A stretch of DNA of 64,000 bases from Histomonas meleagridis (taxonomy: Eukaryota > Parabasalia > Tritrichomonadida > Dientamoebidae). The position numbers and the translations under genes are program-made. The notes beneath the pieces are model-generated. The model saw only the letters and a list, made by a program, of their open reading frames with translations. It was not told where the DNA came from and made no database searches. How positions within the stretch are numbered: position 1 is the stretch's first letter; each line of letters starts with the position of its first letter. The stretch covers positions 1 through 64,000 of the forward strand of contig WSYJ01000155.1 of NCBI GenBank assembly GCA_020186115.1, given 5' to 3'. Below are positions 1 through 64,000 of the stretch, in pieces.

Positions 1-80
1 AAGAATATTTTAGAAGTAAACCTAACAACCTAACCTAACTTAACTTAACCTAACAAAAAAAATTCGAGAAAGCCTTTTAT
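1..80. repeat. Left inverted terminal repeat with TTAGG/TTAAG-like motifs
   Basis: The segment reads as degenerate five-base units (CCTAA, CTTAA) followed by an A-run and an AATTCGAGAAAGCC block. It matches, in reverse complement, three right-hand copies near 1575, 1820 and 2066. The five-base unit resembles TTAGG telomere repeats, but the short irregular array inside a chromosome-like context argues for a terminal repeat of an element, not a telomere. Confidence 0.55.
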
Positions 81-85
81 GAAAT

Positions 86-940
86 TCAGCATTTTGCATA
101 GTATGTGGTTTTCTTCTTGTTTCTAACGGTTGATCTCTTGTTAAAGTGTTCTTTAACGACTTTCAATAATGAAAAGCTTCTTGTTGTTAAATTTGTTCCG
201 AAGTAATTATTATACATATCACATAATTCTTTGATATCTAATTCTCCGTCAGGAACTGAAGCAAGAAATGAATCAAAACTTAATTCAATGCTTTGAATTC
301 TAACTTTTGTTTCTTGTTTCTCTTCTGTATTAATTCCTAATTTCTCCATTAACGTTTGAATATAATCGGAAAATCTACTTTCTAATACTTCCGGTAAGTC
401 TCTAATTAAAATTTGATTTATATCTCTTACGATTGACTGAGCATAAACTTTTATTGCAGTTGAATTTTCAAATGTTATTGAACTTTTAGCTATTGAACCG
501 ATGGAGTTTTTCATGAAATTATAAATTGTCATAAAATGATCGCAAATGAATTTTTCAAATGATTTCTTTAAATACTGTTCAATTGTTAAATACTCTTCTG
601 TTTCATTAAATTGTATTTTTGCGATTAGAAATTGTAATCTATTAATTAAAGTTTGATTGTGTTCGGTAAACGCTTTAATTACTTTTTGTGATGACTTAGT
701 GTCAAATACATTTCGTATAGTTTTTTCGTATTTGTTTCGGCTGATTTCATCAAAAGCATTTTTATACATGTCATAGTATTCATCCAACAATTCCGTATAA
801 TTCTTATTGACAAATTCATGAACAAATTCATTAAGATTTCTTATAACATCTTTGTTTGAATGAGGAATCGACAAAAACTCAATCAATCTTTTTCTTTCTT
901 CTTCTTGCTCTTTCTGTAAACATTTTTTCTTTCCATTCAA
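86..940 (-). CDS. Hypothetical protein of the TIR element, downstream ORF
   Basis: This open frame of about 280 codons has no ATG near its beginning (the first in-frame start is TTG) and overlaps the end of the upstream ORF by about 60 bases in the +1 frame. The overlap lies in a purine-rich run. The charged, helix-prone sequence continues smoothly from the upstream product (KEQEEERKRLIEF after KEKMFTE), so the two frames were probably one protein of about 430 residues, separated by a single-base indel or joined by +1 frameshifting. It is rich in Lys, Glu, Asn and Phe, with no membrane segment and no catalytic motif that I recognise. It could be a structural or replication-associated protein of the element. 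Function unknown. Confidence 0.5.
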   Translation of the reverse strand: MNGKKKCLQKEQEEERKRLIEFLSIPHSNKDVIRNLNEFVHEFVNKNYTELLDEYYDMYKNAFDEISRNKYEKTIRNVFDTKSSQKVIKAFTEHNQTLINRLQFLIAKIQFNETEEYLTIEQYLKKSFEKFICDHFMTIYNFMKNSIGSIAKSSITFENSTAIKVYAQSIVRDINQILIRDLPEVLESRFSDYIQTLMEKLGINTEEKQETKVRIQSIELSFDSFLASVPDGELDIKELCDMYNNYFGTNLTTRSFSLLKVVKEHFNKRSTVRNKKKTTYYAKC

Positions 941-1379
941 CTAATGTAAATTTTTGTTGGTGAGCTAATCGATCGTAAACTACTATTTGCTCTTGGAGTT
1001 CTTGTTCCATTTCTTTGTATATGTGATTCTCACGATAATATTTATTTATTAATCTATCTTCAATTATTTCGGGAAGGTTCTTTTGCATGTTCTTTAAATT
1101 TTCAATATCTTCTAAATCATCTTTATCTAATTCATATTTTCCGATAATAGCGTCGTATTGTTTTAATTTCTTTTCGATTTTATGATCTAAAGTATCGTAT
1201 TGTTCATCAAAGTTTTCATTAACGTAAGTTTCAATTGCTTCTTTGTCGAATAGTTTTAATTTCTCTTCACTGTGTTTAATGACGCTTTCGAAATGCTCTA
1301 TGTTCCATAAAAGAGAATTATAATAATTTGATTGTGGTTTGAAAACCTCAATCGGACAATCATTAATAGTACATTTCAT
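879..1379 (-). CDS. Hypothetical coiled-coil protein of the TIR element, upstream ORF
   Basis: The first in-frame ATG is at 1379. The frame is nominally open 30 bases further, but only through a TTG. The product is about 166 residues and starts MKCTINDCPIEVF. Most of it is acidic and basic helix with coiled-coil character (HKIEKKLKQYDAI, EMEQELQEQIVVYDRL). The last 20 codons overlap the next ORF in another frame. Both ORFs point toward the left inverted repeat. No family recognised. I infer that it is the N-terminal half of one element-encoded protein split by a frameshift. Confidence 0.5.
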   Translation of the reverse strand: MKCTINDCPIEVFKPQSNYYNSLLWNIEHFESVIKHSEEKLKLFDKEAIETYVNENFDEQYDTLDHKIEKKLKQYDAIIGKYELDKDDLEDIENLKNMQKNLPEIIEDRLINKYYRENHIYKEMEQELQEQIVVYDRLAHQQKFTLVEWKEKMFTERARRRKKKID

Positions 1380-1424
1380 TAAACTTTTGATTTTTTTCTG
1401 AGCAAACAAGCGTTTTTCTGAACT

Positions 1425-2170
1425 ACAACATCAAGAAACAGCACTAAATACAACATTCAACATAAAAATAAGCCTTTTCCGTCAATTAATCATCATCAGC
1501 AGCAGTAAACATGTAAAATTCACGTCATATCATCAAGTTAGAATTCAACCTCAAAAATATATGGACTTTTACGAAAAGGCTTTCTGAATTTTTAATGGTA
1601 GGTTAAGTTAAGTTAGGTTAGGTTGTTAAGTAGCAGTAGAAATATTTTAACAACAACACACAACTTTCCACATAGGATTAACATCAAAAACACAACATTC
1701 AACATAAAAATAAGCCTTTTCCGTCAATTAATCATCATCAGCAGCAGTAAACATGTAAAAATTCACGTCATATCATCAAGTTAGAATTCAACCTCAAAAA
1801 ATATATGGACTTTTACGAAAAGGCTTTTCTCGAATTTTTAATGGTAGGTTAAGTTAAGTTAGGTTAGGTTGTTAAGTAGCAGTAGAAATATTTTTAACAA
1901 CAACACACAACTTTCCACATAGGATTAACATCAAAACACAACTTTCGACATAGAATTAACAGCAACTTTTCCGTGAACTTATAGTTAGCAGCTCCAGTAA
2001 ACATGTAAAATTCACGTCATATCATCAAGTTAGAATTCAACCTCAAAAATATATGGACTTTTACGAAAAGGCTTTCTCGAATTTTTAATGGTAGGTTAAG
2101 TTAAGTTAGGTTAGGTTGTTAAGTAGCAGTAGAAATATTTTAACAACAAAACACTAAAATCCACATAGGA
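1425..2170. repeat. Three tandem copies of a ~246-bp element end
   Basis: A unit of about 246 bp occurs three times. Each copy has the CATATCATCAAGTTAGAATT block, then the AAAAGGCTTT block, the GGTTAAGTTAAGTTAGG stretch, and the TTAAGTAGCAGTAGAAATAT block. The GGTTAAG landmark falls at 1601, 1847 and 2094. Copies differ by small indels (for example CTTTCTG against CTTTTCTCG). It is a tandem amplification of the right end of the neighbouring element. No coding capacity seen. Confidence 0.8.
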
Positions 2171-2317
2171 TTAACAACAACTCAGCCGGATTCATGCATC
2201 ACACATTTTAAATATAAATGTCATCATGAATTTAAATATATTTTATTACTTTCAATCAAAACCAACCGATTTATGATAATTCAATCGATTTTAGCCGTTC
2301 ATCCTTTAGTTTATGTA
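2171..2317. other. Short non-coding stretch between the element end and the TG-terminated block
   Basis: AT-rich sequence without an ORF. I see no repeat or regulatory signal in it. Confidence 0.4.
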
Positions 2318-2374
2318 GCGCGAGTGGGAGCGAGTGCGTAGCACGAAGCTCACATAGCGCTGTGTGTGTGTGTT
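2318..2374. repeat. GC-richer block ending in a GT microsatellite (element terminus 1)
   Basis: A short GC-richer block (GAGTGGGAGCGAGTGCG, then AAGCTCACATAGCGC) ends in a GT run at about 2361-2373 and passes directly into the middle of an open reading frame. A related block with a GT run occurs at 8920-9000 and 10420-10518. I read it as the right-hand terminus of an inserted element. The element to which it belongs is not delimited on the left. Confidence 0.5.
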
Positions 2375-5225
2375 TAGAGCAATAACTGATACATTAAGTT
2401 TTCAAGCAAAAGGCGGTAAAACAATTATTTTTAATAATAACGGCAATATAACAACAAATAGTATTAATAATATATCTGTTGACAGTTTTTCTTTAATAAC
2501 ACATAATCATGATGATAGATATTCATTAATAGATCATATACATAGTGATTATTTAACAAGTGCTAATTTAGATAATATTAATAATAAATTAACTGGTATT
2601 TATTATAACGAAGAATTATTAGAAACTAATGAGGAAGAAGAAGAGGATATTTATGAAAAATATACATTAATAAATCAAGATCTTATTGTTAACGGTAAAA
2701 TTAATGAAATTGATACTAATAATATAGCACTTATTGAAGACGGTATTTTAACTATTTCTGATGTAATATTATTTGAGAATGGTGTTAATATATCAACTTA
2801 CGATAATATCACCGATGAAGGAATTACTGAAAACAATTTATTAATTAATTTTCCAAACGGTAATAGTATTATGTTAGAAGACAGTGGACATACTTATGGG
2901 ATAGTTAATGTTGATGGAGTATTAACATCAGAATACTATTTAACAAAACAAATGATTATAGATGATGATGAGATACAAGAATTATTAACAGGAGCGCCTG
3001 GAGAAGATGGTGAAGGATATAAGAAGAACTGGTTAGAATACTTATTAGATGCCTTTTCTTTTGCTATGTCATTAGCAGAATTTGCTGAACTGGCAAGTAA
3101 AGTATATAACAGTATTAAAAACAGTTCTTGGGCTATGTCGTTAATTAGCAGATTGAAGAATGTGGTTACAGGAGCCAGGGGTTACATACCTATACCTACA
3201 GTAAGATCCGTTGTATTTGATGAATATGATATATCAACAGATGAAAATTTAGATGATTTAGAAGGTCCTGATGATACTGATATCGATAATGATTTTAATG
3301 AATATAACTATTTAATAAATCTGTTTCCTGAAATGAATACTATATTTAAGAACTTAAAATATTATTATAAAGATGTTTCTAAAGGACAGAGAACTAATGA
3401 ATTAGGTATGTTATTAGTTGACTGTCAGATATATAAACGTTTTATAAATCATACTCATGATAATTACTTAATAAGCTCTGATTTAAATAATTATACAGGA
3501 ATTACTTATCATAAGGATTTATTAGAAACAATTATTAATGAAGAAGAGGAGGAAGAAGATGTTTATGAAATATATACTGATATAAATCAAAATTTAAAAA
3601 TAAATGGTGATATAGAATGTAATTTAATTAACGGTATTGATTTAGATGAATTATCAATAATTAGTAATGATATATTTAATATTAACAATAAGCTAACAGG
3701 AATTACTTTTAATAAAGATTATATAGAAACTAATGAAGAAGAAGATGTTTATGAAATATATACTGATATAAATCAAGATTTAAAGGTAAATGGTAATATA
3801 GAAGTTAATTCTGTTAACAATATACCTGTTGATAATTTTTCATTAATAAATCATACTCATGATCAGTATTTAACTAATGATAATTTAACTGATATAAATA
3901 AGGCTTTAACAGGAATATCATATAATGAATACGGCGTTTGGACAAAGGTTGAACGAGATTTATTAGTAGATAATGATATTTCCTGCAGAATATTAACATC
4001 AAAACGAAATATAAATATTGATTGCAGCAAATATCCAGATGATACAAATATTTATAAAGGATTATTCATTTATAAATCTAATGCAGTAACAGGTAATTCT
4101 ATCAGAATGGAAATAGGTGTATTACCATATGGCGATGATTGTAGTATAATAGAACATTACGTAGGTTCTGATGATAATATTGATACTTGTTTAAGATTTA
4201 AAACTTGTGGCGGTAATTATGTAAGTATATTTAGAAACGGTAATATTAGTTGTAATTCTATTAACGGAATTGATACTAATAATATTTCATTAACAACACA
4301 TAATCATGACGATAAATATTCATTAATAAATCATACTCATAGTTATAATGATATTACTGATAAACCAACAACTTTTCCGCCAAGTTCTCATAATCATGAT
4401 GAAAAATATGCTTTAATAGATCATTATCATGATGAAAAATATTCTTTAATAAATCATACTCATACAGAATTTGATAATGATATTACTGTTAACGGTAAGA
4501 TTAATAATTATTATTTGAATAACGGTTCTTCAGCAGGAAATTATTTAAACACATTGCCTTGTATAGCTACTATTAAAAGTGATGGTGTTATGGAAGTAGG
4601 TTGTTATATAGATTTTCATGATAATAATGAATTTAACAGTGATTACTCTTGGAGAATAACATCTACTGATTCATTAGAGTTTAAAAGAAACGGTTCTAAA
4701 TCAATTACTTTTAATAATAACGGCAATATTCAATGTAATACTGTTAACGGAATTAACTTAAATAATTTAGCATTAATAAGTCATACTCATGAACCAAATG
4801 ATATAGTTCCTTATCAAAATGCTGTATTAAGAACAGGTAGATTTTTAGATTTCGTATATCATGATCAATCAACAGAAGCACCTGGAACATATACTTGGAG
4901 AATAACTTCTTATCAAAATGAATTAGGGTTTTGGCATTATTCTAATGATACTTATAGAAAAGCAATTATTAGCAGTTCAGGAGGAGGTCAAATTAATAAA
5001 ACAATTATACATAACAGTCCTATTTCTGAAAATGATAATATTAATAATTTCACTATTGGAAAACCTGTGTTTATAACAGGAAATGTTTATAAATTAACTT
5101 CTGACAAAAATAATGTTAATAAATACACTTCTACAACGGATATTACTAACTGTATACCTTCTGTTAAAAGTACAGGTTCTTATAAAGAATTTATAGGAAT
5201 ATGTGTTGATAAAGCATGCTGCTAA
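2364..5225 (+). CDS. Phage tail-fibre-like repeat protein, N-terminally truncated
   Basis: The protein of about 950 residues is built from repeats with H-x-H motifs (NHTHDQY, SHNHDEKYALI, LINHTHS) alternating with VNGNIE/INGIDL strands. H-x-H repeats of this type occur in trimeric phage tail fibres, where paired histidines bind iron, and in some protist virus-derived elements. A short hydrophobic stretch sits near residue 230. The start lies in the GT microsatellite (GTG codons), so the real N-terminus is lost. It ends KACC at TAA, four bases into another ORF that carries a plausible continuation. The likely role is a virion or attachment fibre. This copy is probably inactive. Confidence 0.7.
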   Translation: MCVFRAITDTLSFQAKGGKTIIFNNNGNITTNSINNISVDSFSLITHNHDDRYSLIDHIHSDYLTSANLDNINNKLTGIYYNEELLETNEEEEEDIYEKYTLINQDLIVNGKINEIDTNNIALIEDGILTISDVILFENGVNISTYDNITDEGITENNLLINFPNGNSIMLEDSGHTYGIVNVDGVLTSEYYLTKQMIIDDDEIQELLTGAPGEDGEGYKKNWLEYLLDAFSFAMSLAEFAELASKVYNSIKNSSWAMSLISRLKNVVTGARGYIPIPTVRSVVFDEYDISTDENLDDLEGPDDTDIDNDFNEYNYLINLFPEMNTIFKNLKYYYKDVSKGQRTNELGMLLVDCQIYKRFINHTHDNYLISSDLNNYTGITYHKDLLETIINEEEEEEDVYEIYTDINQNLKINGDIECNLINGIDLDELSIISNDIFNINNKLTGITFNKDYIETNEEEDVYEIYTDINQDLKVNGNIEVNSVNNIPVDNFSLINHTHDQYLTNDNLTDINKALTGISYNEYGVWTKVERDLLVDNDISCRILTSKRNINIDCSKYPDDTNIYKGLFIYKSNAVTGNSIRMEIGVLPYGDDCSIIEHYVGSDDNIDTCLRFKTCGGNYVSIFRNGNISCNSINGIDTNNISLTTHNHDDKYSLINHTHSYNDITDKPTTFPPSSHNHDEKYALIDHYHDEKYSLINHTHTEFDNDITVNGKINNYYLNNGSSAGNYLNTLPCIATIKSDGVMEVGCYIDFHDNNEFNSDYSWRITSTDSLEFKRNGSKSITFNNNGNIQCNTVNGINLNNLALISHTHEPNDIVPYQNAVLRTGRFLDFVYHDQSTEAPGTYTWRITSYQNELGFWHYSNDTYRKAIISSSGGGQINKTIIHNSPISENDNINNFTIGKPVFITGNVYKLTSDKNNVNKYTSTTDITNCIPSVKSTGSYKEFIGICVDKACC

Positions 5226-5479
5226 CAGTGTTTTTTCAAATAGGAGATACTATAAAACAAGATATTAGTATTAATCAAGATACTATAGATTTTGCTACTC
5301 ATGGTGATTATTATTTTAACGTTAATGATTCTAGTAAATATTCTGTTGGCGATATAATATTATTTGACGGCAGTATTTTAGATGATGATACTGTATTAAC
5401 AACAAAAATAAACAGTATGATTATTGGAAAAATAACTTCAATAATTGATAATAATACAGTAGCTGTTTTTAAAGGATAA
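5216..5479 (+). pseudogene. C-terminal piece of the tail-fibre-like protein (frameshifted)
   Basis: The ORF of 87 codons overlaps the end of the tail-fibre gene by about ten bases in another frame. Its sequence (FATHGDYYFNVNDSS, VGDIILFDG, IDNNTVAVFKG) looks like a compact beta-rich C-terminal domain. The preceding gene ends abruptly in a comparable beta segment (EFIGICVDKA). I infer that one original gene was split by a small indel near 5215. The alternative is a separate small overlapping gene. Confidence 0.5.
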
Positions 5480-5510
5480 TTAAAAATAATATATTTGAAA
5501 TCTCTTATTT

Positions 5511-6557
5511 TTAATCATTGTCAATATGTTCTGTTTGATGATATATATTTTTATACTCATCTTTTAATATATAATACCACTTTCTTTCACCAGAAGTTTG
5601 ACGTTTTCTATAACACTTATCTTTTAATTGAAGTTGAAAAGACCTTTCTTTAATATCATATGGTTTATTATATAATACTTCTGAACATAACCAACCCTCA
5701 CATAATTTATCATAATTATCACATATGAATTGTTCTACAGGGTTTCTAGAAGCTTCTATTAAATCTTGTTTAGATTCAGTTATAGGTATGATTCTAGGAT
5801 TATAATTATTAATATCTCTGTTCATAAAATATGTTAATAAATGATTATAAAACTCAGTAGTAAAACTGTTATATAAATTATTCCAATAATCATGATTGTC
5901 CTTATATTTACCGTTACATAATAATACGACATATCTTCTGTCACCTGATTCTATTTTTACAGGATAACTGTTATTAGTAACGAATATACAATTAGCAACG
6001 TTTTCAGAAGTTCTTCTAGGTTGATTTTTTTCATTAATTCTAATAGTTTTATCAGTAATAATTGATTTTAAAGCATCAAAATTAGCAAGTCTGTCTTCAC
6101 CAACATTTTTTAATTCATTTAATACTAATAACATCTTACTTTCAACAACGCTGTTAAAATTACCTGTTAATTCACCTATTTGATTAATATTTTTTTCACT
6201 ATATCCGCTTAATAATTCACAAATAACGTCAGTAAATGTATTCTTACCAATACCTTGCAATCCTTTTAAAACAATTGCAGTTTCAGTTTTTTTACCGGGA
6301 TTTTGTATTATATATGATACCCAATTTAATAAATAATTATATATATCATTATTATTATCAGCAATAACTTCATGAATAAGACTTAAGTATTTAGATATTA
6401 TATCTATGTTTATTTTATCAACAGATTTGTATTTATATCCTTGAAATATAGAAAATATACCTTTATTGTTATTACTATAGAATCTAACTCCCTTTATAGT
6501 TAGTTTTGATTGATATGCTATAAAAAGCGTCGTAAGCAGTGATTGTTTTTCTATCAT
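5511..6557 (-). pseudogene. Superfamily 3 helicase core (C-terminal part of a PrimPol-helicase)
   Basis: The segment encodes an SF3 helicase ATPase: Walker A GLQGIGKNTF, Walker B region MLLVLNELK, motif C CIFVTNNSYP with its asparagine, and an arginine-rich SGDRRYVVL. The C-terminal extension (NPVEQFICDN) also fits D5-like viral helicases. Such proteins unwind DNA as hexamers during viral replication. The true coding frame enters near 6484 from the upstream frame. The residues before that (MIEKQSLLT...) are a frame artefact. It converges with the tail-fibre gene, about 30 bases apart. Together with the three segments upstream it would form one protein of about 700 residues, now interrupted by frame changes. 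Confidence 0.8.
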
Positions 6558-7152
6558 CTTTCCAAAGTTTAATCATTTTAAGCAATTCTTTCATATTAGT
6601 ATTTGTCATATAACCAATAACATATTTATCATTATGAATATCAAACGTTTTAATAATAAACATTAAATTATTACTTTCTACAAATCTAATTACTTTGCTT
6701 AGATCTTCAACAATATCCTTAAAACATTTATATATATGTTTCTCAGCTTTCTCACGTATATTTGTCATGCTAAAATCGTCATTAAGTATTATATCATGTA
6801 TAACAATATCGTCAACATCATTTTTGATGAATTTTTTATAAAAATCGTTATTATAAAGTTTGATTATTTTAATTAAAACTCCGTAATGAGTTTGTAAATG
6901 CATATATCTCTCTTTAGCATTATAAAAGTTAGATTTAGCATTAGGCGTTAAGTTACAATTATTATATATAAAGTCATATGCTTCATTTATTACTTCATTT
7001 GGTAAACTATTAATAGCTTGAAATAGTGGAAATAGTGTTATTTCTTTTGATAAAGGTATATCACCAGAATCATTATGTATTTCAAGACCTTCTAAACCAT
7101 ACATTAATGTTCTAGCAAAACCGACAGTGATATTGTCAGAGTTATTATACAT
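6484..7152 (-). pseudogene. Linker and helicase N-terminal region of the PrimPol-helicase
   Basis: The ORF of 222 codons lies between the PrimPol pieces and the SF3 core and overlaps the core frame by about 74 bases. It is mostly helical (ELLKMIKLWKDD, YKCFKDIVEDLSKVI) and carries no catalytic motif. Position and length agree with the D5_N-type region that precedes SF3 helicases in viral primase-helicase proteins. The nominal ATG at 7152 sits right after the previous frame ends, so it is probably an internal methionine of a once longer gene. Confidence 0.55.
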
Positions 7153-7153
7153 C

Positions 7154-7405
7154 TTAATAATATTTTGAACTTCCTGTGGTTGTTCTATAGTTATTTTTTA
7201 TATCTAAATCCTTTAATATATCATTAACATTTCTGATAATAATACTGTCATAATTACCTCTAATAAATTCATATGTTGAAATAGGTAATTTATGTGATGA
7301 ATCTCTATATTTTGAACCCGCCATTACAATTAATGAACGTTTATTTTCATCATAACAATTAAATATATCTATATCAAATTCATTAGATTTATAACATTTA
7401 ATCAT
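7154..7405 (-). pseudogene. PrimPol domain fragment
   Basis: 83 codons continuing the primase domain in another frame: DIDIFNCYDENKRSLIVMAG followed by a conserved-looking SKYRDSSHKLP. This arrangement resembles the second half of AEP-type bifunctional primase-polymerase domains, with an acidic residue before the strand and a G-S-K-Y segment after it. It follows a run in the gap at about 7410-7470 that still encodes ASGGLHIYCN, the typical SGG-x-H motif of PrimPol, in a different frame from the upstream fragment. Confidence 0.6.
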
Positions 7406-7436
7406 TCTGTTATTATTAGCAATAAATTCATCAGTA

Positions 7437-7718
7437 TTACAGTATATATGTAAACCGCCTGAAGCTGTTTTTTACAATAATATCATCATCAGATAACTTA
7501 GATAAAATATTATTACGTATTTTATCTTTAGTATCGTTATCTAAAGATTTATTTATATCAATATCTATTACTGATAAATTTTTAATTTTATTATTTAATA
7601 AAGCTTTGCCTGTAACAGTATTTCTTCCGGGTTGTCTTTTGTCGTGTTTATTGTAATTATATAAGTTGATGATATTATTACCAATACGTTCTTTTAATGT
7701 TGTCGGAGTCTGCGACAT
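7437..7718 (-). pseudogene. PrimPol N-terminal fragment
   Basis: 93 codons beginning with ATG at 7718 (MSQTPTTLKERIGNNI). The stretch NLSVIDIDINKSLDNDT has the D-x-D pair of archaeo-eukaryotic primase/PrimPol domains. The reading frame is lost before the SGG-x-H motif, near 7470. This is the real start of the replication gene, 66 bases inside the terminal repeat and directed away from it, as is common for the first gene next to an element end. Primase-polymerase plus SF3 helicase would start and unwind during element replication. The copy is dead in its present form unless the frameshifts are sequencing errors. Confidence 0.6.
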
Positions 7719-7839
7719 GATCTATTTTTATAAGAGGAAAAAAAATGAAATTATATAAAAACAATACTGTTTTTTAAAAGTAATATTTTTGATATATATT
7801 TTTCCAAACATATTAATATATATATATATTTTGAAACAT

Positions 7840-7928
7840 AATACTTATGAAAACAATACTTATAAAAACAATACTTATGAAAACAATACTTATGAAAACA
7901 ATACTTATGAAAACAATACTTATAAACA
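7840..7928 (+). repeat. 15-bp tandem repeat, six copies
   Basis: The unit AATACTTATGAAAAC (variant AATACTTATAAAAAC) is repeated about six times. It is a multiple of three, so it keeps a frame open (NNTYE), but I regard that ORF as a by-product. Confidence 0.85.
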
Positions 7929-8171
7929 TATTATTTTTCAACAATCAATATTACAGCAGATTTATAGTAAATCTATAGTATTTCTTCAAAGTCCTTGATG
8001 TCCCTGTCTGTCCGTAGACATATAACTTCTCTTAAAACTTACCCGCAACACGACAATTTACGCAATTACGCAACAAAAATATTATTAACAATATAATTAC
8101 AAACAACATAAGTTTTAAAAAATGTTGTGTAAAAATATATGTATTAAAAGTATGTTATTTTTGGTTATTTT

Positions 8172-8610
8172 TATAGTATTTCTTCAAAGTCCTTGATGTC
8201 CCTGTCTGTCCGTAGACATATAACTTCTCTTAAAACTTACCCGCAACACGACAATTTACGCAATTACGCAACATAACAACAATAATATATATATATATTG
8301 CGTAATATATATTGCTAACAATTATTATAATAATAACCCTTTATAAAAGACGTAGACAGACAATATATATATATTATATTTTCAACAATTTATATTTCAA
8401 CAATTTATATTTCAACAATTTATATATTAATAATATTATGTCTGACTATGTCTTTTATAAAAGGGTATTATTAAAATAATTTGTAGCAATATATATTATA
8501 CAACATCATATGTTTGAAAATTGCGTGTTGCGTAGTTGCGTGTTGCGGGTAAGTTTTAAGAGAAGTGTTCGTCCATAAGACAACCGTGGACACAAGGACT
8601 TTGAAGAATA
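8172..8610. repeat. Imperfect long palindrome inside the terminal repeat
   Basis: The left arm 8182-8273 (CTTCAAAGTCCTTG, AAAACTTACCCGCAACACG, ACGCAATTACGCAACA) is reverse-complemented at 8521-8606 (TTGCGTAGTTGCG, TGCGGGTAAGTTTTAAGAG, CAAGGACTTTGAAG). Inner arms around CCCTTTATAAAAGACGTAG (8335) and GTCTTTTATAAAAGGG (8450) are also inverted. The centre holds a repeated TTTCAACAATTTATA. The layout could form a large hairpin or cruciform. Confidence 0.75.
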
Positions 8611-9000
8611 TATTTTGAAAATTCAACTTTCGAAAACCTAATATTTATCATTATCATGTTAGGATATATATTTTGAAAATTGCGTGTTGCGTAGTTGCGT
8701 GTTGCGGGTAAGTTTTAAGAGAAGTGTTCGTCCATAAGACAACCGTGGACACAAGGACTTTGAAGAATATATTTTGAAAATTCAACTTTCGAAAACCTAA
8801 TATTTATCATTATCATGTAAGGATATATATGTTTGAAAATTCAACTTTCGAAAACCTAATATTTATCATTATCATGTTAGGATATATGCTTTCAAAATTT
8901 AATTTTATTCTCGAAGCGAATGAGAATGAGCTGAGAGCACACACCGAGCGAAGCGAAGTGCACATAGAAACGAAGTGGAGATGTGCTGTGTGTGTGTGTC

Positions 9001-9588
9001 GAGAAATATACTTATATAACACCTAAAAGAATGAATAAATTTATAAACATATATAATAATAGTTATCATTCTGCAATAAAATGTTCTCCTAATGAAATGT
9101 TTAATAATAAAGACTTAGAAAAAGAGTATATATTTAAGTGTTTAAAATTAGCAGAAAAACAACAAAAAATTAAAGATTTAATTATTCCAGTAGGTTCTTA
9201 TGTTAGATATATATTACCTAGAAATGACGGTATACATAAAAAACGTTATCAAATAAGTAGAGAAATGTATAAAATAGATGATCGTAAAGGTAATATGTAT
9301 ACATTAATTGCTAAAGACGGAACTGTTATAACAAAACCCAGATATCAATTAATTATTGTTAAAAATGATAAACATAAACCAAAGTTTGCTAATACTATAC
9401 CTAATAAATGGAATGGTTCTATAGAAAAGATATTATCATATGATAAAGCTAAAAATAAATATACTGTATTATTTAAAGTTCCGGGTAGTAAACCTTATAA
9501 AGACATTATACCAGCAAGTTATTTACGTGGAAATACTCCTCAAAAAATAAGTGATATTGAAAAGCAATATTTCAAACAACAGCCTTGA
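9001..9588 (+). CDS. Retroviral-type (rve) integrase, C-terminal part only
   Basis: The frame opens in the GT microsatellite and reads INIYNNSYHSAIKCSPNEMF, the end of an rve/DDE integrase core as found in Maverick/Polinton integrases. After it follows a basic region with a chromodomain/SH3-like segment (IPVGSYVRYILPRN, NKWNGSIEKILSYDKAKNKY). The catalytic Asp, Asp and Glu positions, all upstream, are absent, so the protein cannot act as it stands. The 3' end is intact, ends at a TGA, and lies about 20 bases inside the terminal repeat, which is the place an integrase often holds in such elements. It would act in insertion of the element into chromosomal DNA. Confidence 0.75.
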   Translation, partial: EKYTYITPKRMNKFINIYNNSYHSAIKCSPNEMFNNKDLEKEYIFKCLKLAEKQQKIKDLIIPVGSYVRYILPRNDGIHKKRYQISREMYKIDDRKGNMYTLIAKDGTVITKPRYQLIIVKNDKHKPKFANTIPNKWNGSIEKILSYDKAKNKYTVLFKVPGSKPYKDIIPASYLRGNTPQKISDIEKQYFKQQP

Positions 9589-9608
9589 AATGTTAAAATA
9601 AAGGAAGT

Positions 9609-10518
9609 GAATATTTTTGATATATATTTTTCCAAACATATTAATATATATATATATTTTGAAACATAATACTTATGAAAACAATACTTATGAAAACAAT
9701 ACTTATGAAAACAATACTTATGAAAACAATACTTATGAAAACAATACTTATAAAAACAATACTTATAAAAACAATACTTATGAAAACAATACTTATAAAC
9801 ATATTATTTTTCAACAATCAATATTACAGCAGATTTATAGTAAATCTATAGTATTTCTTCAAAGTCCTTGATGTCCCTGTCTGTCCGTAGACATATAACT
9901 TCATCTAAAACTTACCCGCAACACGACAATTTACGCAATTACGCAACATAACAACAATAATATATATATATATTGCGTAATATATATTGCTAACAATTAT
10001 TATAATAATAACCCTTTATAAAAGACGTAGACAGACAATATATATATATATTATATTTTCAACAATTTATATTTCAACAATTTATATTTCAACAATTTAT
10101 ATGTTAATAATATTATGTCTGACTATGTCTTTTATAAAAGGGTATTATTAAAATAATTTGTAGCAATATATATTATACAACATCATATGTTTGAAAATTG
10201 CGTGTTGCGTAGTTGCGTGTTGCGGGTAAGTTTTAAGAGAAGTGTTCGTCCATAAGACAACCGTGGACACAAGGACTTTGAAGAATATATTTTGAAAATT
10301 CAACTTTCGAAAACCTAATATTTATCATTATCATGTTAGATATATATTTTGAAAATTCAACTTTCGAAAACCTAATATTTATCATTATCATGTTAGGATA
10401 TATACTTCAAAATTTAATTTTATTCTCGAAGCGAATGAGAATGAGCTGAGAGCACACACCGAGCGAAGCGAAGTGCACATAGAAACGAAGTGGAGATGTG
10501 CTGTGTGTGTGTGTGTGC
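9609..10518. repeat. Complex terminal repeat, copy 2
   Basis: The second copy of the terminal region. It lacks the extra CTTCAAAGTCC module and the 159-bp duplication of copy 1 and is therefore about 300 bp shorter, but it keeps the palindromic arms (about 9856-9950 and 10198-10282) and the GC-richer AAGCGAATGAGAATGAGC block before the GT run at about 10502-10518. Confidence 0.8.
9668..9798 (+). repeat. 15-bp tandem repeat, nine copies
   Basis: The same AATACTTATGAAAAC unit as in copy 1, here about nine times, so the copy number differs between the two terminal repeats. Confidence 0.85.
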
Positions 10519-10885
10519 TTATAATGAAACCTTTTTGAAGTAAATTTGTGTCTACTTTTGAAGTCTGCAATAAAGCCATTTGAACAGCTGAATGACTTAA
10601 TATCTTCATCTGATGCATGAATACTTAAATAGTATTCAATTGCAATTTCTTTGAAATCTTCGTTTGTAAATAAGTTCCCATCTTCAATAATGCCTGTAAT
10701 GTACGATACAAGTTCGTTTTCTTCACAATCAGAAAATATCCTTTTATTCTTACCCAAATAATTATTTTGAGGAGACCAGGCGGGATCATTCCTATAGCAT
10801 TTCCCTTAATGTATGAAGTGTTGAGGCAGGTATTCCGGTGCGCTTGCTAAGAGATGGAATTAATTTTTCTATTTCGAAACTCTAC
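10519..10885 (-). pseudogene. CENP-B/pogo-type transposase N-terminus, broken
   Basis: The - strand reads LIPSLSKRTGIPASTLHTLR, then after a frame change near 10800 NDPAWSPQNNYLGKNKRIF, then SDCEENELVSYITGII and KSRHKFTSKRFHYK. A helix-turn-helix with I-P-x-S-T-L, a K-R-x-F-x-x-x-E-E-N-E-L stretch and a CENP-B-like FKSRHKF-S-R segment is the usual N-terminal DNA-binding layout of pogo/Tigger-like DDE transposases. The frame then enters the GT repeat of the neighbouring element, so the catalytic half is missing. I infer that the virus-like element landed in an already existing transposon copy. Confidence 0.6.
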
Positions 10886-11085
10886 GCACATCAACATCCA
10901 TATATCACTGTTGATATGTTGCTAATGATTCCTATATGGAGTTCTTGAGTATAACTTCGGTAAACGATTCATTAATAAAATCCGGTCAAAAACACAGATA
11001 AAATGATAAAGAATATGCTCCATTGAAAATTCTCAAAAATAAATAATGAAAATTAGAAAATTATAATTAATTATTTATTTATAAT
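10886..11085. other. Short AT-rich stretch without a gene
   Basis: No ORF or repeat of note. It may hold further decayed transposon sequence. Confidence 0.3.
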
Positions 11086-11129
11086 ACATAAAATGCACAA
11101 CATTTATTGGCGTTTATCGTTGTTGAAAT

Positions 11130-11600
11130 CTTTTTTTTGTTGAATTTTTCTCGTTTGTTGATTTCTTCTGGTTGTTGATTTCTTCTTGTTGTTAAATTCT
11201 TCTCGTTTGTTAAATTCTTCTTGTTTGTTGATTTCTTCTTGTTGTTGATTTCTTCTGGTTGTTGATTTCTTCTTGTTGTTAAATTCTTCTCGTTTGTTAA
11301 ATTCTTCTTGTTTGTTGATTTCTTCTTGTTGTTGATTTCTTCTGGTTGTTGATTTCTTCTTGTTGTTAAATTCTTCTCGTTTGTTAAATTCTTCTTGTTT
11401 GTTGATTTCTTCTTGTTGTTGATTTCTTCTGGTTGTTGATTTCTTCTTGTTGTTAAATTCTTCTCGTTTGTTAAATTCTTCTTGTTTGTTGATTTCTTCT
11501 TGTTGTTGATTTCTTCTTGTTGTTGATTTCTTCTTGTTGTTGATTTCTTCTTGTTGTTAAATTCTTCTCGTTTGTTAAATTCTTCTTGTTGTTAAAATCT
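11130..11600. repeat. Minisatellite with an 87-bp higher-order unit
   Basis: Stretches of TTGTTGATTTCTTCTTG and TTGTTAAATTCTTCTCG alternate. The variant base in CTTCTGGTTG recurs at about 11169, 11256, 11343 and 11430, exactly 87 bp apart, so five units of 17-18 bp form one higher-order repeat. The last third loses the variant and becomes a simple 17-18-bp array. Confidence 0.85.
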
Positions 11601-11632
11601 TCTCGTTTGCTGAGATTGCTGATTTATTCTCA

Positions 11633-11775
11633 GTACACACTACAGCGTAGTCTCTGGGCCATGAGCAGACCGAGCCCCGGCACTCCGCTCTTACCCTACC
11701 ACGAAGATCTCCTAGGGGTCCAGGACACGAATCGTGTGTTTACCGAGAGAACATTCATGGAGATGACCTCACACC
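11633..11775. other. GC-rich island of unknown origin
   Basis: About 140 bases (containing GACCGAGCCCCGGCACTCCG and CTAGGGGTCCAGGACACG) are much richer in G and C than anything nearby. An 82-codon + strand frame (11586-11834) runs through it, but I recognise no family. It could be a fragment of a foreign or mobile sequence. Nothing in it identifies a source. Confidence 0.5.
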
Positions 11776-12656
11776 ATTTTTATCAATTTTCAATGCCTGA
11801 AACTTTTTCTTTTCATCGTTTATCTTTGAGTTAAAATCAATGATTTATAAATTTTGAATTAACGGTTGCTTTTTTCCACTTTCAATACCATCACAATCTT
11901 CTCAATTTTTTGTGTAGGCAATTTTTTACGAAAGTAAGCGACAGAAGGGTATACTCGAATCGTTAAATTTTGTACGTTAGTTTTTATGAGGTTTACTTGA
12001 AAAAATCGAAGATTTTTTGGAAAAAATTCAAAATTTTTCATTACATAATTTATTTCCAAGAACAAAAAGTAATTTCCGGAAAACTATAGATATATCTATT
12101 ATCGAATATTATTATATATTGAGAATAGCTGTTGTGTAGGTAAGATAATGGTGAATCATTTATAATATATATTTTTTTACCTATAATTGCAGAATGTTTT
12201 AAAATTAATACTGAATAGTTTATTTTCATTCCAAAAGAATTTAGAAGGGCATTACATATTCTAACTTTATTAAAGTTTTATTGATTTTTATTTAACATTT
12301 AGTTGTAAAAATTTGTTTGATTAATGTTCGAACCAAAAATCATCCTAAATCCAAATGATCCACTTCATCTCAATGAATAATCGAGTTTATAATAAATTAC
12401 ATATATGATTTAATTACCCTTTGTTTGAATATGTCTGGAAATGCAAGCAAATTTTAAAATTTGTTTCATGGAGTTCTAAATTTCACTTTTTTTATCCATA
12501 TATATTTTTGGGCAATCAGAAATGAACGATCAATATTTGAAAGGAATTGAATGTATCGTCTTTCTCAATAAATTTTGATTGATTTTTTATCGGACAAAGG
12601 GTAATTTCTTGTTGTAAAAAAATATTGTACTTGAAGTTACTGATAACAGTGAGTTT
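11776..12656. other. AT-rich stretch without a recognisable gene
   Basis: No convincing ORF on either strand. A 68-codon - strand frame at 11859-12065 shows no family features. Confidence 0.4.
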
Positions 12657-15240
12657 AACCCGGAACATAAAAAACAAATTATTTTGATAATTTGATATAT
12701 GTTTTAATAATTTTATATATGTTTTAATAATTTTATATATGTTTTAATAATTTGAAACAGCACTTCATATAGCAGTTAGAAATAATAATATAGAAATAGT
12801 AAAATTACTTTTAGATAAAGGAATTGATGTTAATGCAAAAACTATTCATTTGAATAATTTGGAATATGTTTTAATAATTTATAATATGTTTTAATAATTT
12901 GGAATATGTTTTAATAATTTGAAACAGCACTTCATATAGCAGTTAGAAATAATAATATAGAAATAGTAAAATTACTTTTAGATAAAGGAATTGATGTTAA
13001 TGCAAAAACTATTCATTTGAATAATTTGGAATATGTTTTAATAATTTATAATATGTTTTAATAATTTGGAATATGTTTTAATAATTTGACACAGCACTTC
13101 ATATAGCAGTTAGAAATAATAATATAGAAATAGTAAAATTACTTTTAGATAAAGGAATTGATGTTAATGCAAAATATATTCATTTGAACAATTTGGAATA
13201 TGTTTTAATAATTTATAATATGTTTTAATAATTTGGAATATGTTTTAATAATTTGGAATATGTTTTAATAATTTATAATATGTTTTAATAATTTGGAATA
13301 TGTTTTAATAATTTGACACAGCACTTCATATAGCAGTTAGAAATAATAATATAGAAATAGTAAAATTACTTTTAGATAAAGGGAATTGATGTTAATGCAA
13401 AAACTATTCATTTGAATAATTTGGAATATGTTTTAATAATTTATAATATGTTTTAATAATTTGGAATATGTTTTAATAATTTGAAACAGCACTTCATATA
13501 GCAGTTAGAAATAATAATATAGAAATAGTAAAATTACTTTTTAGATAAAAGGAATTGATGTTAATGCAAAATATATTCATTTGAATAATTTGGAATATGT
13601 TTTAATAATTTGAAATATGTTTTAATAATTTGACACAGCACTTCATATAGCAGTTAGAAATAATAATATAGAAATAGTAAAATTACTTTTAGATAAAGAT
13701 GGAATTGATGTTAATGCAAAGATATTCATTTGAATAATTTTATATATGTTTTAATAATTTGGAATATGTTTTAATAATTTGGAATATGTTTTAATAATTT
13801 GGAATATGTTTTAATAATTTGGAATATGTTTTAATAATTTATAATATGTTTTAATAATTTGAAACAGCACTTCATATAGCAGTTAGAAATAATAATATAG
13901 AAATAGTAAAATTACTTTTAGATAAAGGAATTGATGTTAATGCAAAATATATTCATTTGAATAATTTGGAATATGTTTTAATAATTTGAAACAGCACTTC
14001 ATATAGCAGTTAGAAATAATAATATAGAAATAGTAAAATTACTTTTAGATAAAGGAATTGATGTTAATGCAAAATATATTCATTTGAATAATTTGGAATA
14101 TGTTTTAATAATTTGAAACAGCACTTCATATAGCAGTTAGAAATAATAATATAGAAATAGTAAAATTACTTTTAGATAAAGGAATTGATGTTAATGCAAA
14201 AACTATTCATTTGGATAATTTAGAATATGTTTTAATAATTTGGAATATGTTTTAATAATTTGGAATATGTTTTAATAATTTGAAACAGCACTTCATATAG
14301 CAGTTAGAAATAATAATATAGAAATAGTAAAATTACTTTTAGATAAAGGAATTGATGTTAATGCAAAATATATTCATTTGAATAATTTGGAATATGTTTT
14401 AATAATTTGAAATATGTTTTAATAATTTGACACAGCACTTCATATAGCAGTTAGAAATAATAATATAGAAATAGTAAAATTACTTTTAGATAAAGATGGA
14501 ATTGATGTTAATGCAAAAGATATTCATTTGAATAATTTTATATATGTTTTAATAATTTGGAATATGTTTTAATAATTTGGAATATGTTTTAATAATTTGG
14601 AATATGTTTTAATAATTTGGAATATGTTTTAATAATTTATAATATGTTTTAATAATTTGAAACAGCACTTCATATAGCAGTTAGAAATAATAATATAGAA
14701 ATAGTAAAATTACTTTTAGATAAAGGAATTGATGTTAATGCAAAAACTATTCATTTGAATAATTTTATATATGTTTTAATAATTTGAAATATGTTTTAAT
14801 AATTTAGAATATGTTTTAATAATTTAGAATATGTTTTAATAATTTAAAATATGTTTTAATAATTTATAATATGTTTTAATAATTTGAAATATGTTTTAAT
14901 AATTTGACACAGCACTTCATATAGCAGTTAGAAATAATAATATAGAAATAGTAAAATTACTTTTAGATAAAGGAATTGATGTTAATGCAAAAACTATTCA
15001 TTTGAATAATTTGGAATATGTTTTAATAATTTGGAATATGTTTTAATAATTTGGAATATGTTTTAATAATTTGAAATATGTTTTAATAATTTTATATATG
15101 TTTTAATAATTTGAAACATCACTTCATATATCAGTTAGAAATAATAATATAGAAATAGTAAAATTACTTTTAGATAAAGATGGAATTGATGTTAATACAA
15201 AAAACATTCATTTGAATCATTTATAATATGTTTTAATAAT
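12657..15240 (+). repeat. Composite satellite: ~95-bp ankyrin module plus 20-bp spacer units
   Basis: Two repeat levels are nested. The ankyrin module is almost invariant at the nucleotide level, and between modules lie one to about seven copies of a 20-bp unit (variants end TTGGAA, TTATAA, TTGAAA, TTTATAT). Near identity of synonymous positions shows recent amplification or gene conversion. Confidence 0.85.
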
Positions 15241-15341
15241 TTGGAATTTATTTCATCAATATTTTACCTCAATTGAAATTGCACAACAAATAGGTTACAT
15301 AGAATTAGTAAATTTGCTTCAAGAAAAAAAAAAAAAATGAA
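12657..15341 (+). pseudogene. Array of 14 ankyrin modules with AT-rich spacers
   Basis: Fourteen near-identical modules begin at CAGCACTTCATATAGCAG (about 12759, 12925, 13091, 13319, 13488, 13634, 13865, 13991, 14118, 14285, 14432, 14661, 14909, 15117). Each encodes one ankyrin repeat (TALHIAVRNNNIEIVKLLL then DKGIDVNAK). They are separated by 28 bp or by 28 plus multiples of about 20 bp of the unit GGAATATGTTTTAATAATTT, with stop codons. The last segment (SIEIAQQIGYIELVNLLQEK then TGA at about 15339) is a normal C-terminal ankyrin end. No N-terminal DUF3447 part is seen upstream. Modules 4 and 5 carry frame-changing extra bases, and modules 6, 11 and 14 have an in-frame extra codon. It is either a repeat-amplified pseudogene or a gene whose spacers are spliced. 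Confidence 0.75.
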
Positions 15342-16567
15342 AATTCCAATTCAGAATCATCTTCTATACTGATAAAGAATTCACAGTAGTAAACCGTATT
15401 CTTATTCTGAAAACCAGTCATGACTTGTAAATAGGATTTCCTATCCGCTGTCCACTTATTTTTGAAAATATCAGTAAACATTAAATCTTCATTTCCAATA
15501 AGAAATGGAAATGAAGCATGAATTGCTAATAATCAAAATCAGCTCGAAGATCAAATGTATATAGAAAAGATTAGAAAGAAAAATATCAAAACAAAAGCTG
15601 ATACAAACATACAAACATATGAAAATCATCAAAATAACAATATACATTATAACACTTTACCTATTGCCAAATGTATTCATAAAACAAAATATAAATACAT
15701 AAAGACGATAATATTATAAAGTGCACAACAAGAAAACCTCAATAAAAAATTGCTGGAAACAACATGACAAAGATCATGCAGGATTTTTTATAATAATTGC
15801 TTTGGGTTCAATGACTTTTTGATATCTGTACTTGTTTATTTAATGCTTTAAAAATATTTTTGGATCTTTTAGTTTTATATTATAATGTGGTCACCTTTCG
15901 GATGTTGAATTTTGTTTACAAACAACTAAATAATGTCTATATTTTTTGTTATGATATCATAAGAGCTGCTTTAAATGTTTAAAAGAAATTCCATAATTTT
16001 TGTTTTCGTTAATATGCATATATAAATTTTTGAAACTAAACATTTTATCTTTATCATTTTTATTAATATGTTTTAATCACTTATGTTTGGTAAAAATTCT
16101 ATGCATTTCATCGTTAATATCTTTGAAATTACTATTAATATATCTTATAAAAGAATTATATTTCAAAATTCTACTCATATATTTATTTAAAAAATCTAAT
16201 AATTCAACGATTTTATAGAAAATAAAAAAATGAGCTTCTCTGTAGAGCTTAATTCACTAATAATGTTGACAAACACACAAACCACATAATATTGTTTATT
16301 CCTTATCACCACAAATTCAACAATGGAAATAATTTTGAAAATTGAGATTTTTTATATTGTTCTTTATTAATCTTCCATGTAATATAATTTCTGATTAGAA
16401 TTTCAATTTTTTGTATACAATCATTTCATTGTAATTAATTTTAAAATCATGTAGAAATGCCTTTTGTAAATTATTGTGAGGCTGAAATACATTTCTGATA
16501 TTAATAAATTAAAGGCCTTTAATTTAACAAATGATAACATTACAATAAACCGTTTAAATTTTCAATG
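15342..16567. other. AT-rich stretch with possible coding remnants
   Basis: No intact gene. On the - strand about 15890-16220 encodes a Lys/Asn-rich helical run (ELLDFLNKYMSRILKYNSFI) interrupted by stops, possibly a decayed gene. Nothing else recognised. Confidence 0.3.
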
Positions 16568-16575
16568 TCACTTTT
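16568..16575 (+). promoter_or_regulatory. Inr-like motif before the coiled-coil gene
   Basis: TCACTTTT lies 30 bases before the ATG at 16598. It fits the trichomonad initiator pattern TCA-pyrimidine-T/A and supports this start. Confidence 0.45.
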
Positions 16576-16597
16576 TGCACGTTATTAAATCCAATAA

Positions 16598-18448
16598 ATG
16601 CTTTTCTGGGAAAATGATGAAGCACAAACCCAGAAACGCATTTCAGCTCAAAAGCAATATGCAGAAGAACTACGCAAACAAATAGAAGAAAAACAGAAAC
16701 AAACAAAAACGCCTGATTATCAAATTAAAAGAAATCAAACTCCACCTATATTGCAACCAACACAGCGTTCTAATCCACCTCAAACAACTCAAATTAAAAA
16801 TCAATCATATCAAACGCGTACTCCAATTGAAAATCAAAGAGTTGCTTCTCCAAGATTAGATCCTCTTCCAAATTTACAACCAATTTCAGCTGATACATCA
16901 CCATCAGTAATACGTTTTTCAGATCGTCTGAATTGGCTTGAAAAATCGCTTGATCAACATCACTCAATTCTTCAATCGTCTGTAGATATATCAACAAAAA
17001 TTGAACGTTCTACAATTCCATCCTTCAACGATGCCATAGGACAACTTCGGTCTGCTGTTGATCGCATTATTTCAAATGACATTCCTTTAAAACTTAATCC
17101 AATAACAAATGAATTACAAAAACTCGAAGATAAAATCGCAACACACAATTCTAATTGCACAGCTTCAATGCAAGATCTTAAAGATTCATTTACATCCGCG
17201 ACTAATACTTTTACTCAGACACAATCAAAATTTTCAGAATTTACAGATTCCATCAAAAACCTTATCATTGAGTTAAAAACGGAAACTACGCAAGTGCGCG
17301 ACACTCGCGAGCATATAACCAATGACATTTCCAATGTTGATTCGATGATTTCCACAATTGATGAATCAATCAGAAGTCTTAATGCATCACTTCAAAGCCT
17401 CGAAAATAGTTCAGCAAATGAATCTTCAAATGCTGAACAACAAATCAATAGTTCAGTTCAATCACAATCACTTCAATTTGCGCAATCATTAAAAACCGAA
17501 ACCGAGACACTTAATCAATCATTTTCGACTGTACACAGTCAAATTGCAGAAGCCAACCAACGATGTACATCATTGATTTCCACTCTCCAAAGTTCATTTA
17601 GCGAAATAACGAACAACTTTAACCAAAGCATTGAAACTCTTTCATCGTCCTTTCAAACGTCCATTGAAACAATTCATAGTGATTCATCAAAACAATTCAA
17701 TGAAATTTCAGAGCGAGTGAATTCAATACTTAACGAAACCGAAACCAATTTCAATACAATTCAAAACGAATCTGCGACAACTTTAACTACATTAAATGAA
17801 AGCATCAAAAAGATTCGTACTGAAATTGAAGACGGATTAAAATCTGAGATTGAAATCCGTAAAAATAATGAATATGAAATTGTTCAACATTATGACAATT
17901 TCAAGTCATTAATAATTAATGAAATGAAACTTCAAATAAATCAATTAGAAAATGTTTGCATTAATGAAACGAAGAATTTTTCTGCTAATTGTTCGAACAA
18001 TATTTATAATTTAATGAAAGAAATTAATGAGTTAAAAGAAAAGACGAAAATTATCGAAAACTTAAATCCGAAAGTTAATGCGACCGAAAATATGATAAAT
18101 CAAATCAATAACATATTGATCAGTAAAGTCGGAGAAATGAGTTTGAACTCGAGCAAAATACAAAGCGAAATGGAAAAAATGGAAATCGAAAACTTAAACG
18201 AATTTAACGAATATAAAACGAAATCAGAAAATTTGTTAAAACATAAAATCGAATTGAATTTGGTCCCAAAGAAAACAGTCGAAGAAGAATTGGAAAGACT
18301 ACAAAGCAAATGCGAAAATAAGTTAAAATATGTCGAAAGACAAATCACAATAGTGTTCGCTTGTTTGGCAAAGCTGAACGAAATTGCGAACGGTGACGCA
18401 CAAAGCGGCGCATTGATAATTGAGGAAATGTCGAAAATGAAATTGTAA
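16598..18448 (+). CDS. Large coiled-coil protein
   Basis: 616 residues. A short N-terminal helix with KQYAEELRKQIEEKQKQ, a motif pattern common in centrosomal and basal-body coiled-coil proteins, is followed by a Pro/Gln-rich linker (about residues 40-110). After that comes a very long Ser/Thr/Gln/Asn-rich heptad region to residue 600 (for example SLNASLQSLENSSANES, MIDQINNILISK-like stretches, EEELERLQSKCENKLKYVER). No enzyme motif and no membrane segment. A cytoskeletal or flagellar-base scaffold is an inference from the N-terminal motif and the coiled coil only. Base composition is slightly less AT-rich than the surroundings, as for other real genes here. The start is supported by an Inr-like TCACTTTT 30 bases upstream. 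Confidence 0.75.
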   Translation: MLFWENDEAQTQKRISAQKQYAEELRKQIEEKQKQTKTPDYQIKRNQTPPILQPTQRSNPPQTTQIKNQSYQTRTPIENQRVASPRLDPLPNLQPISADTSPSVIRFSDRLNWLEKSLDQHHSILQSSVDISTKIERSTIPSFNDAIGQLRSAVDRIISNDIPLKLNPITNELQKLEDKIATHNSNCTASMQDLKDSFTSATNTFTQTQSKFSEFTDSIKNLIIELKTETTQVRDTREHITNDISNVDSMISTIDESIRSLNASLQSLENSSANESSNAEQQINSSVQSQSLQFAQSLKTETETLNQSFSTVHSQIAEANQRCTSLISTLQSSFSEITNNFNQSIETLSSSFQTSIETIHSDSSKQFNEISERVNSILNETETNFNTIQNESATTLTTLNESIKKIRTEIEDGLKSEIEIRKNNEYEIVQHYDNFKSLIINEMKLQINQLENVCINETKNFSANCSNNIYNLMKEINELKEKTKIIENLNPKVNATENMINQINNILISKVGEMSLNSSKIQSEMEKMEIENLNEFNEYKTKSENLLKHKIELNLVPKKTVEEELERLQSKCENKLKYVERQITIVFACLAKLNEIANGDAQSGALIIEEMSKMKL

Positions 18449-18869
18449 ATGTTTTTATGTGTTTTTATTTTTGATTATTTGAAATGAAAAATGAAATAAT
18501 TAAATCAAATCAGAAATTTAAAAAATTATTTCTCATTCTATGAATTACATACAAAAGCTTTTACAATGCTTCAAATCGAAGCGACGCCAAAACTTTAAAC
18601 AGAAAAATTTGATTCCATAATATAATTTGGGAGTGATTACTTCATATATAAAACAGCTGAACACGATCATAAGTCGTTGAAAATGTTTATTTGCGTACTT
18701 TATTGATCGTCGCGATACATTTCGATAAAGTATACAATTCGATCGTCGCGCGACAATTTTTTTGAATGCTTTTACGGTACAATTGAATTATTTTTAACCG
18801 TTTTCGAATTAATTCAATTTTGAAAAAGGTTTTTTTTTGGTTGCCGCCAATTTTTTAGGGGAAGAATTC
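18449..18869. other. Intergenic, promoter side of the ankyrin gene
   Basis: No ORF. It contains two CGATCGTCGCG-like stretches (about 18705 and 18740) that form a short direct repeat and could be regulatory. Confidence 0.3.
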
Positions 18870-19826
18870 ATGAGTCTTGAAGAATTACAAAAAAAGGAAC
18901 TCGAATTAAAGCAAAAAGAAGAAGAATTAAACAAGCGCGAACTAGAAATCAAGAAAAAAGAACAAGAACTTCAATCAATTCCTATGAGCGGAAACACAAG
19001 TTCTGAAACCATTGGATTGAATTCCCAATTATTTAATGACTATGCAAAGATATTCATTCTTAAGACTATTAATGAACAAGATTCTGATATTTAATTTTAC
19101 AATTTGGAATTTATCCACATTTTTTAATACTTTATTAATAAATGCATGCGCTAATGGACAAATAGATGTAGTTAAACTTTTACTAAGTCAAATGGGAATT
19201 AATGTTAACGCCAAAAATATTTTTTCAAACCATTTAATATTTGTTTTTAGTTTTTGATATTTCAACAAATTTTTTGGAATATTTTTATGTTATTTGAATC
19301 TGCTCTTCTGTGTGCAGTTTCCCACAACTACATTGAAATTGTTAAATTACTTCTTGAGTGTAATGGAATAAATATTAACATTTGCAATATTTCATTTTTC
19401 AATTTAATACCTTTATTAAACATATGAAATATCATTTTAATATTTAAAATTCCATTAAATAAAATGAAACACCATTTTTATGCGCAGCGAAATTTGGTTA
19501 CGTTGAAATGGTGAAACTTCTTCTTCAACAAAAAGGAATTGGAATTAATATGCAAAATAGTGATGTTTAACATAAGCATTCGGATTATATTGCAATTGTT
19601 TAATACAGCAATTATCGAAGCAGTGATTAAAGATCGCTACGAAGTTGTGAAGTTCTTGAAGGATGTAAAAGGAATTAAACTTGATTTTGTTTTTTGATTT
19701 GTTTTAAAGTTCAATCTTTTGTTTTGGTATTTGTTTCAAATATTTAAATCTGCAATTGAAGAGGCTAAAAAAAGAAAGAACAATAGGATGATCAATTTGC
19801 TTCAAAATGCCGAAGCTAAAAAATAA
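18870..19826 (+). CDS. Coiled-coil ankyrin-repeat protein interrupted by five AT-rich spacers
   Basis: The first open part (18870-19094) encodes MSLEELQKKELELKQKEEEL and more coiled coil, ending QDSDI. Five further open segments follow, each one ankyrin repeat: TLLINACANGQIDVVKLLLS, SALLCAVSHNYIEIVKLLLE, TPFLCAAKFGYVEMVKLLLQ, TAIIEAVIKDRYEVVKFLKD, and the terminal SAIEEAKKRKNNRMINLLQ to a TAA at 19826. Between them lie 35-100 bases of AT-rich DNA with stop codons and changing frames, each placed after the Asn/Asp-Ile at the end of a repeat and before x-Thr/Ser-Ala. All coding pieces are free of stops and keep the ankyrin consensus, so the gene is probably spliced, not dead. No GTATGT or ACTAACACACAG signal is seen. 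The exact exon edges cannot be fixed from sequence. Confidence 0.65.
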
Positions 19827-21372
19827 GAGTAAAAAAAAATCTTAATTTTATTCTGTTTTTAAATAAAAATATGAGTGATTAGCTAAAAATTTTTATTTAA
19901 AGTAGGTACAAAGTTTAATAATGTAAAACAGATTACTTTAAATTTTAATTAATTATAATAAAATAAATATGTAAAAAAATTATTGCAATTATTGTTAACA
20001 TTTTTGTTCTTAATTCAAATGGCTTTGTGGTCGCCAAAGATCTAATGAGTTTTGTTATTTTTATTTCTAATTTGTTGTAATGCATATATCCTTATAATGA
20101 AATTGATGATTTATCATCAATAGATAGGCCATTAATGTCCTTTGTTTAATAATACAACCAAATGTTATGCTATGGGAGACCCTGTATGTTGTGTAACTTG
20201 TTCCCTAAAGATATTTTCAGAACATCTTGAAAAGAAGTAAATTTTGAACTTTTTCATTAAAATACCCTCGCATTTTGATAAAAAGTAGATTTAATTGTTT
20301 TGTCACTTCACCCGTTTTGTGCTGGTTGTTTCCAAAAAATTATACAAATTTGACTATATTATTTTCAGATGTTTTGAAATCGTTAAAATTTTATCAACTG
20401 ATATTACGAATCAATTTTTGTGTAAATATGATGCAAAGAAGTCAGAAGGAAAGAAGAGGAATTATTTACTAAATTTATTTAACAATTTACGAAGTCATCT
20501 TATGGCAGACAGCTTGTATATAGATAGTAATTATTTGGTGTTATTATTAAGTAATTACTTATTATAACGAAATATTTTGTTTATATTTTAGATTAATAAT
20601 AGAGACAGGATCTATGGGATTTGACGTTTCTTCTTCGTTCAAGGATCAGATTATTTTTTCATATTAAAAATATATTATGATAGTTGAAATCTATATGAAA
20701 CATAAGTATATCGTTTCTTGTTTTATCTGGAACTCAAAATGCAGAATATTGTACAATTTAGTATGAAATTTTATAGGAAAGATCAGGAAAAAACTTTTTT
20801 ATTTTCATAGTAAAATCTTCCAATGCCATTGTGATTATTGTCCCAAAGCCTTACGATTGTGATTTCATGATGATTTCATGACAAAGAGATGACGAAACAA
20901 CAGAAGAACAAAATCTTCAGTTGCTCTTTCTCTCAAATACATTGAAAAAGCACGACACAAATGTAATGTTTTCTGCTTACAAAAATGTCAAATTCATTGG
21001 TCAGTTGACTCAATATCTTCTCACACATAAATTCAAGTGTCAAATCATCTCAATTTTGAAAATTTTCTGGTAATCATTATTCAATTTTCCCTCTCACTCT
21101 CTGAAAACAAATAGCAAAACGCTGAAAAATTTTTCGGCCATTCTGCTTAGAGTAGATCTTAATGATTTAATGTTTACGTCTCCTACTTACTTATACCTAT
21201 TAAAATTCGGTCCAAAAAATGTTGACAAATCACGATTATACATCAATTATCAAATTTGATTATTATAATTAAACCTTAAAATGGCCAAAACAAGAAGATA
21301 TTATCCATGGCACTAGCGTAGACATGTTGTAATTGGCTTATTAAAAGAATTTATCTAAAATACATGGTTTAT
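19827..21372. other. Gene-free stretch with one small gene remnant
   Basis: About 20,882-21,070 (+ strand) encodes an open, normal-looking protein run (RDDETTEEQNLQLLFLSNTL then FSAYKNVKFIGQLTQYLL) ending in TAA. In the frame before it stands NAIVIIVPKPYDCDFMMIS and a stop, so this is probably a frameshifted remnant of an unknown gene. The 65- to 90-codon frames at 20275-20567 have no protein-like features. Nothing else seen. Confidence 0.35.
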
Positions 21373-22398
21373 TCAAACAAAAGTTTTATGTAATACTTTG
21401 CCTTGCTTTAAATCCGGTTTCTTAAGTATAGAAGAAGAGCCATCATTCAGTCTACTATGAACAATTCTTCCATGAGATAATGAAGATGGAACCAATGATC
21501 TACTAAACATTGTATTTTTCATCGTCATTTCTTTATTCGAAGAACTGACTCCAATGTAACTATACTTTGGCACGTTTTCAAAAATCGGTTCTCTTGTTAG
21601 CATTGCCAAAGATTCTCTTTTCAATGGGTTCACATTAGTCATTGCACGAATCAGTTTACAAAATCCCGGCTCAGCATAAGAAGGAAATGAAAAAATACCA
21701 ATTTTAATTTCCATTTCTAATTCTATTTTGTCGTGCACGTTCCATGGAAGTTTTCCAAATGCAATTGCATAAAATGTTATTCCTAAAGACCAAATATCAG
21801 CTAAAAAAGGATCTATGTTTTGTCTGCTTATTACTTCGGGCGCCATATATGGTAATGAACCTGCGAAACTATTATCATGTTCGCCTTTTTCGATCTTTTT
21901 ACTCAATCCAAAATCTGCAAGTTTAGGTCTGCCGTAACTATCTAAGAGTATGTTAGCAGGTTTTATATCTCTGTGACTAACATTTTGTTCGTGACAATGT
22001 AAAAGTGCTTTTATTATTTGTGAACATATAGAATATAATTTTGGTGGTTTAATCGGTCCTTCCTTCTCAACCATTTCCTTTAATGATCCACCACTACAAT
22101 ATTCGAGTACAATATATAAATTTGTTCGAGATTCATCAAAAAAAAATTCATACATTGATATAATATTTGGATGACATAATCTAATTAATGTTGTAGCTTC
22201 ATTTTTTGTCTCGTCAAATGAAGATGCAGGATAATTAATTCTTTTGATACAAAAATCCTGATTATATTTATCTGAGCTAACTAAAAAAACAGAGCCAAAT
22301 CCTCCTTTACCAATCATCTTTTTATAATGGTAATGATGTTCTGGTAATGTTTCTTGTATTTCGATAAGGCTGATAATGGGATGTATCCCCATTTTCAT
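21373..22398 (-). CDS. Ser/Thr protein kinase, CAMK/CDPK-like
   Basis: 341 residues. The kinase domain spans about residues 22-270: glycine loop IGKGGFGSV, ATP-binding Lys in FCIKRI, catalytic loop SHRDIKPANILL, metal-binding DFG in KLADFGLSK, APE as MAPEVI. All catalytic residues are present, so it should be active. A typical CAMK-like lobe follows (WSLGITFYAIAFGKLPW). The last 70 residues are Ser/Lys-rich (MFSRSLVPSSLSHGRIVHS) and look disordered and regulatory. Trichomonads have hundreds of such kinases, so the pathway cannot be named. ATG codons at residues 1 and 3 are both possible. Confidence 0.9.
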   Translation of the reverse strand: MKMGIHPIISLIEIQETLPEHHYHYKKMIGKGGFGSVFLVSSDKYNQDFCIKRINYPASSFDETKNEATTLIRLCHPNIISMYEFFFDESRTNLYIVLEYCSGGSLKEMVEKEGPIKPPKLYSICSQIIKALLHCHEQNVSHRDIKPANILLDSYGRPKLADFGLSKKIEKGEHDNSFAGSLPYMAPEVISRQNIDPFLADIWSLGITFYAIAFGKLPWNVHDKIELEMEIKIGIFSFPSYAEPGFCKLIRAMTNVNPLKRESLAMLTREPIFENVPKYSYIGVSSSNKEMTMKNTMFSRSLVPSSLSHGRIVHSRLNDGSSSILKKPDLKQGKVLHKTFV

Positions 22399-23332
22399 CG
22401 TGCAAATTCTGGAAATTTCTTTTTCAAATTTGATAGTGTATATCAGAAATTCAGAATTTCAAAGAAACGATACTTTATGAAACCTAAAAACAATCACTTT
22501 TTGAATTAAAATTAATTTGCTTCGTCAGAAAAATCAAAATAATTTTATTGCTTTATGGTTTTAGAATATAGGAATATAAATATAAAAAAAATTACAAACC
22601 ATCAAATGGTTGGAATATCTTCGAAATAAATCTTAACAATAATCTAATGTAAAAGATAAAGTTCGTCCAATTCAAAAAGATGACCAAACTATAACCGCTT
22701 GTTTCCTATCAATTTTTTGACAGCCTGTAACGTTATTATATTGAAATTAAACTGTATAAATTACTTTTTCTGATAAAGGTTACCTGAAGGTTATTTATTA
22801 AAAAATTCTCCATTTCAGACCATACCCATTGAGCCTTTTATCAAGACATTGAACAAGAAGCTGAATTATAAGATATAGAACATGAAATCATGGGGAACCT
22901 GGATACTTTGTTAATGCATATGGGATACGAAAATCAAAATTCTATTAGAATAAGCAAAGAAAACAATAAGACAACAACTACAACATAAAAATATTTTTTC
23001 TTATTATCAATTTGCTAAAAAAATTTTTTTAAATTTCTTTCAAACCATAAATTCGTCTCATACAAAAGCTTTAAAAGTATGTTTTAGCTATGGTAAATAT
23101 TTCCATGATTTTAGTACAAACTATTTTGATTTTAAGAAAATACCTCGAAATCATATCAAAAGAAAAAACGAAATTACAATAAATCCATTAACGCCATGAA
23201 CTAAAATACAATGTTTGAACATTTCAAACATCAAAATAACCAATAAAAAATTTCATTTTCTTCTTTTTTTATCAAAACGATAAAAAATTTATAAACCACA
23301 GAAAAATTCAATACAGGCCGATGATTCTTTAT
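22399..23332. other. Intergenic with a small coding remnant
   Basis: AT-rich. Around 22,840-22,988 the + strand reads IEHEIMGNLDTLLMHMGYEN and ends in TAA. It looks like the C-terminus of a lost gene, with a stop just upstream. Otherwise nothing recognised. Confidence 0.3.
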
Positions 23333-25168
23333 TTAAATGTTTACTTGCCTTACCTTGTTGAGAATTGTTTGAGCTTGTTTCAATTTATCTAAAACAGCCA
23401 AACATTTGTTTCTATTAGCTGTGATTCTTGGATCTTCTTTCATTATATCATCAGCTAAACCAGAACTATAAATCTTATTCAATAGTATATCATGAAGTTT
23501 CTTAGAGCTACCTTCGACTAACATCAAAACTATAGCTTTAGGTACCAAATCAGCGATTTGGATACGGATTAATTCGAAATATCTTGCACATCTTGACATT
23601 AAGATTTTCGTATTTTCAACCTCGATTTGATTTTGAGTTTTCTTCTTAGGCACTGATTCTTTTTGTTTCTTTTCTTGTAATACGGCGGCGCCTCTAAAGT
23701 CATGTCTTGCAGTATTGATAAATATCTTTTCATTATCAATAACGGTATTCACGAATTGAATTGTTGGTTCTACGCAGTTGTTAACAAGGTCTTCAACTAC
23801 ATTACGAATCGCATCTTTAACTTGTGGGTAATGTTCAAGCTCCGGAAATGTGACCTGAGAATGGATATTCAAAATTTCATTTGCCACTGAATTGATAGCT
23901 TTTAATGCTGGCGGTCGAAGTTTTTCAATGTAACGGCGAATAATGCTCTCAAATGCTTGATGCGGCGCATAGATTGGGACAGTGATACCGCAATGATTCT
24001 TCATTAAGAACCAGATCTCACGTGGGTTTGCTTTGGAAACTGATGGTACTTCAGAGATTTCTTTTTGGAATTGAGTGGTGAAGATATGTTGAATACGGGC
24101 ACCACCCTTTAAATCATCATTAATCTCATTTCCAACTCTACCTGCAATTAAGTCTTCGAACCCAGACTTATATGATGTAATTATCTTAAGAACAATTTCT
24201 CGTGGATTTAATTGGGTACTTGATGGATCTGAACCATATTTCTTAAGTTCGTTTTCTTTGTCTTGAATTAATTGGTTAACACGCGTACGTAATGATGGAA
24301 TTGATTTACGAATATGTTCAACTAAAATACGTGTTAAGGTATCAGAGAGTACTTTGGTACCGCAACGATCTAACATGTTTCGATAGATAGGATTACTTGA
24401 GAAGTATTCGGATTCGGATTTGAGTTGAGCGCGCATTGATTTATTGGAATCAATATCTCTTTGAGAACGATTAATAACAGCAATATAACCCATTCTAAGT
24501 GGATAAATGGAGTTATTAAGGATACTAGAAGCATCTGTACCGGCATCCATAAGATCAATTTTTGTGATGACGCCAATGGTACGTTCACCTTCTGGATCAA
24601 CTTGATGAGCAATACGAAGGGAATCAGAGTTGGCTATATCTTGGTTAGCTGGAGAAATGGCAAGAATAATTGAATTCTTCGGTGTGATGTATTGAAGAAC
24701 CATAGTATGGATTTGTTCAACAATGGCAGGGTCTTGGCCTTCAACAGCAACTTTGGTAAGACCTGGAAGATCAACCATAGTAAGTGTTGGAACATTTGTA
24801 GATCTAATGCAAAGATTAATTGGTTGTGGACTAACATTACGGCCTTTGCCTGTAGTTCTATCTGTTTCTTCGCTAATTTCTTTACACATATCCTTGAAAT
24901 TAGTAAATTTTTGACCTTTCTTATGAAGGAATTCACCATATTCTTCTTCTCCATCTTGAATATGAACAAGCTGTAGGACAAGCGGTCTACGAGTGACAAT
25001 ACCAGAACCTCTTGGTAAGAAGTCATGACCTACAATTGATTCAAGAACTGAAGATTTACCAGAACTTTGAGACCCAACAACGACGATTTGAGGTAAATCT
25101 ATAAGCTGGCCGCCGATTGTGTTGAAAACATCTTGGAGTTCATTGATAATTGCAACAAGTTTATTCAT
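23333..25168 (-). CDS. Dynamin-related GTPase
   Basis: 611 residues. GTPase domain in the first 300: P-loop GSQSSGKSSVLE, switch-I threonine in RGSGIVTRRP, DLPG (MVDLPGLTKV), and TKID as the G4 motif. The middle domain/stalk and a C-terminal GED (RYFELIRIQIADLVPKAIVL) follow. It has neither a PH domain nor a proline-rich tail, so it belongs with Drp1/Vps1-type proteins, which are slightly longer (650-750). Such proteins self-assemble around membranes and divide organelles or pinch vesicles. In trichomonads a role in hydrogenosome division or endocytosis is plausible. ATG at 25168 is preceded by TCATCAATA, an Inr-like motif. It is divergently arranged with the eS25 gene. Confidence 0.93.
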   Translation of the reverse strand: MNKLVAIINELQDVFNTIGGQLIDLPQIVVVGSQSSGKSSVLESIVGHDFLPRGSGIVTRRPLVLQLVHIQDGEEEYGEFLHKKGQKFTNFKDMCKEISEETDRTTGKGRNVSPQPINLCIRSTNVPTLTMVDLPGLTKVAVEGQDPAIVEQIHTMVLQYITPKNSIILAISPANQDIANSDSLRIAHQVDPEGERTIGVITKIDLMDAGTDASSILNNSIYPLRMGYIAVINRSQRDIDSNKSMRAQLKSESEYFSSNPIYRNMLDRCGTKVLSDTLTRILVEHIRKSIPSLRTRVNQLIQDKENELKKYGSDPSSTQLNPREIVLKIITSYKSGFEDLIAGRVGNEINDDLKGGARIQHIFTTQFQKEISEVPSVSKANPREIWFLMKNHCGITVPIYAPHQAFESIIRRYIEKLRPPALKAINSVANEILNIHSQVTFPELEHYPQVKDAIRNVVEDLVNNCVEPTIQFVNTVIDNEKIFINTARHDFRGAAVLQEKKQKESVPKKKTQNQIEVENTKILMSRCARYFELIRIQIADLVPKAIVLMLVEGSSKKLHDILLNKIYSSGLADDIMKEDPRITANRNKCLAVLDKLKQAQTILNKVRQVNI

Positions 25169-25169
25169 T

Positions 25170-25290
25170 ATTGATGACGGTTTGTATCAAACCAAAGTAA
25201 CCGGTGGTCGAACGTTAATTTTGACTAATTTATTTCGTAAAATGTGCCGAATTTTATCGTCGTGGGAATGACGGTTATGGTCATCCTTTT
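25170..25290. promoter_or_regulatory. Divergent promoter region, dynamin and eS25 genes
   Basis: 128 bases separate two head-to-head ATGs. TCATCAAT (- strand, 25170-25177) precedes the dynamin start and TCATCCTTTT (+ strand, 25281-25290) precedes the eS25 start, both TCA initiator-like and within 10-20 bases of ATG. Confidence 0.45.
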
Positions 25291-25296
25291 TGTAAT

Positions 25297-25629
25297 ATGC
25301 CTCAAGTAAAGAAGAAGTGGACAAAGACTACAAACAAGGAAAAGAGGGATTGGGCAACAGTCCTTCTTTCCGAAGTTGCAGAAGAAATCGAAAAGGCCGT
25401 CCCACGTAGTAAACTTATCACACCATCTAAACTTGCAGATCGTTATAAGATTTCCCTTACAGTTGCTCGTCAAGTTTTGAAGCAACTTGAAGCTGATGGT
25501 AAGATTGTTTGCTTAATCAAGCATTCAAAGCTTGTAGCTTATGGTCGTCCTGCTGGTGCTAAAGAAGAAGTTGTTGAAGAAGCACCAAAGGCTGAAGCAG
25601 CACCAAAGGGTAGGAAAGGAAAGAAATAA
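25297..25629 (+). CDS. RPS25: Small ribosomal subunit protein eS25
   Basis: 110 residues, with a basic N-terminus (KKKWTKTTNKEKRD) and a winged-helix core (LITPSKLADRYKISLTVARQ then VLKQLEADGKI) characteristic of eukaryotic S25. eS25 sits in the head of the 40S subunit near the tRNA exit site. The C-terminus has an extra Ala/Glu/Lys-rich tail (VVEEAPKAEAAPKGRKGKK), common in ribosomal proteins. Codon use is clearly more GC-rich than in neighbours, as expected for a highly expressed gene. The 3' end is only about 20 bases from the end of the convergent WD40 gene. Confidence 0.93.
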   Translation: MPQVKKKWTKTTNKEKRDWATVLLSEVAEEIEKAVPRSKLITPSKLADRYKISLTVARQVLKQLEADGKIVCLIKHSKLVAYGRPAGAKEEVVEEAPKAEAAPKGRKGKK

Positions 25630-25650
25630 ACAATGGTATCATCTAATCAT

Positions 25651-26586
25651 TTATTGTTTTTTAAATCCGAAGCATGCTCCACCTTGTGAAACAGCTACTA
25701 TAAGTTCTGCATCATTAGATATTGCAATACTATTCACAGTATCTTTAAACATTCCAATTCTTTGTTTTGGATTCCATTTAGGAAGATTAAATGCTTGAAT
25801 AAATGAACATTCAGATCCACCAGCAACAACTAGGTCATGGCCCTTACAAAACTTAGCTGCATATAATTGACAGAAATCAGAATTACTCCAATCTGTAAAA
25901 GAGACACATTCCCCATTTCGGGTGTCCCATATCTCTAACGGTCGCTTTTGGCGCCAGGAGCCCGTTAAGAGAAACGTTCCTTTTGAATCAATACTATCAC
26001 CACAAATAAATGGACCTCCAAAACTTTGTACTGATTCACCAGCTCTAATATCCCATTGAAGTACACGTGAATCCCAACCTGCGCTATAAAATATATTAGG
26101 ATTTTCATCATTAACAACACTATAAATTCGTGATGAATGTAATTTGGAAGAATTATTCTGTTTTAACTTAATCAGATTCTGAGTTTTTGTTTCATATATT
26201 CGTACAGATTTGTCTTTACCTGCAGTAATGAAATGAGTACCATCAGATGAAAAATCTGTTGTATATATATTATTGTCTTCGTTAAAACTAAAAAGGGTTT
26301 TATTTTCTGTAAATTTAAATAAACTAATTTTTCCAAAAGATGATACTGATAATAAAATATTTGGTTCTTGAGGATGGAATTTTGATGAAGTAATAATAGA
26401 ATCTTTATTAGATACTTTAAGAGCATATGAAATTCGTCCAGTATTTGGAGAAAGAATTTGAACCATTCCATTCCATAACGAAATTGCAACATCTGTTGAT
26501 ACTGAAGAAATTGAAACATGATGTATTGGTGTTTCATTTGTATTATAAATCCATTTTGGTGTTTGGTCATATGTAATTTTTTCCAT
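25651..26586 (-). CDS. WD40-repeat beta-propeller protein
   Basis: 311 residues with about six to seven WD40 blades. Clear blade ends are KSVRIYETK, SRVLQWDIRAGE and LEIWDTRNGE, with GH/GS-type starts (AGKDKS, SAGWDS, LTGSWR). The whole protein is propeller, with no extra domain. The segment LQWDIRAGESVQSFGGPFIC recalls a group of uncharacterised WD proteins in protists. It acts as a protein-binding platform, and the partner is unknown. ATG at 26586 with TCAAATGC some 20 bases upstream. Bub3/Rae1-type propellers are similar in size, but I see no diagnostic residues, so I do not assign that name. Confidence 0.85.
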   Translation of the reverse strand: MEKITYDQTPKWIYNTNETPIHHVSISSVSTDVAISLWNGMVQILSPNTGRISYALKVSNKDSIITSSKFHPQEPNILLSVSSFGKISLFKFTENKTLFSFNEDNNIYTTDFSSDGTHFITAGKDKSVRIYETKTQNLIKLKQNNSSKLHSSRIYSVVNDENPNIFYSAGWDSRVLQWDIRAGESVQSFGGPFICGDSIDSKGTFLLTGSWRQKRPLEIWDTRNGECVSFTDWSNSDFCQLYAAKFCKGHDLVVAGGSECSFIQAFNLPKWNPKQRIGMFKDTVNSIAISNDAELIVAVSQGGACFGFKKQ

Positions 26587-27393
26587 TTTTTTAATGCATT
26601 TGAATACTAAACCGTTTATTTTTCTGGGGTTTAGAAATACGTTTTAAAATTTCAAAACCGTCAAAAATTGAATGCGATTGTACGTATCTCGAAAAATAGA
26701 TTATCTTGAAAATAATGCATGACTTAAAAACACTTAATAACTAAAATTTAAGTCACAATTTAAAATAATTGTTGGTTTAATGATAATTAATAAAGATATT
26801 TGAATTTAAAAATTCTTTAGACCGTTTTGTTTCAATGAAATTATTTCTGTCACATTATTTCAATGAAAACAGATTCCTTTTTAGTGATGAAAAAATCGAA
26901 ATTTTTTTTAACAACATTCGGTTCGCACTGGTTCGGCTAGCCGATGCCCATTTGGGAAACTATCTAATAACAACCAGCTCACCTCATGTTTTTGATATTT
27001 ATTTATTAGAGATCTTCAAACTGAAAAATAAGCATATTCTGATGAATTTTTTGATTTTTATTAATTCCCTATCATCACTTAAGTAAAAATCTGTTTTTAA
27101 ATTAAGAACAGATCAAAATGGGAATTTCGAAATCAATTTTTTTCAAAATCATGTTTCATTGTTAATTGCGAATTTTTGGACAAATTTCTGTGTTTTAAAC
27201 TCAGTTACCGATCAAAAGTATTCAAAAAGCCACAAAGTATAGTTTCAATTCATAATTCGATATAAAGTTTCATGAAAAAATTATCATTGTCTTCGTTTTG
27301 CATAATCTTTAAATTCTTAAAAACAACTTTAAGTACTGTTGTACTTAGGGGATGCTTGTACAAAAAAATATTATTTTTACAAAAAACAAGTTT
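26587..27393. other. Intergenic, no clear gene
   Basis: AT-rich. A + strand frame of 83 codons (26835-27086) encodes an unremarkable Phe/Asn/Leu-rich peptide with no recognisable feature. I treat it as chance. Confidence 0.35.
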
Positions 27394-30351
27394 TTAGTAA
27401 GCATAATTCTTTGATAAATTCTCTGAAATAACATCAATTGTCCAATCAACTTTTTGGTTGTTCTCATATCTAAATGGAAGCTGTTCAATATATTGATGAA
27501 AATATCTTTTAATAAGGAAATCCATTACTAATGGTTCTTTTGATGCGATTACTAAGAAAACAATAAAAAATTGTGCAGCCTCAAAAGAAGTATTTGGTTC
27601 ATATATATAATTTAAAATGTTTGCATAATAATCTGGATTACATTCAAAGTTTTCTATAGTTTTGATCATATACACATTAAATTTACCAATTACTCTATTA
27701 ATTTTGTTTTTCTTTCTTTGTATTTGTTCAAGTAGTTTTTCAAATAATGTTTCATTTATTAACTTCAAAAGAGATTTTTCATTATATGATTTAACGATCT
27801 TAAATGCAGATATACAAAATTCTTCATTTTCATTTGTGAATCCTTCAATTAAAATTGGATCTAATAAAGAATGATCAAGGAAAGGATTATTTGATAATAA
27901 ATATGAAATTGTATGAGCAATTTCTTTATTTTTATATTTTATATATGTATTTATTAATATTGCCCAAATTGTTTCTAAAATAGATTTTTGCGGAATTTTT
28001 AATGATTCAATTAACTTTAAACCATATATCATATTTTCCGTTTTTATTGATTCAATGATTAAATCCCAAAAATTTCCATGTGAAATAGATGTGCATAAAG
28101 TTTTTGATCTTGATAACACATAAAGCAAAGGAACAATTGGACCTCTTTGATTATATTTTAAACAATTAGTGATAATATATTTAAAAATTATATTTCCCAT
28201 TATTAATGAGATACCAACTGATTGATTGACTAAAGCTATAGCAATTCTTTCCAAATGTTTTCTTAATGAACTTTTCTTTTCATTTTTTATTTCATCAATT
28301 CCTATAATTTCGATAACTTTCTCGTGATTATTTTCAGTCATTTTAGAAAGATATCTAAGGAAAATACCAATAGTAGTAATTGATAAATATGATATTTTTT
28401 CTAATTCAGAAATCGGTCCATATATTTCCATCATTGAAGAAAAGAATACTATTAAATATTGACCATGTAATTGATTAAATATTTTTAAAATTAATGATAT
28501 TGGTATTCTATTATAATTTGATTCTATTAAGGAAATAATAGCATTAAGAGAACCATAAGATTGAGGTAAACTTAAAAATTTCTTTATCATGTTTTCAATA
28601 TTACTAATTCTTTCTGCAATAATTTTTATTGATGTTTCAACATATTGAGGTTGTATATTAATTAAAGGTAATATTTCATCAATTACTTGTTCAGGAGATA
28701 TAATATCAATTAAATCTTCTCTATTAAGTATAGTTTTAAATAAACCAAATGCAATACTTTGAGTTTTTATAGAAATTGTTTGACTCATAAAAGATAATAA
28801 ATCATGAAATAATTCAATTGATAATGGATAATCTATTTGATAAAGTTGTTGAAGAACTTTTGGTGTTATTGGATCTAATGGATCAAGTGAATGAATTTTC
28901 TTTACAATTGAATCAGCTTCTTTTCTATGGAATTCACTTGCTTGTTTAAGAATTTGTAAATGTTTAGGTTTTGTATCCATTACCCACTCTTTAAATTCTT
29001 TCATATTTGTATCCCCAAATGTTATAACACCATTTTCTAATTTTTCTCTTATGATTGACATCTTTGGACGAGATCCTGGTTTTCTATCCCAACAACTTCT
29101 AATAAGTGATTCTATTGATTTTGGTGTATCATTTGGTATTTCTGGTCGAATGTTTTGATTATAAACAAGTGCTGCAACTTGAACAGAACTCATGGAATAA
29201 TATGGAAGCTTTTCAGTAACCATTTCCCATAAAACAACTCCATATGAATATGTATCAGCTGCAACTGTATAAGGATTTGTACTTTGTATTAAAACTTCAG
29301 GTGCAGTCCATTGAACAGTTCCAAGTTCTGTTGTCATATTCATACCAATAATTCTTGATATACCAAAATCACATATAATTGCATTATAATCTTGATCAAG
29401 AAGTACATTTTGTGATTTGAAATCACGATGAATATATCTCATTTCAGCTAAATATTCAAGTCCACGAGCCATTCCTGTAGCAATTTTAAGTTTCATTATG
29501 TTTGTAAGTTTTACTTTTTTACTATGAAGTATTTCATAAAGAGAACCATTTCCTACATATTTAGTAGCAATACAAAAAGGAGGAGTTACAGTCACACCAA
29601 TAAATTGAAGAATATTTGGATGATTTAGTTTTAATAAAGCATCTAATTCTCTTTGTAAACTTAATATATTACGATATCCAAGTTGAACAAGTTTTAATTC
29701 TTTTATTGCAATTGATTCTTTTGTTGGTTTAAATGTAGCTAATGAAACTTTTGCATATGCACCGACACCAATTTGTTTTATTATTTGGAATTGTTGATGT
29801 TGAATAATTCCATTCATTGATTTATCTTTGTATGATGATAGTTCACTAATAATTAATTTTATATCATCTATTTTATTATTTATTGCATTAGATATAGGAA
29901 TTGGTAATGTATTTGTTAAAGAAGAAAATGTTTTTCCAATTTGAATAATATCAAGATAATGTGCATAATATAAGGAATTTATATCTTTAAATGTATCAAA
30001 AAATAATGATGTTGATTGTAATTCCCATGATTTCCATAATAATTCAAGATCTTTATATTGTTGATTAATAGAATTCATTAAAAAATAACTCAAAAAATTC
30101 TCTTTTGTATATTCAGAACAAAAAGATATAAACGCAGAACATGTTTGTAAAAATTCAAATAAAACAGGACCTATTGTTGGATTAAACTTATTTTTAAGTA
30201 ACTCAAATGAAGTCTTGAATTTTTGGAGATTAGATAGAATAAGAGAAATTTTAGAAAGACCAAATGAAATTTTTGGAATTATTTTCTCAATACATCCATA
30301 AGTAACTTTAAAAGAATCAGACCATTGCTGGTAATCAAACAATAAATTCAT
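27394..30351 (-). CDS. TKL-type protein kinase with helical (ARM-like) C-terminus
   Basis: About 985 residues from the first ATG at 30351. The nominal frame opens six codons earlier at a GTG. N-terminal helical region (residues 1-190), then a tyrosine-kinase-like kinase domain (about 190-460): IGVGAYAKVSLATF, ATP Lys in IAIKELKL, catalytic loop YIHRDFKSQNVLL, CDFGISRI, and GTVQWTAPEVL. The final 500 residues are predicted all-helical and repetitive (PLLYVLSRSKTLCTSISHG, EISALIV-like runs), resembling ARM/HEAT repeats. This N-helix/TKL/long helical tail layout is a known expanded trichomonad family. All catalytic residues are present. Targets unknown. Confidence 0.88.
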   Translation of the reverse strand: MNLLFDYQQWSDSFKVTYGCIEKIIPKISFGLSKISLILSNLQKFKTSFELLKNKFNPTIGPVLFEFLQTCSAFISFCSEYTKENFLSYFLMNSINQQYKDLELLWKSWELQSTSLFFDTFKDINSLYYAHYLDIIQIGKTFSSLTNTLPIPISNAINNKIDDIKLIISELSSYKDKSMNGIIQHQQFQIIKQIGVGAYAKVSLATFKPTKESIAIKELKLVQLGYRNILSLQRELDALLKLNHPNILQFIGVTVTPPFCIATKYVGNGSLYEILHSKKVKLTNIMKLKIATGMARGLEYLAEMRYIHRDFKSQNVLLDQDYNAIICDFGISRIIGMNMTTELGTVQWTAPEVLIQSTNPYTVAADTYSYGVVLWEMVTEKLPYYSMSSVQVAALVYNQNIRPEIPNDTPKSIESLIRSCWDRKPGSRPKMSIIREKLENGVITFGDTNMKEFKEWVMDTKPKHLQILKQASEFHRKEADSIVKKIHSLDPLDPITPKVLQQLYQIDYPLSIELFHDLLSFMSQTISIKTQSIAFGLFKTILNREDLIDIISPEQVIDEILPLINIQPQYVETSIKIIAERISNIENMIKKFLSLPQSYGSLNAIISLIESNYNRIPISLILKIFNQLHGQYLIVFFSSMMEIYGPISELEKISYLSITTIGIFLRYLSKMTENNHEKVIEIIGIDEIKNEKKSSLRKHLERIAIALVNQSVGISLIMGNIIFKYIITNCLKYNQRGPIVPLLYVLSRSKTLCTSISHGNFWDLIIESIKTENMIYGLKLIESLKIPQKSILETIWAILINTYIKYKNKEIAHTISYLLSNNPFLDHSLLDPILIEGFTNENEEFCISAFKIVKSYNEKSLLKLINETLFEKLLEQIQRKKNKINRVIGKFNVYMIKTIENFECNPDYYANILNYIYEPNTSFEAAQFFIVFLVIASKEPLVMDFLIKRYFHQYIEQLPFRYENNQKVDWTIDVISENLSKNYAY

Positions 30352-30618
30352 CTCTTTATATAAAATCACAAAGATTTATAATTTTTATGATATAAATATG
30401 TTTTTTTAACATGGTTTTATTGAATTTAATTTTTGTAGAAGTTTTAAATGAAACTTATAAATTTCTTTTTTTAAAAATAGTTGTAATATTTCAAAATAAA
30501 AATTAATATGAAATGAATAAGTATTCGTTGATTAAATTGCTGTGTTTATTATAATAAGAAAAAGAAATATTTTGTAATTTGGAATAACGGTTTCGGCGGT
30601 TTGGCCGACCTTTTCCGA

Positions 30619-31104
30619 ATGGGTCATACAGCAGGTCTTCGTTGGGGAACACGCTATCTTTTCGCTAGAAAGTTCAGGAAGCATGGAATGCCAGCCCCAT
30701 CACAACAACTCCGTACTTTCAGAATTGGTGATATCGTTGATGTTCATGTCAACTCAGCTGTTATGAAGGGTATGCCACATCGTCTTTACAACGGTCGCAC
30801 AGGTACAGTTTGGAACGTTTCACCACATGCAGTTGGTCTTTTAATTTACCGCCGTGTCAATAATCATATTGCACCAAAACGTATCTACGTTCGCACAGAG
30901 CACATTCAACACTCAAAGTGCAGAGATGATTTCAAGAATCGTGTTGCACAAACACAAAAGCTTAAGAAAGAAGCCAAAGAAAAGGGAATCAAGCTTGATA
31001 AATCAGCTCTCAAGCGTCTTCCAGCACAACCAAAGGAAGCACACGTTGTGAAACCAGAAGTTATCAAGGCTGTTTGCTTCACACCATTCCGTGAAACCTG
31101 GTAA
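30619..31104 (+). CDS. RPL21: Large ribosomal subunit protein eL21
   Basis: 161 residues starting MGHTAGLRWGTRYLF. The frame is open upstream to a TTG at 30601, but the family starts here. Conserved eL21 blocks are FRKHGMPAP, FRIGDIVDVHVN, KGMPHRLYNGRTGTVWNV, YVRTEHIQHSKCRDDF and RLPAQPKEAHVV. The length matches the usual 158-160 residues. It is a 60S subunit protein near the central protuberance and 5S rRNA. The higher GC content of third codon positions suggests high expression. Confidence 0.95.
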   Translation: MGHTAGLRWGTRYLFARKFRKHGMPAPSQQLRTFRIGDIVDVHVNSAVMKGMPHRLYNGRTGTVWNVSPHAVGLLIYRRVNNHIAPKRIYVRTEHIQHSKCRDDFKNRVAQTQKLKKEAKEKGIKLDKSALKRLPAQPKEAHVVKPEVIKAVCFTPFRETW

Positions 31105-31271
31105 AAAAAAAAATAATAATCTTATTAATATCTTTCCGAAAATTTGTAAAACCATTTTGTGTTGGATAAATTCGAATGAGTAAATGTTGAATTTGTTGAT
31201 TATATTATTTGCTTTGAAGAGTTTTACAATTAATTTTTTATTTTGACAAATTTGCCAAATTAAACGTTCTG

Positions 31272-31279
31272 TCAATTCA
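31272..31279 (+). promoter_or_regulatory. Inr-like motif before the PH-pseudokinase gene
   Basis: TCAATTCA lies 17 bases before the ATG at 31289 and matches the short-leader TCA initiator style. Confidence 0.4.
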
Positions 31280-31288
31280 AGCAAGAAA

Positions 31289-32509
31289 ATGACTTCAGCC
31301 ACAGAAGAAGTACTAAAAGAAGGATGGCTTTTTAAGCAAGCAGGCAAAATGTTTAAGACATGGAATAGAAGATATTTTAAGCTAACATCGCAAGAACTTC
31401 AATATGATAAAGCGCCAAAAACTCCAATGAAAAATTCCATCAAATTAACAAAAATCAGTTACGTTGCTCTCGCTCCTGATTGTAAAAGACAACCTGCATT
31501 TAAATTCGAAATTCCAGATGTAAAAACTTATTATTTTGTGACAGAAGCTCCTAGTGAAGCTACAGCTTGGGTAAATGCTATTGAGTGTTACAGAACATCT
31601 GATGTAGATATGAAGGATATTCAAATATCTGATTTTGAAGTTGATACTCATTTACATCAATCACAAAATTGTTCAATCCAACGTGTGAAGAACAAGCTCA
31701 ACCAACAATTTTATGTCATCAAACGTTATGGGCGTTTTGCATTTGCAGGTAGAGTTGATGAAATAGTTAACAAAGAGAAAGAATTTTTATCCATTGGAAA
31801 TCCATTTGTTACATCTCTTCGTCAAATCTTATGTAATGACATGGAAGTTTGTATGATATATGATTATGTACCAAATGGATGTTTATTTACACGACTCTTA
31901 GAAGAAGGCAAATTCGACGAGAAGTCGACTGCCTTTTACAGCGCAGAAATCTTATTAGCTTTATCTTATCTTCATCAACATGGAGCTCTTGCAGGAAAGC
32001 TCACTCCAAATAGTATTTTAATTTGTCCTGATGGCCATATTAAAGTTACTGAGCCTGGTCCACAAACAATAAATCCCATGGAATCGAACGAATACACTGC
32101 TCCTGAACTTCTTGATCCTCAATCATCTGATCCAACCGTTTTAGGGGGGCCCCAACAAGTAACCGCAAAAACCGATATATATAATTTCGGTTTACTTGTT
32201 TATTATATGCTTTGTGGAATGCCACCATTTTATGATGACGATAAAGAAATACAAAAGAAGCTCATACGAGAATGTCGTATTTTTTATCCTCATCATGTAT
32301 CTGATAATGCACGATCTTTCATATCTGAATTAATGAATGTTGACCCTGAGAAAAGACCTGATTTAGAGAAGATTAAGACATTAAAGTTCTTCTCTGGCAT
32401 CTCATGGGAAATGGCATCTGCAAAACAACTTGCGCCCCCATTCATCCCATCAAAACAATACTTAACTCTGAACGAATACGAGAGAAATAACTCAGAACAT
32501 TTTTGTTGA
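31289..32509 (+). CDS. PH domain plus AKT-like pseudokinase
   Basis: 406 residues. Residues 8-105 form a PH domain (EGWLFKQAGKMFKTWNRRYF through AWVNAIECY), which would bind phosphoinositides and bring the protein to membranes. Residues 115-370 have an AGC kinase fold: Lys in QFYVIKRYG is kept, but the HRD loop reads LAGKLTPNSILI, lacking the catalytic Asp, and DFG is replaced by TEPGP, lacking the metal-binding Asp. The glycine loop is also lost. The rest of the C-lobe is well conserved (TAPELLDP, DIYNFGLLVYYMLCGMPPFY). It is thus a predicted pseudokinase of the AKT/PKB type. Likely a membrane-recruited scaffold or regulator. Confidence 0.85.
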   Translation: MTSATEEVLKEGWLFKQAGKMFKTWNRRYFKLTSQELQYDKAPKTPMKNSIKLTKISYVALAPDCKRQPAFKFEIPDVKTYYFVTEAPSEATAWVNAIECYRTSDVDMKDIQISDFEVDTHLHQSQNCSIQRVKNKLNQQFYVIKRYGRFAFAGRVDEIVNKEKEFLSIGNPFVTSLRQILCNDMEVCMIYDYVPNGCLFTRLLEEGKFDEKSTAFYSAEILLALSYLHQHGALAGKLTPNSILICPDGHIKVTEPGPQTINPMESNEYTAPELLDPQSSDPTVLGGPQQVTAKTDIYNFGLLVYYMLCGMPPFYDDDKEIQKKLIRECRIFYPHHVSDNARSFISELMNVDPEKRPDLEKIKTLKFFSGISWEMASAKQLAPPFIPSKQYLTLNEYERNNSEHFC

Positions 32510-32966
32510 ATTGCGTATTTAATAAATTTAAGTAATTTCTACTTTTTTTTGGTATGGTACTTTGCCGATCAGGATTCAACTTTTTGAATACTATGGTCCA
32601 GAATGTTTGAATTGACTGTGCTTTGTTCGGCCGTATATGCATACAATTTGAATTCCATTTTTTTGAGACGCCTTGAGTTTCATCTGGTAAAAATTCATAT
32701 CGGTTTGTCACTTTTCCTAGAATATTACTCTTAAAAAATTGTAGTCCAAAGAGAAATTTGTCAAAATTGAATTTTTTTAATTAATTTATTTTTTATTGAT
32801 ATGATTGTCTTCAAATTTAAAGGAAAAATCCATTCCGAATGAATTGTTTTAATTTTGATCAAAATTAATCTCTTTCAGTATTAACAGAGAAAATGGTCAC
32901 TGGAACTGTTTTCAATGGGAAATCAATTTAATGTAAATCTAAATACGACCAAAGATTTCTTTATGC
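32510..32966. other. Intergenic, nothing recognised
   Basis: AT-rich sequence between the ends of convergent genes. A - strand frame at 32442-32711 overlaps the end of the PH-pseudokinase gene and has no family features. Confidence 0.4.
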
Positions 32967-34991
32967 TTATTTATTTTCGTGTTTCTTTTGATTTTCCAAT
33001 TTTGCTGCTATTTTTGCGGCTCCATTTAGCGCAATATAGTCGGAGCAAATACCGGAATATGGTTCTTTACCAAAGTATCTCTTTATCATTTTTTTAACGC
33101 AAACAATATGCGATGAACCTCCCGAAAGTAAAATTTCGTCGACGTTTTCTTTAGACATATTTGCCTTTCGAAGTATATTTGTAAGATGTCCTTCTAATAC
33201 ATCAACAATAGCTGTTTGTATTAATCGTTTGAAGTCTTTACGCTTAAAGTCTTCTTGGATGAATTCATCTTGCTGATTTTGCCAATAAATTTTTGCATGC
33301 TTTAAAGACGATAATTGTCTTTTGGCACTTTCGCATTGACTTAACAAATATTTTGATTGTATTGGGTCACTTTTCACATCGAATTGATGCTTTTCTAGGA
33401 TAATTTTTGCGAAATGCTCAAATATTATTTGATCTATTAGATCACCGCCAATGTATTCATCACTTTCTATTGCTTTGATGAAATAGTTATAGTTATTATT
33501 GATGTAATTATTATTAACCACAGTTTTGTTTTCATTTATGAAATCAATGTTAACTAAACTAATCTCAAGTTCTCGACCAAAATCAAACACCAAAATATTT
33601 ATATTCTCTTTGGTGATACGCTCCCATCGTGCATTAATATATGCGTCAATCGAACATATTGGATTTTCAATAACACGAAGTGGCATTAAACCTGCCATGT
33701 TGGCTGCGTCATTAACGGATATCTTTTGTTCTTGATAAAATAATGCTGGTATTGTTATAACAGCATATTTGACTTTCTGATCATTAAGATAAAGCTCAGC
33801 GATTCGTTTCATTTCTTTGATTAAAATCGCTAACAGGCGCTCAGGGTAAATATCAACTTGTTCATTGTTATATATAACACGAATTTGTGCTTTGCCACCG
33901 TCAACAACATCAAAACCCCATTGATCCATTTTTTCTTTGACATCATCATAATCTTTTCCTAAAATTTTCATTATGTCATATACAAAATTTTTTGGCGTTT
34001 CATGTAACATTTCCTTGGCAGTTTTGCCTATGTAAATGTCTTTGCTGTTATCAGAAAAATAGAAACATAATAAAGTGGAACGGCTTTGGTATTCATTTTG
34101 AACAACTACAATGGAATTATCTTGGTGTATGGCAACTGAACATGAATGGTTGGAAATTTGAATAGCAATAATCGGAGATACGTCTTGCTTGATTGAGTCA
34201 AAAATTGGGGTAGATAGTATCTCTTTTGCTGAAGGTCGTTCTTCAGGATCGATTACAAGCATTGATTCAATTAAATTACGAAAAACTTCGTTCACTATTT
34301 CGGGGATTTCGTTTAGATCACCACTAACAACTCTGTTGCCCAAAGCATATATATTTTGGGCATCAAAAGCATGTTTTAATGTACATAATTCATATAGAAT
34401 ACATCCTAATCCCCAAATATCGACCTTATTATTATATTCTTTACCTTCAAAAATTTCGGGCGATAGATAGAGTGGTGTTCCGATTTGTGTATGGGCTAAT
34501 TCTTGTGTGGATTGAAGAGATCTTGAAATGCCAAAATCACCTAATTTAATTGTACCATCACTATTTAAAAAGATATTGCTTGGTTTAATGTCTCTGTGAA
34601 TAACTTTTTTTGAATGGATATATTCAACTGCTTTCAAAATTTGAAAAAAATAATCGAGAATAATATTATCCGGTATCCTACATTTGTATTCCTTGAACCT
34701 TTTGATTTTTCCCAATAAATCTCCACCATCTACATAATCCATGACGATATGAAATGTGTGATCTTCTTTATCTTTAAAACTTGTGATATACTTAACAACA
34801 TTTGGGTGGTCATCTAGAGACTTGAAAAGTTCGACTTCTTTTAGAATTTTTTCCTCACTAAATTTATCATTTTCGAGATTGAATGTTTTAAAAACGCATA
34901 CTTTATTGGTTGATTTTTCTTTTGCAAGAAACGCTTTACAGGTGGCACCAAAGTTGAGGTATTTTATTATTTCGAAGTTATTTTTCATCAT
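32967..34991 (-). CDS. NEK-like protein kinase fused to an Hsp70-type ATPase domain
   Basis: About 674 residues from the Met-Met pair at 34991; an upstream ATG (35048) adds 19 hydrophobic residues of doubtful reality. The first 270 residues are a NEK-like kinase: LNFGATCKAFLAK, Lys in CVFKTFN, VIHRDIKPSNIFL, KLGDFGISR, GTPLYLSPEI. All catalytic residues are present. After it, about 380 residues align with the Hsp70/actin-fold nucleotide-binding domain: IAIQISNHSCSVAI (phosphate 1), VITIPALFYQEQ, VFDFGRELEISLV (phosphate 2), YIGGDLIDQIIFEHF, and LSGGSSHIVCVKKMIKRYF (adenosine motif). There is no substrate-binding domain. By eye, the phosphate-1 Asp is Gln and the catalytic Lys is Met, so ATP hydrolysis by this half is doubtful. 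A kinase-chaperone-fold fusion is not something I know from any family. Confidence 0.85.
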   Translation of the reverse strand: MMKNNFEIIKYLNFGATCKAFLAKEKSTNKVCVFKTFNLENDKFSEEKILKEVELFKSLDDHPNVVKYITSFKDKEDHTFHIVMDYVDGGDLLGKIKRFKEYKCRIPDNIILDYFFQILKAVEYIHSKKVIHRDIKPSNIFLNSDGTIKLGDFGISRSLQSTQELAHTQIGTPLYLSPEIFEGKEYNNKVDIWGLGCILYELCTLKHAFDAQNIYALGNRVVSGDLNEIPEIVNEVFRNLIESMLVIDPEERPSAKEILSTPIFDSIKQDVSPIIAIQISNHSCSVAIHQDNSIVVVQNEYQSRSTLLCFYFSDNSKDIYIGKTAKEMLHETPKNFVYDIMKILGKDYDDVKEKMDQWGFDVVDGGKAQIRVIYNNEQVDIYPERLLAILIKEMKRIAELYLNDQKVKYAVITIPALFYQEQKISVNDAANMAGLMPLRVIENPICSIDAYINARWERITKENINILVFDFGRELEISLVNIDFINENKTVVNNNYINNNYNYFIKAIESDEYIGGDLIDQIIFEHFAKIILEKHQFDVKSDPIQSKYLLSQCESAKRQLSSLKHAKIYWQNQQDEFIQEDFKRKDFKRLIQTAIVDVLEGHLTNILRKANMSKENVDEILLSGGSSHIVCVKKMIKRYFGKEPYSGICSDYIALNGAAKIAAKLENQKKHENK

Positions 34992-35302
34992 CTCCACAAA
35001 CAATATAATTAAAAATGCCAAAACATAAATTGTTGTAACCGTTATCATTTCAGAAGTTTACTTGCAAATGCATCCAAGCTGTTTTTAGAAACAAGTTTTT
35101 TTTTAATAAACCTTATCAATACTTTTTGTTATCAAATCTATTATTTCCTTTAGCTTGTTCAAACGAAAATAAAGCAAAAATTAGAACTTTATTATTTGAA
35201 AAAAAAAATAATTTTGAACATGTTCAAAGAAGCCTATGATCTTGTGTGTGAGCTGTTCTGAAAGAACCAAAAAATTATCCACTATAAATTTTATGTATCT
35301 AA
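34992..35302. other. Promoter side of the NEK-Hsp70 gene and 3' flank of a Rab gene
   Basis: Apart from the possible 57-base N-terminal extension of the kinase gene, no coding sequence seen. Confidence 0.4.
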
Positions 35303-35905
35303 TTAGCAGCAACGTTTCGTTTTTGTTTGCTCTTCAACAACAGGGCTACCCTCATTAGGATCAGTTGTTTTTTCATTTGTTTCCACCTTGTTCATTTTAT
35401 ATGTTTGGTAAACTTGTCTTGCAATTTTGTCAAATGCTTCAACAACATTTGTGTTGTTTTTAGCTGATGTTTCAATGTACTCTATTTCAAGAGAGTCTGC
35501 GAATTCTTGTGCTTCTTGGTTGGTAACTTTTCTTTGTTCGACTAGATCAACCTTATTTCCAATCAACATAATTTTTACACTTTGATCGCAAAGACCTTGT
35601 GCATCCTCAATCCATTTGCCAATGTCATCAAAAGATTTGTGATTGTCAATTGAAAAAACAACGAAAACTCCAACAGCATTTCGATAATAAGGCTTGCAAA
35701 CAGCTTTGAATCTTTCTTGACCAGCAGTATCCCAAATTTGAAGAGAAACATCATCTCCAAAAATATTAAGAACTTTTTTGTAACAATCAACTCCAATTGT
35801 TTCAAAACATTCATCAAATGTATTTTTACATATGCGAGTTACAAGACTGGTTTTCCCTACTTGAGTGTCTCCAATGATTAGAATTTTAAAATTTGGAATG
35901 GACAT
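35303..35905 (-). CDS. Rab-like small GTPase
   Basis: About 200 residues from the ATG at 35905 (MSIPNFKILIIGDTQVGKTS). An upstream ATG at 35977 would add 24 residues, unusual for Rabs. Motifs: GDTQVGKTSL, T in switch I (TIGVD), WDTAGQERF, GNKVDL, ETSAKNN. It ends TKTKRCC, a double-cysteine prenylation site. It would cycle between GTP and GDP on a membrane compartment. It is paralogous to the GTPase on the opposite strand next to it: both share ETSAKNNTNV and EAF-KIARQ-Y. Confidence 0.9.
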   Translation of the reverse strand: MSIPNFKILIIGDTQVGKTSLVTRICKNTFDECFETIGVDCYKKVLNIFGDDVSLQIWDTAGQERFKAVCKPYYRNAVGVFVVFSIDNHKSFDDIGKWIEDAQGLCDQSVKIMLIGNKVDLVEQRKVTNQEAQEFADSLEIEYIETSAKNNTNVVEAFDKIARQVYQTYKMNKVETNEKTTDPNEGSPVVEEQTKTKRCC

Positions 35906-36084
35906 TTTTGATTTTTGTGGTTCTTCGTCCTGAATGTTATCAACGGTAATTGAATATGCACATAGAATTTTTTGCATTAGAAATTCAGAAGTATAAAATT
36001 TATTGAACGATTAAAATCAAGTCAACCATCTTTCAAAAAGTTGCTTTGCACTATTCTCAAATTTTTTTTTACATTTGAACTCAA
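35906..36084. promoter_or_regulatory. Divergent intergenic region between two Rab-like genes
   Basis: 179 bases separate the two head-to-head starts. TCAAATGG at 36081 places a TCA initiator-like motif directly on the + strand ATG. On the - strand TCAAAAATG has the same layout. Shared regulation of the pair is an inference. Confidence 0.4.
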
Positions 36085-36720
36085 ATGGACCAAGCAAAAG
36101 CCCTTTCTTTTAAATTCATTGTTATTGGTGAAACCAGAGTAGGTAAAACATGTTTGACAAAACGACTTATTAATAGTGATGCTGATTTCGAAGATATTGA
36201 AGGTGATACTTTTCAAACAGTAAGCGTTGATGTTTTTGAAAAAAAAATTGACATCAACAATGAAACAATTAGACTTGAAATTTGGGACACGGCTGGCCAA
36301 GAAAAATATGGTGCCATTGCAAAACAATATTATCGCGAGGCAAAAGGTATCCTTGTTGTTTTTGCAATTGATGACCATAAAACATTTGAAAGGGCCAAAG
36401 AATTTTATGCCGGTGTTGAAAACCAATGTGATACAGATCAAATAAGAGTCATATTAGTTGGAAACAAAGTGGATTTAATCGATAAAAGACAAGTTACATA
36501 TGAAGAAGCAAGTGGATATGCGAATTCTATAAATGTAGACTACATTGAGACCTCTGCCAAAAACAATACAAATGTTGCAGAAGCATTTGAAAAAATTGCA
36601 AGGCAAATATATACTTTATATAAAGAGAATAACGTTGTGGTAAATAATAAAATTGATGATCAGGCTACCGTAGACCTAAAACAAGAAAACGAAAAAGAAA
36701 AGAAGAGGGAATGTTGCTAA
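36085..36720 (+). CDS. Rab-like small GTPase
   Basis: 211 residues starting MDQAKALSFKFIVIGETR. P-loop GETRVGKTCL, T in DTFQTVSVD, WDTAGQEKYGA, GNKVDL, ETSAKNN. C-terminal KEKKRECC for geranylgeranylation. Similar to the neighbouring - strand GTPase, so the two probably arose by an inverted local duplication. Effector and compartment cannot be told from sequence. Confidence 0.92.
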   Translation: MDQAKALSFKFIVIGETRVGKTCLTKRLINSDADFEDIEGDTFQTVSVDVFEKKIDINNETIRLEIWDTAGQEKYGAIAKQYYREAKGILVVFAIDDHKTFERAKEFYAGVENQCDTDQIRVILVGNKVDLIDKRQVTYEEASGYANSINVDYIETSAKNNTNVAEAFEKIARQIYTLYKENNVVVNNKIDDQATVDLKQENEKEKKRECC

Positions 36721-37089
36721 TAATCACATTTCACATGTAGCTGAGTAAAAAACACGAATTCGAAAGAAAATATTTCGGTAATTGTTTGTCATTAGTGAAA
36801 AAAACTTTTTAAATTTTGAAATACTAAAAAAGAATCTTCAAATTTTCATGATCAGTTCAAGTCGAAGAGAATTATTGATACAGTTACATAATAACAACAA
36901 CACTTTAGAATGAAAAGCATATTAGCCATCGTTACTTACTTTAGAATGATCAAAAATTATATATTGAATGAATAAATATGATAGGAGATCACTCAATTTT
37001 TTGTCGTTCAAAATTGAAATGTTTATTTTTTACATTGGTTAAATCGCTTTAATAAACAACATAAAAATTAACTCTAATACATTCGTACA
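36721..37089. other. Intergenic
   Basis: AT-rich, no gene seen. Confidence 0.4.
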
Positions 37090-39108
37090 CTCATCAAAAT
37101 ACTTAAATATACTACTTGAACTTCAACAAATAGTTTTTGATTTAAATGATAAAAACTTTGAATTATCAATTGAACAAACAATCAAAATTTTTGATATAAA
37201 TTGTCCATTTTCATGTAATTTGATTATAAGCAAATTAATTTTTTTTTTGCATTTTATTCCCAAATAAAAGCAAATGATATTTATATAAGTTATTTAGAAA
37301 AAATTCAAACAAAAGAAGAAGAAATCGATAAAAATAATGCAATGATTATTAAAATTTTTAATGATTATATAAGTAGAATTGATTTACAAGAATCATGTTG
37401 TTTAATTGATAGAATGCTTCAAAAAAAATTAATTGATGAAAATATTGTTAAGTCCATCCCTTTAATATATTTTGCACACTATTAAACAGAAGAAGAAAAC
37501 AAACGGAGGAAATACTCTGATTGCATTATTTTTGGATTGGGAACTTCATAAAAAATATGTTAAAGAAGGTTAATCCAAATAAAATTGCTGTAATAATTCG
37601 AAATGATGAAATAGAGAAACTTCAAGAAATATCAACACAAACAAATTTTGATTTTAATCAAATAATTGAACCATCACTTTATGAAAGTTGTTCATTTATT
37701 AATCAATATGATGTTAAATTAATTGATTATGCTGCATTTTTTGGATCAGTTAAATGTTTTAAATATTTGCATATGAATGGTGCAAATGTAAATAAAACAG
37801 GTAAATATGCAATTGCAGGTGGAAATGAAGAAATCATTCATTTATGTGAACAAAATCATTCATCATTTATAAATGCATATGAAATGGCAATTAAATTTCA
37901 TCGAAATGATATCTTTAAATATATTTATGAAAATAATATCGGAGTTGGTGATTTGGAATATTTGGGAAATTTATGTATTAAATTTTATAATTTTGAACTT
38001 TTTAAAATTTAATTAATGAAGGTTTGAAAATTAATGATGATTTAATTAACAAATCAGTAAAAGTTGGAAATATTTTTCTTGTTAAATAATTTCTTCAAAA
38101 TAATCCGATTCCAATGCAAATTTTAATCCATGCTTCATTATCAGCAACAGAGAACATTGAACTTATCAAATTTATTTTAGAGCAAAAAGACATTGATATT
38201 AATGCTAAAGATATTTCATTTTTTTATTTAATTTATTTTAATGTATTGAAACTCCAATATATTATTTGGATTTTGTTTAAATGATTTCATACTGCTCTTA
38301 TGATGGCATCAAAAAATGGTTACTCAGAAATCGTTAAATTACTTATTGAACAAAAGGGAATAGATATCAATGCTCAAGATATTAAATTATATTATTTATA
38401 ATTTATTATAGAAATTTAGTGTTTCAAAATGATATTTGGAATTTGATTAAAATATTTAATACAGCACTTATTTGTGCAACTGAAAAAGGAAATTTTGAAA
38501 TAGTTAAATTACTTCTTGAACAAAAAGGAATTGATGTTAATGCTAAAGATATTTATTCGTTTTATTTAATATTTATTTTAATAATTTAGTGTTTCAAAAT
38601 AATAATTGGATATTGATTTAAATATTTAATATAGCACTTATTTGTGCAAATGAAAAAGGAAATTTTGAAATAGTTAACTTACTTCTTAAACAAAAAGGAA
38701 TTGATGCAATACAATCGCAGAATATTGAAACTATTAAATTAATGCTTGAACAAAAAAGTATAGATGTTAATGCTAAAAATATTCACTTATTTTATTTTTT
38801 ATTTGTTTTAATAATTTCTTATTTCAAAATAATGATTGGAAATCATTTAAATTATTTCAAACAGTACTTATTAGAGCATCTGAAAAAGGTTATACAGAAA
38901 TAGTTAAATTACTTCTTGAACAAGAAGGAATTGATATTAACGCTAAAGATATTTATTTGTTTTATTTAGAGTTGATTTTATTATGATAATGTTTCATAAT
39001 AAAATTTGGTGATTATTTAAATTATTTAAAACAGCACTTATGAAAGCATCTGAAAATGGTAAAATAGAAATCGCTAAATTAATACACGATAGAAAATCCT
39101 TTGTTTAG
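37090..39108 (+). pseudogene. DUF3447-type ankyrin gene with spacer-interrupted repeats
   Basis: The N-terminal part (37,090-37,520) is frame-broken. A 163-codon open part (37521-38012) is the conserved trichomonad ankyrin-associated region (SLYESCSFINQYDVKLIDYA, AIAGGNEEIIHLCEQNHSS). Then follow at least five ankyrin modules, TALMMASKNGYSEIVKLLIE, TALICATEKGNFEIVKLLLE, IALICANEKGNFEIVNLLLK, TVLIRASEKGYTEIVKLLLE and TALMKASENGKIEIAKLIHD, ending at TAG 39108. They are separated by 75-100-base AT-rich spacers with the TTTGGA...TTTAAATTATTT block just before x-Thr-Ala. The third module carries an internal deletion. The repeat modules are free of stops, whereas the N-terminal part is broken, so the gene as a whole is probably defective. 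Confidence 0.6.
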
Positions 39109-39464
39109 ATTATATATATATTTAGTATTAATTAAAAAATTAAAGCAATTATTAATATTTTATGTGATCTTTTATGAATTAATTTTATATTTTTAAATTA
39201 ATGATAATATATACCAAGTTTTTAATAAATTAAATTATTACATTATATTCATAAAACCACCAAGTTTGCTATATTTAATATGCTTAAGGATTTTTTTATA
39301 TTTTAGGATTATTATGTATTGACAACTTAATAAGTTGATCTTAATAAAACTTCATAAAGCGATGGCTAATTCCAATAAAACTATGGATTAAAAAGAAACT
39401 GCGAGAAAAGTCAAACCAAACATAATATCAACACAGTATTCCATTACTAAGCTGCAAAGCATCG

Positions 39465-39857
39465 AAAAAAATTATATTTGATTTAAGTGAAAGTAATATC
39501 GATAAGTCAGTTGAAAAAGCGCTCGATTATTTTGATGGGTCATTTACACTTTCATTTAATCTTTTAGTGTGTAGATTGTTATACTCGTGCTTTGTAGTAC
39601 ATTTCCAACAAGCAGATTCATATCTTAAATATTTAAAATCTTTTGAACTTGAAGAAGAAAAAATTAAAAATCTAAAGAAACAGAAACCAATAAAAATTTT
39701 CACAATGTTTCTCATATCTTTAAATTCTCAAGAAGCTCAATATCTACTTGAAAAGCTTGTTATCTTATGCATCGTTTTAAAGATAAATGTTTATGTGAAT
39801 ACTTTAAGTCCTGGTGAAAGAATACATGACAAGAAATTTATTGAATTAAACGAATGA
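39465..39857 (+). pseudogene. Fragment of a DUF3447/ankyrin family N-terminus
   Basis: The + strand reads IIFDLSESNIDKSVEKALDY, then LVCRLLYSCFVVHFQQADSY and LKYLKSFELEEEKIKN, continuing to NE and TGA at 39857. It matches in layout the N-terminal part of the neighbouring ankyrin gene (IVFDLNDKNFELSIEQ, DIYISYLEKIQTKEEEID). The rest of the gene is missing. A remnant of a tandem duplication is the simplest reading. Confidence 0.5.
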
Positions 39858-40067
39858 TTTCAATATGGAACAGATACTTATTTAAATGTGCATCAATTAC
39901 TGTTTTTGGTGCTTCTTCAAATAGTGAAATATTAGGTTCATATAAATAAAGTACAGTTAAAATATAAATGAATTGAATTGTTAATTTTATTATTTCAAGA
40001 TAATTAAAAATTATAATATAATACAGACAATTTTTTTAACACTGATTCGATAAGAATATGTTTGAGA
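39858..40067. other. Intergenic
   Basis: No gene seen. Confidence 0.35.
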
Positions 40068-40469
40068 TTAATTTGTAGATGCCTTGATCTGTTCAAGAAA
40101 ATTCCTCATCTCAAGAGGTTGCCCAAGGAACTCTCTCATGTCGTCTGGAAGTGATTGAACTAATGCAAAATTTGCAGTTTCTTCACATATAAACGCAAGA
40201 TATAATGGAGAAGATGATATCAAAACAACAGAACAGTCTTCTCCCTCAATTACCATTGATTGTGATTCACCAAAGCCAAGCTTCCCAAGGCGATCGAAAT
40301 ATTTTGGAAAAGATCGTACTAATGTTATATCAGATTCTTTTTGTGGTCCAGAAGATTCAGCTAATATTGATCCTTGTATATCAGATATATAGATCTTTTT
40401 AATTCCAGTGACAGATTCGCATATTGAGTCTAGGAATGTTTTTGGCTGGATTTGTGCGCCTTGTTCCAT
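40068..40469 (-). CDS. Roadblock/LC7 protein, LAMTOR3 (MP1)-like
   Basis: 133 residues from ATG at 40469 (MEQGAQIQPKTFLDSICESV). The fold order KKIYISDIQGSILAESS, then KLGFGESQSMVIEGEDCSVV, then SSPLYLAFICEETANFALV, closely follows LAMTOR3/MP1 of the Ragulator complex, a roadblock-fold adaptor that anchors MAPK and TORC1 signalling to late endosome or lysosome. The ATG seven codons downstream of the nominal first one is chosen because TCATTTCA stands immediately before it, a typical trichomonad initiator with a very short leader. I give moderate weight to LAMTOR3 over other roadblock proteins such as MGLB-type or LAMTOR2. Confidence 0.6.
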   Translation of the reverse strand: MEQGAQIQPKTFLDSICESVTGIKKIYISDIQGSILAESSGPQKESDITLVRSFPKYFDRLGKLGFGESQSMVIEGEDCSVVLISSSPLYLAFICEETANFALVQSLPDDMREFLGQPLEMRNFLEQIKASTN

Positions 40470-40477
40470 TGAAATGA
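40470..40477 (-). promoter_or_regulatory. Inr directly before the roadblock gene ATG
   Basis: TCATTTCA on the - strand abuts ATG 40469, giving a leader of about six bases. It decides the start codon for that gene. Confidence 0.5.
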
Positions 40478-40771
40478 GTAAACTTGTCAAAAAGTGGCTT
40501 ATCCAAAAATGAAAAAAAAGTTATTTGTTTTCCAGCTCCGATTTCATGTTCACATGATAATGGATTATTGATACAACTTACATGATATTGCTGTAATTTT
40601 ATTTGTAATCAGAACTCTAAAATTAAATTATTTGAATTATTCATCAATGTTTTCTTCTTATTTTTATTAAAAAAATCATCTGCTATGTATGAACGCTATT
40701 AGCACATACTACCGGTATAATAACATTCATTATTAAAGCATTTTTAATGTTTACAAACAAAAAAAAAGTTT

Positions 40772-41116
40772 TTATTGAGAAAGTAACCAATCAAGATAAT
40801 AGAATGTGCAATTTTCACCACATTCTGGTTTGATTTCAAAAGATGTACATTTTGGAATTGTTACCATATCAAATCTCTCAATAATCTTTTGTTCTTGTCC
40901 AAAATTAGTTGATGCTTTCCCATCGATTAGAATCAGTAAAATCATATTGTTATTATTTGTTTCAAAAGATAATGAATCTTGTATGGAATATTTTCGAAAA
41001 CTGTTCATTTTACCTTCTGGGTACTGCCCTGCTGCAGCCATTACAAATTTTCTGATGTTAACATCATGAGAAGTTGCGGTATCTTTGATCTCAGCGAATT
41101 TTTTTATTGTGGCCAT
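40772..41116 (-). CDS. Small protein, possible cupin-like fold
   Basis: About 114 residues from the ATG at 41116 (MATIKKFAEIKDTATSHDVN). Beta-rich and ending MVTIPKCTSFEIKPECGENC then TFYYLDWLLSQ, a pattern reminiscent of the double-stranded beta-helix end of cupin domains (I-P-x-x-x-x-F-x-I-x-P). The usual metal-binding histidines are not obvious. TCATTC and TCATTA motifs lie 20-40 bases upstream. No close family recognised. It shares its promoter side with the following + strand gene. Confidence 0.5.
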   Translation of the reverse strand: MATIKKFAEIKDTATSHDVNIRKFVMAAAGQYPEGKMNSFRKYSIQDSLSFETNNNNMILLILIDGKASTNFGQEQKIIERFDMVTIPKCTSFEIKPECGENCTFYYLDWLLSQ

Positions 41117-41293
41117 TTGGTGCTCTAGCAGCCGTTTAATGAAATTTGAATGAAGAATGGGGCGGGTCAAAATTTGAATACAACGATATTTAAAAAGTTT
41201 TAAATTTTATGGTTTTTCATTTGTTTTTTGTTCTTCAAATGCTTTTTACTTTAAAAACCAATAATAAAATTATGGTTACTTTGTGTTTTATAA

Positions 41294-41566
41294 ATGTTAA
41301 TACTTGTTTTTGATTTACTTCGAACCATTGATCAATCGTTTTTAGAAAACTTAACTTTAAAAAAATATTACATTATTGTTATAGCAGCAATATCGCCTTT
41401 CTTTATTCTGTCATTTGTCCTCCATTGTTTTTGCCAAAGTGATAAAAATAAAGAGACACCAGAAGCAAGTCAAAACATGGAATTTAATGAAGAAAAATAT
41501 TCAGTATCAAGAAAAGATGAATTCATCAATTCCAATGATCAAGAAGACGAAGTTCACAGTGATTAA
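41294..41566 (+). CDS. Small single-pass membrane protein
   Basis: 90 residues. One hydrophobic segment (about 24-47, YYIIVIAAISPFFILSFVL then HCFC) after a short N-terminus with several acidic and basic residues. The C-terminal half is acidic and polar (NFEEKYSVSRKDEF-like, ending EDEVHSD). Signal-anchor or tail-anchor type, topology uncertain. Trichomonads have many such short tailed membrane proteins near adhesion and vesicle genes, but no specific role can be assigned. Convergent with the Ariadne-like gene, with a 78-base gap. Confidence 0.5.
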   Translation: MLILVFDLLRTIDQSFLENLTLKKYYIIVIAAISPFFILSFVLHCFCQSDKNKETPEASQNMEFNEEKYSVSRKDEFINSNDQEDEVHSD

Positions 41567-41644
41567 AACCTTTTAATAAAACATCACTCCAAATTCCTAT
41601 AAATGAAAAAGTTTTTACTAATAATCAAATTAATTCTTTAATAT

Positions 41645-43351
41645 TTAATGTGAGTATTGGTCAACATGCTTATTTAACACCTCCGTTGTTGATATCAACA
41701 AATTCACCGCGTCTCTTAACTCCTTTTGCGTAAGGACAACTTTGTTCTCTATCAGAAACGTCACAGTTTCGATGTTCTTTTCGACGTCTCTTTGCACAAA
41801 CTCGAAAAGATTCAGTTCAGTTGAGCCCGGAACCATATAAAACGCGTGCGGATAACTCCAAATAAGAACTGAACGCGCTGTATCAATTGCGCGAAATGCA
41901 TCAGAACATAGTTCGAATGCTTCATCGAAAACAAAGTTTTTATTATAGCTAAATCGTTTCATTAAGTTTTCGGAAATTTTCTCTCGGATTTTATGCTCTT
42001 GTTTAGAGCTTGTGATATGGTTCACATAACGTGCGTAATAATGGCCAAGGCGGCGGAGATTTAATTCGGGTTTGTCTTGTGGTTGTTTATCCATATCAGA
42101 ATCAAAATCTGTATATTGATTACAAGAATAAGCATCGCCTGTATGGGTCTTCCAGTCATGGCCACAGATCCAACAAAATTCATAGCCACAGCCTCCAGCT
42201 TCTTTTCGACATGTCATATGATTACAGCCACCATTTTTTTCTATACGAGATTTACACTTGGGACATGGCTTTGTGTTTTTATATATCCATTCCCCTTGAA
42301 CGGCATCTTGGTTAATTTCCCGCCATCTGATGAGATTTTCACATGAAAGTGGAGCATGTGCTTCTTCCCCACATTTCCAGCAAACCCGTTGTCCACATGT
42401 ACATGTAGCGACATTACAAAGACCAACAGAATTGATAGTAAGAAGATTTTGGCAATGTGAATTAAGACAATGCCGATATTGATTACTTTTGACTATCTCA
42501 CTTTCAAGGACAAATTGTTGGAAATTCTTTGCCAAATCAGGGCATAATGTTTCGACATCATGTGTGGTTACACGGCATTTGCAACCCAAAATCTGGCAAA
42601 ATATTTCGGGGTGCCCCGTTGCGATGTTTTGTTTGATGTGAGTCTTCCAGCATTCGGTGCATATATAGTGATTACAAGGAAGAGCTAGAAAAGGAGAATC
42701 ATCACAACAACAAATAGGACATTCATCTGGTGGGGGAACATCTGGAGGAACTGGATGAAGATGTATTGGGTCTGAAGCTTGCTCTGGAGTGATGCCAATA
42801 GTTGAAAGAACATCGTGATCTGAATAATCTTGAAATAATTGATTATCGTTATAAGCATAGTTTTGTAAGAGAATACTTGCTACTTCTGGATGAATAAATA
42901 ATGTTTGTGAAACATTTTTTAAAATTTTTTCTTGATTTTCAACTAATTGAGATATGGTTACCACAGGTGTAATTTTTGTATATTCGATTTCTTCTTCTTC
43001 AATTTCACTGATAATGTCTTCTTCTTCTTGAAAATTTTGTTGCACATTTTCTTCAACGGGAAAAAATATTTGCGAATGTAAAAAATCATTAGTTTCGTCA
43101 TAGTCAGCATTTGTAAAAATATTTTTGTAATTCGAACGTAATTGTTCTAATTCTGGATTTTCTTTACAGTGCTCATCGATTTCTTTTAATATGTCATAGA
43201 ATAAATTTTTTGGGAACCAATTATTCTCATTATAATAATTAATAATGGATTGATAAAATTCTTCATTTGTACTTATCAAAAAATCACGTACTTCTTGAGC
43301 TACTTTGCGTATAAAATCAAAGTCACCATAAATATCGACATCATCGCTCAT
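41645..43351 (-). CDS. RBR-type E3 ubiquitin ligase, Ariadne-like
   Basis: 568 residues. Acidic N-terminus and helical region (1-215), RING1 (CPICCCDDSPFLALPCNHYI then CTECW), IBR (CNVATCTCGQRVCWKCG), RING2/Rcat (CPKCKSRIEKNGGCNHMTC), and C-terminal Ariadne-type helical domain (after about 410). The catalytic Cys lies in NGGCNHMTC. The order N-helix, RING1, IBR, RING2 and a long helical C-terminus is that of Ariadne/HHARI/Parkin-type RBR ligases, which take ubiquitin from an E2 onto the RING2 Cys and then onto substrate. Length matches the HHARI family (about 550). Substrate unknown. Confidence 0.92.
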   Translation of the reverse strand: MSDDVDIYGDFDFIRKVAQEVRDFLISTNEEFYQSIINYYNENNWFPKNLFYDILKEIDEHCKENPELEQLRSNYKNIFTNADYDETNDFLHSQIFFPVEENVQQNFQEEEDIISEIEEEEIEYTKITPVVTISQLVENQEKILKNVSQTLFIHPEVASILLQNYAYNDNQLFQDYSDHDVLSTIGITPEQASDPIHLHPVPPDVPPPDECPICCCDDSPFLALPCNHYICTECWKTHIKQNIATGHPEIFCQILGCKCRVTTHDVETLCPDLAKNFQQFVLESEIVKSNQYRHCLNSHCQNLLTINSVGLCNVATCTCGQRVCWKCGEEAHAPLSCENLIRWREINQDAVQGEWIYKNTKPCPKCKSRIEKNGGCNHMTCRKEAGGCGYEFCWICGHDWKTHTGDAYSCNQYTDFDSDMDKQPQDKPELNLRRLGHYYARYVNHITSSKQEHKIREKISENLMKRFSYNKNFVFDEAFELCSDAFRAIDTARSVLIWSYPHAFYMVPGSTELNLFEFVQRDVEKNIETVTFLIENKVVLTQKELRDAVNLLISTTEVLNKHVDQYSH

Positions 43352-44031
43352 TCCAACGAATTCACCTTTTGTGGACGATACAAATTTTGTGTTGTTTATA
43401 TTTGAAAAATAGCCAAAAAAACAAATAAAAAATTAAAGGCAGGGTTACATGTAAAATTCTTCTTTGTTATGTAATAAGAAACATATTTTAAGGAGATATG
43501 ATTTTTTGAGGTACAAAGAATACAAAGACCCTCATAATTTTAAATTGCATGATTACTTATTGAAAAAAATAAAAAGTTGAAACTATACAAAGGTATAATT
43601 TTTCCTACAAGAATCCTTGGAATATATTTAAATTGTTCACTGCTCTGGAAGTTTCGAAGATCTAACAAAATCAAAAATTAAAATGTAACTTTTTGATAAA
43701 TTTACTCGATGTTTCTGCGTTCACATGTAACAATTTTCCAAGGAAAGAATATTAAATCATTAGACTTAAAATCTAATCATACAAAAGACTTTATATTATT
43801 TTTCTATATACCATTTTGTGATCAAAAAAAAAAAAATCGAATTGTAATTATTTATAAATTTTTTTTCAAAACACAAGTTTTAATTTCTTTTGATTTAAAA
43901 AAGGCATTAGAAAAGATGATTAGTATATTTATATAAGTACAAGAATTAAATCGCTTTGTTGTACCCATAAAAGTGGATTGAATGCGAAACGATTAAATAT
44001 AGTTCAAATTTTGGGCTTGACAAAATCTCTG
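43352..44031. other. Intergenic
   Basis: A 75-codon + strand frame (43709-43936) has no family features. The 5' part of the following gene may begin in this region, but I see no clear N-terminal exon. Confidence 0.35.
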
Positions 44032-47000
44032 ATGAACAACCATACAATCATATTCGAAGCTGTATTTTCCAGACTAATTGAATCATTTGCGAGTAATGTT
44101 TATAGTGTTCTCAGCGATTTTGAACAGAAAAACCCATTAATTCCATCAGCAGCGAAGAGTGATCTCATTCTTGAGGACATTTTTCGACAGTTTCCGAGAG
44201 AAATTCCTTTATACATCGAAATAATTGATCAGCTAACTTTATTAAGTAAATGTAATACAGAAGTTATTTTACATTACCTATGCAAAATGACCAAGCGAAT
44301 ATTAAAAGGAGCACGTGATACACCTCTTGGTGTTTTACAAGGAATGTCCACAAGCTTTGATCCTAACAATCGGCACCACATATTATTATTTCATTATTTT
44401 TCATTATTTTTTCTTACAGATTTAATATGTCACATTTGTGTCAATTCTCCACCTCATGATCAAAAAGTATGTATTGAAATATCACGAGTAGGTTATAACA
44501 TCGCTATATCTCAACCACTTTTACCCAATGTTTGGAAAACATTAATTAATCAATGGTCTGTCATTTACTCTATTCTTTCCGAAAATGCGTTTGGGTCAAT
44601 TTCCACCATTTTTTCCATGTTTAATCCATCGCTGTCTTTTTCACTTCCACTCCGTTTAATGCGATTTGCACGATTTGATTCCGATGATTCGATGGGTCAA
44701 TTTTTTTTCACAGAAGTCTTTACGATATTACAAAAACATGGGAAGAAACGAACTATTACAAACTCTATTTTAGAATCTCTTTCATATTTAGTAGTAACAT
44801 TACCATTTTCTGAAAACATATTACAAAAACTCGCGTTAATATCATATGGACTTCGACATGACAAAAGTTTATATCTAAATGCATTTCTCCTTTTTACTGC
44901 CGTTGCGATTCGTTATCAAAAGATTTGGAGTCGTTGCATAAAATCATTTCAACGGAAAATTTTACCGAAAGCAGCAAAAAGAAGTAAATTAAAAACCGTC
45001 TTGCAAATATTCAAAATATTGATGTATGGTAGAGACGTCGATCCTAATTGGATGTTTTGGGTATGGGGCCGTAATTCACGTGCTTCACCATTATCTTATA
45101 TCAAATATAACAGTTCGGTTCAATTCAATCAAGGCGAAAATTTCAATTTTTTTTCATCGTTCATAACGTACTTTTACCAAAAAAGTGACTTTTCGGTATG
45201 CCCCAAATCGTTTATGGAAGTTTTAGTACATTTTGCATCATTAGACTTTGATTCATTTATGAAGTTAATTGTACCCAAATTTATTAACTTACCTAGTAAT
45301 GATTCACGTTTTTTATCATTTATGATGTCAGTTTCATTAATTAATTCTAATGATTTCAAACAAAATGCATTTAAATTATATAGTGAACAACAAATTAAAC
45401 AATTTAATAACTTAATTAAACAAAGAGTTATCTCAATATTAACGTTATGTGAAGGACGAAATGAAAAAAAAGGAGTTTGCATAACAAATAGCGAAGTCTT
45501 TTTAGCTTCATTAATTGAAGAAGCAGATCAAAAGTTAACGCAATTGTTTTCTGATTGGGGCATTGAACAATTTGGTAAATTATTAATCAAATTAAATCGA
45601 TGTGAACAAAACACAAATCGAATTCCTTTGTTAGAGAACATATTACCATCCGTACGCTTTGTTTTTTCGGAAGAAGATTTCATGAATCCGTCGATAATGC
45701 GAATATTAATTGAGTTAAGTTTCCATCAAAATATAAAAATTGCAACAGCTGCATATCATATTTCGAAAAATGTTTTATCGAATTTACCAAATGTATCACA
45801 ATATTTAACAATTTTATGTTCATTTTTAAAATCGGACATTGATCCAGAAGCGATTTTTATAGTCTTGACATTAATATCAGATACATTTCAACATATTAAA
45901 GAAGAAATTAAAGATGAATTAATGTATGACATTGAATATGTTACATTTATGCAATTATCATCAATATATCCTAATACACGACATTTATCTTTTTTGATAT
46001 TACAACAATTACATGAAATATTACAAAGTAATTGTATTTATCATATAATATTTAGTAAAATGAATCAAATCAAAAAAATAGTAAAAACTAAAGTGTTATT
46101 ACATAAAATACCAAATTTACCTGACGTTAATCCATTACCTTCGAATTATATTAACTTCGAAACTTCATTAATATCACATTATTATGATATATGGATATTC
46201 TTTTTATCGGAGATTATGAATTGTTTAATATTATCGAATTATTATCAATTATTAAGTCGAATTGATAAATATAAAACTTCTTTCTTCGACTTAATCTTAA
46301 ATGAATCGAAAAATCGAAATCCAAGTGACATTGGATTATTATTAATTATATTATCATCACAATATTATATATCTAAACGACATCGATTATCATTTGAAAA
46401 CAAAAAAACTTCATTAAATATTGAAACTAAAAATACTTCACGTTCTTTAGTAATAAATGTATTAACACAAATATTACAAAATGAAAATGATCGAATTTGT
46501 CAAATGGGATTTAATGTATTACCACATTTAAATGTATTATTATATTCATTAGTGATTGAACTGATCTCAAAAGTATCTATTGATCGATTATCTGATGCTA
46601 CATTTGTATTAACGTTAATATTACGATCACCAGATTTAGATAAACATTTTTTTAAGCGTAATATTCGAAAGATTATTCAATTCATGAGTATTATGCAATA
46701 TTATTTCATTAAAAAGAAATTAAATGGTTCGAGAAATATACAATGGACACCTGAAAGTGAGACTAAACTTTCATGGGAATCTTCTTTATTAAGGAATTAT
46801 TGTTTAATTGTTTCAGTGTCATTTAGTTGGTTCACTGATCCAATTTCTGATGATATATGGCCTTTATCATTACGTGAAATGGTTTTTCGATTTTTATTAA
46901 ATTGGTCAATGACTAAAACTGTTTCATTAACATCATTAAGAGCTTATGCATCTAATGCTTTAGTTACTATAACAAAACTTGGTACATATTTTAATGATTC

Positions 47001-49371
47001 TTTAATATTCGATGAGAAAACAGTTTCATTTTTCGGTAAATTAGAATTCGATGGAATGCCAGTGTTAGCAAACATCTTAAATTTTCATTTAGATTTATTA
47101 TTAGAAACTTATATCATTGCTTGTTATACACAACCTCGAAGTATAGCTGATTGTTTTTTCGAGGCTATAATTCAATGTATACAAGTGAAGAATAGTAAAT
47201 TCATTTATCCTTCAAGTGGTTCATTATTATTATTAATTGGAGTTTTTTATATTAGAGAACATCCAAATGCACGTGAATTACTAAATAAATATATATTAAT
47301 AATCGAATCGATAAATAAAAATGTCGATTTTAAAGTGTTAAAAGAATCAATACAAAAGAATCAATTCATTAATATATTACCAAAATATTTCACATTTGCA
47401 ATTGAAGCAATTTTTTCATCATTTTTTAAGTTATTAAAAATGAAGAATTTACATGTGCCAATTAAAGAAATTATCGAAGCAATTCGTCCTTGGACATTAG
47501 TAATTCGATTATTACCTAAACAAAGTATATGTGCACAAGAAGTTACATCGATATTTAGTTATTTTACACCATATCAATTCTTACGTAATTTAATGGAAAC
47601 AACAGAAATCGTCGATGATGATCAATTTAGAACTATTGCTTCAATATGGGTATCATTAGTTAAATCTCCTGATCATACTGATATTGTTCCATTATTTATA
47701 TTTAATTGGAATAATATTGAAACAAAACAAAAACTTTTCGGAGTTCTTTTGGATTCGTATCCTGAAAATATAACAGAGAAATTATCTATACGTTGTTCTT
47801 TTTCTTTTTTTTATCATGTGACTAAATGTTTAAAACAATCGTTTACTTCTGAGTTATGGATATCCCCATTATTAGTACAAGTGTTTACTAAGAGTTGGGA
47901 TATATTATTACCTTTAATCCCTTCTGTGATTCATTTTAGTATAATATTTAGAGATAATCAATTAGTTAAACCACTTTTCGAAGTGTTTTGTAATAAACTT
48001 GATATTGATTTACCTGATAATGAAATCTCTTTAACAATATTTAGAGATATTATCGATCAATTAATTATAAAAATAGATTCGATTTCATCCGAATATGTAA
48101 TTTCTTGGGGTAATGAAGCATTAAAATGGATAATAGGTTCTTCCGACTTAAAACTTACAACAATTTCTTTCATTACTTATAATCGTATTAGAAAACCTAA
48201 TGATATAATTGTGATAAATAGTATTGTACGTACTGTTTATTATTTTTTGAATTCAAATGAGAAATATGATTCGAAACTTTTGTCGGAATTAGTAACTGAA
48301 TCATTTATATTTTATAATGAAGTCTTTTCTGGTAATGAGAAATTTGTTTTTGATTATGTTTGTACATTTTTGGATTGTCGTTTATTTGTTGAGAATAGTT
48401 TAATTCATGCGTTAAATATCTTTAAGAAATGTTTTTTATTTCCTGGAACACATAAAAAAGCTTATGAGAATTCGACATCTATAATTCGACCTTTATTACC
48501 TAAACTTGAAACTGATACTGAGATTCAAGCGTTAGTTGATGAAATAATTAAAGGTATTAAATCGGAAGAAATTATGATGATAATTGCACCTATTAAAATG
48601 AATCGGCCGCAATTATTTACTTCTTGTCCTAACGTTAATGAGCTTTTATCGAATGTTAGTGATAGTGCATTATGTAAATCATTATTACATTATTCAATGA
48701 TGTTAAAATATTGTTCACGACCTGTAATGAATTCTATTTTCGAAATTTCGGCTTTAATAGTTTCGAAAATAATAAATGAAAATAATTTAACTTCTCTTTC
48801 GAAGATATATCAAAACGCATTACATTCGATATCGAAATGTTCTTCTGCGTTACATTTCATTCGTGTAATCGCAAATAGAGAACCGAAAGTTGCGACTTTA
48901 GGTGTAATTGATATATATGAATGGGATCGAAGTATTGAAGACGTAATTCGAGGATTACGAATTTTAATTGTTCCCGACGATTCACCAATTGTTACTATCA
49001 CTGATTGTTATTCATATATAACTGTGACTCGATTTTTAAGTTCAGATTCTTCACCAAAAATTTTGCCGTTCGCTACACAAAGTGAAATTATCACCGGAAT
49101 GATGCGAGTGAATAAGGCGCATAGATCTCATAAACAATTGGCTATCAGAAGATCACCGCAAAATTATAGACTAAAATCAACGAGTTTAATCGCAAAGGAA
49201 AAATTCGATGATAACTTAATAGGTGTAGAAGATAAATTGACGCCGCTGTTACACCCGAAAAAATTGATATTTCAGCCGGAAAAATTGACGTTCCATCATA
49301 AGAACTCAAGAAAATTGACTTTCGAAATGGATGTCATACATAAAAACAAAAGAACTTCAATTAATTTGTGA
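44032..49371 (+). CDS. Giant helical-repeat protein, Furry/Tao3/Mor2-like
   Basis: 1,779 residues from the first ATG in frame (44032). The frame is open 18 codons further but only via TTG. The whole protein is helical with ARM/HEAT-like runs and no enzyme motif. The N-terminal segments (IFEAVFSRLIESFASNVYSV, LPNVWKTLINQWSVIYSIL, LRLMRFARFDSDDSMGQFFF) and length suit the Cell-morphogenesis N-terminal region of Furry/Tao3 proteins, which scaffold NDR/LATS kinases for polarity and cell shape. Members elsewhere are 2,000-3,000 residues, so this one is shorter. The tail (RKLTFEMDVIHKNKRTSINL) is basic. Identification is by overall look, not by exact motif. Confidence 0.6.
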   Translation: MNNHTIIFEAVFSRLIESFASNVYSVLSDFEQKNPLIPSAAKSDLILEDIFRQFPREIPLYIEIIDQLTLLSKCNTEVILHYLCKMTKRILKGARDTPLGVLQGMSTSFDPNNRHHILLFHYFSLFFLTDLICHICVNSPPHDQKVCIEISRVGYNIAISQPLLPNVWKTLINQWSVIYSILSENAFGSISTIFSMFNPSLSFSLPLRLMRFARFDSDDSMGQFFFTEVFTILQKHGKKRTITNSILESLSYLVVTLPFSENILQKLALISYGLRHDKSLYLNAFLLFTAVAIRYQKIWSRCIKSFQRKILPKAAKRSKLKTVLQIFKILMYGRDVDPNWMFWVWGRNSRASPLSYIKYNSSVQFNQGENFNFFSSFITYFYQKSDFSVCPKSFMEVLVHFASLDFDSFMKLIVPKFINLPSNDSRFLSFMMSVSLINSNDFKQNAFKLYSEQQIKQFNNLIKQRVISILTLCEGRNEKKGVCITNSEVFLASLIEEADQKLTQLFSDWGIEQFGKLLIKLNRCEQNTNRIPLLENILPSVRFVFSEEDFMNPSIMRILIELSFHQNIKIATAAYHISKNVLSNLPNVSQYLTILCSFLKSDIDPEAIFIVLTLISDTFQHIKEEIKDELMYDIEYVTFMQLSSIYPNTRHLSFLILQQLHEILQSNCIYHIIFSKMNQIKKIVKTKVLLHKIPNLPDVNPLPSNYINFETSLISHYYDIWIFFLSEIMNCLILSNYYQLLSRIDKYKTSFFDLILNESKNRNPSDIGLLLIILSSQYYISKRHRLSFENKKTSLNIETKNTSRSLVINVLTQILQNENDRICQMGFNVLPHLNVLLYSLVIELISKVSIDRLSDATFVLTLILRSPDLDKHFFKRNIRKIIQFMSIMQYYFIKKKLNGSRNIQWTPESETKLSWESSLLRNYCLIVSVSFSWFTDPISDDIWPLSLREMVFRFLLNWSMTKTVSLTSLRAYASNALVTITKLGTYFNDSLIFDEKTVSFFGKLEFDGMPVLANILNFHLDLLLETYIIACYTQPRSIADCFFEAIIQCIQVKNSKFIYPSSGSLLLLIGVFYIREHPNARELLNKYILIIESINKNVDFKVLKESIQKNQFINILPKYFTFAIEAIFSSFFKLLKMKNLHVPIKEIIEAIRPWTLVIRLLPKQSICAQEVTSIFSYFTPYQFLRNLMETTEIVDDDQFRTIASIWVSLVKSPDHTDIVPLFIFNWNNIETKQKLFGVLLDSYPENITEKLSIRCSFSFFYHVTKCLKQSFTSELWISPLLVQVFTKSWDILLPLIPSVIHFSIIFRDNQLVKPLFEVFCNKLDIDLPDNEISLTIFRDIIDQLIIKIDSISSEYVISWGNEALKWIIGSSDLKLTTISFITYNRIRKPNDIIVINSIVRTVYYFLNSNEKYDSKLLSELVTESFIFYNEVFSGNEKFVFDYVCTFLDCRLFVENSLIHALNIFKKCFLFPGTHKKAYENSTSIIRPLLPKLETDTEIQALVDEIIKGIKSEEIMMIIAPIKMNRPQLFTSCPNVNELLSNVSDSALCKSLLHYSMMLKYCSRPVMNSIFEISALIVSKIINENNLTSLSKIYQNALHSISKCSSALHFIRVIANREPKVATLGVIDIYEWDRSIEDVIRGLRILIVPDDSPIVTITDCYSYITVTRFLSSDSSPKILPFATQSEIITGMMRVNKAHRSHKQLAIRRSPQNYRLKSTSLIAKEKFDDNLIGVEDKLTPLLHPKKLIFQPEKLTFHHKNSRKLTFEMDVIHKNKRTSINL

Positions 49372-49976
49372 ATAAAAATTTCAGACGTGTTAATGTTTTG
49401 TTAAAAATAGAAATTTTTGGAAATTAATAAGTCATTAAATAAATATTGAAAGAAACTTTTATATGAATTTCAGATTTACATGATGTTTAAAAAAATAACT
49501 GATAAAAACAAAAATAATTTGATTGCACATTATATTGATAAAAAAATATAGAAGTTATTAATTGGTTCAGAGATATTTTTGAAAAGCAAACTTACTTGAT
49601 AAAATAATAATATCTCTCGAAACAATAAATTTTATTAAATAATTTCATATCGAATTTTGTTGGTGTTACTCCGAAACTGAAGTAGTGAGGTATTTTAAAC
49701 AATCATTTCAATTTATGATAAAAATGATTAACAAACTAATACTCAGTACATGAGTTTATAATAAGATTCTAAAGTTTCAAAAAATTTATTCGAAAAAATA
49801 TCGCAAAAAAGTGACATCGGCCTGTGCAAAAGTTTTTTATCGTGTATTCAGAATTGAACGCAGAAAACACGTTTATTTACTTCAATTTATGCCACTGTTG
49901 TAAAATTTTCAGCCGCGGGGAAGATGTTTTATCGTCTTTAAGTCATTCAAAAAGTGGGAAATTTAAATGTATTTTA
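49372..49976. other. Intergenic
   Basis: AT-rich. The + strand frames near 49824-50145 run partly antisense to the PSP1 gene and are not credible. Confidence 0.4.
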
Positions 49977-50786
49977 TCAAAAACGGTTTTTGAATGTGGG
50001 GCTGATAGGCCTTTGTGGCTGCATCACAAAAGAGTTGTTAACTGGTGTTGTTCCATCATGCCAAACCATCCAAATTCGTGTGCCATATATCTTAAACAAA
50101 GATCTAACTAAATTTCGAAAATCAACATATGAATCAGCTGTATAATAAAAAATTAATTTTTTCCCATCAAATTGGAAAACAGCTCCAGTGATCTTCATAG
50201 GAAGGCCCATTTCACGTGCTTTTAGTTGACATAATTCCATTGCTTTTGCTTCTCGTTCTGCTTTTTGTGGTAATTGTGAGATTTCGCTTTGAACTGCTTT
50301 TCGAACAATAGATTTTGCACTCTTTAAGTCACGTGCTGGAGGCTTTTGAACTTCGCTTACAATTTTACCTACATCATAACCTCTGTCTGCTTCAGTAAGA
50401 ACATAATCTCCACTTTGGAGTGATAAAGTTGCTGGTGCTTTAAAAACAACAGTACGAAATGGGTGGAATTGAACCTGATAATGTTTCACATTCAAGGGGC
50501 CACCTTCTGGTTCGATTTCGCCAGTAAATGCCATATCTTCATATGATTCTTGTGGCATGTCCATAAATTGCATTTGCGGTGCAGATTCCGGAAATGGCAA
50601 TGTTCTATTACTACGATAATTTTGCCCAATTGAAGAAGGAAATTGGAGCTGTGTTCTCTGATTTGAATCATTTGATATATCAGTATCCCAAATGTCTCTA
50701 AGGGAAGATGGGAGTAGTGAAAATTGAGGCTGTTCATTGGGCGTTTCATCTGGCTCCTCGCTATAGAAGCCCCAATCCTTGCTCAT
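49977..50786 (-). CDS. PSP1-domain protein
   Basis: 269 residues from the ATG at 50786 (MSKDWGFYSEEPDETPNE). The first 100 residues are acidic and disordered. Residues 120-260 form a PSP1 domain: QSGDYVLTEADRGYDVGKIV, ELCQLKAREMGLPMKITGAV, FQFDGKKLIFYYTADSYVDF and RNLVRSL. PSP1 proteins occur in bacteria and as eukaryotic suppressors of polymerase-alpha mutants (yeast PSP1), with an unclear biochemical role. The start is supported by TCACTTTT 8 bases upstream. The nominal ten-residue extension lies before this Inr. Confidence 0.85.
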   Translation of the reverse strand: MSKDWGFYSEEPDETPNEQPQFSLLPSSLRDIWDTDISNDSNQRTQLQFPSSIGQNYRSNRTLPFPESAPQMQFMDMPQESYEDMAFTGEIEPEGGPLNVKHYQVQFHPFRTVVFKAPATLSLQSGDYVLTEADRGYDVGKIVSEVQKPPARDLKSAKSIVRKAVQSEISQLPQKAEREAKAMELCQLKAREMGLPMKITGAVFQFDGKKLIFYYTADSYVDFRNLVRSLFKIYGTRIWMVWHDGTTPVNNSFVMQPQRPISPTFKNRF

Positions 50787-50793
50787 TGATATG

Positions 50794-50801
50794 AAAAGTG
50801 A
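50794..50801 (-). promoter_or_regulatory. Inr-like motif before the PSP1 gene
   Basis: TCACTTTT on the - strand, 8 bases before ATG 50786. It decides the start. Confidence 0.45.
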
Positions 50802-50816
50802 CCGCCTGAATTTCAA

Positions 50817-51578
50817 TTCAAATTTACATCGTTTTCAGCCAATTTTGTCAGCAAATTGCTTCGATTTCAATAGAGTAAACTATACAAAATATGATTTGAA
50901 TGCCTGCCACGACAGAACGTTCTGTAAATCGTTTGCACAGTTTATAAAAAGTTTCAGTTTCTGAACTATCAATTTTGGAGCAGGTGAAGAACTTTTTCAA
51001 ATTATATTATCAATGGTTACATATTCGGAATCTTATTTTTACATTATTAAAAATAAAATGAATTATAAATAAATTTTTTTTATGATAAATATTATCATGA
51101 TATAAAAAAGGCTTTTCAAATATCAGAGATTGATCATCTCGTGAATTTTATCTATCATTTCTGTATCTGTATATCATAGGCCAATGGGTGCATACATTAA
51201 GAAGTATGTAAGAGACTTATCCTTATAAATATGTTGTGAAAAATTGTCTCCGATGAACTGCTTGAAAGAATTATATGATGATCTTTGTACCAGATAATTA
51301 TATCCAAAAACACATAAGATTTCAACTTTTACAATTGGAATAGATAGGAAATTGTTGAAAATGAAAATCTCTTCAAACAACAGATTCTTCAAAAAAGCAT
51401 TTAAATGATATTATTTCACATTAATAAATATTTTTTGATAAACAAATACCAAAACGATTAAATATTTCACAATATTCCACTTTTTGATCGTTGTTTAATC
51501 GTATTAACTAATTACATATTTTTTTAAACGCGATTTACTCAATCAAAAAATATTGTCACTGAACCATTACATCATTTT
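50817..51578. other. Intergenic
   Basis: No credible gene in this AT-rich stretch. Confidence 0.35.
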
Positions 51579-53009
51579 CTACATGTCATCATCATCCCGC
51601 TGTAGCAAACATGTAATCACTTCGTTATCATTTACATATTTTGTCACATATTCAACGCTTCGGTTATGAACGAATTCCCAACTTCCACTTATGCAATCCA
51701 AACACGTGTAAAAATTCCAATTCTTTTCTTTGTTTCGCATCAACAAACCAAAAATGATTAAACGCATCACGTCACTTTGTAATTCGTAACAGCACAACTC
51801 TAAGCCGTCTTTTCCATCCGACAAACAAATTTGTCCTTCAACACTGCGAAAACCCATCATACATCGATGATAATCACTAAATGAGGGCCTTAAAAAAACG
51901 GAAACAACATTTGTTTTGTTTGGGATTTCATTTAATATAATCGAAAGCGTTGTCACATTAGAATGCCACGATGAAACTTTTGAAGATTTAATTACGTTAT
52001 CTATTTTCCCAAACATTGGAACTAATTTTCCTTGTTTTTCTTCATAAAGAATATAACGTAATTCTATATTTGAAAATGTACATGCTGTTCGAATGTTTAA
52101 TATTTCGATGATATCGACATAGAGAATATAATGTCAGCGGAGAATTCTTGTCGATGTAATATCGAAAATTGATGTGAAATGATTGTTGCAACTGCTTCTT
52201 TAATTGATGTAAATGAATTTGAGTTATTAATATTAATTGTTTCAAATGATCGTTTTTTGTTTCTGACATGTAAATATGTGGGAAATATTACAAAGTGGTC
52301 TGGTGTAATTTCGACTGTGCATGATGATATGATTTTACCAACTTGTTTGAGTTCGGATTCATAAACCCCATCATAAGGACCACCTAAAAAGTTAAGAGTA
52401 ACATCTCCGATGTAACCTACTGGAGGAAGATGCAAAGAAAAATATCATGAAATCTTGTGAAATGAGTGAAAAGTTTCCCGGTTTAAATTTGAAGAGATTA
52501 GTAGGACCTGATGGACCTAGAAATATGTTTTTATTTGTGTCCGGTGCGCGACAAAAAACATTGTATTTTAGTGGATAGCATGTTATAGACTTAGGTGAAT
52601 TTAAATCAAGTATATAAGAAAATATGGTAACTGGTTGAACAATGGAAGCTGGGAAATACGTAAGATAAGAAAAAAATATAATGGTAACTTTTGTATTTTG
52701 GATCAATGGGAAAATTTGTTGGTGGAAGACAATACTTTATTGTCATTTGAAATGGATGATTACAATAAGTAAATTCATAAGTTAGAATTTTATTACAATT
52801 TTCTGGAGTTAATTCAAGTTTAACCTTGACAATACAGAATAATCATTACAAAGAAATAATTCCAAGTTGTTAGAACAAACAAATGGTATAGATAAATTTT
52901 GAAAACCAATCGTTTCTCCCCATGTAAAAGATTTTATATCCCAATGTATCCGTGGTAACGCCCGCAAACCTTCAGAATCTGAGCAACAAGAAAGGTAAAC
53001 TTCCAACAT
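51579..53009 (-). pseudogene. TerD-like gene broken by frameshifts
   Basis: The - strand holds related protein in four frames: 53009 MLEVYLSCCSDSEGLRALPR, 52706 on (PSKSITCYPLKYNVFCRA-like), 52435 MHLPPVGYIGDVTLNFLGG, and the C-terminal part to 51579. The last part matches the end of TerD domains: ILNEIPNKTNVVSVFL, GLELCCYELQSD, IFGLLMRNKEKNWNFY. TerD proteins bind calcium and are linked to tellurium and stress responses in bacteria, and they occur in some amoebae as cAMP-binding proteins. At least two frame changes (near 52435 and 52110) would have to be errors for the gene to be active. The identification of the upstream parts is weaker than that of the C-terminal one. Confidence 0.5.
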
Positions 53010-54120
53010 TCCTTCTTTTAATTAAACGATAGCTATTTGTTTGGCTTGCTTCACAAAAGTAAATATTCAAAATTGAGAAGTTTACGAATGCTCTTGTAAA
53101 AAAATATCTTGCTTAACATAATTAAAGTAAATTTACTTGTAAATTTCTGCATTTTTGAATTGTTTATTTTTCATAATTTATTTCCTTAAAGAGTGCATTA
53201 TCATAATGAATACTCAATAAAAAAAAATCAAATTATATACAAATTATTAAACTATAATTATAAATCCTATGTTCATCGAAAAATATCAAAAAACCGAATT
53301 TATCAAAAAAATGAATAATTATTTGATTTTTAATTTTTTAAAAAAATCAATGCTCAAAATAATCTCTATATCATGGTAGATATGTTTTATGAATTTAAAA
53401 TGTTTTTGCTAAAATATATGAAGAGAAAAAGTATATTTAATTTGGTGCTCATCTGTACCCATATAGGGTTTCATCTTTTAAGACATCATGTGAAAAAGGT
53501 TTAAATTTTAGAGTGACTGGCCCAAGTAATTGATATGCTTAAAAAACAACACTAAAAATTGAAACTAATCCCAAAAAATGGAAAGCACGATACGACTCAA
53601 TATCTGTAAAAATTTTTACAGTTGAATATAATCGTACTTCACAATTTTTTTTCTCCGGAGTAAACTAGTCATTTGCTTTCCATTTTCGGGAAAATCGGTT
53701 TTTATAGTTTAAAATGGGAGAATTCAATCTTCATAAAAATAAAATGAGCAAAAATTGTCTGTGTAGGTGTTTTTTTTTTTGGTCTTTTGTCTTATTTTTA
53801 TTGATACCAACCCATTTCAATAATTAATTAGTACATCATCATTGCATTGGGGATTGTGTGAGCGTCATTGGCTGATCCTGAGTAACGTGTATGCTTTTCA
53901 AAGCTAGTTGTTAGCTGCGCATGATCGTGGGAAAAGATTTGCTGTTTGTCTTTATTCTATCGTTCTCAATCGTGAGGGGTTTTTCATGCCAACCACATAA
54001 ACGGTTTTTTATCAGAAAAATTGTTTCGAAATATGTAAATTACACAATTTCATATCGTTGTTTCAAAAATTTGTTTAAACAAAGATTTGAGGCAAAAAGT
54101 GTGTCAGTCCAATATTTTTT
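53010..54120. other. Intergenic
   Basis: AT-rich, no gene seen. The 80-codon frame at 53921-54163 overlaps the next gene and is unlikely to be real. Confidence 0.4.
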
Positions 54121-54591
54121 ATGGCGGATACATTATCCAACCTTAACACATCTGGAGAAATAAATTATTATCAAAATGTTAATGATGTTTTCAGGGACAG
54201 TGTGATTGCATCTATTGATGAAAAAGATTTTATTTCTTATTCTGAACCTGACATCCAGGAACCTACAAGCAATTCTAATATATGTTCTGCAGAACAAACA
54301 AAAAGGACAGATCAAATTAGAAAAGAAATTAATGATTCTAATTTTAGTTGGAAAGAAACCAAATTATATCAGTTCCTTTCCGATTATAATATTAAGATTA
54401 CACGTAAAAAATACCTTTTGTTAAAGGACACATTGAATAAAATCAATACGCCCATGTATCAAAAATACACATTTCGTGAGGGTACTAGAGATCAATTAAT
54501 TCGCAATTATTTATTGAGTGATGCATGTGAAAAAGATCCACAAGAGTTAATTAATGCTATTTTGAATCTAAAAAAGAAAAATTTATTATAA
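54121..54591 (+). CDS. Hypothetical small protein
   Basis: 156 residues starting MADTLSNLNTSGEINYYQNV. The first half is acidic and Asn/Ser-rich and disordered. The second half (from FSWKETKLYQFLSDYNIKIT) is helical and basic. No family recognised. A TCA motif (TCAGTCC) lies 15 bases before the ATG, in keeping with a genuine start. Isolated between two long intergenic stretches. Confidence 0.55.
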   Translation: MADTLSNLNTSGEINYYQNVNDVFRDSVIASIDEKDFISYSEPDIQEPTSNSNICSAEQTKRTDQIRKEINDSNFSWKETKLYQFLSDYNIKITRKKYLLLKDTLNKINTPMYQKYTFREGTRDQLIRNYLLSDACEKDPQELINAILNLKKKNLL

Positions 54592-56110
54592 ATTTATAAA
54601 ATTCATAGTCAGGAATCAACCCTTTATCATTACAAATATAACCTTTACTTAAGAACACAGTAGCTTATTCGTAGTGTTGATGAATAATGCTCAGCTCCGA
54701 GAAAAATTGGATTTGTCTAAAAAATAATTACCGATCAAAATTTCAATAGTTTAAATCGGTTAACATTGAAAAAGTACTATCGTTGATTTAAAAAAAATTT
54801 TAGCTCAAACCTGAAGAACTATTTTTGTACAGTATATTTATACTATAAAGAACCTGCAATTTGAATTACAGAAAATTATTAAATATTTAGTTTGTTTCAT
54901 TTTTTGATGAATTTTTTTTCTAGAAATGACATATTTTAATAAAATAGTTCGATTAACTGAATGTAACATATATGAGATTTTATTAGGCGTATGTAAAATT
55001 TTGGGATAGAAACTTTTGCTTTTGAATTTAATTAGAAGCAAAATCCCAAAAATTAAATAAATTATAATACAGGTAATAAATTAAACCGTTATGTTTATGC
55101 ATGAAACGGTCCAGACAATGGTCTAATTGCAAGTACAACACTTTAGCACTCTCTAAGGCCATTTGAGTTCGTCAAAAAAAATTGGATCAATAAACATCAA
55201 CACCATCAAAAATTTCTATTTTCAATTTTAAGCACTATGTATAATGAGATATATTCGAAATAAAAAATTTCCGCACAATAAACTTCAGAAAATTGAGAAG
55301 CCCTTAACGTACAGGGGTTTTACAATCGGACGCGACCCTCAAGGGTCATTATTAAAAATGATAATATTATCTTTGTCTTATGCCAATATATTCTAATAAG
55401 ACATAAAACTCAATTTTACTGATCTGAATATATTTATATAATTAGATTTAAAAAGAATTTATCGAAGAATTTATCCGAATTAATGAAAAAGAGTATGTTT
55501 TCATTAATATTATTTAATTTTTAACAAAAATATCTAGGCATTTTAAAGTAACTGTAAATTAGATTGTAATCATGCAGCTCAATTCATAATAATTTTAACA
55601 TTGCATAAAAAAATCAAAAAATTAGAAAAAATCACATCTTAATTTGGCACTTCACCTTGTTTTGAAACAAAAATTTCTTATTCTTAACAATTTAAATAAT
55701 GCTGATATATATGAAAAAAAATATCATTTATATTAATACATTAAAAATAAAATCACATCGCCATTCAATATATAAAGATTCATTTGAATTAACATTGAAA
55801 TGTTTGATTTTTTCACATATTTTCACTTTTTCTCCAAATATTGAAAAACAATCAAGATAAAATTTTTGATGTTTACATTGGAGACCTTGAAGGGTTTTAT
55901 TATTCAAAGGATTTTTGATAATCCTTAGAAAAAAGAGAAAAATTGATCAGATCGAGATCCCAAAATGATGCAGTCGAAATTGCCTAAAAATTTATATTTA
56001 AACTCAATACCCGAAGTTACCCATACATTTTGATTTTCAACGAAAAACTATTGAGGAAATTAGAGTTGAAGTGCCTCTGTAAATCATTAAAGCTGAAACT
56101 TTTTCTAATA
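54592..56110. other. Long gene-free stretch
   Basis: AT-rich sequence with no credible ORF on either strand. Confidence 0.4.
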
Positions 56111-56734
56111 TAAAAAATGAGATCAAATGTAACCAATACAGGAACTTTCAAATTCTTGAAAGGATTGGAAAGAATTCCACAAGTTAAAGTCAATGTTGGT
56201 GTGTGGTCTGAATAATCATTTTAAAAAAACTGACTTTGGACATTTCCTGATGGTCCAAACCCTTCTCACATCAAATACAAACCTACAAAGTTTTCTATTT
56301 TTTCTAGAGAATGCGAATATAATGACAAAATTTATGAATTTCTTATTGAAGATTTAGTATTTTCAGAACATATGTGCACATGGGGTCATGCCATGATACT
56401 TTATATCTCGCGTGTATGTCGTGAAAGTTATACTTATGCAATTTCAGATATATTACCACAAATGATGGAACATGGTCCCACAATACCACGTGTTTTAGTG
56501 GTGGATGACTGTAAAAAAACCAAAGAAAGTTGGGTAGTTTATGAAGAAGAAATTCAAAAAATCTTTAAAGACGGGAAATTCAAATATTTGGTTAATTGTG
56601 ATGTTGATGAGTTGTTTGGCTGTGAAGAAGTTATATTATATTGTGTGAAACGTATGAAAGATATGAAAAAAAACAAACAAATAAGCATCACATGTTTCAA
56701 CATGAAATTTGTAAAATATCTTAATAAAATATAA
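56110..56734 (+). pseudogene. Decayed gene with intact C-terminal 120 codons
   Basis: An open frame from about 56372 encodes MCTWGHAMILYISRVCRESY, VLVVDDCKKTKESWVVYEEE and KYLVNCDVDELFGCEEVILY, a normal globular protein. Upstream the same protein seems to continue in broken frames (RSNVTNTGTFKFLKGLERIP, PNPSHIKYKPTKFSIFSREC), with a stop near 56215. I do not recognise the family. Probably a pseudogene of a trichomonad-specific gene. Confidence 0.5.
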
Positions 56735-56925
56735 TCTACTTTAAAGTATTACAAAAATCAACTTCAAATGCTTCGAGTCATCATCATATACCCAAATCAA
56801 AAAGAATGATTCCAAAGAATAAATTGCAAAATCACATGAAGTATAAGAGAATCTTATGACAGCATCTTTAAAGAATGAAAAATATGATATTATGGTGAGA
56901 TAATTTTTATGAAATTGAAATGAGA

Positions 56926-57540
56926 TTATGAACCACCACAACAACCCTTAGATTTATTTGGTTCCGAGTTCGTAATATCCACATTAGTGGTTTCTTCTGC
57001 TGTTTTTGATTGATTATGAGTTTCCTTTGATTGAACAAATTCATGTGCTACCATTTGAATAAGTTCATTAACACCACTTCCAGTCTTTGCACTAATTTCA
57101 TAGAACGATGCATGAATCTCTTCTGCTTTGGCTATTCCTTCATCTATTGGGACTCCATCTCCTTCGCGTGGCAGATCAATTTTGTTACCAATCAAAAATA
57201 ATAGAACATTGGTTCCACTATTCTCAGTTAGGCTAGTAACCCAGTAATCAATGATTTCAAAAGTCTTCCTATCAGCTACTGAATACACGATAAAGCCTAT
57301 TTGTGCATCACGACAATAAATTGGTGAGAGGCACCTATACCTTTCTTGTCCAGCTGTATCCCAGATTTGTAGCTTTACTTCTTTGTCATCAACTTCAATT
57401 GTTCGGTATGAATAACTTGCTCCAACTGTTGTTGAAATTTGATCATCATATGTGTCAGTTATAATCCGATTCAAGAGTGATGTCTTACCGACTGAGGTGT
57501 CCCCAAGAAGTACAACTTTTGCGCTAAAACTTTTTTTCAT
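56926..57540 (-). CDS. Rab-like small GTPase
   Basis: 204 residues. GDTSVGKTSL, T in STTVGASY, WDTAGQERYR, GNKIDL, EISAKTG and C-terminal KGCCGGS (two cysteines followed by GGS, an unusual but acceptable prenylation end). The rest of the domain resembles Rab5-like/Rab-X types. It is not adjacent to the other two Rabs and only moderately similar to them, so it is not part of the inverted pair. Role in vesicle traffic inferred from family only. Confidence 0.9.
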   Translation of the reverse strand: MKKSFSAKVVLLGDTSVGKTSLLNRIITDTYDDQISTTVGASYSYRTIEVDDKEVKLQIWDTAGQERYRCLSPIYCRDAQIGFIVYSVADRKTFEIIDYWVTSLTENSGTNVLLFLIGNKIDLPREGDGVPIDEGIAKAEEIHASFYEISAKTGSGVNELIQMVAHEFVQSKETHNQSKTAEETTNVDITNSEPNKSKGCCGGS

Positions 57541-59000
57541 CTCTTCTGCAACGATTGGACGGTTATTTAAAATAACATTTTTCTCTGGTTTATTAAAATA
57601 AATTTTTGAATTTGAAATTTGACAATAACTTAATTTTTGCCAAAATTCAAATCATTGTGGAAACAATCAAGAAATGTGAGATGTATCCTTCATTATTATT
57701 AATTATAATCTTCAAATATTTTATTTCTATGTGAAGGAGAAGTTCATCAAATTTTTACCTGGTTTTATTATCAATAATTTAATCATTTTCAAAATTGTAT
57801 CATTGACTTATATAAAAAATGTTAAATTTTTGATTTGACATAATCATATTTATATCTATTTTAATTTTTCCTCATTGCACGACCACAATTCATTTTGAAC
57901 AATTTTATTTGTAATTAATTATTTTAGCTTTCGAAAAGCGAAACATAGCAAATATTAATTTTGTCTCTTTTTCATCTGCATTTAGTGTTTATTTAAATCT
58001 AGAATTTGTTTTTCATAAGTAAGATGCATAGATTTTGACGATTGAAATTCGACTTTTTAAGAGGATATTTCAAAGCTGGATAGCGGTTAGTATGTATCGT
58101 GTTATTCAAAAAGATCTATCGTAAAATTTATAAAAATTAAAATATATACAATATGAATTTATACTACAAAGTCATGACGGATCAATTACACAACCGCAGA
58201 CCAAACCTCCAAATCCTCTCAATCGATTTTTAAAAAGTAAATTTCGAACGATATAAAACGATCCCACTTTTTAAAAGAAATTATTATTCTATCAATTTGA
58301 TTTTCAATAAAAATATAAATGACACCTATTTTGAATGAAAATAGAAAATGAAATACAATTTGGCAAAATACAGTCCGATTAAAAGACATTAAAAAAGTGG
58401 TGAGTGTCACAATAACTTATTGAATACTTTATGAATGTGTAAACTATTCATTGATCAAAGTTGAAATTTGAGTAAAACTATATTACGTCATATATATACC
58501 TAAAGTTTATTAGAATGATTTAGATATGATTATGACCGAAATTTATATGATAGCATTAAATTCGAATCTTATATATAAATATTCATTATTTCTGATATTT
58601 TTTTTCTGTTGTAATGAAATATGATATAAAAATATTCTTCGATCCATCAAATTTGTATTTATATAATTCTAATAGTTCAAATATCATGAAATAATTATAT
58701 TGTATTTAAACAAAGCGGATTTATAACAAGTCTATTTCGATAATTGGATATCATCCTTTTATCATTTCGATGAATTTGGATTTAAATAATATATCATTCG
58801 AATTATATCTGTATTTATATTTTTTGATGCTATCATATGCACTGTTTTACATGTTTATAAGTAATTCCAAATGTTTATATGAAATATCTATATTTCCGAA
58901 TATAATTTGAAAATACCAAATGATTAAAATGAATACAAAAGAAAATAAATATCTATAGTATTAATATCATATTATTTTTGTTCCATAAGTAATTTAACTA
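57541..59000. other. Long gene-free stretch
   Basis: AT-rich. No gene on either strand. The last part approaches a decayed ankyrin module. Confidence 0.4.
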
Positions 59001-61064
59001 TTTATGCATGACCACTTGAAGATGCCCATTATGCTGCTTATAATATTTAAGATAAAATTACTAAAGTGTTTTTTTCATAGAATAAATAAATATCATTAGC
59101 ATTTATACCACCGATTTCTTTTTGTACTTTTGCAACTGCATAATGACCTTGTCATATTGCACAATTTCATATAAATTACAAAAGATATAACACAGTAAAT
59201 ATTCATGAGGTACAAATAGGTTGAGCATTAATATTAATCCCTTCATGTTCAATAAGTAATTTAACTATTTCTAAATGACCAAATTCACATGCTCTCATTA
59301 GTGCTGTCCAAAATATTAAAAACAAACACCAATTATTTGATTGAAAACCAAAATTGTTAAAATCGACTTTAAACAAAACAAATTAAAACCTTGATCATTA
59401 ACATCAATTTCTTTTTGCTCAAGAAGTAATTTAACAATGTCTATATTACCTTGTTGAGATGCCTAAATAAGTGCTGTTTGAAATAATTCAAACAATTTCC
59501 AAATATTTACCAAAACATCATAAAATTAGTCAAAAAAATCCATAACATCATGAACAAACTTCTTTATCATTGATTTTTATTCCTTTTTGATCAAGAAGTA
59601 GTTCAACAATTTCTCTATGTCCAAGATAAGATGCTGTTATATGTGCTGTATCAAATAATTTAAATCATTTCCAAATATAATTATAAAATATCAAATTATA
59701 TAAATAAATTCGATTTCATAATTAAAAAATGTACTAGCATTAATATTAATCTTTTTTTGTTTAAGAAGTAGTTCAACAATTTCTCTATGTCCAAGATAAG
59801 ATGCTGTTATAAGTGCGGTTGAAAAAACATTATATGAATATTGGAATAACGAGTGAAACATGAAAATAAAGAAAATAACAAGATTAAAAACAAATTATAT
59901 CCTTTAGAATTAATGTCATATTTCTCATGATTGAGAATATATTTAATAAGTTCTATATTCCCTGAATTTGCAGCATAAGAAATGATATCTTTTGGTAATT
60001 TATTTTCTCTTAAAAAATCTTTTTATAAGAAGAAAATTACCATACTGCGCCAAATTATTGATTATTGATTCATCAATTTCCATCCCTTTATCTAGTAAAA
60101 CTGAAAAAAGTTCATAATTATTGTATTTAATACATATCAGTCCTAAAATGTTCATATCTATTTCCGTAAGTTTCTCTTCATAAAGATATTTAAATATATC
60201 ATTTCGATGAAATTGAATTGCTGTTTCAAATGCACTTTCAAATGATGAATGATTCTGTTCACATAAATGAATGATTTCTTCATTCCCACCTGCAATTGCA
60301 TATTTACCTGTGTTTTCTACATTTGCGCCATTCATAAGTAAATATTTAAAACATTTGATTGAAGAAAAAAATGCTGCATAATCAATTAATGTAACATTTT
60401 CATGATTAATAAATGAACAACTTTCATAAAGTGATGGTTCAATTGTTTGATTAAAATCAAAATTTGTTTGTGATGATATTTCTTGAAGTTTTTCTATTTC
60501 ATCATTCCGAATTATTAAAGCAATTTCATTTGGATTATATCCTTCTTTTAGTAATTTCTTATGAAGCTCCCAATCATTTTTTGAAAGATTTTCGATATTT
60601 TTAACAAATTTATCCCAAAACATAACAATGCTCATCGAATGAAACCCAGAAATACTTCCATGATTCTTTAAATGTTCAACTTCTTCAGCATTTTTATAAT
60701 GAATAAAATATAAAAAATGATCATTATCTAATTCACTGGGTGAAATTAAATTTTTATCAATCATCTTTTGAAAAATATAACATATTCCATCGTGTTTATA
60801 AAAATTATTTAATGAATTTCGGAAAATTTCTATAATATTGATTTCATTTTTGATTTCTTGATTTAATTCAATAAGAAATTGTAGTATTAAATCCGCATTA
60901 TATCCTCTTGAATAGTAAAAAGAAAAAATAATCATGCATATTATTGTATATAAAGAATTTTCTTGACTTTCTCCAATTAACGTTGTAATTATTTGAACCG
61001 TTTCCCCAATATTATCTTCTTTTAAATTATATATATTATTTTCTATTTTCGAAATTATATCCAT
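59000..61064 (-). pseudogene. DUF3447-type ankyrin gene with spacer-interrupted repeats
   Basis: From ATG 61064 (MDIISKIENNIYNLKEDNIG) the first 355 codons (to TAA at 60000) are open and hold the DUF3447 region (SLYESCSFINHENVTLIDYA, YAIAGGNEEIIHLCEQNHSS). A single extra T in a T-run (60012-60017 on the + strand) then shifts the frame. Without it the protein would continue LRENKLPKDIISYAANSGNI. After that at least four ankyrin modules follow on the - strand (ALITASYLGHREIVELLLKQ, AHITASYLGHREIVELLLDQ, ASQQGNIDIVKLLLEQKEID with a TAG before it, ALMRACEFGHLEIVKLLIEH), separated by 80-95-base AT-rich spacers. TCATAAC stands about 20 bases before the ATG as an Inr-like motif. The stop in module three and the frameshift suggest that this copy is inactive. 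Confidence 0.65.
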
Positions 61065-61106
61065 TCTTTGCTTCGTGAAGTTATGAACTTTTATAATTAT
61101 TCCCAA

Positions 61107-61486
61107 ACCCGGGGCACCCCATATATTTATGATAAATCTTGTCTGTGTAATCGATACACTATTGTGTTTCTGCTAATTTGAAAGAATTTTTAACCTCATG
61201 ATTATTTTTAGTTTTGATAAGAAACATTGAAAATAAATGGAATAATTACCAGTCTTTACATCACAATTCAATTGAAGATCGAAAAATTCTATAAAACAAA
61301 AGAGTAAAATATACAACATAATTTGTTCATTACCCTGATGTTCATAATTACAAATATCTCAATAAATTCAATCCTTAAATTCGAATTGCTTGATCTCAGC
61401 AAGCAGCTTCTTGTGAAACTTTTTGTGTTGTTTATTCCATTCATTAATAAAAATAAACCTTTTAATATTTACGTTTAAAAAAGTTT
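61107..61486. other. Intergenic
   Basis: No gene seen between the divergent starts. Confidence 0.4.
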
Positions 61487-62515
61487 ATGTCTCTTTCTGT
61501 TACTCAACAACTCCATATCATAAAAGAGCGACTTAGGGAATTTAGGAAAGAAATAGATGAATCAAGATTTTCAGCAAAACCAAAAAATAAAAATTACAAT
61601 GAAATATATTCAAAGAAAAAATCACAATTCATAAATTTTTCAGACATGTCAAGTTCTAGCGATGTTTTTAATGACATAAAGTATAATAAATATTCTTCAG
61701 ATTCAATACAAGAAGAAAAAAAGCCATATCCAAAACCACCAAAATCTAATAAAATTAAAAATGAAACCCCATATTTCAAACACCATAAAAGCACCAACAA
61801 AAACTCATATCTTTCTGATTCATCGGAAAGTATTTTATCATATCGAAAACATTTACCTCAAGCAATGTTTTCTTTCGACTCAAATTCAAGTATCTTTTCA
61901 TCAAATTCAAGTACGTACTCATCAGATTCAATTGTTGAATGTCCAAATTGCGGATTTCGCTTCAAAAATTCGGATTATTCTACCACTTATAGCAGTTCAT
62001 TTGATTCAGATTCTTCATTTTCAAGTTCGGAAGACAAATTTTTGATCTCAAAAAAAATTACATCATCTGATTCATCAATTGATGATAGTTCGACACTTCT
62101 ATATGACCACAGGAATCGAATACTTTATTCTTCAGACAGTTTTTCATCATCTGATTATATATTTCCCAAAAAATCGTTCAAGCATATACATGAGTATTCG
62201 ACAAAATCTTTTTCTAGCGATACAACTGACAATAAAACGAAACTTGAAATAAGTTATCAGCCGAAAAATTATTTCGAATTTAATGCTGAAGAAGATACAA
62301 ATGATACAAATGAAAGTGATGACGAAGAAATCAATGAAATTCATGAAAAAATCAACAAATTGTACATCGAAGAAGAAGAAGAAACAAATAGTTCAAGTTC
62401 TGTTTTCAAGACGGACGAAGTTTCGTTTGATGTTTCAGATATATCAAATATTTCGATTGATGAAAATGGAGTTCAACAACAAAAACTTAATAATGAACTC
62501 GATTTCTCATCTTAA
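61487..62515 (+). CDS. Ser/Asp-rich disordered protein with one CxxC
   Basis: 342 residues. Short helical N-terminus (MSLSVTQQLHIIKERLREFR), then long Ser/Asp/Phe-rich disordered runs (SSIFSSNSSTYSSDS and similar) with repeated S-S-D/S-F blocks. One CPNCGFRFKN motif near residue 150 could bind metal or only form a disulfide. The C-terminus is acidic (NDTNESDDEEINEIHEKINK) with a short helix. No family recognised. Many phosphorylation sites are likely. Codons and composition are similar to other real genes here. Confidence 0.55.
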   Translation: MSLSVTQQLHIIKERLREFRKEIDESRFSAKPKNKNYNEIYSKKKSQFINFSDMSSSSDVFNDIKYNKYSSDSIQEEKKPYPKPPKSNKIKNETPYFKHHKSTNKNSYLSDSSESILSYRKHLPQAMFSFDSNSSIFSSNSSTYSSDSIVECPNCGFRFKNSDYSTTYSSSFDSDSSFSSSEDKFLISKKITSSDSSIDDSSTLLYDHRNRILYSSDSFSSSDYIFPKKSFKHIHEYSTKSFSSDTTDNKTKLEISYQPKNYFEFNAEEDTNDTNESDDEEINEIHEKINKLYIEEEEETNSSSSVFKTDEVSFDVSDISNISIDENGVQQQKLNNELDFSS

Positions 62516-62609
62516 GACAGAGTAACGCGGAAACATTCTTTATAATGTTAATAAAATATTAAACAAATTTCTGTTTATTTTAATCTATAAAAGAACAGAT
62601 AATATATTA

Positions 62610-64000
62610 TTAGTATGGCGGATATCCGGTGTTCGGCTGCTGGTATTTGCCTTGGGGATATCCGTTAGGCGGATACTGGCTCATGCGCTGATATTGATCT
62701 GGATGCGGTGGCTGCTTACGATCATAAGGCGGTTGTTCAGAATTATAACCGTTGGTTGGGGTGCCCCTTCTATCGTAGCCATTATTTATTGGTGGTTGAT
62801 TGTATGGGGGCTGGTTTTGATATCCGCCATACGGAGGTTGCTGTCTGTTATAACCATCGTATGGTTGCTGTCTCCTATCATAGTTACCGTTTACCGGCGG
62901 TTGCATTCTATCGTAGCCGTTATACGGCGGTTGTCTTCTATCGTAGCTATCGTTCATTGGTGGCGGTGGGTTATATGGAGGTTGATTTCCACCATAACCA
63001 CCATACGGAGGCTGCTGTCTATTATAACCATCGTATGGTGGCTGTTTCCTATCATAGTTATTATTTATTGGAGGACCGTTTACCGGCGGTTGCATTATAT
63101 CGTAACCGTTATATGGCGGTTGAACTTGATTATAACCGTCGTGCGGGGGTTGTCTCCTATCGTAGCCATCGTTCATTGGCGGTTGGTGAGTTCCTCTTTG
63201 CAAGTAACCGTTTGGATGATTGCGATGATTTTGTTCGCCCAAAGGCTTCGAGTCTATCATTGGCGGAGGGCGTTCCTGAATTTCTTGTTCTTGGTCATTT
63301 TGGTTTTGATGCATAAATTTCATTTTTTGTACGAGAATTGATCTTGAGTTCATTGTCGTTCCAGGCAAATAGCCCGGAATTTGAAGAGGCAGCTCAACAG
63401 ACTCAGCGAATGTGTCCTCGTCGATAGTTCCTCTATCATAAAATGCGTCATATCGATTCAAGTTATGTCTATGCTCAATCGCAGAAGGAGGAAATACAAC
63501 TCCGCGATTTAGGTATGACATAAATTGATTTGGTTCAACGTGTGGAAATTCGAATTCGAATTCGCACGAGACATTTTTGTCATAATCGATTCCTTGAATT
63601 CGATACATTTTCCCAAATGACGGACGATTTAAGTTTATAGTTTCCAAATGTTTCGGCGGCGCTAAATCTTTGTGCACGAATATTTTTGTCTTCCCAAATG
63701 TGTTTCTCTTTATTTCATCCGCTGTTAATGATAAATCGGATTTTTCCAAAACTTTTTTCATTTTAACTTCATCTATAAACGGCACATGCACAACTCCATG
63801 CCATGTTGCTGTACTCCCTCCTAAATCAACAGTAAACTTCGTTGGATAAAACTCATGAAGTTCAGACTTAGGATCCGTCATTAAATATTTCATCACTGGG
63901 GGTAAACAATGTGCACTTTGCGGCGGCAAAACCGCCATTAATTGTTCAAGCGGTTTGAACGGTTCTGACAGTTCGAATTGGAAATTTTTTGGATCCAAAT
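62610..64000 (-). CDS. Xrn-type 5'-3' exoribonuclease, C-terminal part (XRN2/Rat1-like)
   Basis: The gene continues past the right edge (its N-terminus is outside the window). The visible part begins in the conserved Xrn middle region: FKPLEQLMAVLPPQSAHCLP, PVMKYLMTDPKSELHEFYPT and ATWHGVVHVPFIDEV, as in XRN1/XRN2/Rat1 enzymes that digest 5'-monophosphate RNA. The last 200 residues are a low-complexity tail of Pro/Gln/Gly/Tyr repeats (YDRRQPPYDGYNRQQPPYGG). Whether it is the nuclear XRN2/Rat1 or the cytoplasmic XRN1 type cannot be settled without the N-terminal part. The catalytic acidic residues are not in the window. Confidence 0.9.
   Translation of the reverse strand, partial: LDPKNFQFELSEPFKPLEQLMAVLPPQSAHCLPPVMKYLMTDPKSELHEFYPTKFTVDLGGSTATWHGVVHVPFIDEVKMKKVLEKSDLSLTADEIKRNTFGKTKIFVHKDLAPPKHLETINLNRPSFGKMYRIQGIDYDKNVSCEFEFEFPHVEPNQFMSYLNRGVVFPPSAIEHRHNLNRYDAFYDRGTIDEDTFAESVELPLQIPGYLPGTTMNSRSILVQKMKFMHQNQNDQEQEIQERPPPMIDSKPLGEQNHRNHPNGYLQRGTHQPPMNDGYDRRQPPHDGYNQVQPPYNGYDIMQPPVNGPPINNNYDRKQPPYDGYNRQQPPYGGYGGNQPPYNPPPPMNDSYDRRQPPYNGYDRMQPPVNGNYDRRQQPYDGYNRQQPPYGGYQNQPPYNQPPINNGYDRRGTPTNGYNSEQPPYDRKQPPHPDQYQRMSQYPPNGYPQGKYQQPNTGYPPY

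What the first reader, a model, noticed from the sequence alone, without database searches (positions are those of the whole stretch)
12657..61064. Ankyrin genes with an AT-rich spacer after every repeat, always at the same codon position
Seen: at four loci (12657-15341, 18870-19826, 37090-39108, 59000-61064) every ankyrin module is followed by an AT-rich spacer (28 to ~100 bp). The upstream piece ends after the Lys-Asp/Asn-Ile of one repeat, and the downstream piece starts just before x-Thr/Ser-Ala of the next. Joining Asp-Ile plus two residues to x-Thr-Ala restores the 33-residue ankyrin period. Spacers contain stops in the reading frame and are not multiples of three. Their 3' parts share TTTGGAA...TTTAAATTATTT. 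No GTATGT 5' or ACTAACACACAG 3' trichomonad intron signal is present. Inference: either an undescribed class of repeat-phased introns with novel signals or a regular decay or amplification of these families.
Basis: partly seen in the sequence, partly recalled or inferred. Interest (0 to 1): 0.88.

Follow-up and report, generated by a model that had tools for sequence, protein, structure and literature searches.

The report
Unknown spacers splitting every ankyrin repeat
In the genome of the poultry parasite Histomonas, a very large family of ankyrin genes is cut after each repeat by a short AT-rich stretch whose length comes in steps of 20 bases; the pieces between stay readable as protein while the stretches do not, so something not yet identified must remove or skip them.

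Summary
The window is Histomonas meleagridis (exact contig-length match). Ankyrin modules are separated at a fixed place, after Lys-Asp-Ile and before x-Thr-Ala-Leu, by AT-rich spacers. Of 250 clean junctions in 34 loci, 218 measure 17+20n nt, or that plus one exon codon (25 expected); in nine loci not picked for spacers, 56 of 65. Diverged spacers often keep 77 nt. Modules behave as coding DNA (9 stops, 146 expected neutrally); in-frame spacers do not (16, 14 expected). One 23-nt spacer core has 1,294 exact genomic copies (control 0), 1,133 directly before NNNACAGC. Canonical GTATGT...ACTAACACACAG introns exist here but that exact motif is very rare; spacers are depleted of usable GT-AG pairs. 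A related gene has contiguous repeats; another mixes contiguous and spaced junctions.

Best reading: a new class of intervening sequence, most likely removed from RNA, in a genome reported to have 573 introns. Removal was not observed: no transcripts were available, and no joined protein turned up. In the window only locus 2 (18870-19826) looks intact; loci 1, 3 and 4 carry damage.

The parts
18870..19091 (+). Locus 2, exon 1: ATG start, coiled-coil-like N terminus ending Ser-Asp-Ile
   Evidence: open frame; end placed; no DUF3447
19092..19128 (+). Locus 2 spacer 1, 37 nt, begins with TAA in the upstream frame
19129..19221 (+). Locus 2 ankyrin module
   Evidence: module HMM hit
19222..19298 (+). 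Locus 2 spacer 2, 77 nt
19299..19391 (+). Locus 2 ankyrin module (SALLCAVSHNY...)
19392..19468 (+). Locus 2 spacer 3, 77 nt, strongly diverged (65% identity to the 74-nt consensus) yet exact length
19469..19567 (+). Locus 2 ankyrin module, two codons longer at its end
19568..19604 (+). Locus 2 spacer 4, 37 nt, begins with TAA in the upstream frame
19605..19691 (+). Locus 2 ankyrin module (TAIIEAVIKDRYEVVKFL...)
19692..19748 (+). Locus 2 spacer 5, 57 nt
19749..19826 (+). Locus 2 last exon with stop codon
   Evidence: translation (SAIEEAKKRKNNRMINLLQNAEAKK*)
12757..15208 (+). Locus 1: 14 ankyrin modules (HIAVRNNN type) with spacers made of a 20-nt tandem unit; no head seen; two modules frameshifted (13318-13410, 13486-13578) and a third off by one base at its end (13635-13727)
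15209..15265 (+). Locus 1 last spacer, 57 nt, read from the sequence
   Evidence: direct reading
15266..15340 (+). Locus 1 terminal coding piece (TSIEIAQQIGYIELVNLLQE..., stop)
   Evidence: direct reading
37090..38122 (+). Locus 3 head with DUF3447 (37791-38006), broken into several frames
38123..39108 (+). Locus 3 ankyrin modules with spacers 75, 77, 77, an irregular 137 (holds a module remnant), 77, and a terminal coding piece
60000..61064 (-). Locus 4 DUF3447 head, 354-aa open frame (DUF3447 at 60099-60317, 52.3 bits); the frame breaks near 60000
59820..59896 (-). Locus 4 first spacer, 77 nt
   Evidence: L052
58948..59819 (-). Locus 4 ankyrin modules with spacers 77, 79, 77, irregular 174; one stop in the third module and a decayed last module

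Best explanation
These are functional multi-exon ankyrin genes whose repeats are separated by non-coding intervening sequences of a new class. Shown here: modules are kept coding, spacers are not; the spacers sit at one fixed place in the repeat; their length mostly comes in 20-nt steps; their 3' end is usually ATTT followed by one coding codon and Thr-Ala-Leu; they are poor in GT-AG pairs and lack the trichomonad signals. Inferred: the spacers are removed from the RNA before translation (splicing in the broad sense). They would be recognised mainly through the 3' TTTGGAA...ATTATTT block and the ~20-nt U/A-rich units rather than through a 5' splice site, and they spread with their module by exon-spacer unit duplication plus gain or loss of 20-nt units. 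Whether the ordinary spliceosome or another machine does it is open.
For: Modules: 9 in-frame stops in 213 unique 93-nt modules against 146 expected under neutral change (lowest of 200 simulations 108). Spacers: 16 in-frame stops in 34 of 38 sixty-nt spacers against 14.3 expected (range 4-24), so they are not translated. 32 of 38 arrays with at least 3 spacers have no stop in any module except the last. Heads: 96 of 107 scored matches to a 385-aa head have no stop (6,971 candidates), 148 of 150 scored for the DUF3447 domain (1,695 candidates). Gene ends: in 12 of the 38 arrays the last module meets a stop 20-27 codons after its Thr. The codon just before Thr has 0 stops of 250 against 25.8 expected; the third codon before Thr has 87 against 77, so the 3' boundary lies within one or two codons. 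Length: 218 of 250 junctions in 34 loci fall in 2 of 20 classes; 56 of 65 in nine loci not picked for spacers. Comparators: a DUF3447 gene with contiguous repeats (L024) and a gene mixing contiguous and spaced junctions (L004). Head proteins from unnamed sources stop at the junction (8 of 19) or run into a spacer-like tail (8 of 19). Prp8 is present and a canonical intron occurs.
Against: No transcript or peptide was seen. Of 22 unnamed-source proteins with two or more recognised modules, none shows the 33-34-residue spacing of joined modules; they read through in-frame spacers, 51 residues apart as a rule; if those contigs are RNA, that counts against removal. The 5' boundary has no conserved word and the first codon after Ile is not protected from stops (6 against 7.8 expected). 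Ordinary introns need no fixed length, so the 20-nt quantisation is not explained by splicing. dN/dS between modules is weak evidence: 0.66-0.73 above 10% divergence in the 77-nt type; 1.09 at 10-20% and 0.54-0.89 above in the 60-nt type; about 1.1 for the closest pairs; 0.57-2.56 in the tandem-unit type. No genomic copy with the tested joined junctions was found. Three of the four loci in this window are damaged.
Confidence: 0.62

Rival explanations
1. Decay: the gene product is the ~400-aa head alone, and the repeats beyond the first spacer are amplified, untranslated debris.
For: Locus 1 is a headless minisatellite-like array with frameshifts; loci 3 and 4 are broken. dN/dS of near-identical pairs is about 1 or more.
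Against: Stops in modules are depleted about 16-fold against neutral expectation; gene ends recur at the same place in 12 of 38 arrays; contiguous and mixed relatives exist.
Confidence: 0.13
2. DNA-level removal or rearrangement: the spacers are excised from DNA in some nucleus or life stage, like ciliate IESs, or serve as recombination sites of a module archive.
For: AT-rich, non-coding, length in regular steps; Paramecium IESs show a ~10-bp length periodicity (passages of PMC3464196).
Against: Removal between the flanking ATTT copies would leave 8 nt, the wrong frame, and one consensus pattern of that product (up to 2 mismatches) has 0 hits in the genome. A second nucleus is not known in parabasalids (recalled). 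The 20-nt step is also explained by the tandem unit.
Confidence: 0.08
3. Programmed ribosomal bypassing: the spacers stay in the mRNA and the ribosome hops over them, as in mitochondrial byps and phage T4 gene 60 (recalled).
For: Short, AT-rich, non-coding, near-exact lengths, no splice signals.
Against: Up to ten or more hops per protein, some over 100 nt; no conserved hairpin (RNAalifold consensus empty; no covariation for the one near-palindrome). Identity of take-off and landing codons was not tested.
Confidence: 0.07
4. Ordinary GT-AG introns with overlooked signals.
For: The genome has Prp8 and at least one clear GTATGT...ACTAACACACAG intron (L060).
Against: Only 25 of 248 unique spacers hold an in-frame GT-AG pair, against 77 in shuffled spacers; 42 hold no GT at all. 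ACTAACACACAG occurs 3 times in the genome (control 2).
Confidence: 0.04
5. The in-frame 60-nt spacers are translated as a 20-residue insert.
For: In 22 unnamed-source proteins modules recur mostly every 51 residues with a conserved insert.
Against: 16 of 38 Histomonas 60-nt spacers hold in-frame stops, stops are not depleted, changes are not concentrated at third codon positions, and the commoner 77-nt form is out of frame. The protein collection lists open frames only, so its sample is biased.
Confidence: 0.04

Closest known systems
Trichomonas spliceosomal introns, types A and B (PMC12316389, passages read)
   Same: Short intervening sequences in a parabasalid; some lie in ankyrin genes; as short as 23 nt.
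   Different: All 63 in T. vaginalis are GT-AG with a fused ACTAACACACAG-type branch/3' motif; two introns in a gene is the most reported there (T. stableri); the spacers have neither signal and recur after every repeat.
Paramecium internal eliminated sequences (PMC3464196, passages read)
   Same: AT-rich, within coding sequence, periodic lengths.
   Different: DNA removed from the somatic nucleus, unique copies, ~10.2-bp periodicity (TA ends recalled); here 20-nt steps, no direct-repeat rule in frame, many related copies.
Non-conventional introns of euglenids and non-canonical introns of Oikopleura and Fritillaria (recalled, no paper read)
   Same: Intervening sequences without GT-AG.
   Different: As far as I recall, none is tied to one protein repeat or quantised in length.
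Mitochondrial byps / translational bypassing (recalled; review PMC5009743 seen only in a search listing)
   Same: Short AT-rich non-coding inserts at many places in reading frames.
   Different: Mitochondrial, a few dozen nt; mechanism not tested here.
DUF3447-ankyrin genes of Tritrichomonas and unnamed sources (P0029, P0042 sequences read; P0073, P0130 seen as listings and as tree rows)
   Same: Same kind of head and ankyrin repeats.
   Different: Listed as continuous frames; P0029 and P0042 have contiguous repeats.

Membership tests
Trichomonad spliceosomal introns | 5' GT (GYAYGY) boundary with AG at the 3' end | tested here: not met
   In-frame GT-AG pair in 25 of 248 unique spacers, shuffled mean 77; in-frame GTATGT...AG 0 of 248
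Trichomonad spliceosomal introns | 3' ACTAACACACAG branch/splice motif | tested here: not met
   Motif occurs 3 times in 43 Mb (control 2); the three loci fetched are not ankyrin arrays
Introns in the broad sense (removed from RNA) | Spacer-free transcripts | not testable with these tools
   No transcript data held; frame and selection evidence only
Introns in the broad sense (removed from RNA) | Flanks coding, interior not coding | tested here: met
   Stops 9 against 146 expected in modules, 16 against 14.3 in spacers
Ankyrin repeat (PF12796) with DUF3447 head (PF11929) | Profile match over the curated cut-off | tested here: met
   window heads at 60099-60317 and 37791-38006. Not met for locus 2's exon 1, which is a different head
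Ciliate-type IES | TA or other direct-repeat ends whose removal restores the frame | tested here: not met
   Flanking ATTT copies leave 8 nt; one consensus pattern of that product 0 hits; 53 of 58 tandem-unit spacers start CAT, without the TA
Ciliate-type IES | Spacer-free DNA in a somatic genome | tested here: inconclusive
   Two joined patterns found no module junction in the assembly; other nuclei or stages not testable
Self-splicing introns (groups I and II) | Conserved catalytic RNA structure | tested here: inconclusive
   No Rfam match in the one locus scanned, L050 (21 module hits); no consensus structure in spacers; most spacers are 37-97 nt, too short for these groups (recalled)
Programmed ribosomal bypassing | Spacer kept in mRNA but absent from protein | not testable with these tools
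   Needs RNA, ribosome profiling and peptides

The most novel reading that the evidence does not exclude
Histomonas and a close relative remove thousands of intervening sequences by a machine other than the canonical GT-AG spliceosome (or by a spliceosome using wholly different recognition), which needs spacers of 20n plus a constant in length and is tied to one place in the ankyrin repeat. The number of intervening sequences in the genome would then be several thousand rather than 573.
Probability: 0.3. Interest if true: 0.95.

Novelty: new variant of a known kind. Interest (0 to 1): 0.82.

Why it matters
A genome described as having at most one intron per gene appears to hold several thousand uniform intervening sequences without any known splice signal, in ankyrin genes. 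If removed from RNA, they would be a very dense set of non-GT-AG introns in a parabasalid, and a natural array of thousands of related test substrates. A large ankyrin family may also have been missed or truncated in annotation: only three named Histomonas proteins were among the 40 hits to this head, although the genome search scored 107 head matches out of 6,971 candidates. The 20-nt length rule would be a new constraint on how an intervening sequence is recognised.

Tried and rejected
Hidden GT-AG, GC-AG, AT-AC or AT-AG introns: at or below the shuffled level, AT-AC slightly above (200 against 194 of 248). Translated 60-nt spacers: disfavoured by stops and codon positions. Conserved RNA hairpin: consensus fold empty; a near-palindrome in the 77-nt consensus pairs best in register (70% of cells) but shows fewer double changes than slid controls. 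Single-sequence folding z is -0.98 on average over 60 related spacers, 9 below -2, not pursued. Direct-repeat excision: wrong frame, no joined copy of one pattern. Genomic copies with the junction joined in frame: 8 hits with 3 mismatches against 2 control, none a module. Viral contigs: no exact spacer core. Spliced relatives in the protein collection: none seen. A head tree places spacer-bearing Histomonas heads, unnamed-source heads and the contiguous L024 in one clade (support 90/99) with most inner forks unresolved and the bootstrap unsettled, so gain or loss order is open. Exact 5' boundary: not resolved.
Full report
WHERE IT IS. The assembly holding the window has 43,276,120 bases in 121 contigs; its contig C120 is 3,384,422 bases long. 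The published virulent Histomonas meleagridis assembly has a largest contig of exactly 3,384,422 bp and a total of 43,414,808 bp in 187 contigs (passages of PMC8529796). I take the organism as H. meleagridis, a parabasalid parasite of poultry; the smaller contig number may reflect what is held here. That paper reports 573 introns with at most one per gene; the word ankyrin does not occur in its main text. Its annotation used AUGUSTUS trained on a transcriptome (section read).

OBSERVATION. The four loci are as described. Ankyrin modules are followed by an AT-rich spacer that starts after Lys-Asp-Ile (or its equivalent) and ends one or two codons before Thr-Ala-Leu. Locus 2 (18870-19826) is the only one without visible damage: five spacers of 37, 77, 77, 37 and 57 nt and stop-free pieces from ATG to stop; its first exon is not a DUF3447 head. 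Locus 1 is an array of 14 nearly identical modules without a visible head, three of them out of frame at or before their end. Locus 3 has its head in several frames. Locus 4 has a frame break near the end of its head, one stop in a module and a decayed end.

GENOME-WIDE. A search of the own genome with Ank_2 gave 9,115 first-look candidates, of which 150 were scored; DUF3447 gave 1,695, of which 150 were scored, 148 of them without stops inside. The 23-nt spacer core TTTGGAAATTATTTAAATTATTT has 1,294 exact copies (control 0), and 1,133 copies are followed by any codon and ACAGC. In my sample 35 of 180 spacers without the tandem unit carry the exact core, which extrapolates to about 6,700 spacers; the sample was chosen by ankyrin and head matches, so this is a rough figure. 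A second type is built from a 20-nt tandem unit; its exact dimer matches 96 times, overlapping matches counted.

LENGTH RULE. In 250 junctions with clean module ends from 34 loci, 174 have lengths of 17+20n and 44 have that plus three, mostly one more codon on the upstream exon (the Lys-Asp-Asn-Ile form); uniform expectation for two of 20 classes is 25. Taking one junction per locus, 83% fall in these classes. Twenty of the loci were picked because they hold an in-frame spacer, which favours 57 and 60; in the nine loci not so picked (the window, L051, L053, L054, L056-L058, L062, L063) it is 56 of 65, one of the 56 being the irregular 137 of locus 3. Diverged spacers keep the length: among 93 77-nt spacers without the tandem unit the 10% quantile of identity to the consensus is 65% and the lowest 54%. 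Deviations occur (13 junctions are one nt longer, 19 fall elsewhere), so the rule is strong, not absolute. The tandem unit (period 20) explains how steps of 20 arise; why diverged copies keep the length is not explained.

CODING AND NON-CODING. From the module consensus, neutral change of the observed size would give 146 in-frame stops in 213 modules (lowest of 200 simulations 108); 9 are seen. The same test on 34 of 38 sixty-nt in-frame spacers gives 14.3 expected (range 4-24) and 16 seen, and changes in them are not concentrated at third positions. dN/dS between modules is a weak witness: 0.66-0.73 above 10% divergence in the 77-nt type, 1.09 and then 0.54-0.89 in the 60-nt type, about 1.1 for the closest pairs, erratic in the tandem-unit type. 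Of 38 arrays with at least 3 spacers, 32 have no stop in any module except the last; in 12 of the 38 the last module meets a stop 20-27 codons after its Thr, the others ending in a further spacer, at a locus end or at another distance. Heads of about 385 residues are stop-free in 96 of 107 scored matches.

BOUNDARIES. The codon just before Thr has 30 different forms and 0 stops of 250, against 25.8 expected from column composition; the codon before it is mostly TTT (218 of 266); the one before that has 87 stops, against 77 expected. So the downstream exon starts within the last one or two codons. On the upstream side the codon after Ile is not protected (6 stops, 7.8 expected), so that boundary is not resolved. 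Contiguous ankyrin junctions in the same genome have 9 nt in 25 of 28 short gaps (20 of 23 without the overlapping loci L009 and L025), which favours keeping 9 nt and removing 20n+8; keeping 6 nt (removing 20n+11) is not excluded.

COMPARATORS. L024 is a DUF3447 gene of the same head clade with contiguous junctions of 9 nt; it carries a frame break of its own. L004, a more distant gene, has contiguous junctions and, at four others, spacers of 26, 26, 60 and 61 nt, with its end intact. These do not follow the 20-nt rule, but all end in TTT before the last codon. Head proteins from unnamed sources: of 19 (P0001-P0022 without the three named Histomonas proteins), 8 end at the Ile or Val of the junction, 8 run into a spacer-like tail, 1 reads through an in-frame spacer and 2 are otherwise cut. 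P0001 is at most 64% identical to the 107 scored own matches, so it is probably from another species; the others were not so compared. Of 50 shorter array proteins examined, 22 have at least two recognised modules, spaced 50-57 residues (51 in 23 of 28 spacings, one 102) and never 33-34. The heads of the unnamed-source proteins mix with Histomonas heads in a tree with many open forks, so the arrangement is probably older than Histomonas. Whether those contigs are DNA or RNA I could not tell; if RNA, the read-through ones would count against removal.

SPLICING CONTEXT. A Prp8 domain lies in one 2,333-residue frame. ACTAACACACAG occurs three times in the genome (control 2); at L060 it lies behind GTATGT between two long frames, very likely a canonical intron. 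The strict combined pattern with a short spacing gave 0 hits. T. vaginalis introns are all GT-AG with that kind of motif (passages of PMC12316389). The spacers lack both: 25 of 248 unique spacers have an in-frame GT-AG pair, fewer than in shuffled spacers (77), and 42 have no GT. No stable consensus RNA structure was found.

CONCLUSION. The modules are parts of translated genes and the spacers are not translated; therefore they must be removed or skipped. Removal from RNA is the most economical reading, but the step itself is inferred. I found no description in print in the searches (open-licence full texts only).

Noticed in passing
window 5511-6557 (-): A 348-aa frame with DUF5906 and VapE-like matches, of the kind seen in mobile or viral replication genes (recalled).
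   Followed up: no
L060 (G000:C91:123554) and L061 (G000:C103:164251): Likely canonical trichomonad introns in this genome; the exact motif ACTAACACACAG is very rare. Of these two, GTATGT was found upstream at L060 only.
   Followed up: partly
L004, about 1370-1395 and 1945-1970 of its reverse strand: Two 26-nt junctions in an otherwise partly contiguous ankyrin gene would be intervening sequences of only about 17 nt.
   Followed up: partly
window 44032-49371 (+): A 1,779-aa open frame without any Pfam match.
   Followed up: no
window 32967-35048 (-): One frame joins a protein kinase domain and an HSP70 domain.
   Followed up: no
P0143-P0173: Ankyrin frames from unnamed sources with a 51-residue period, in-frame 60-nt spacers giving a conserved insert.
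   Followed up: partly
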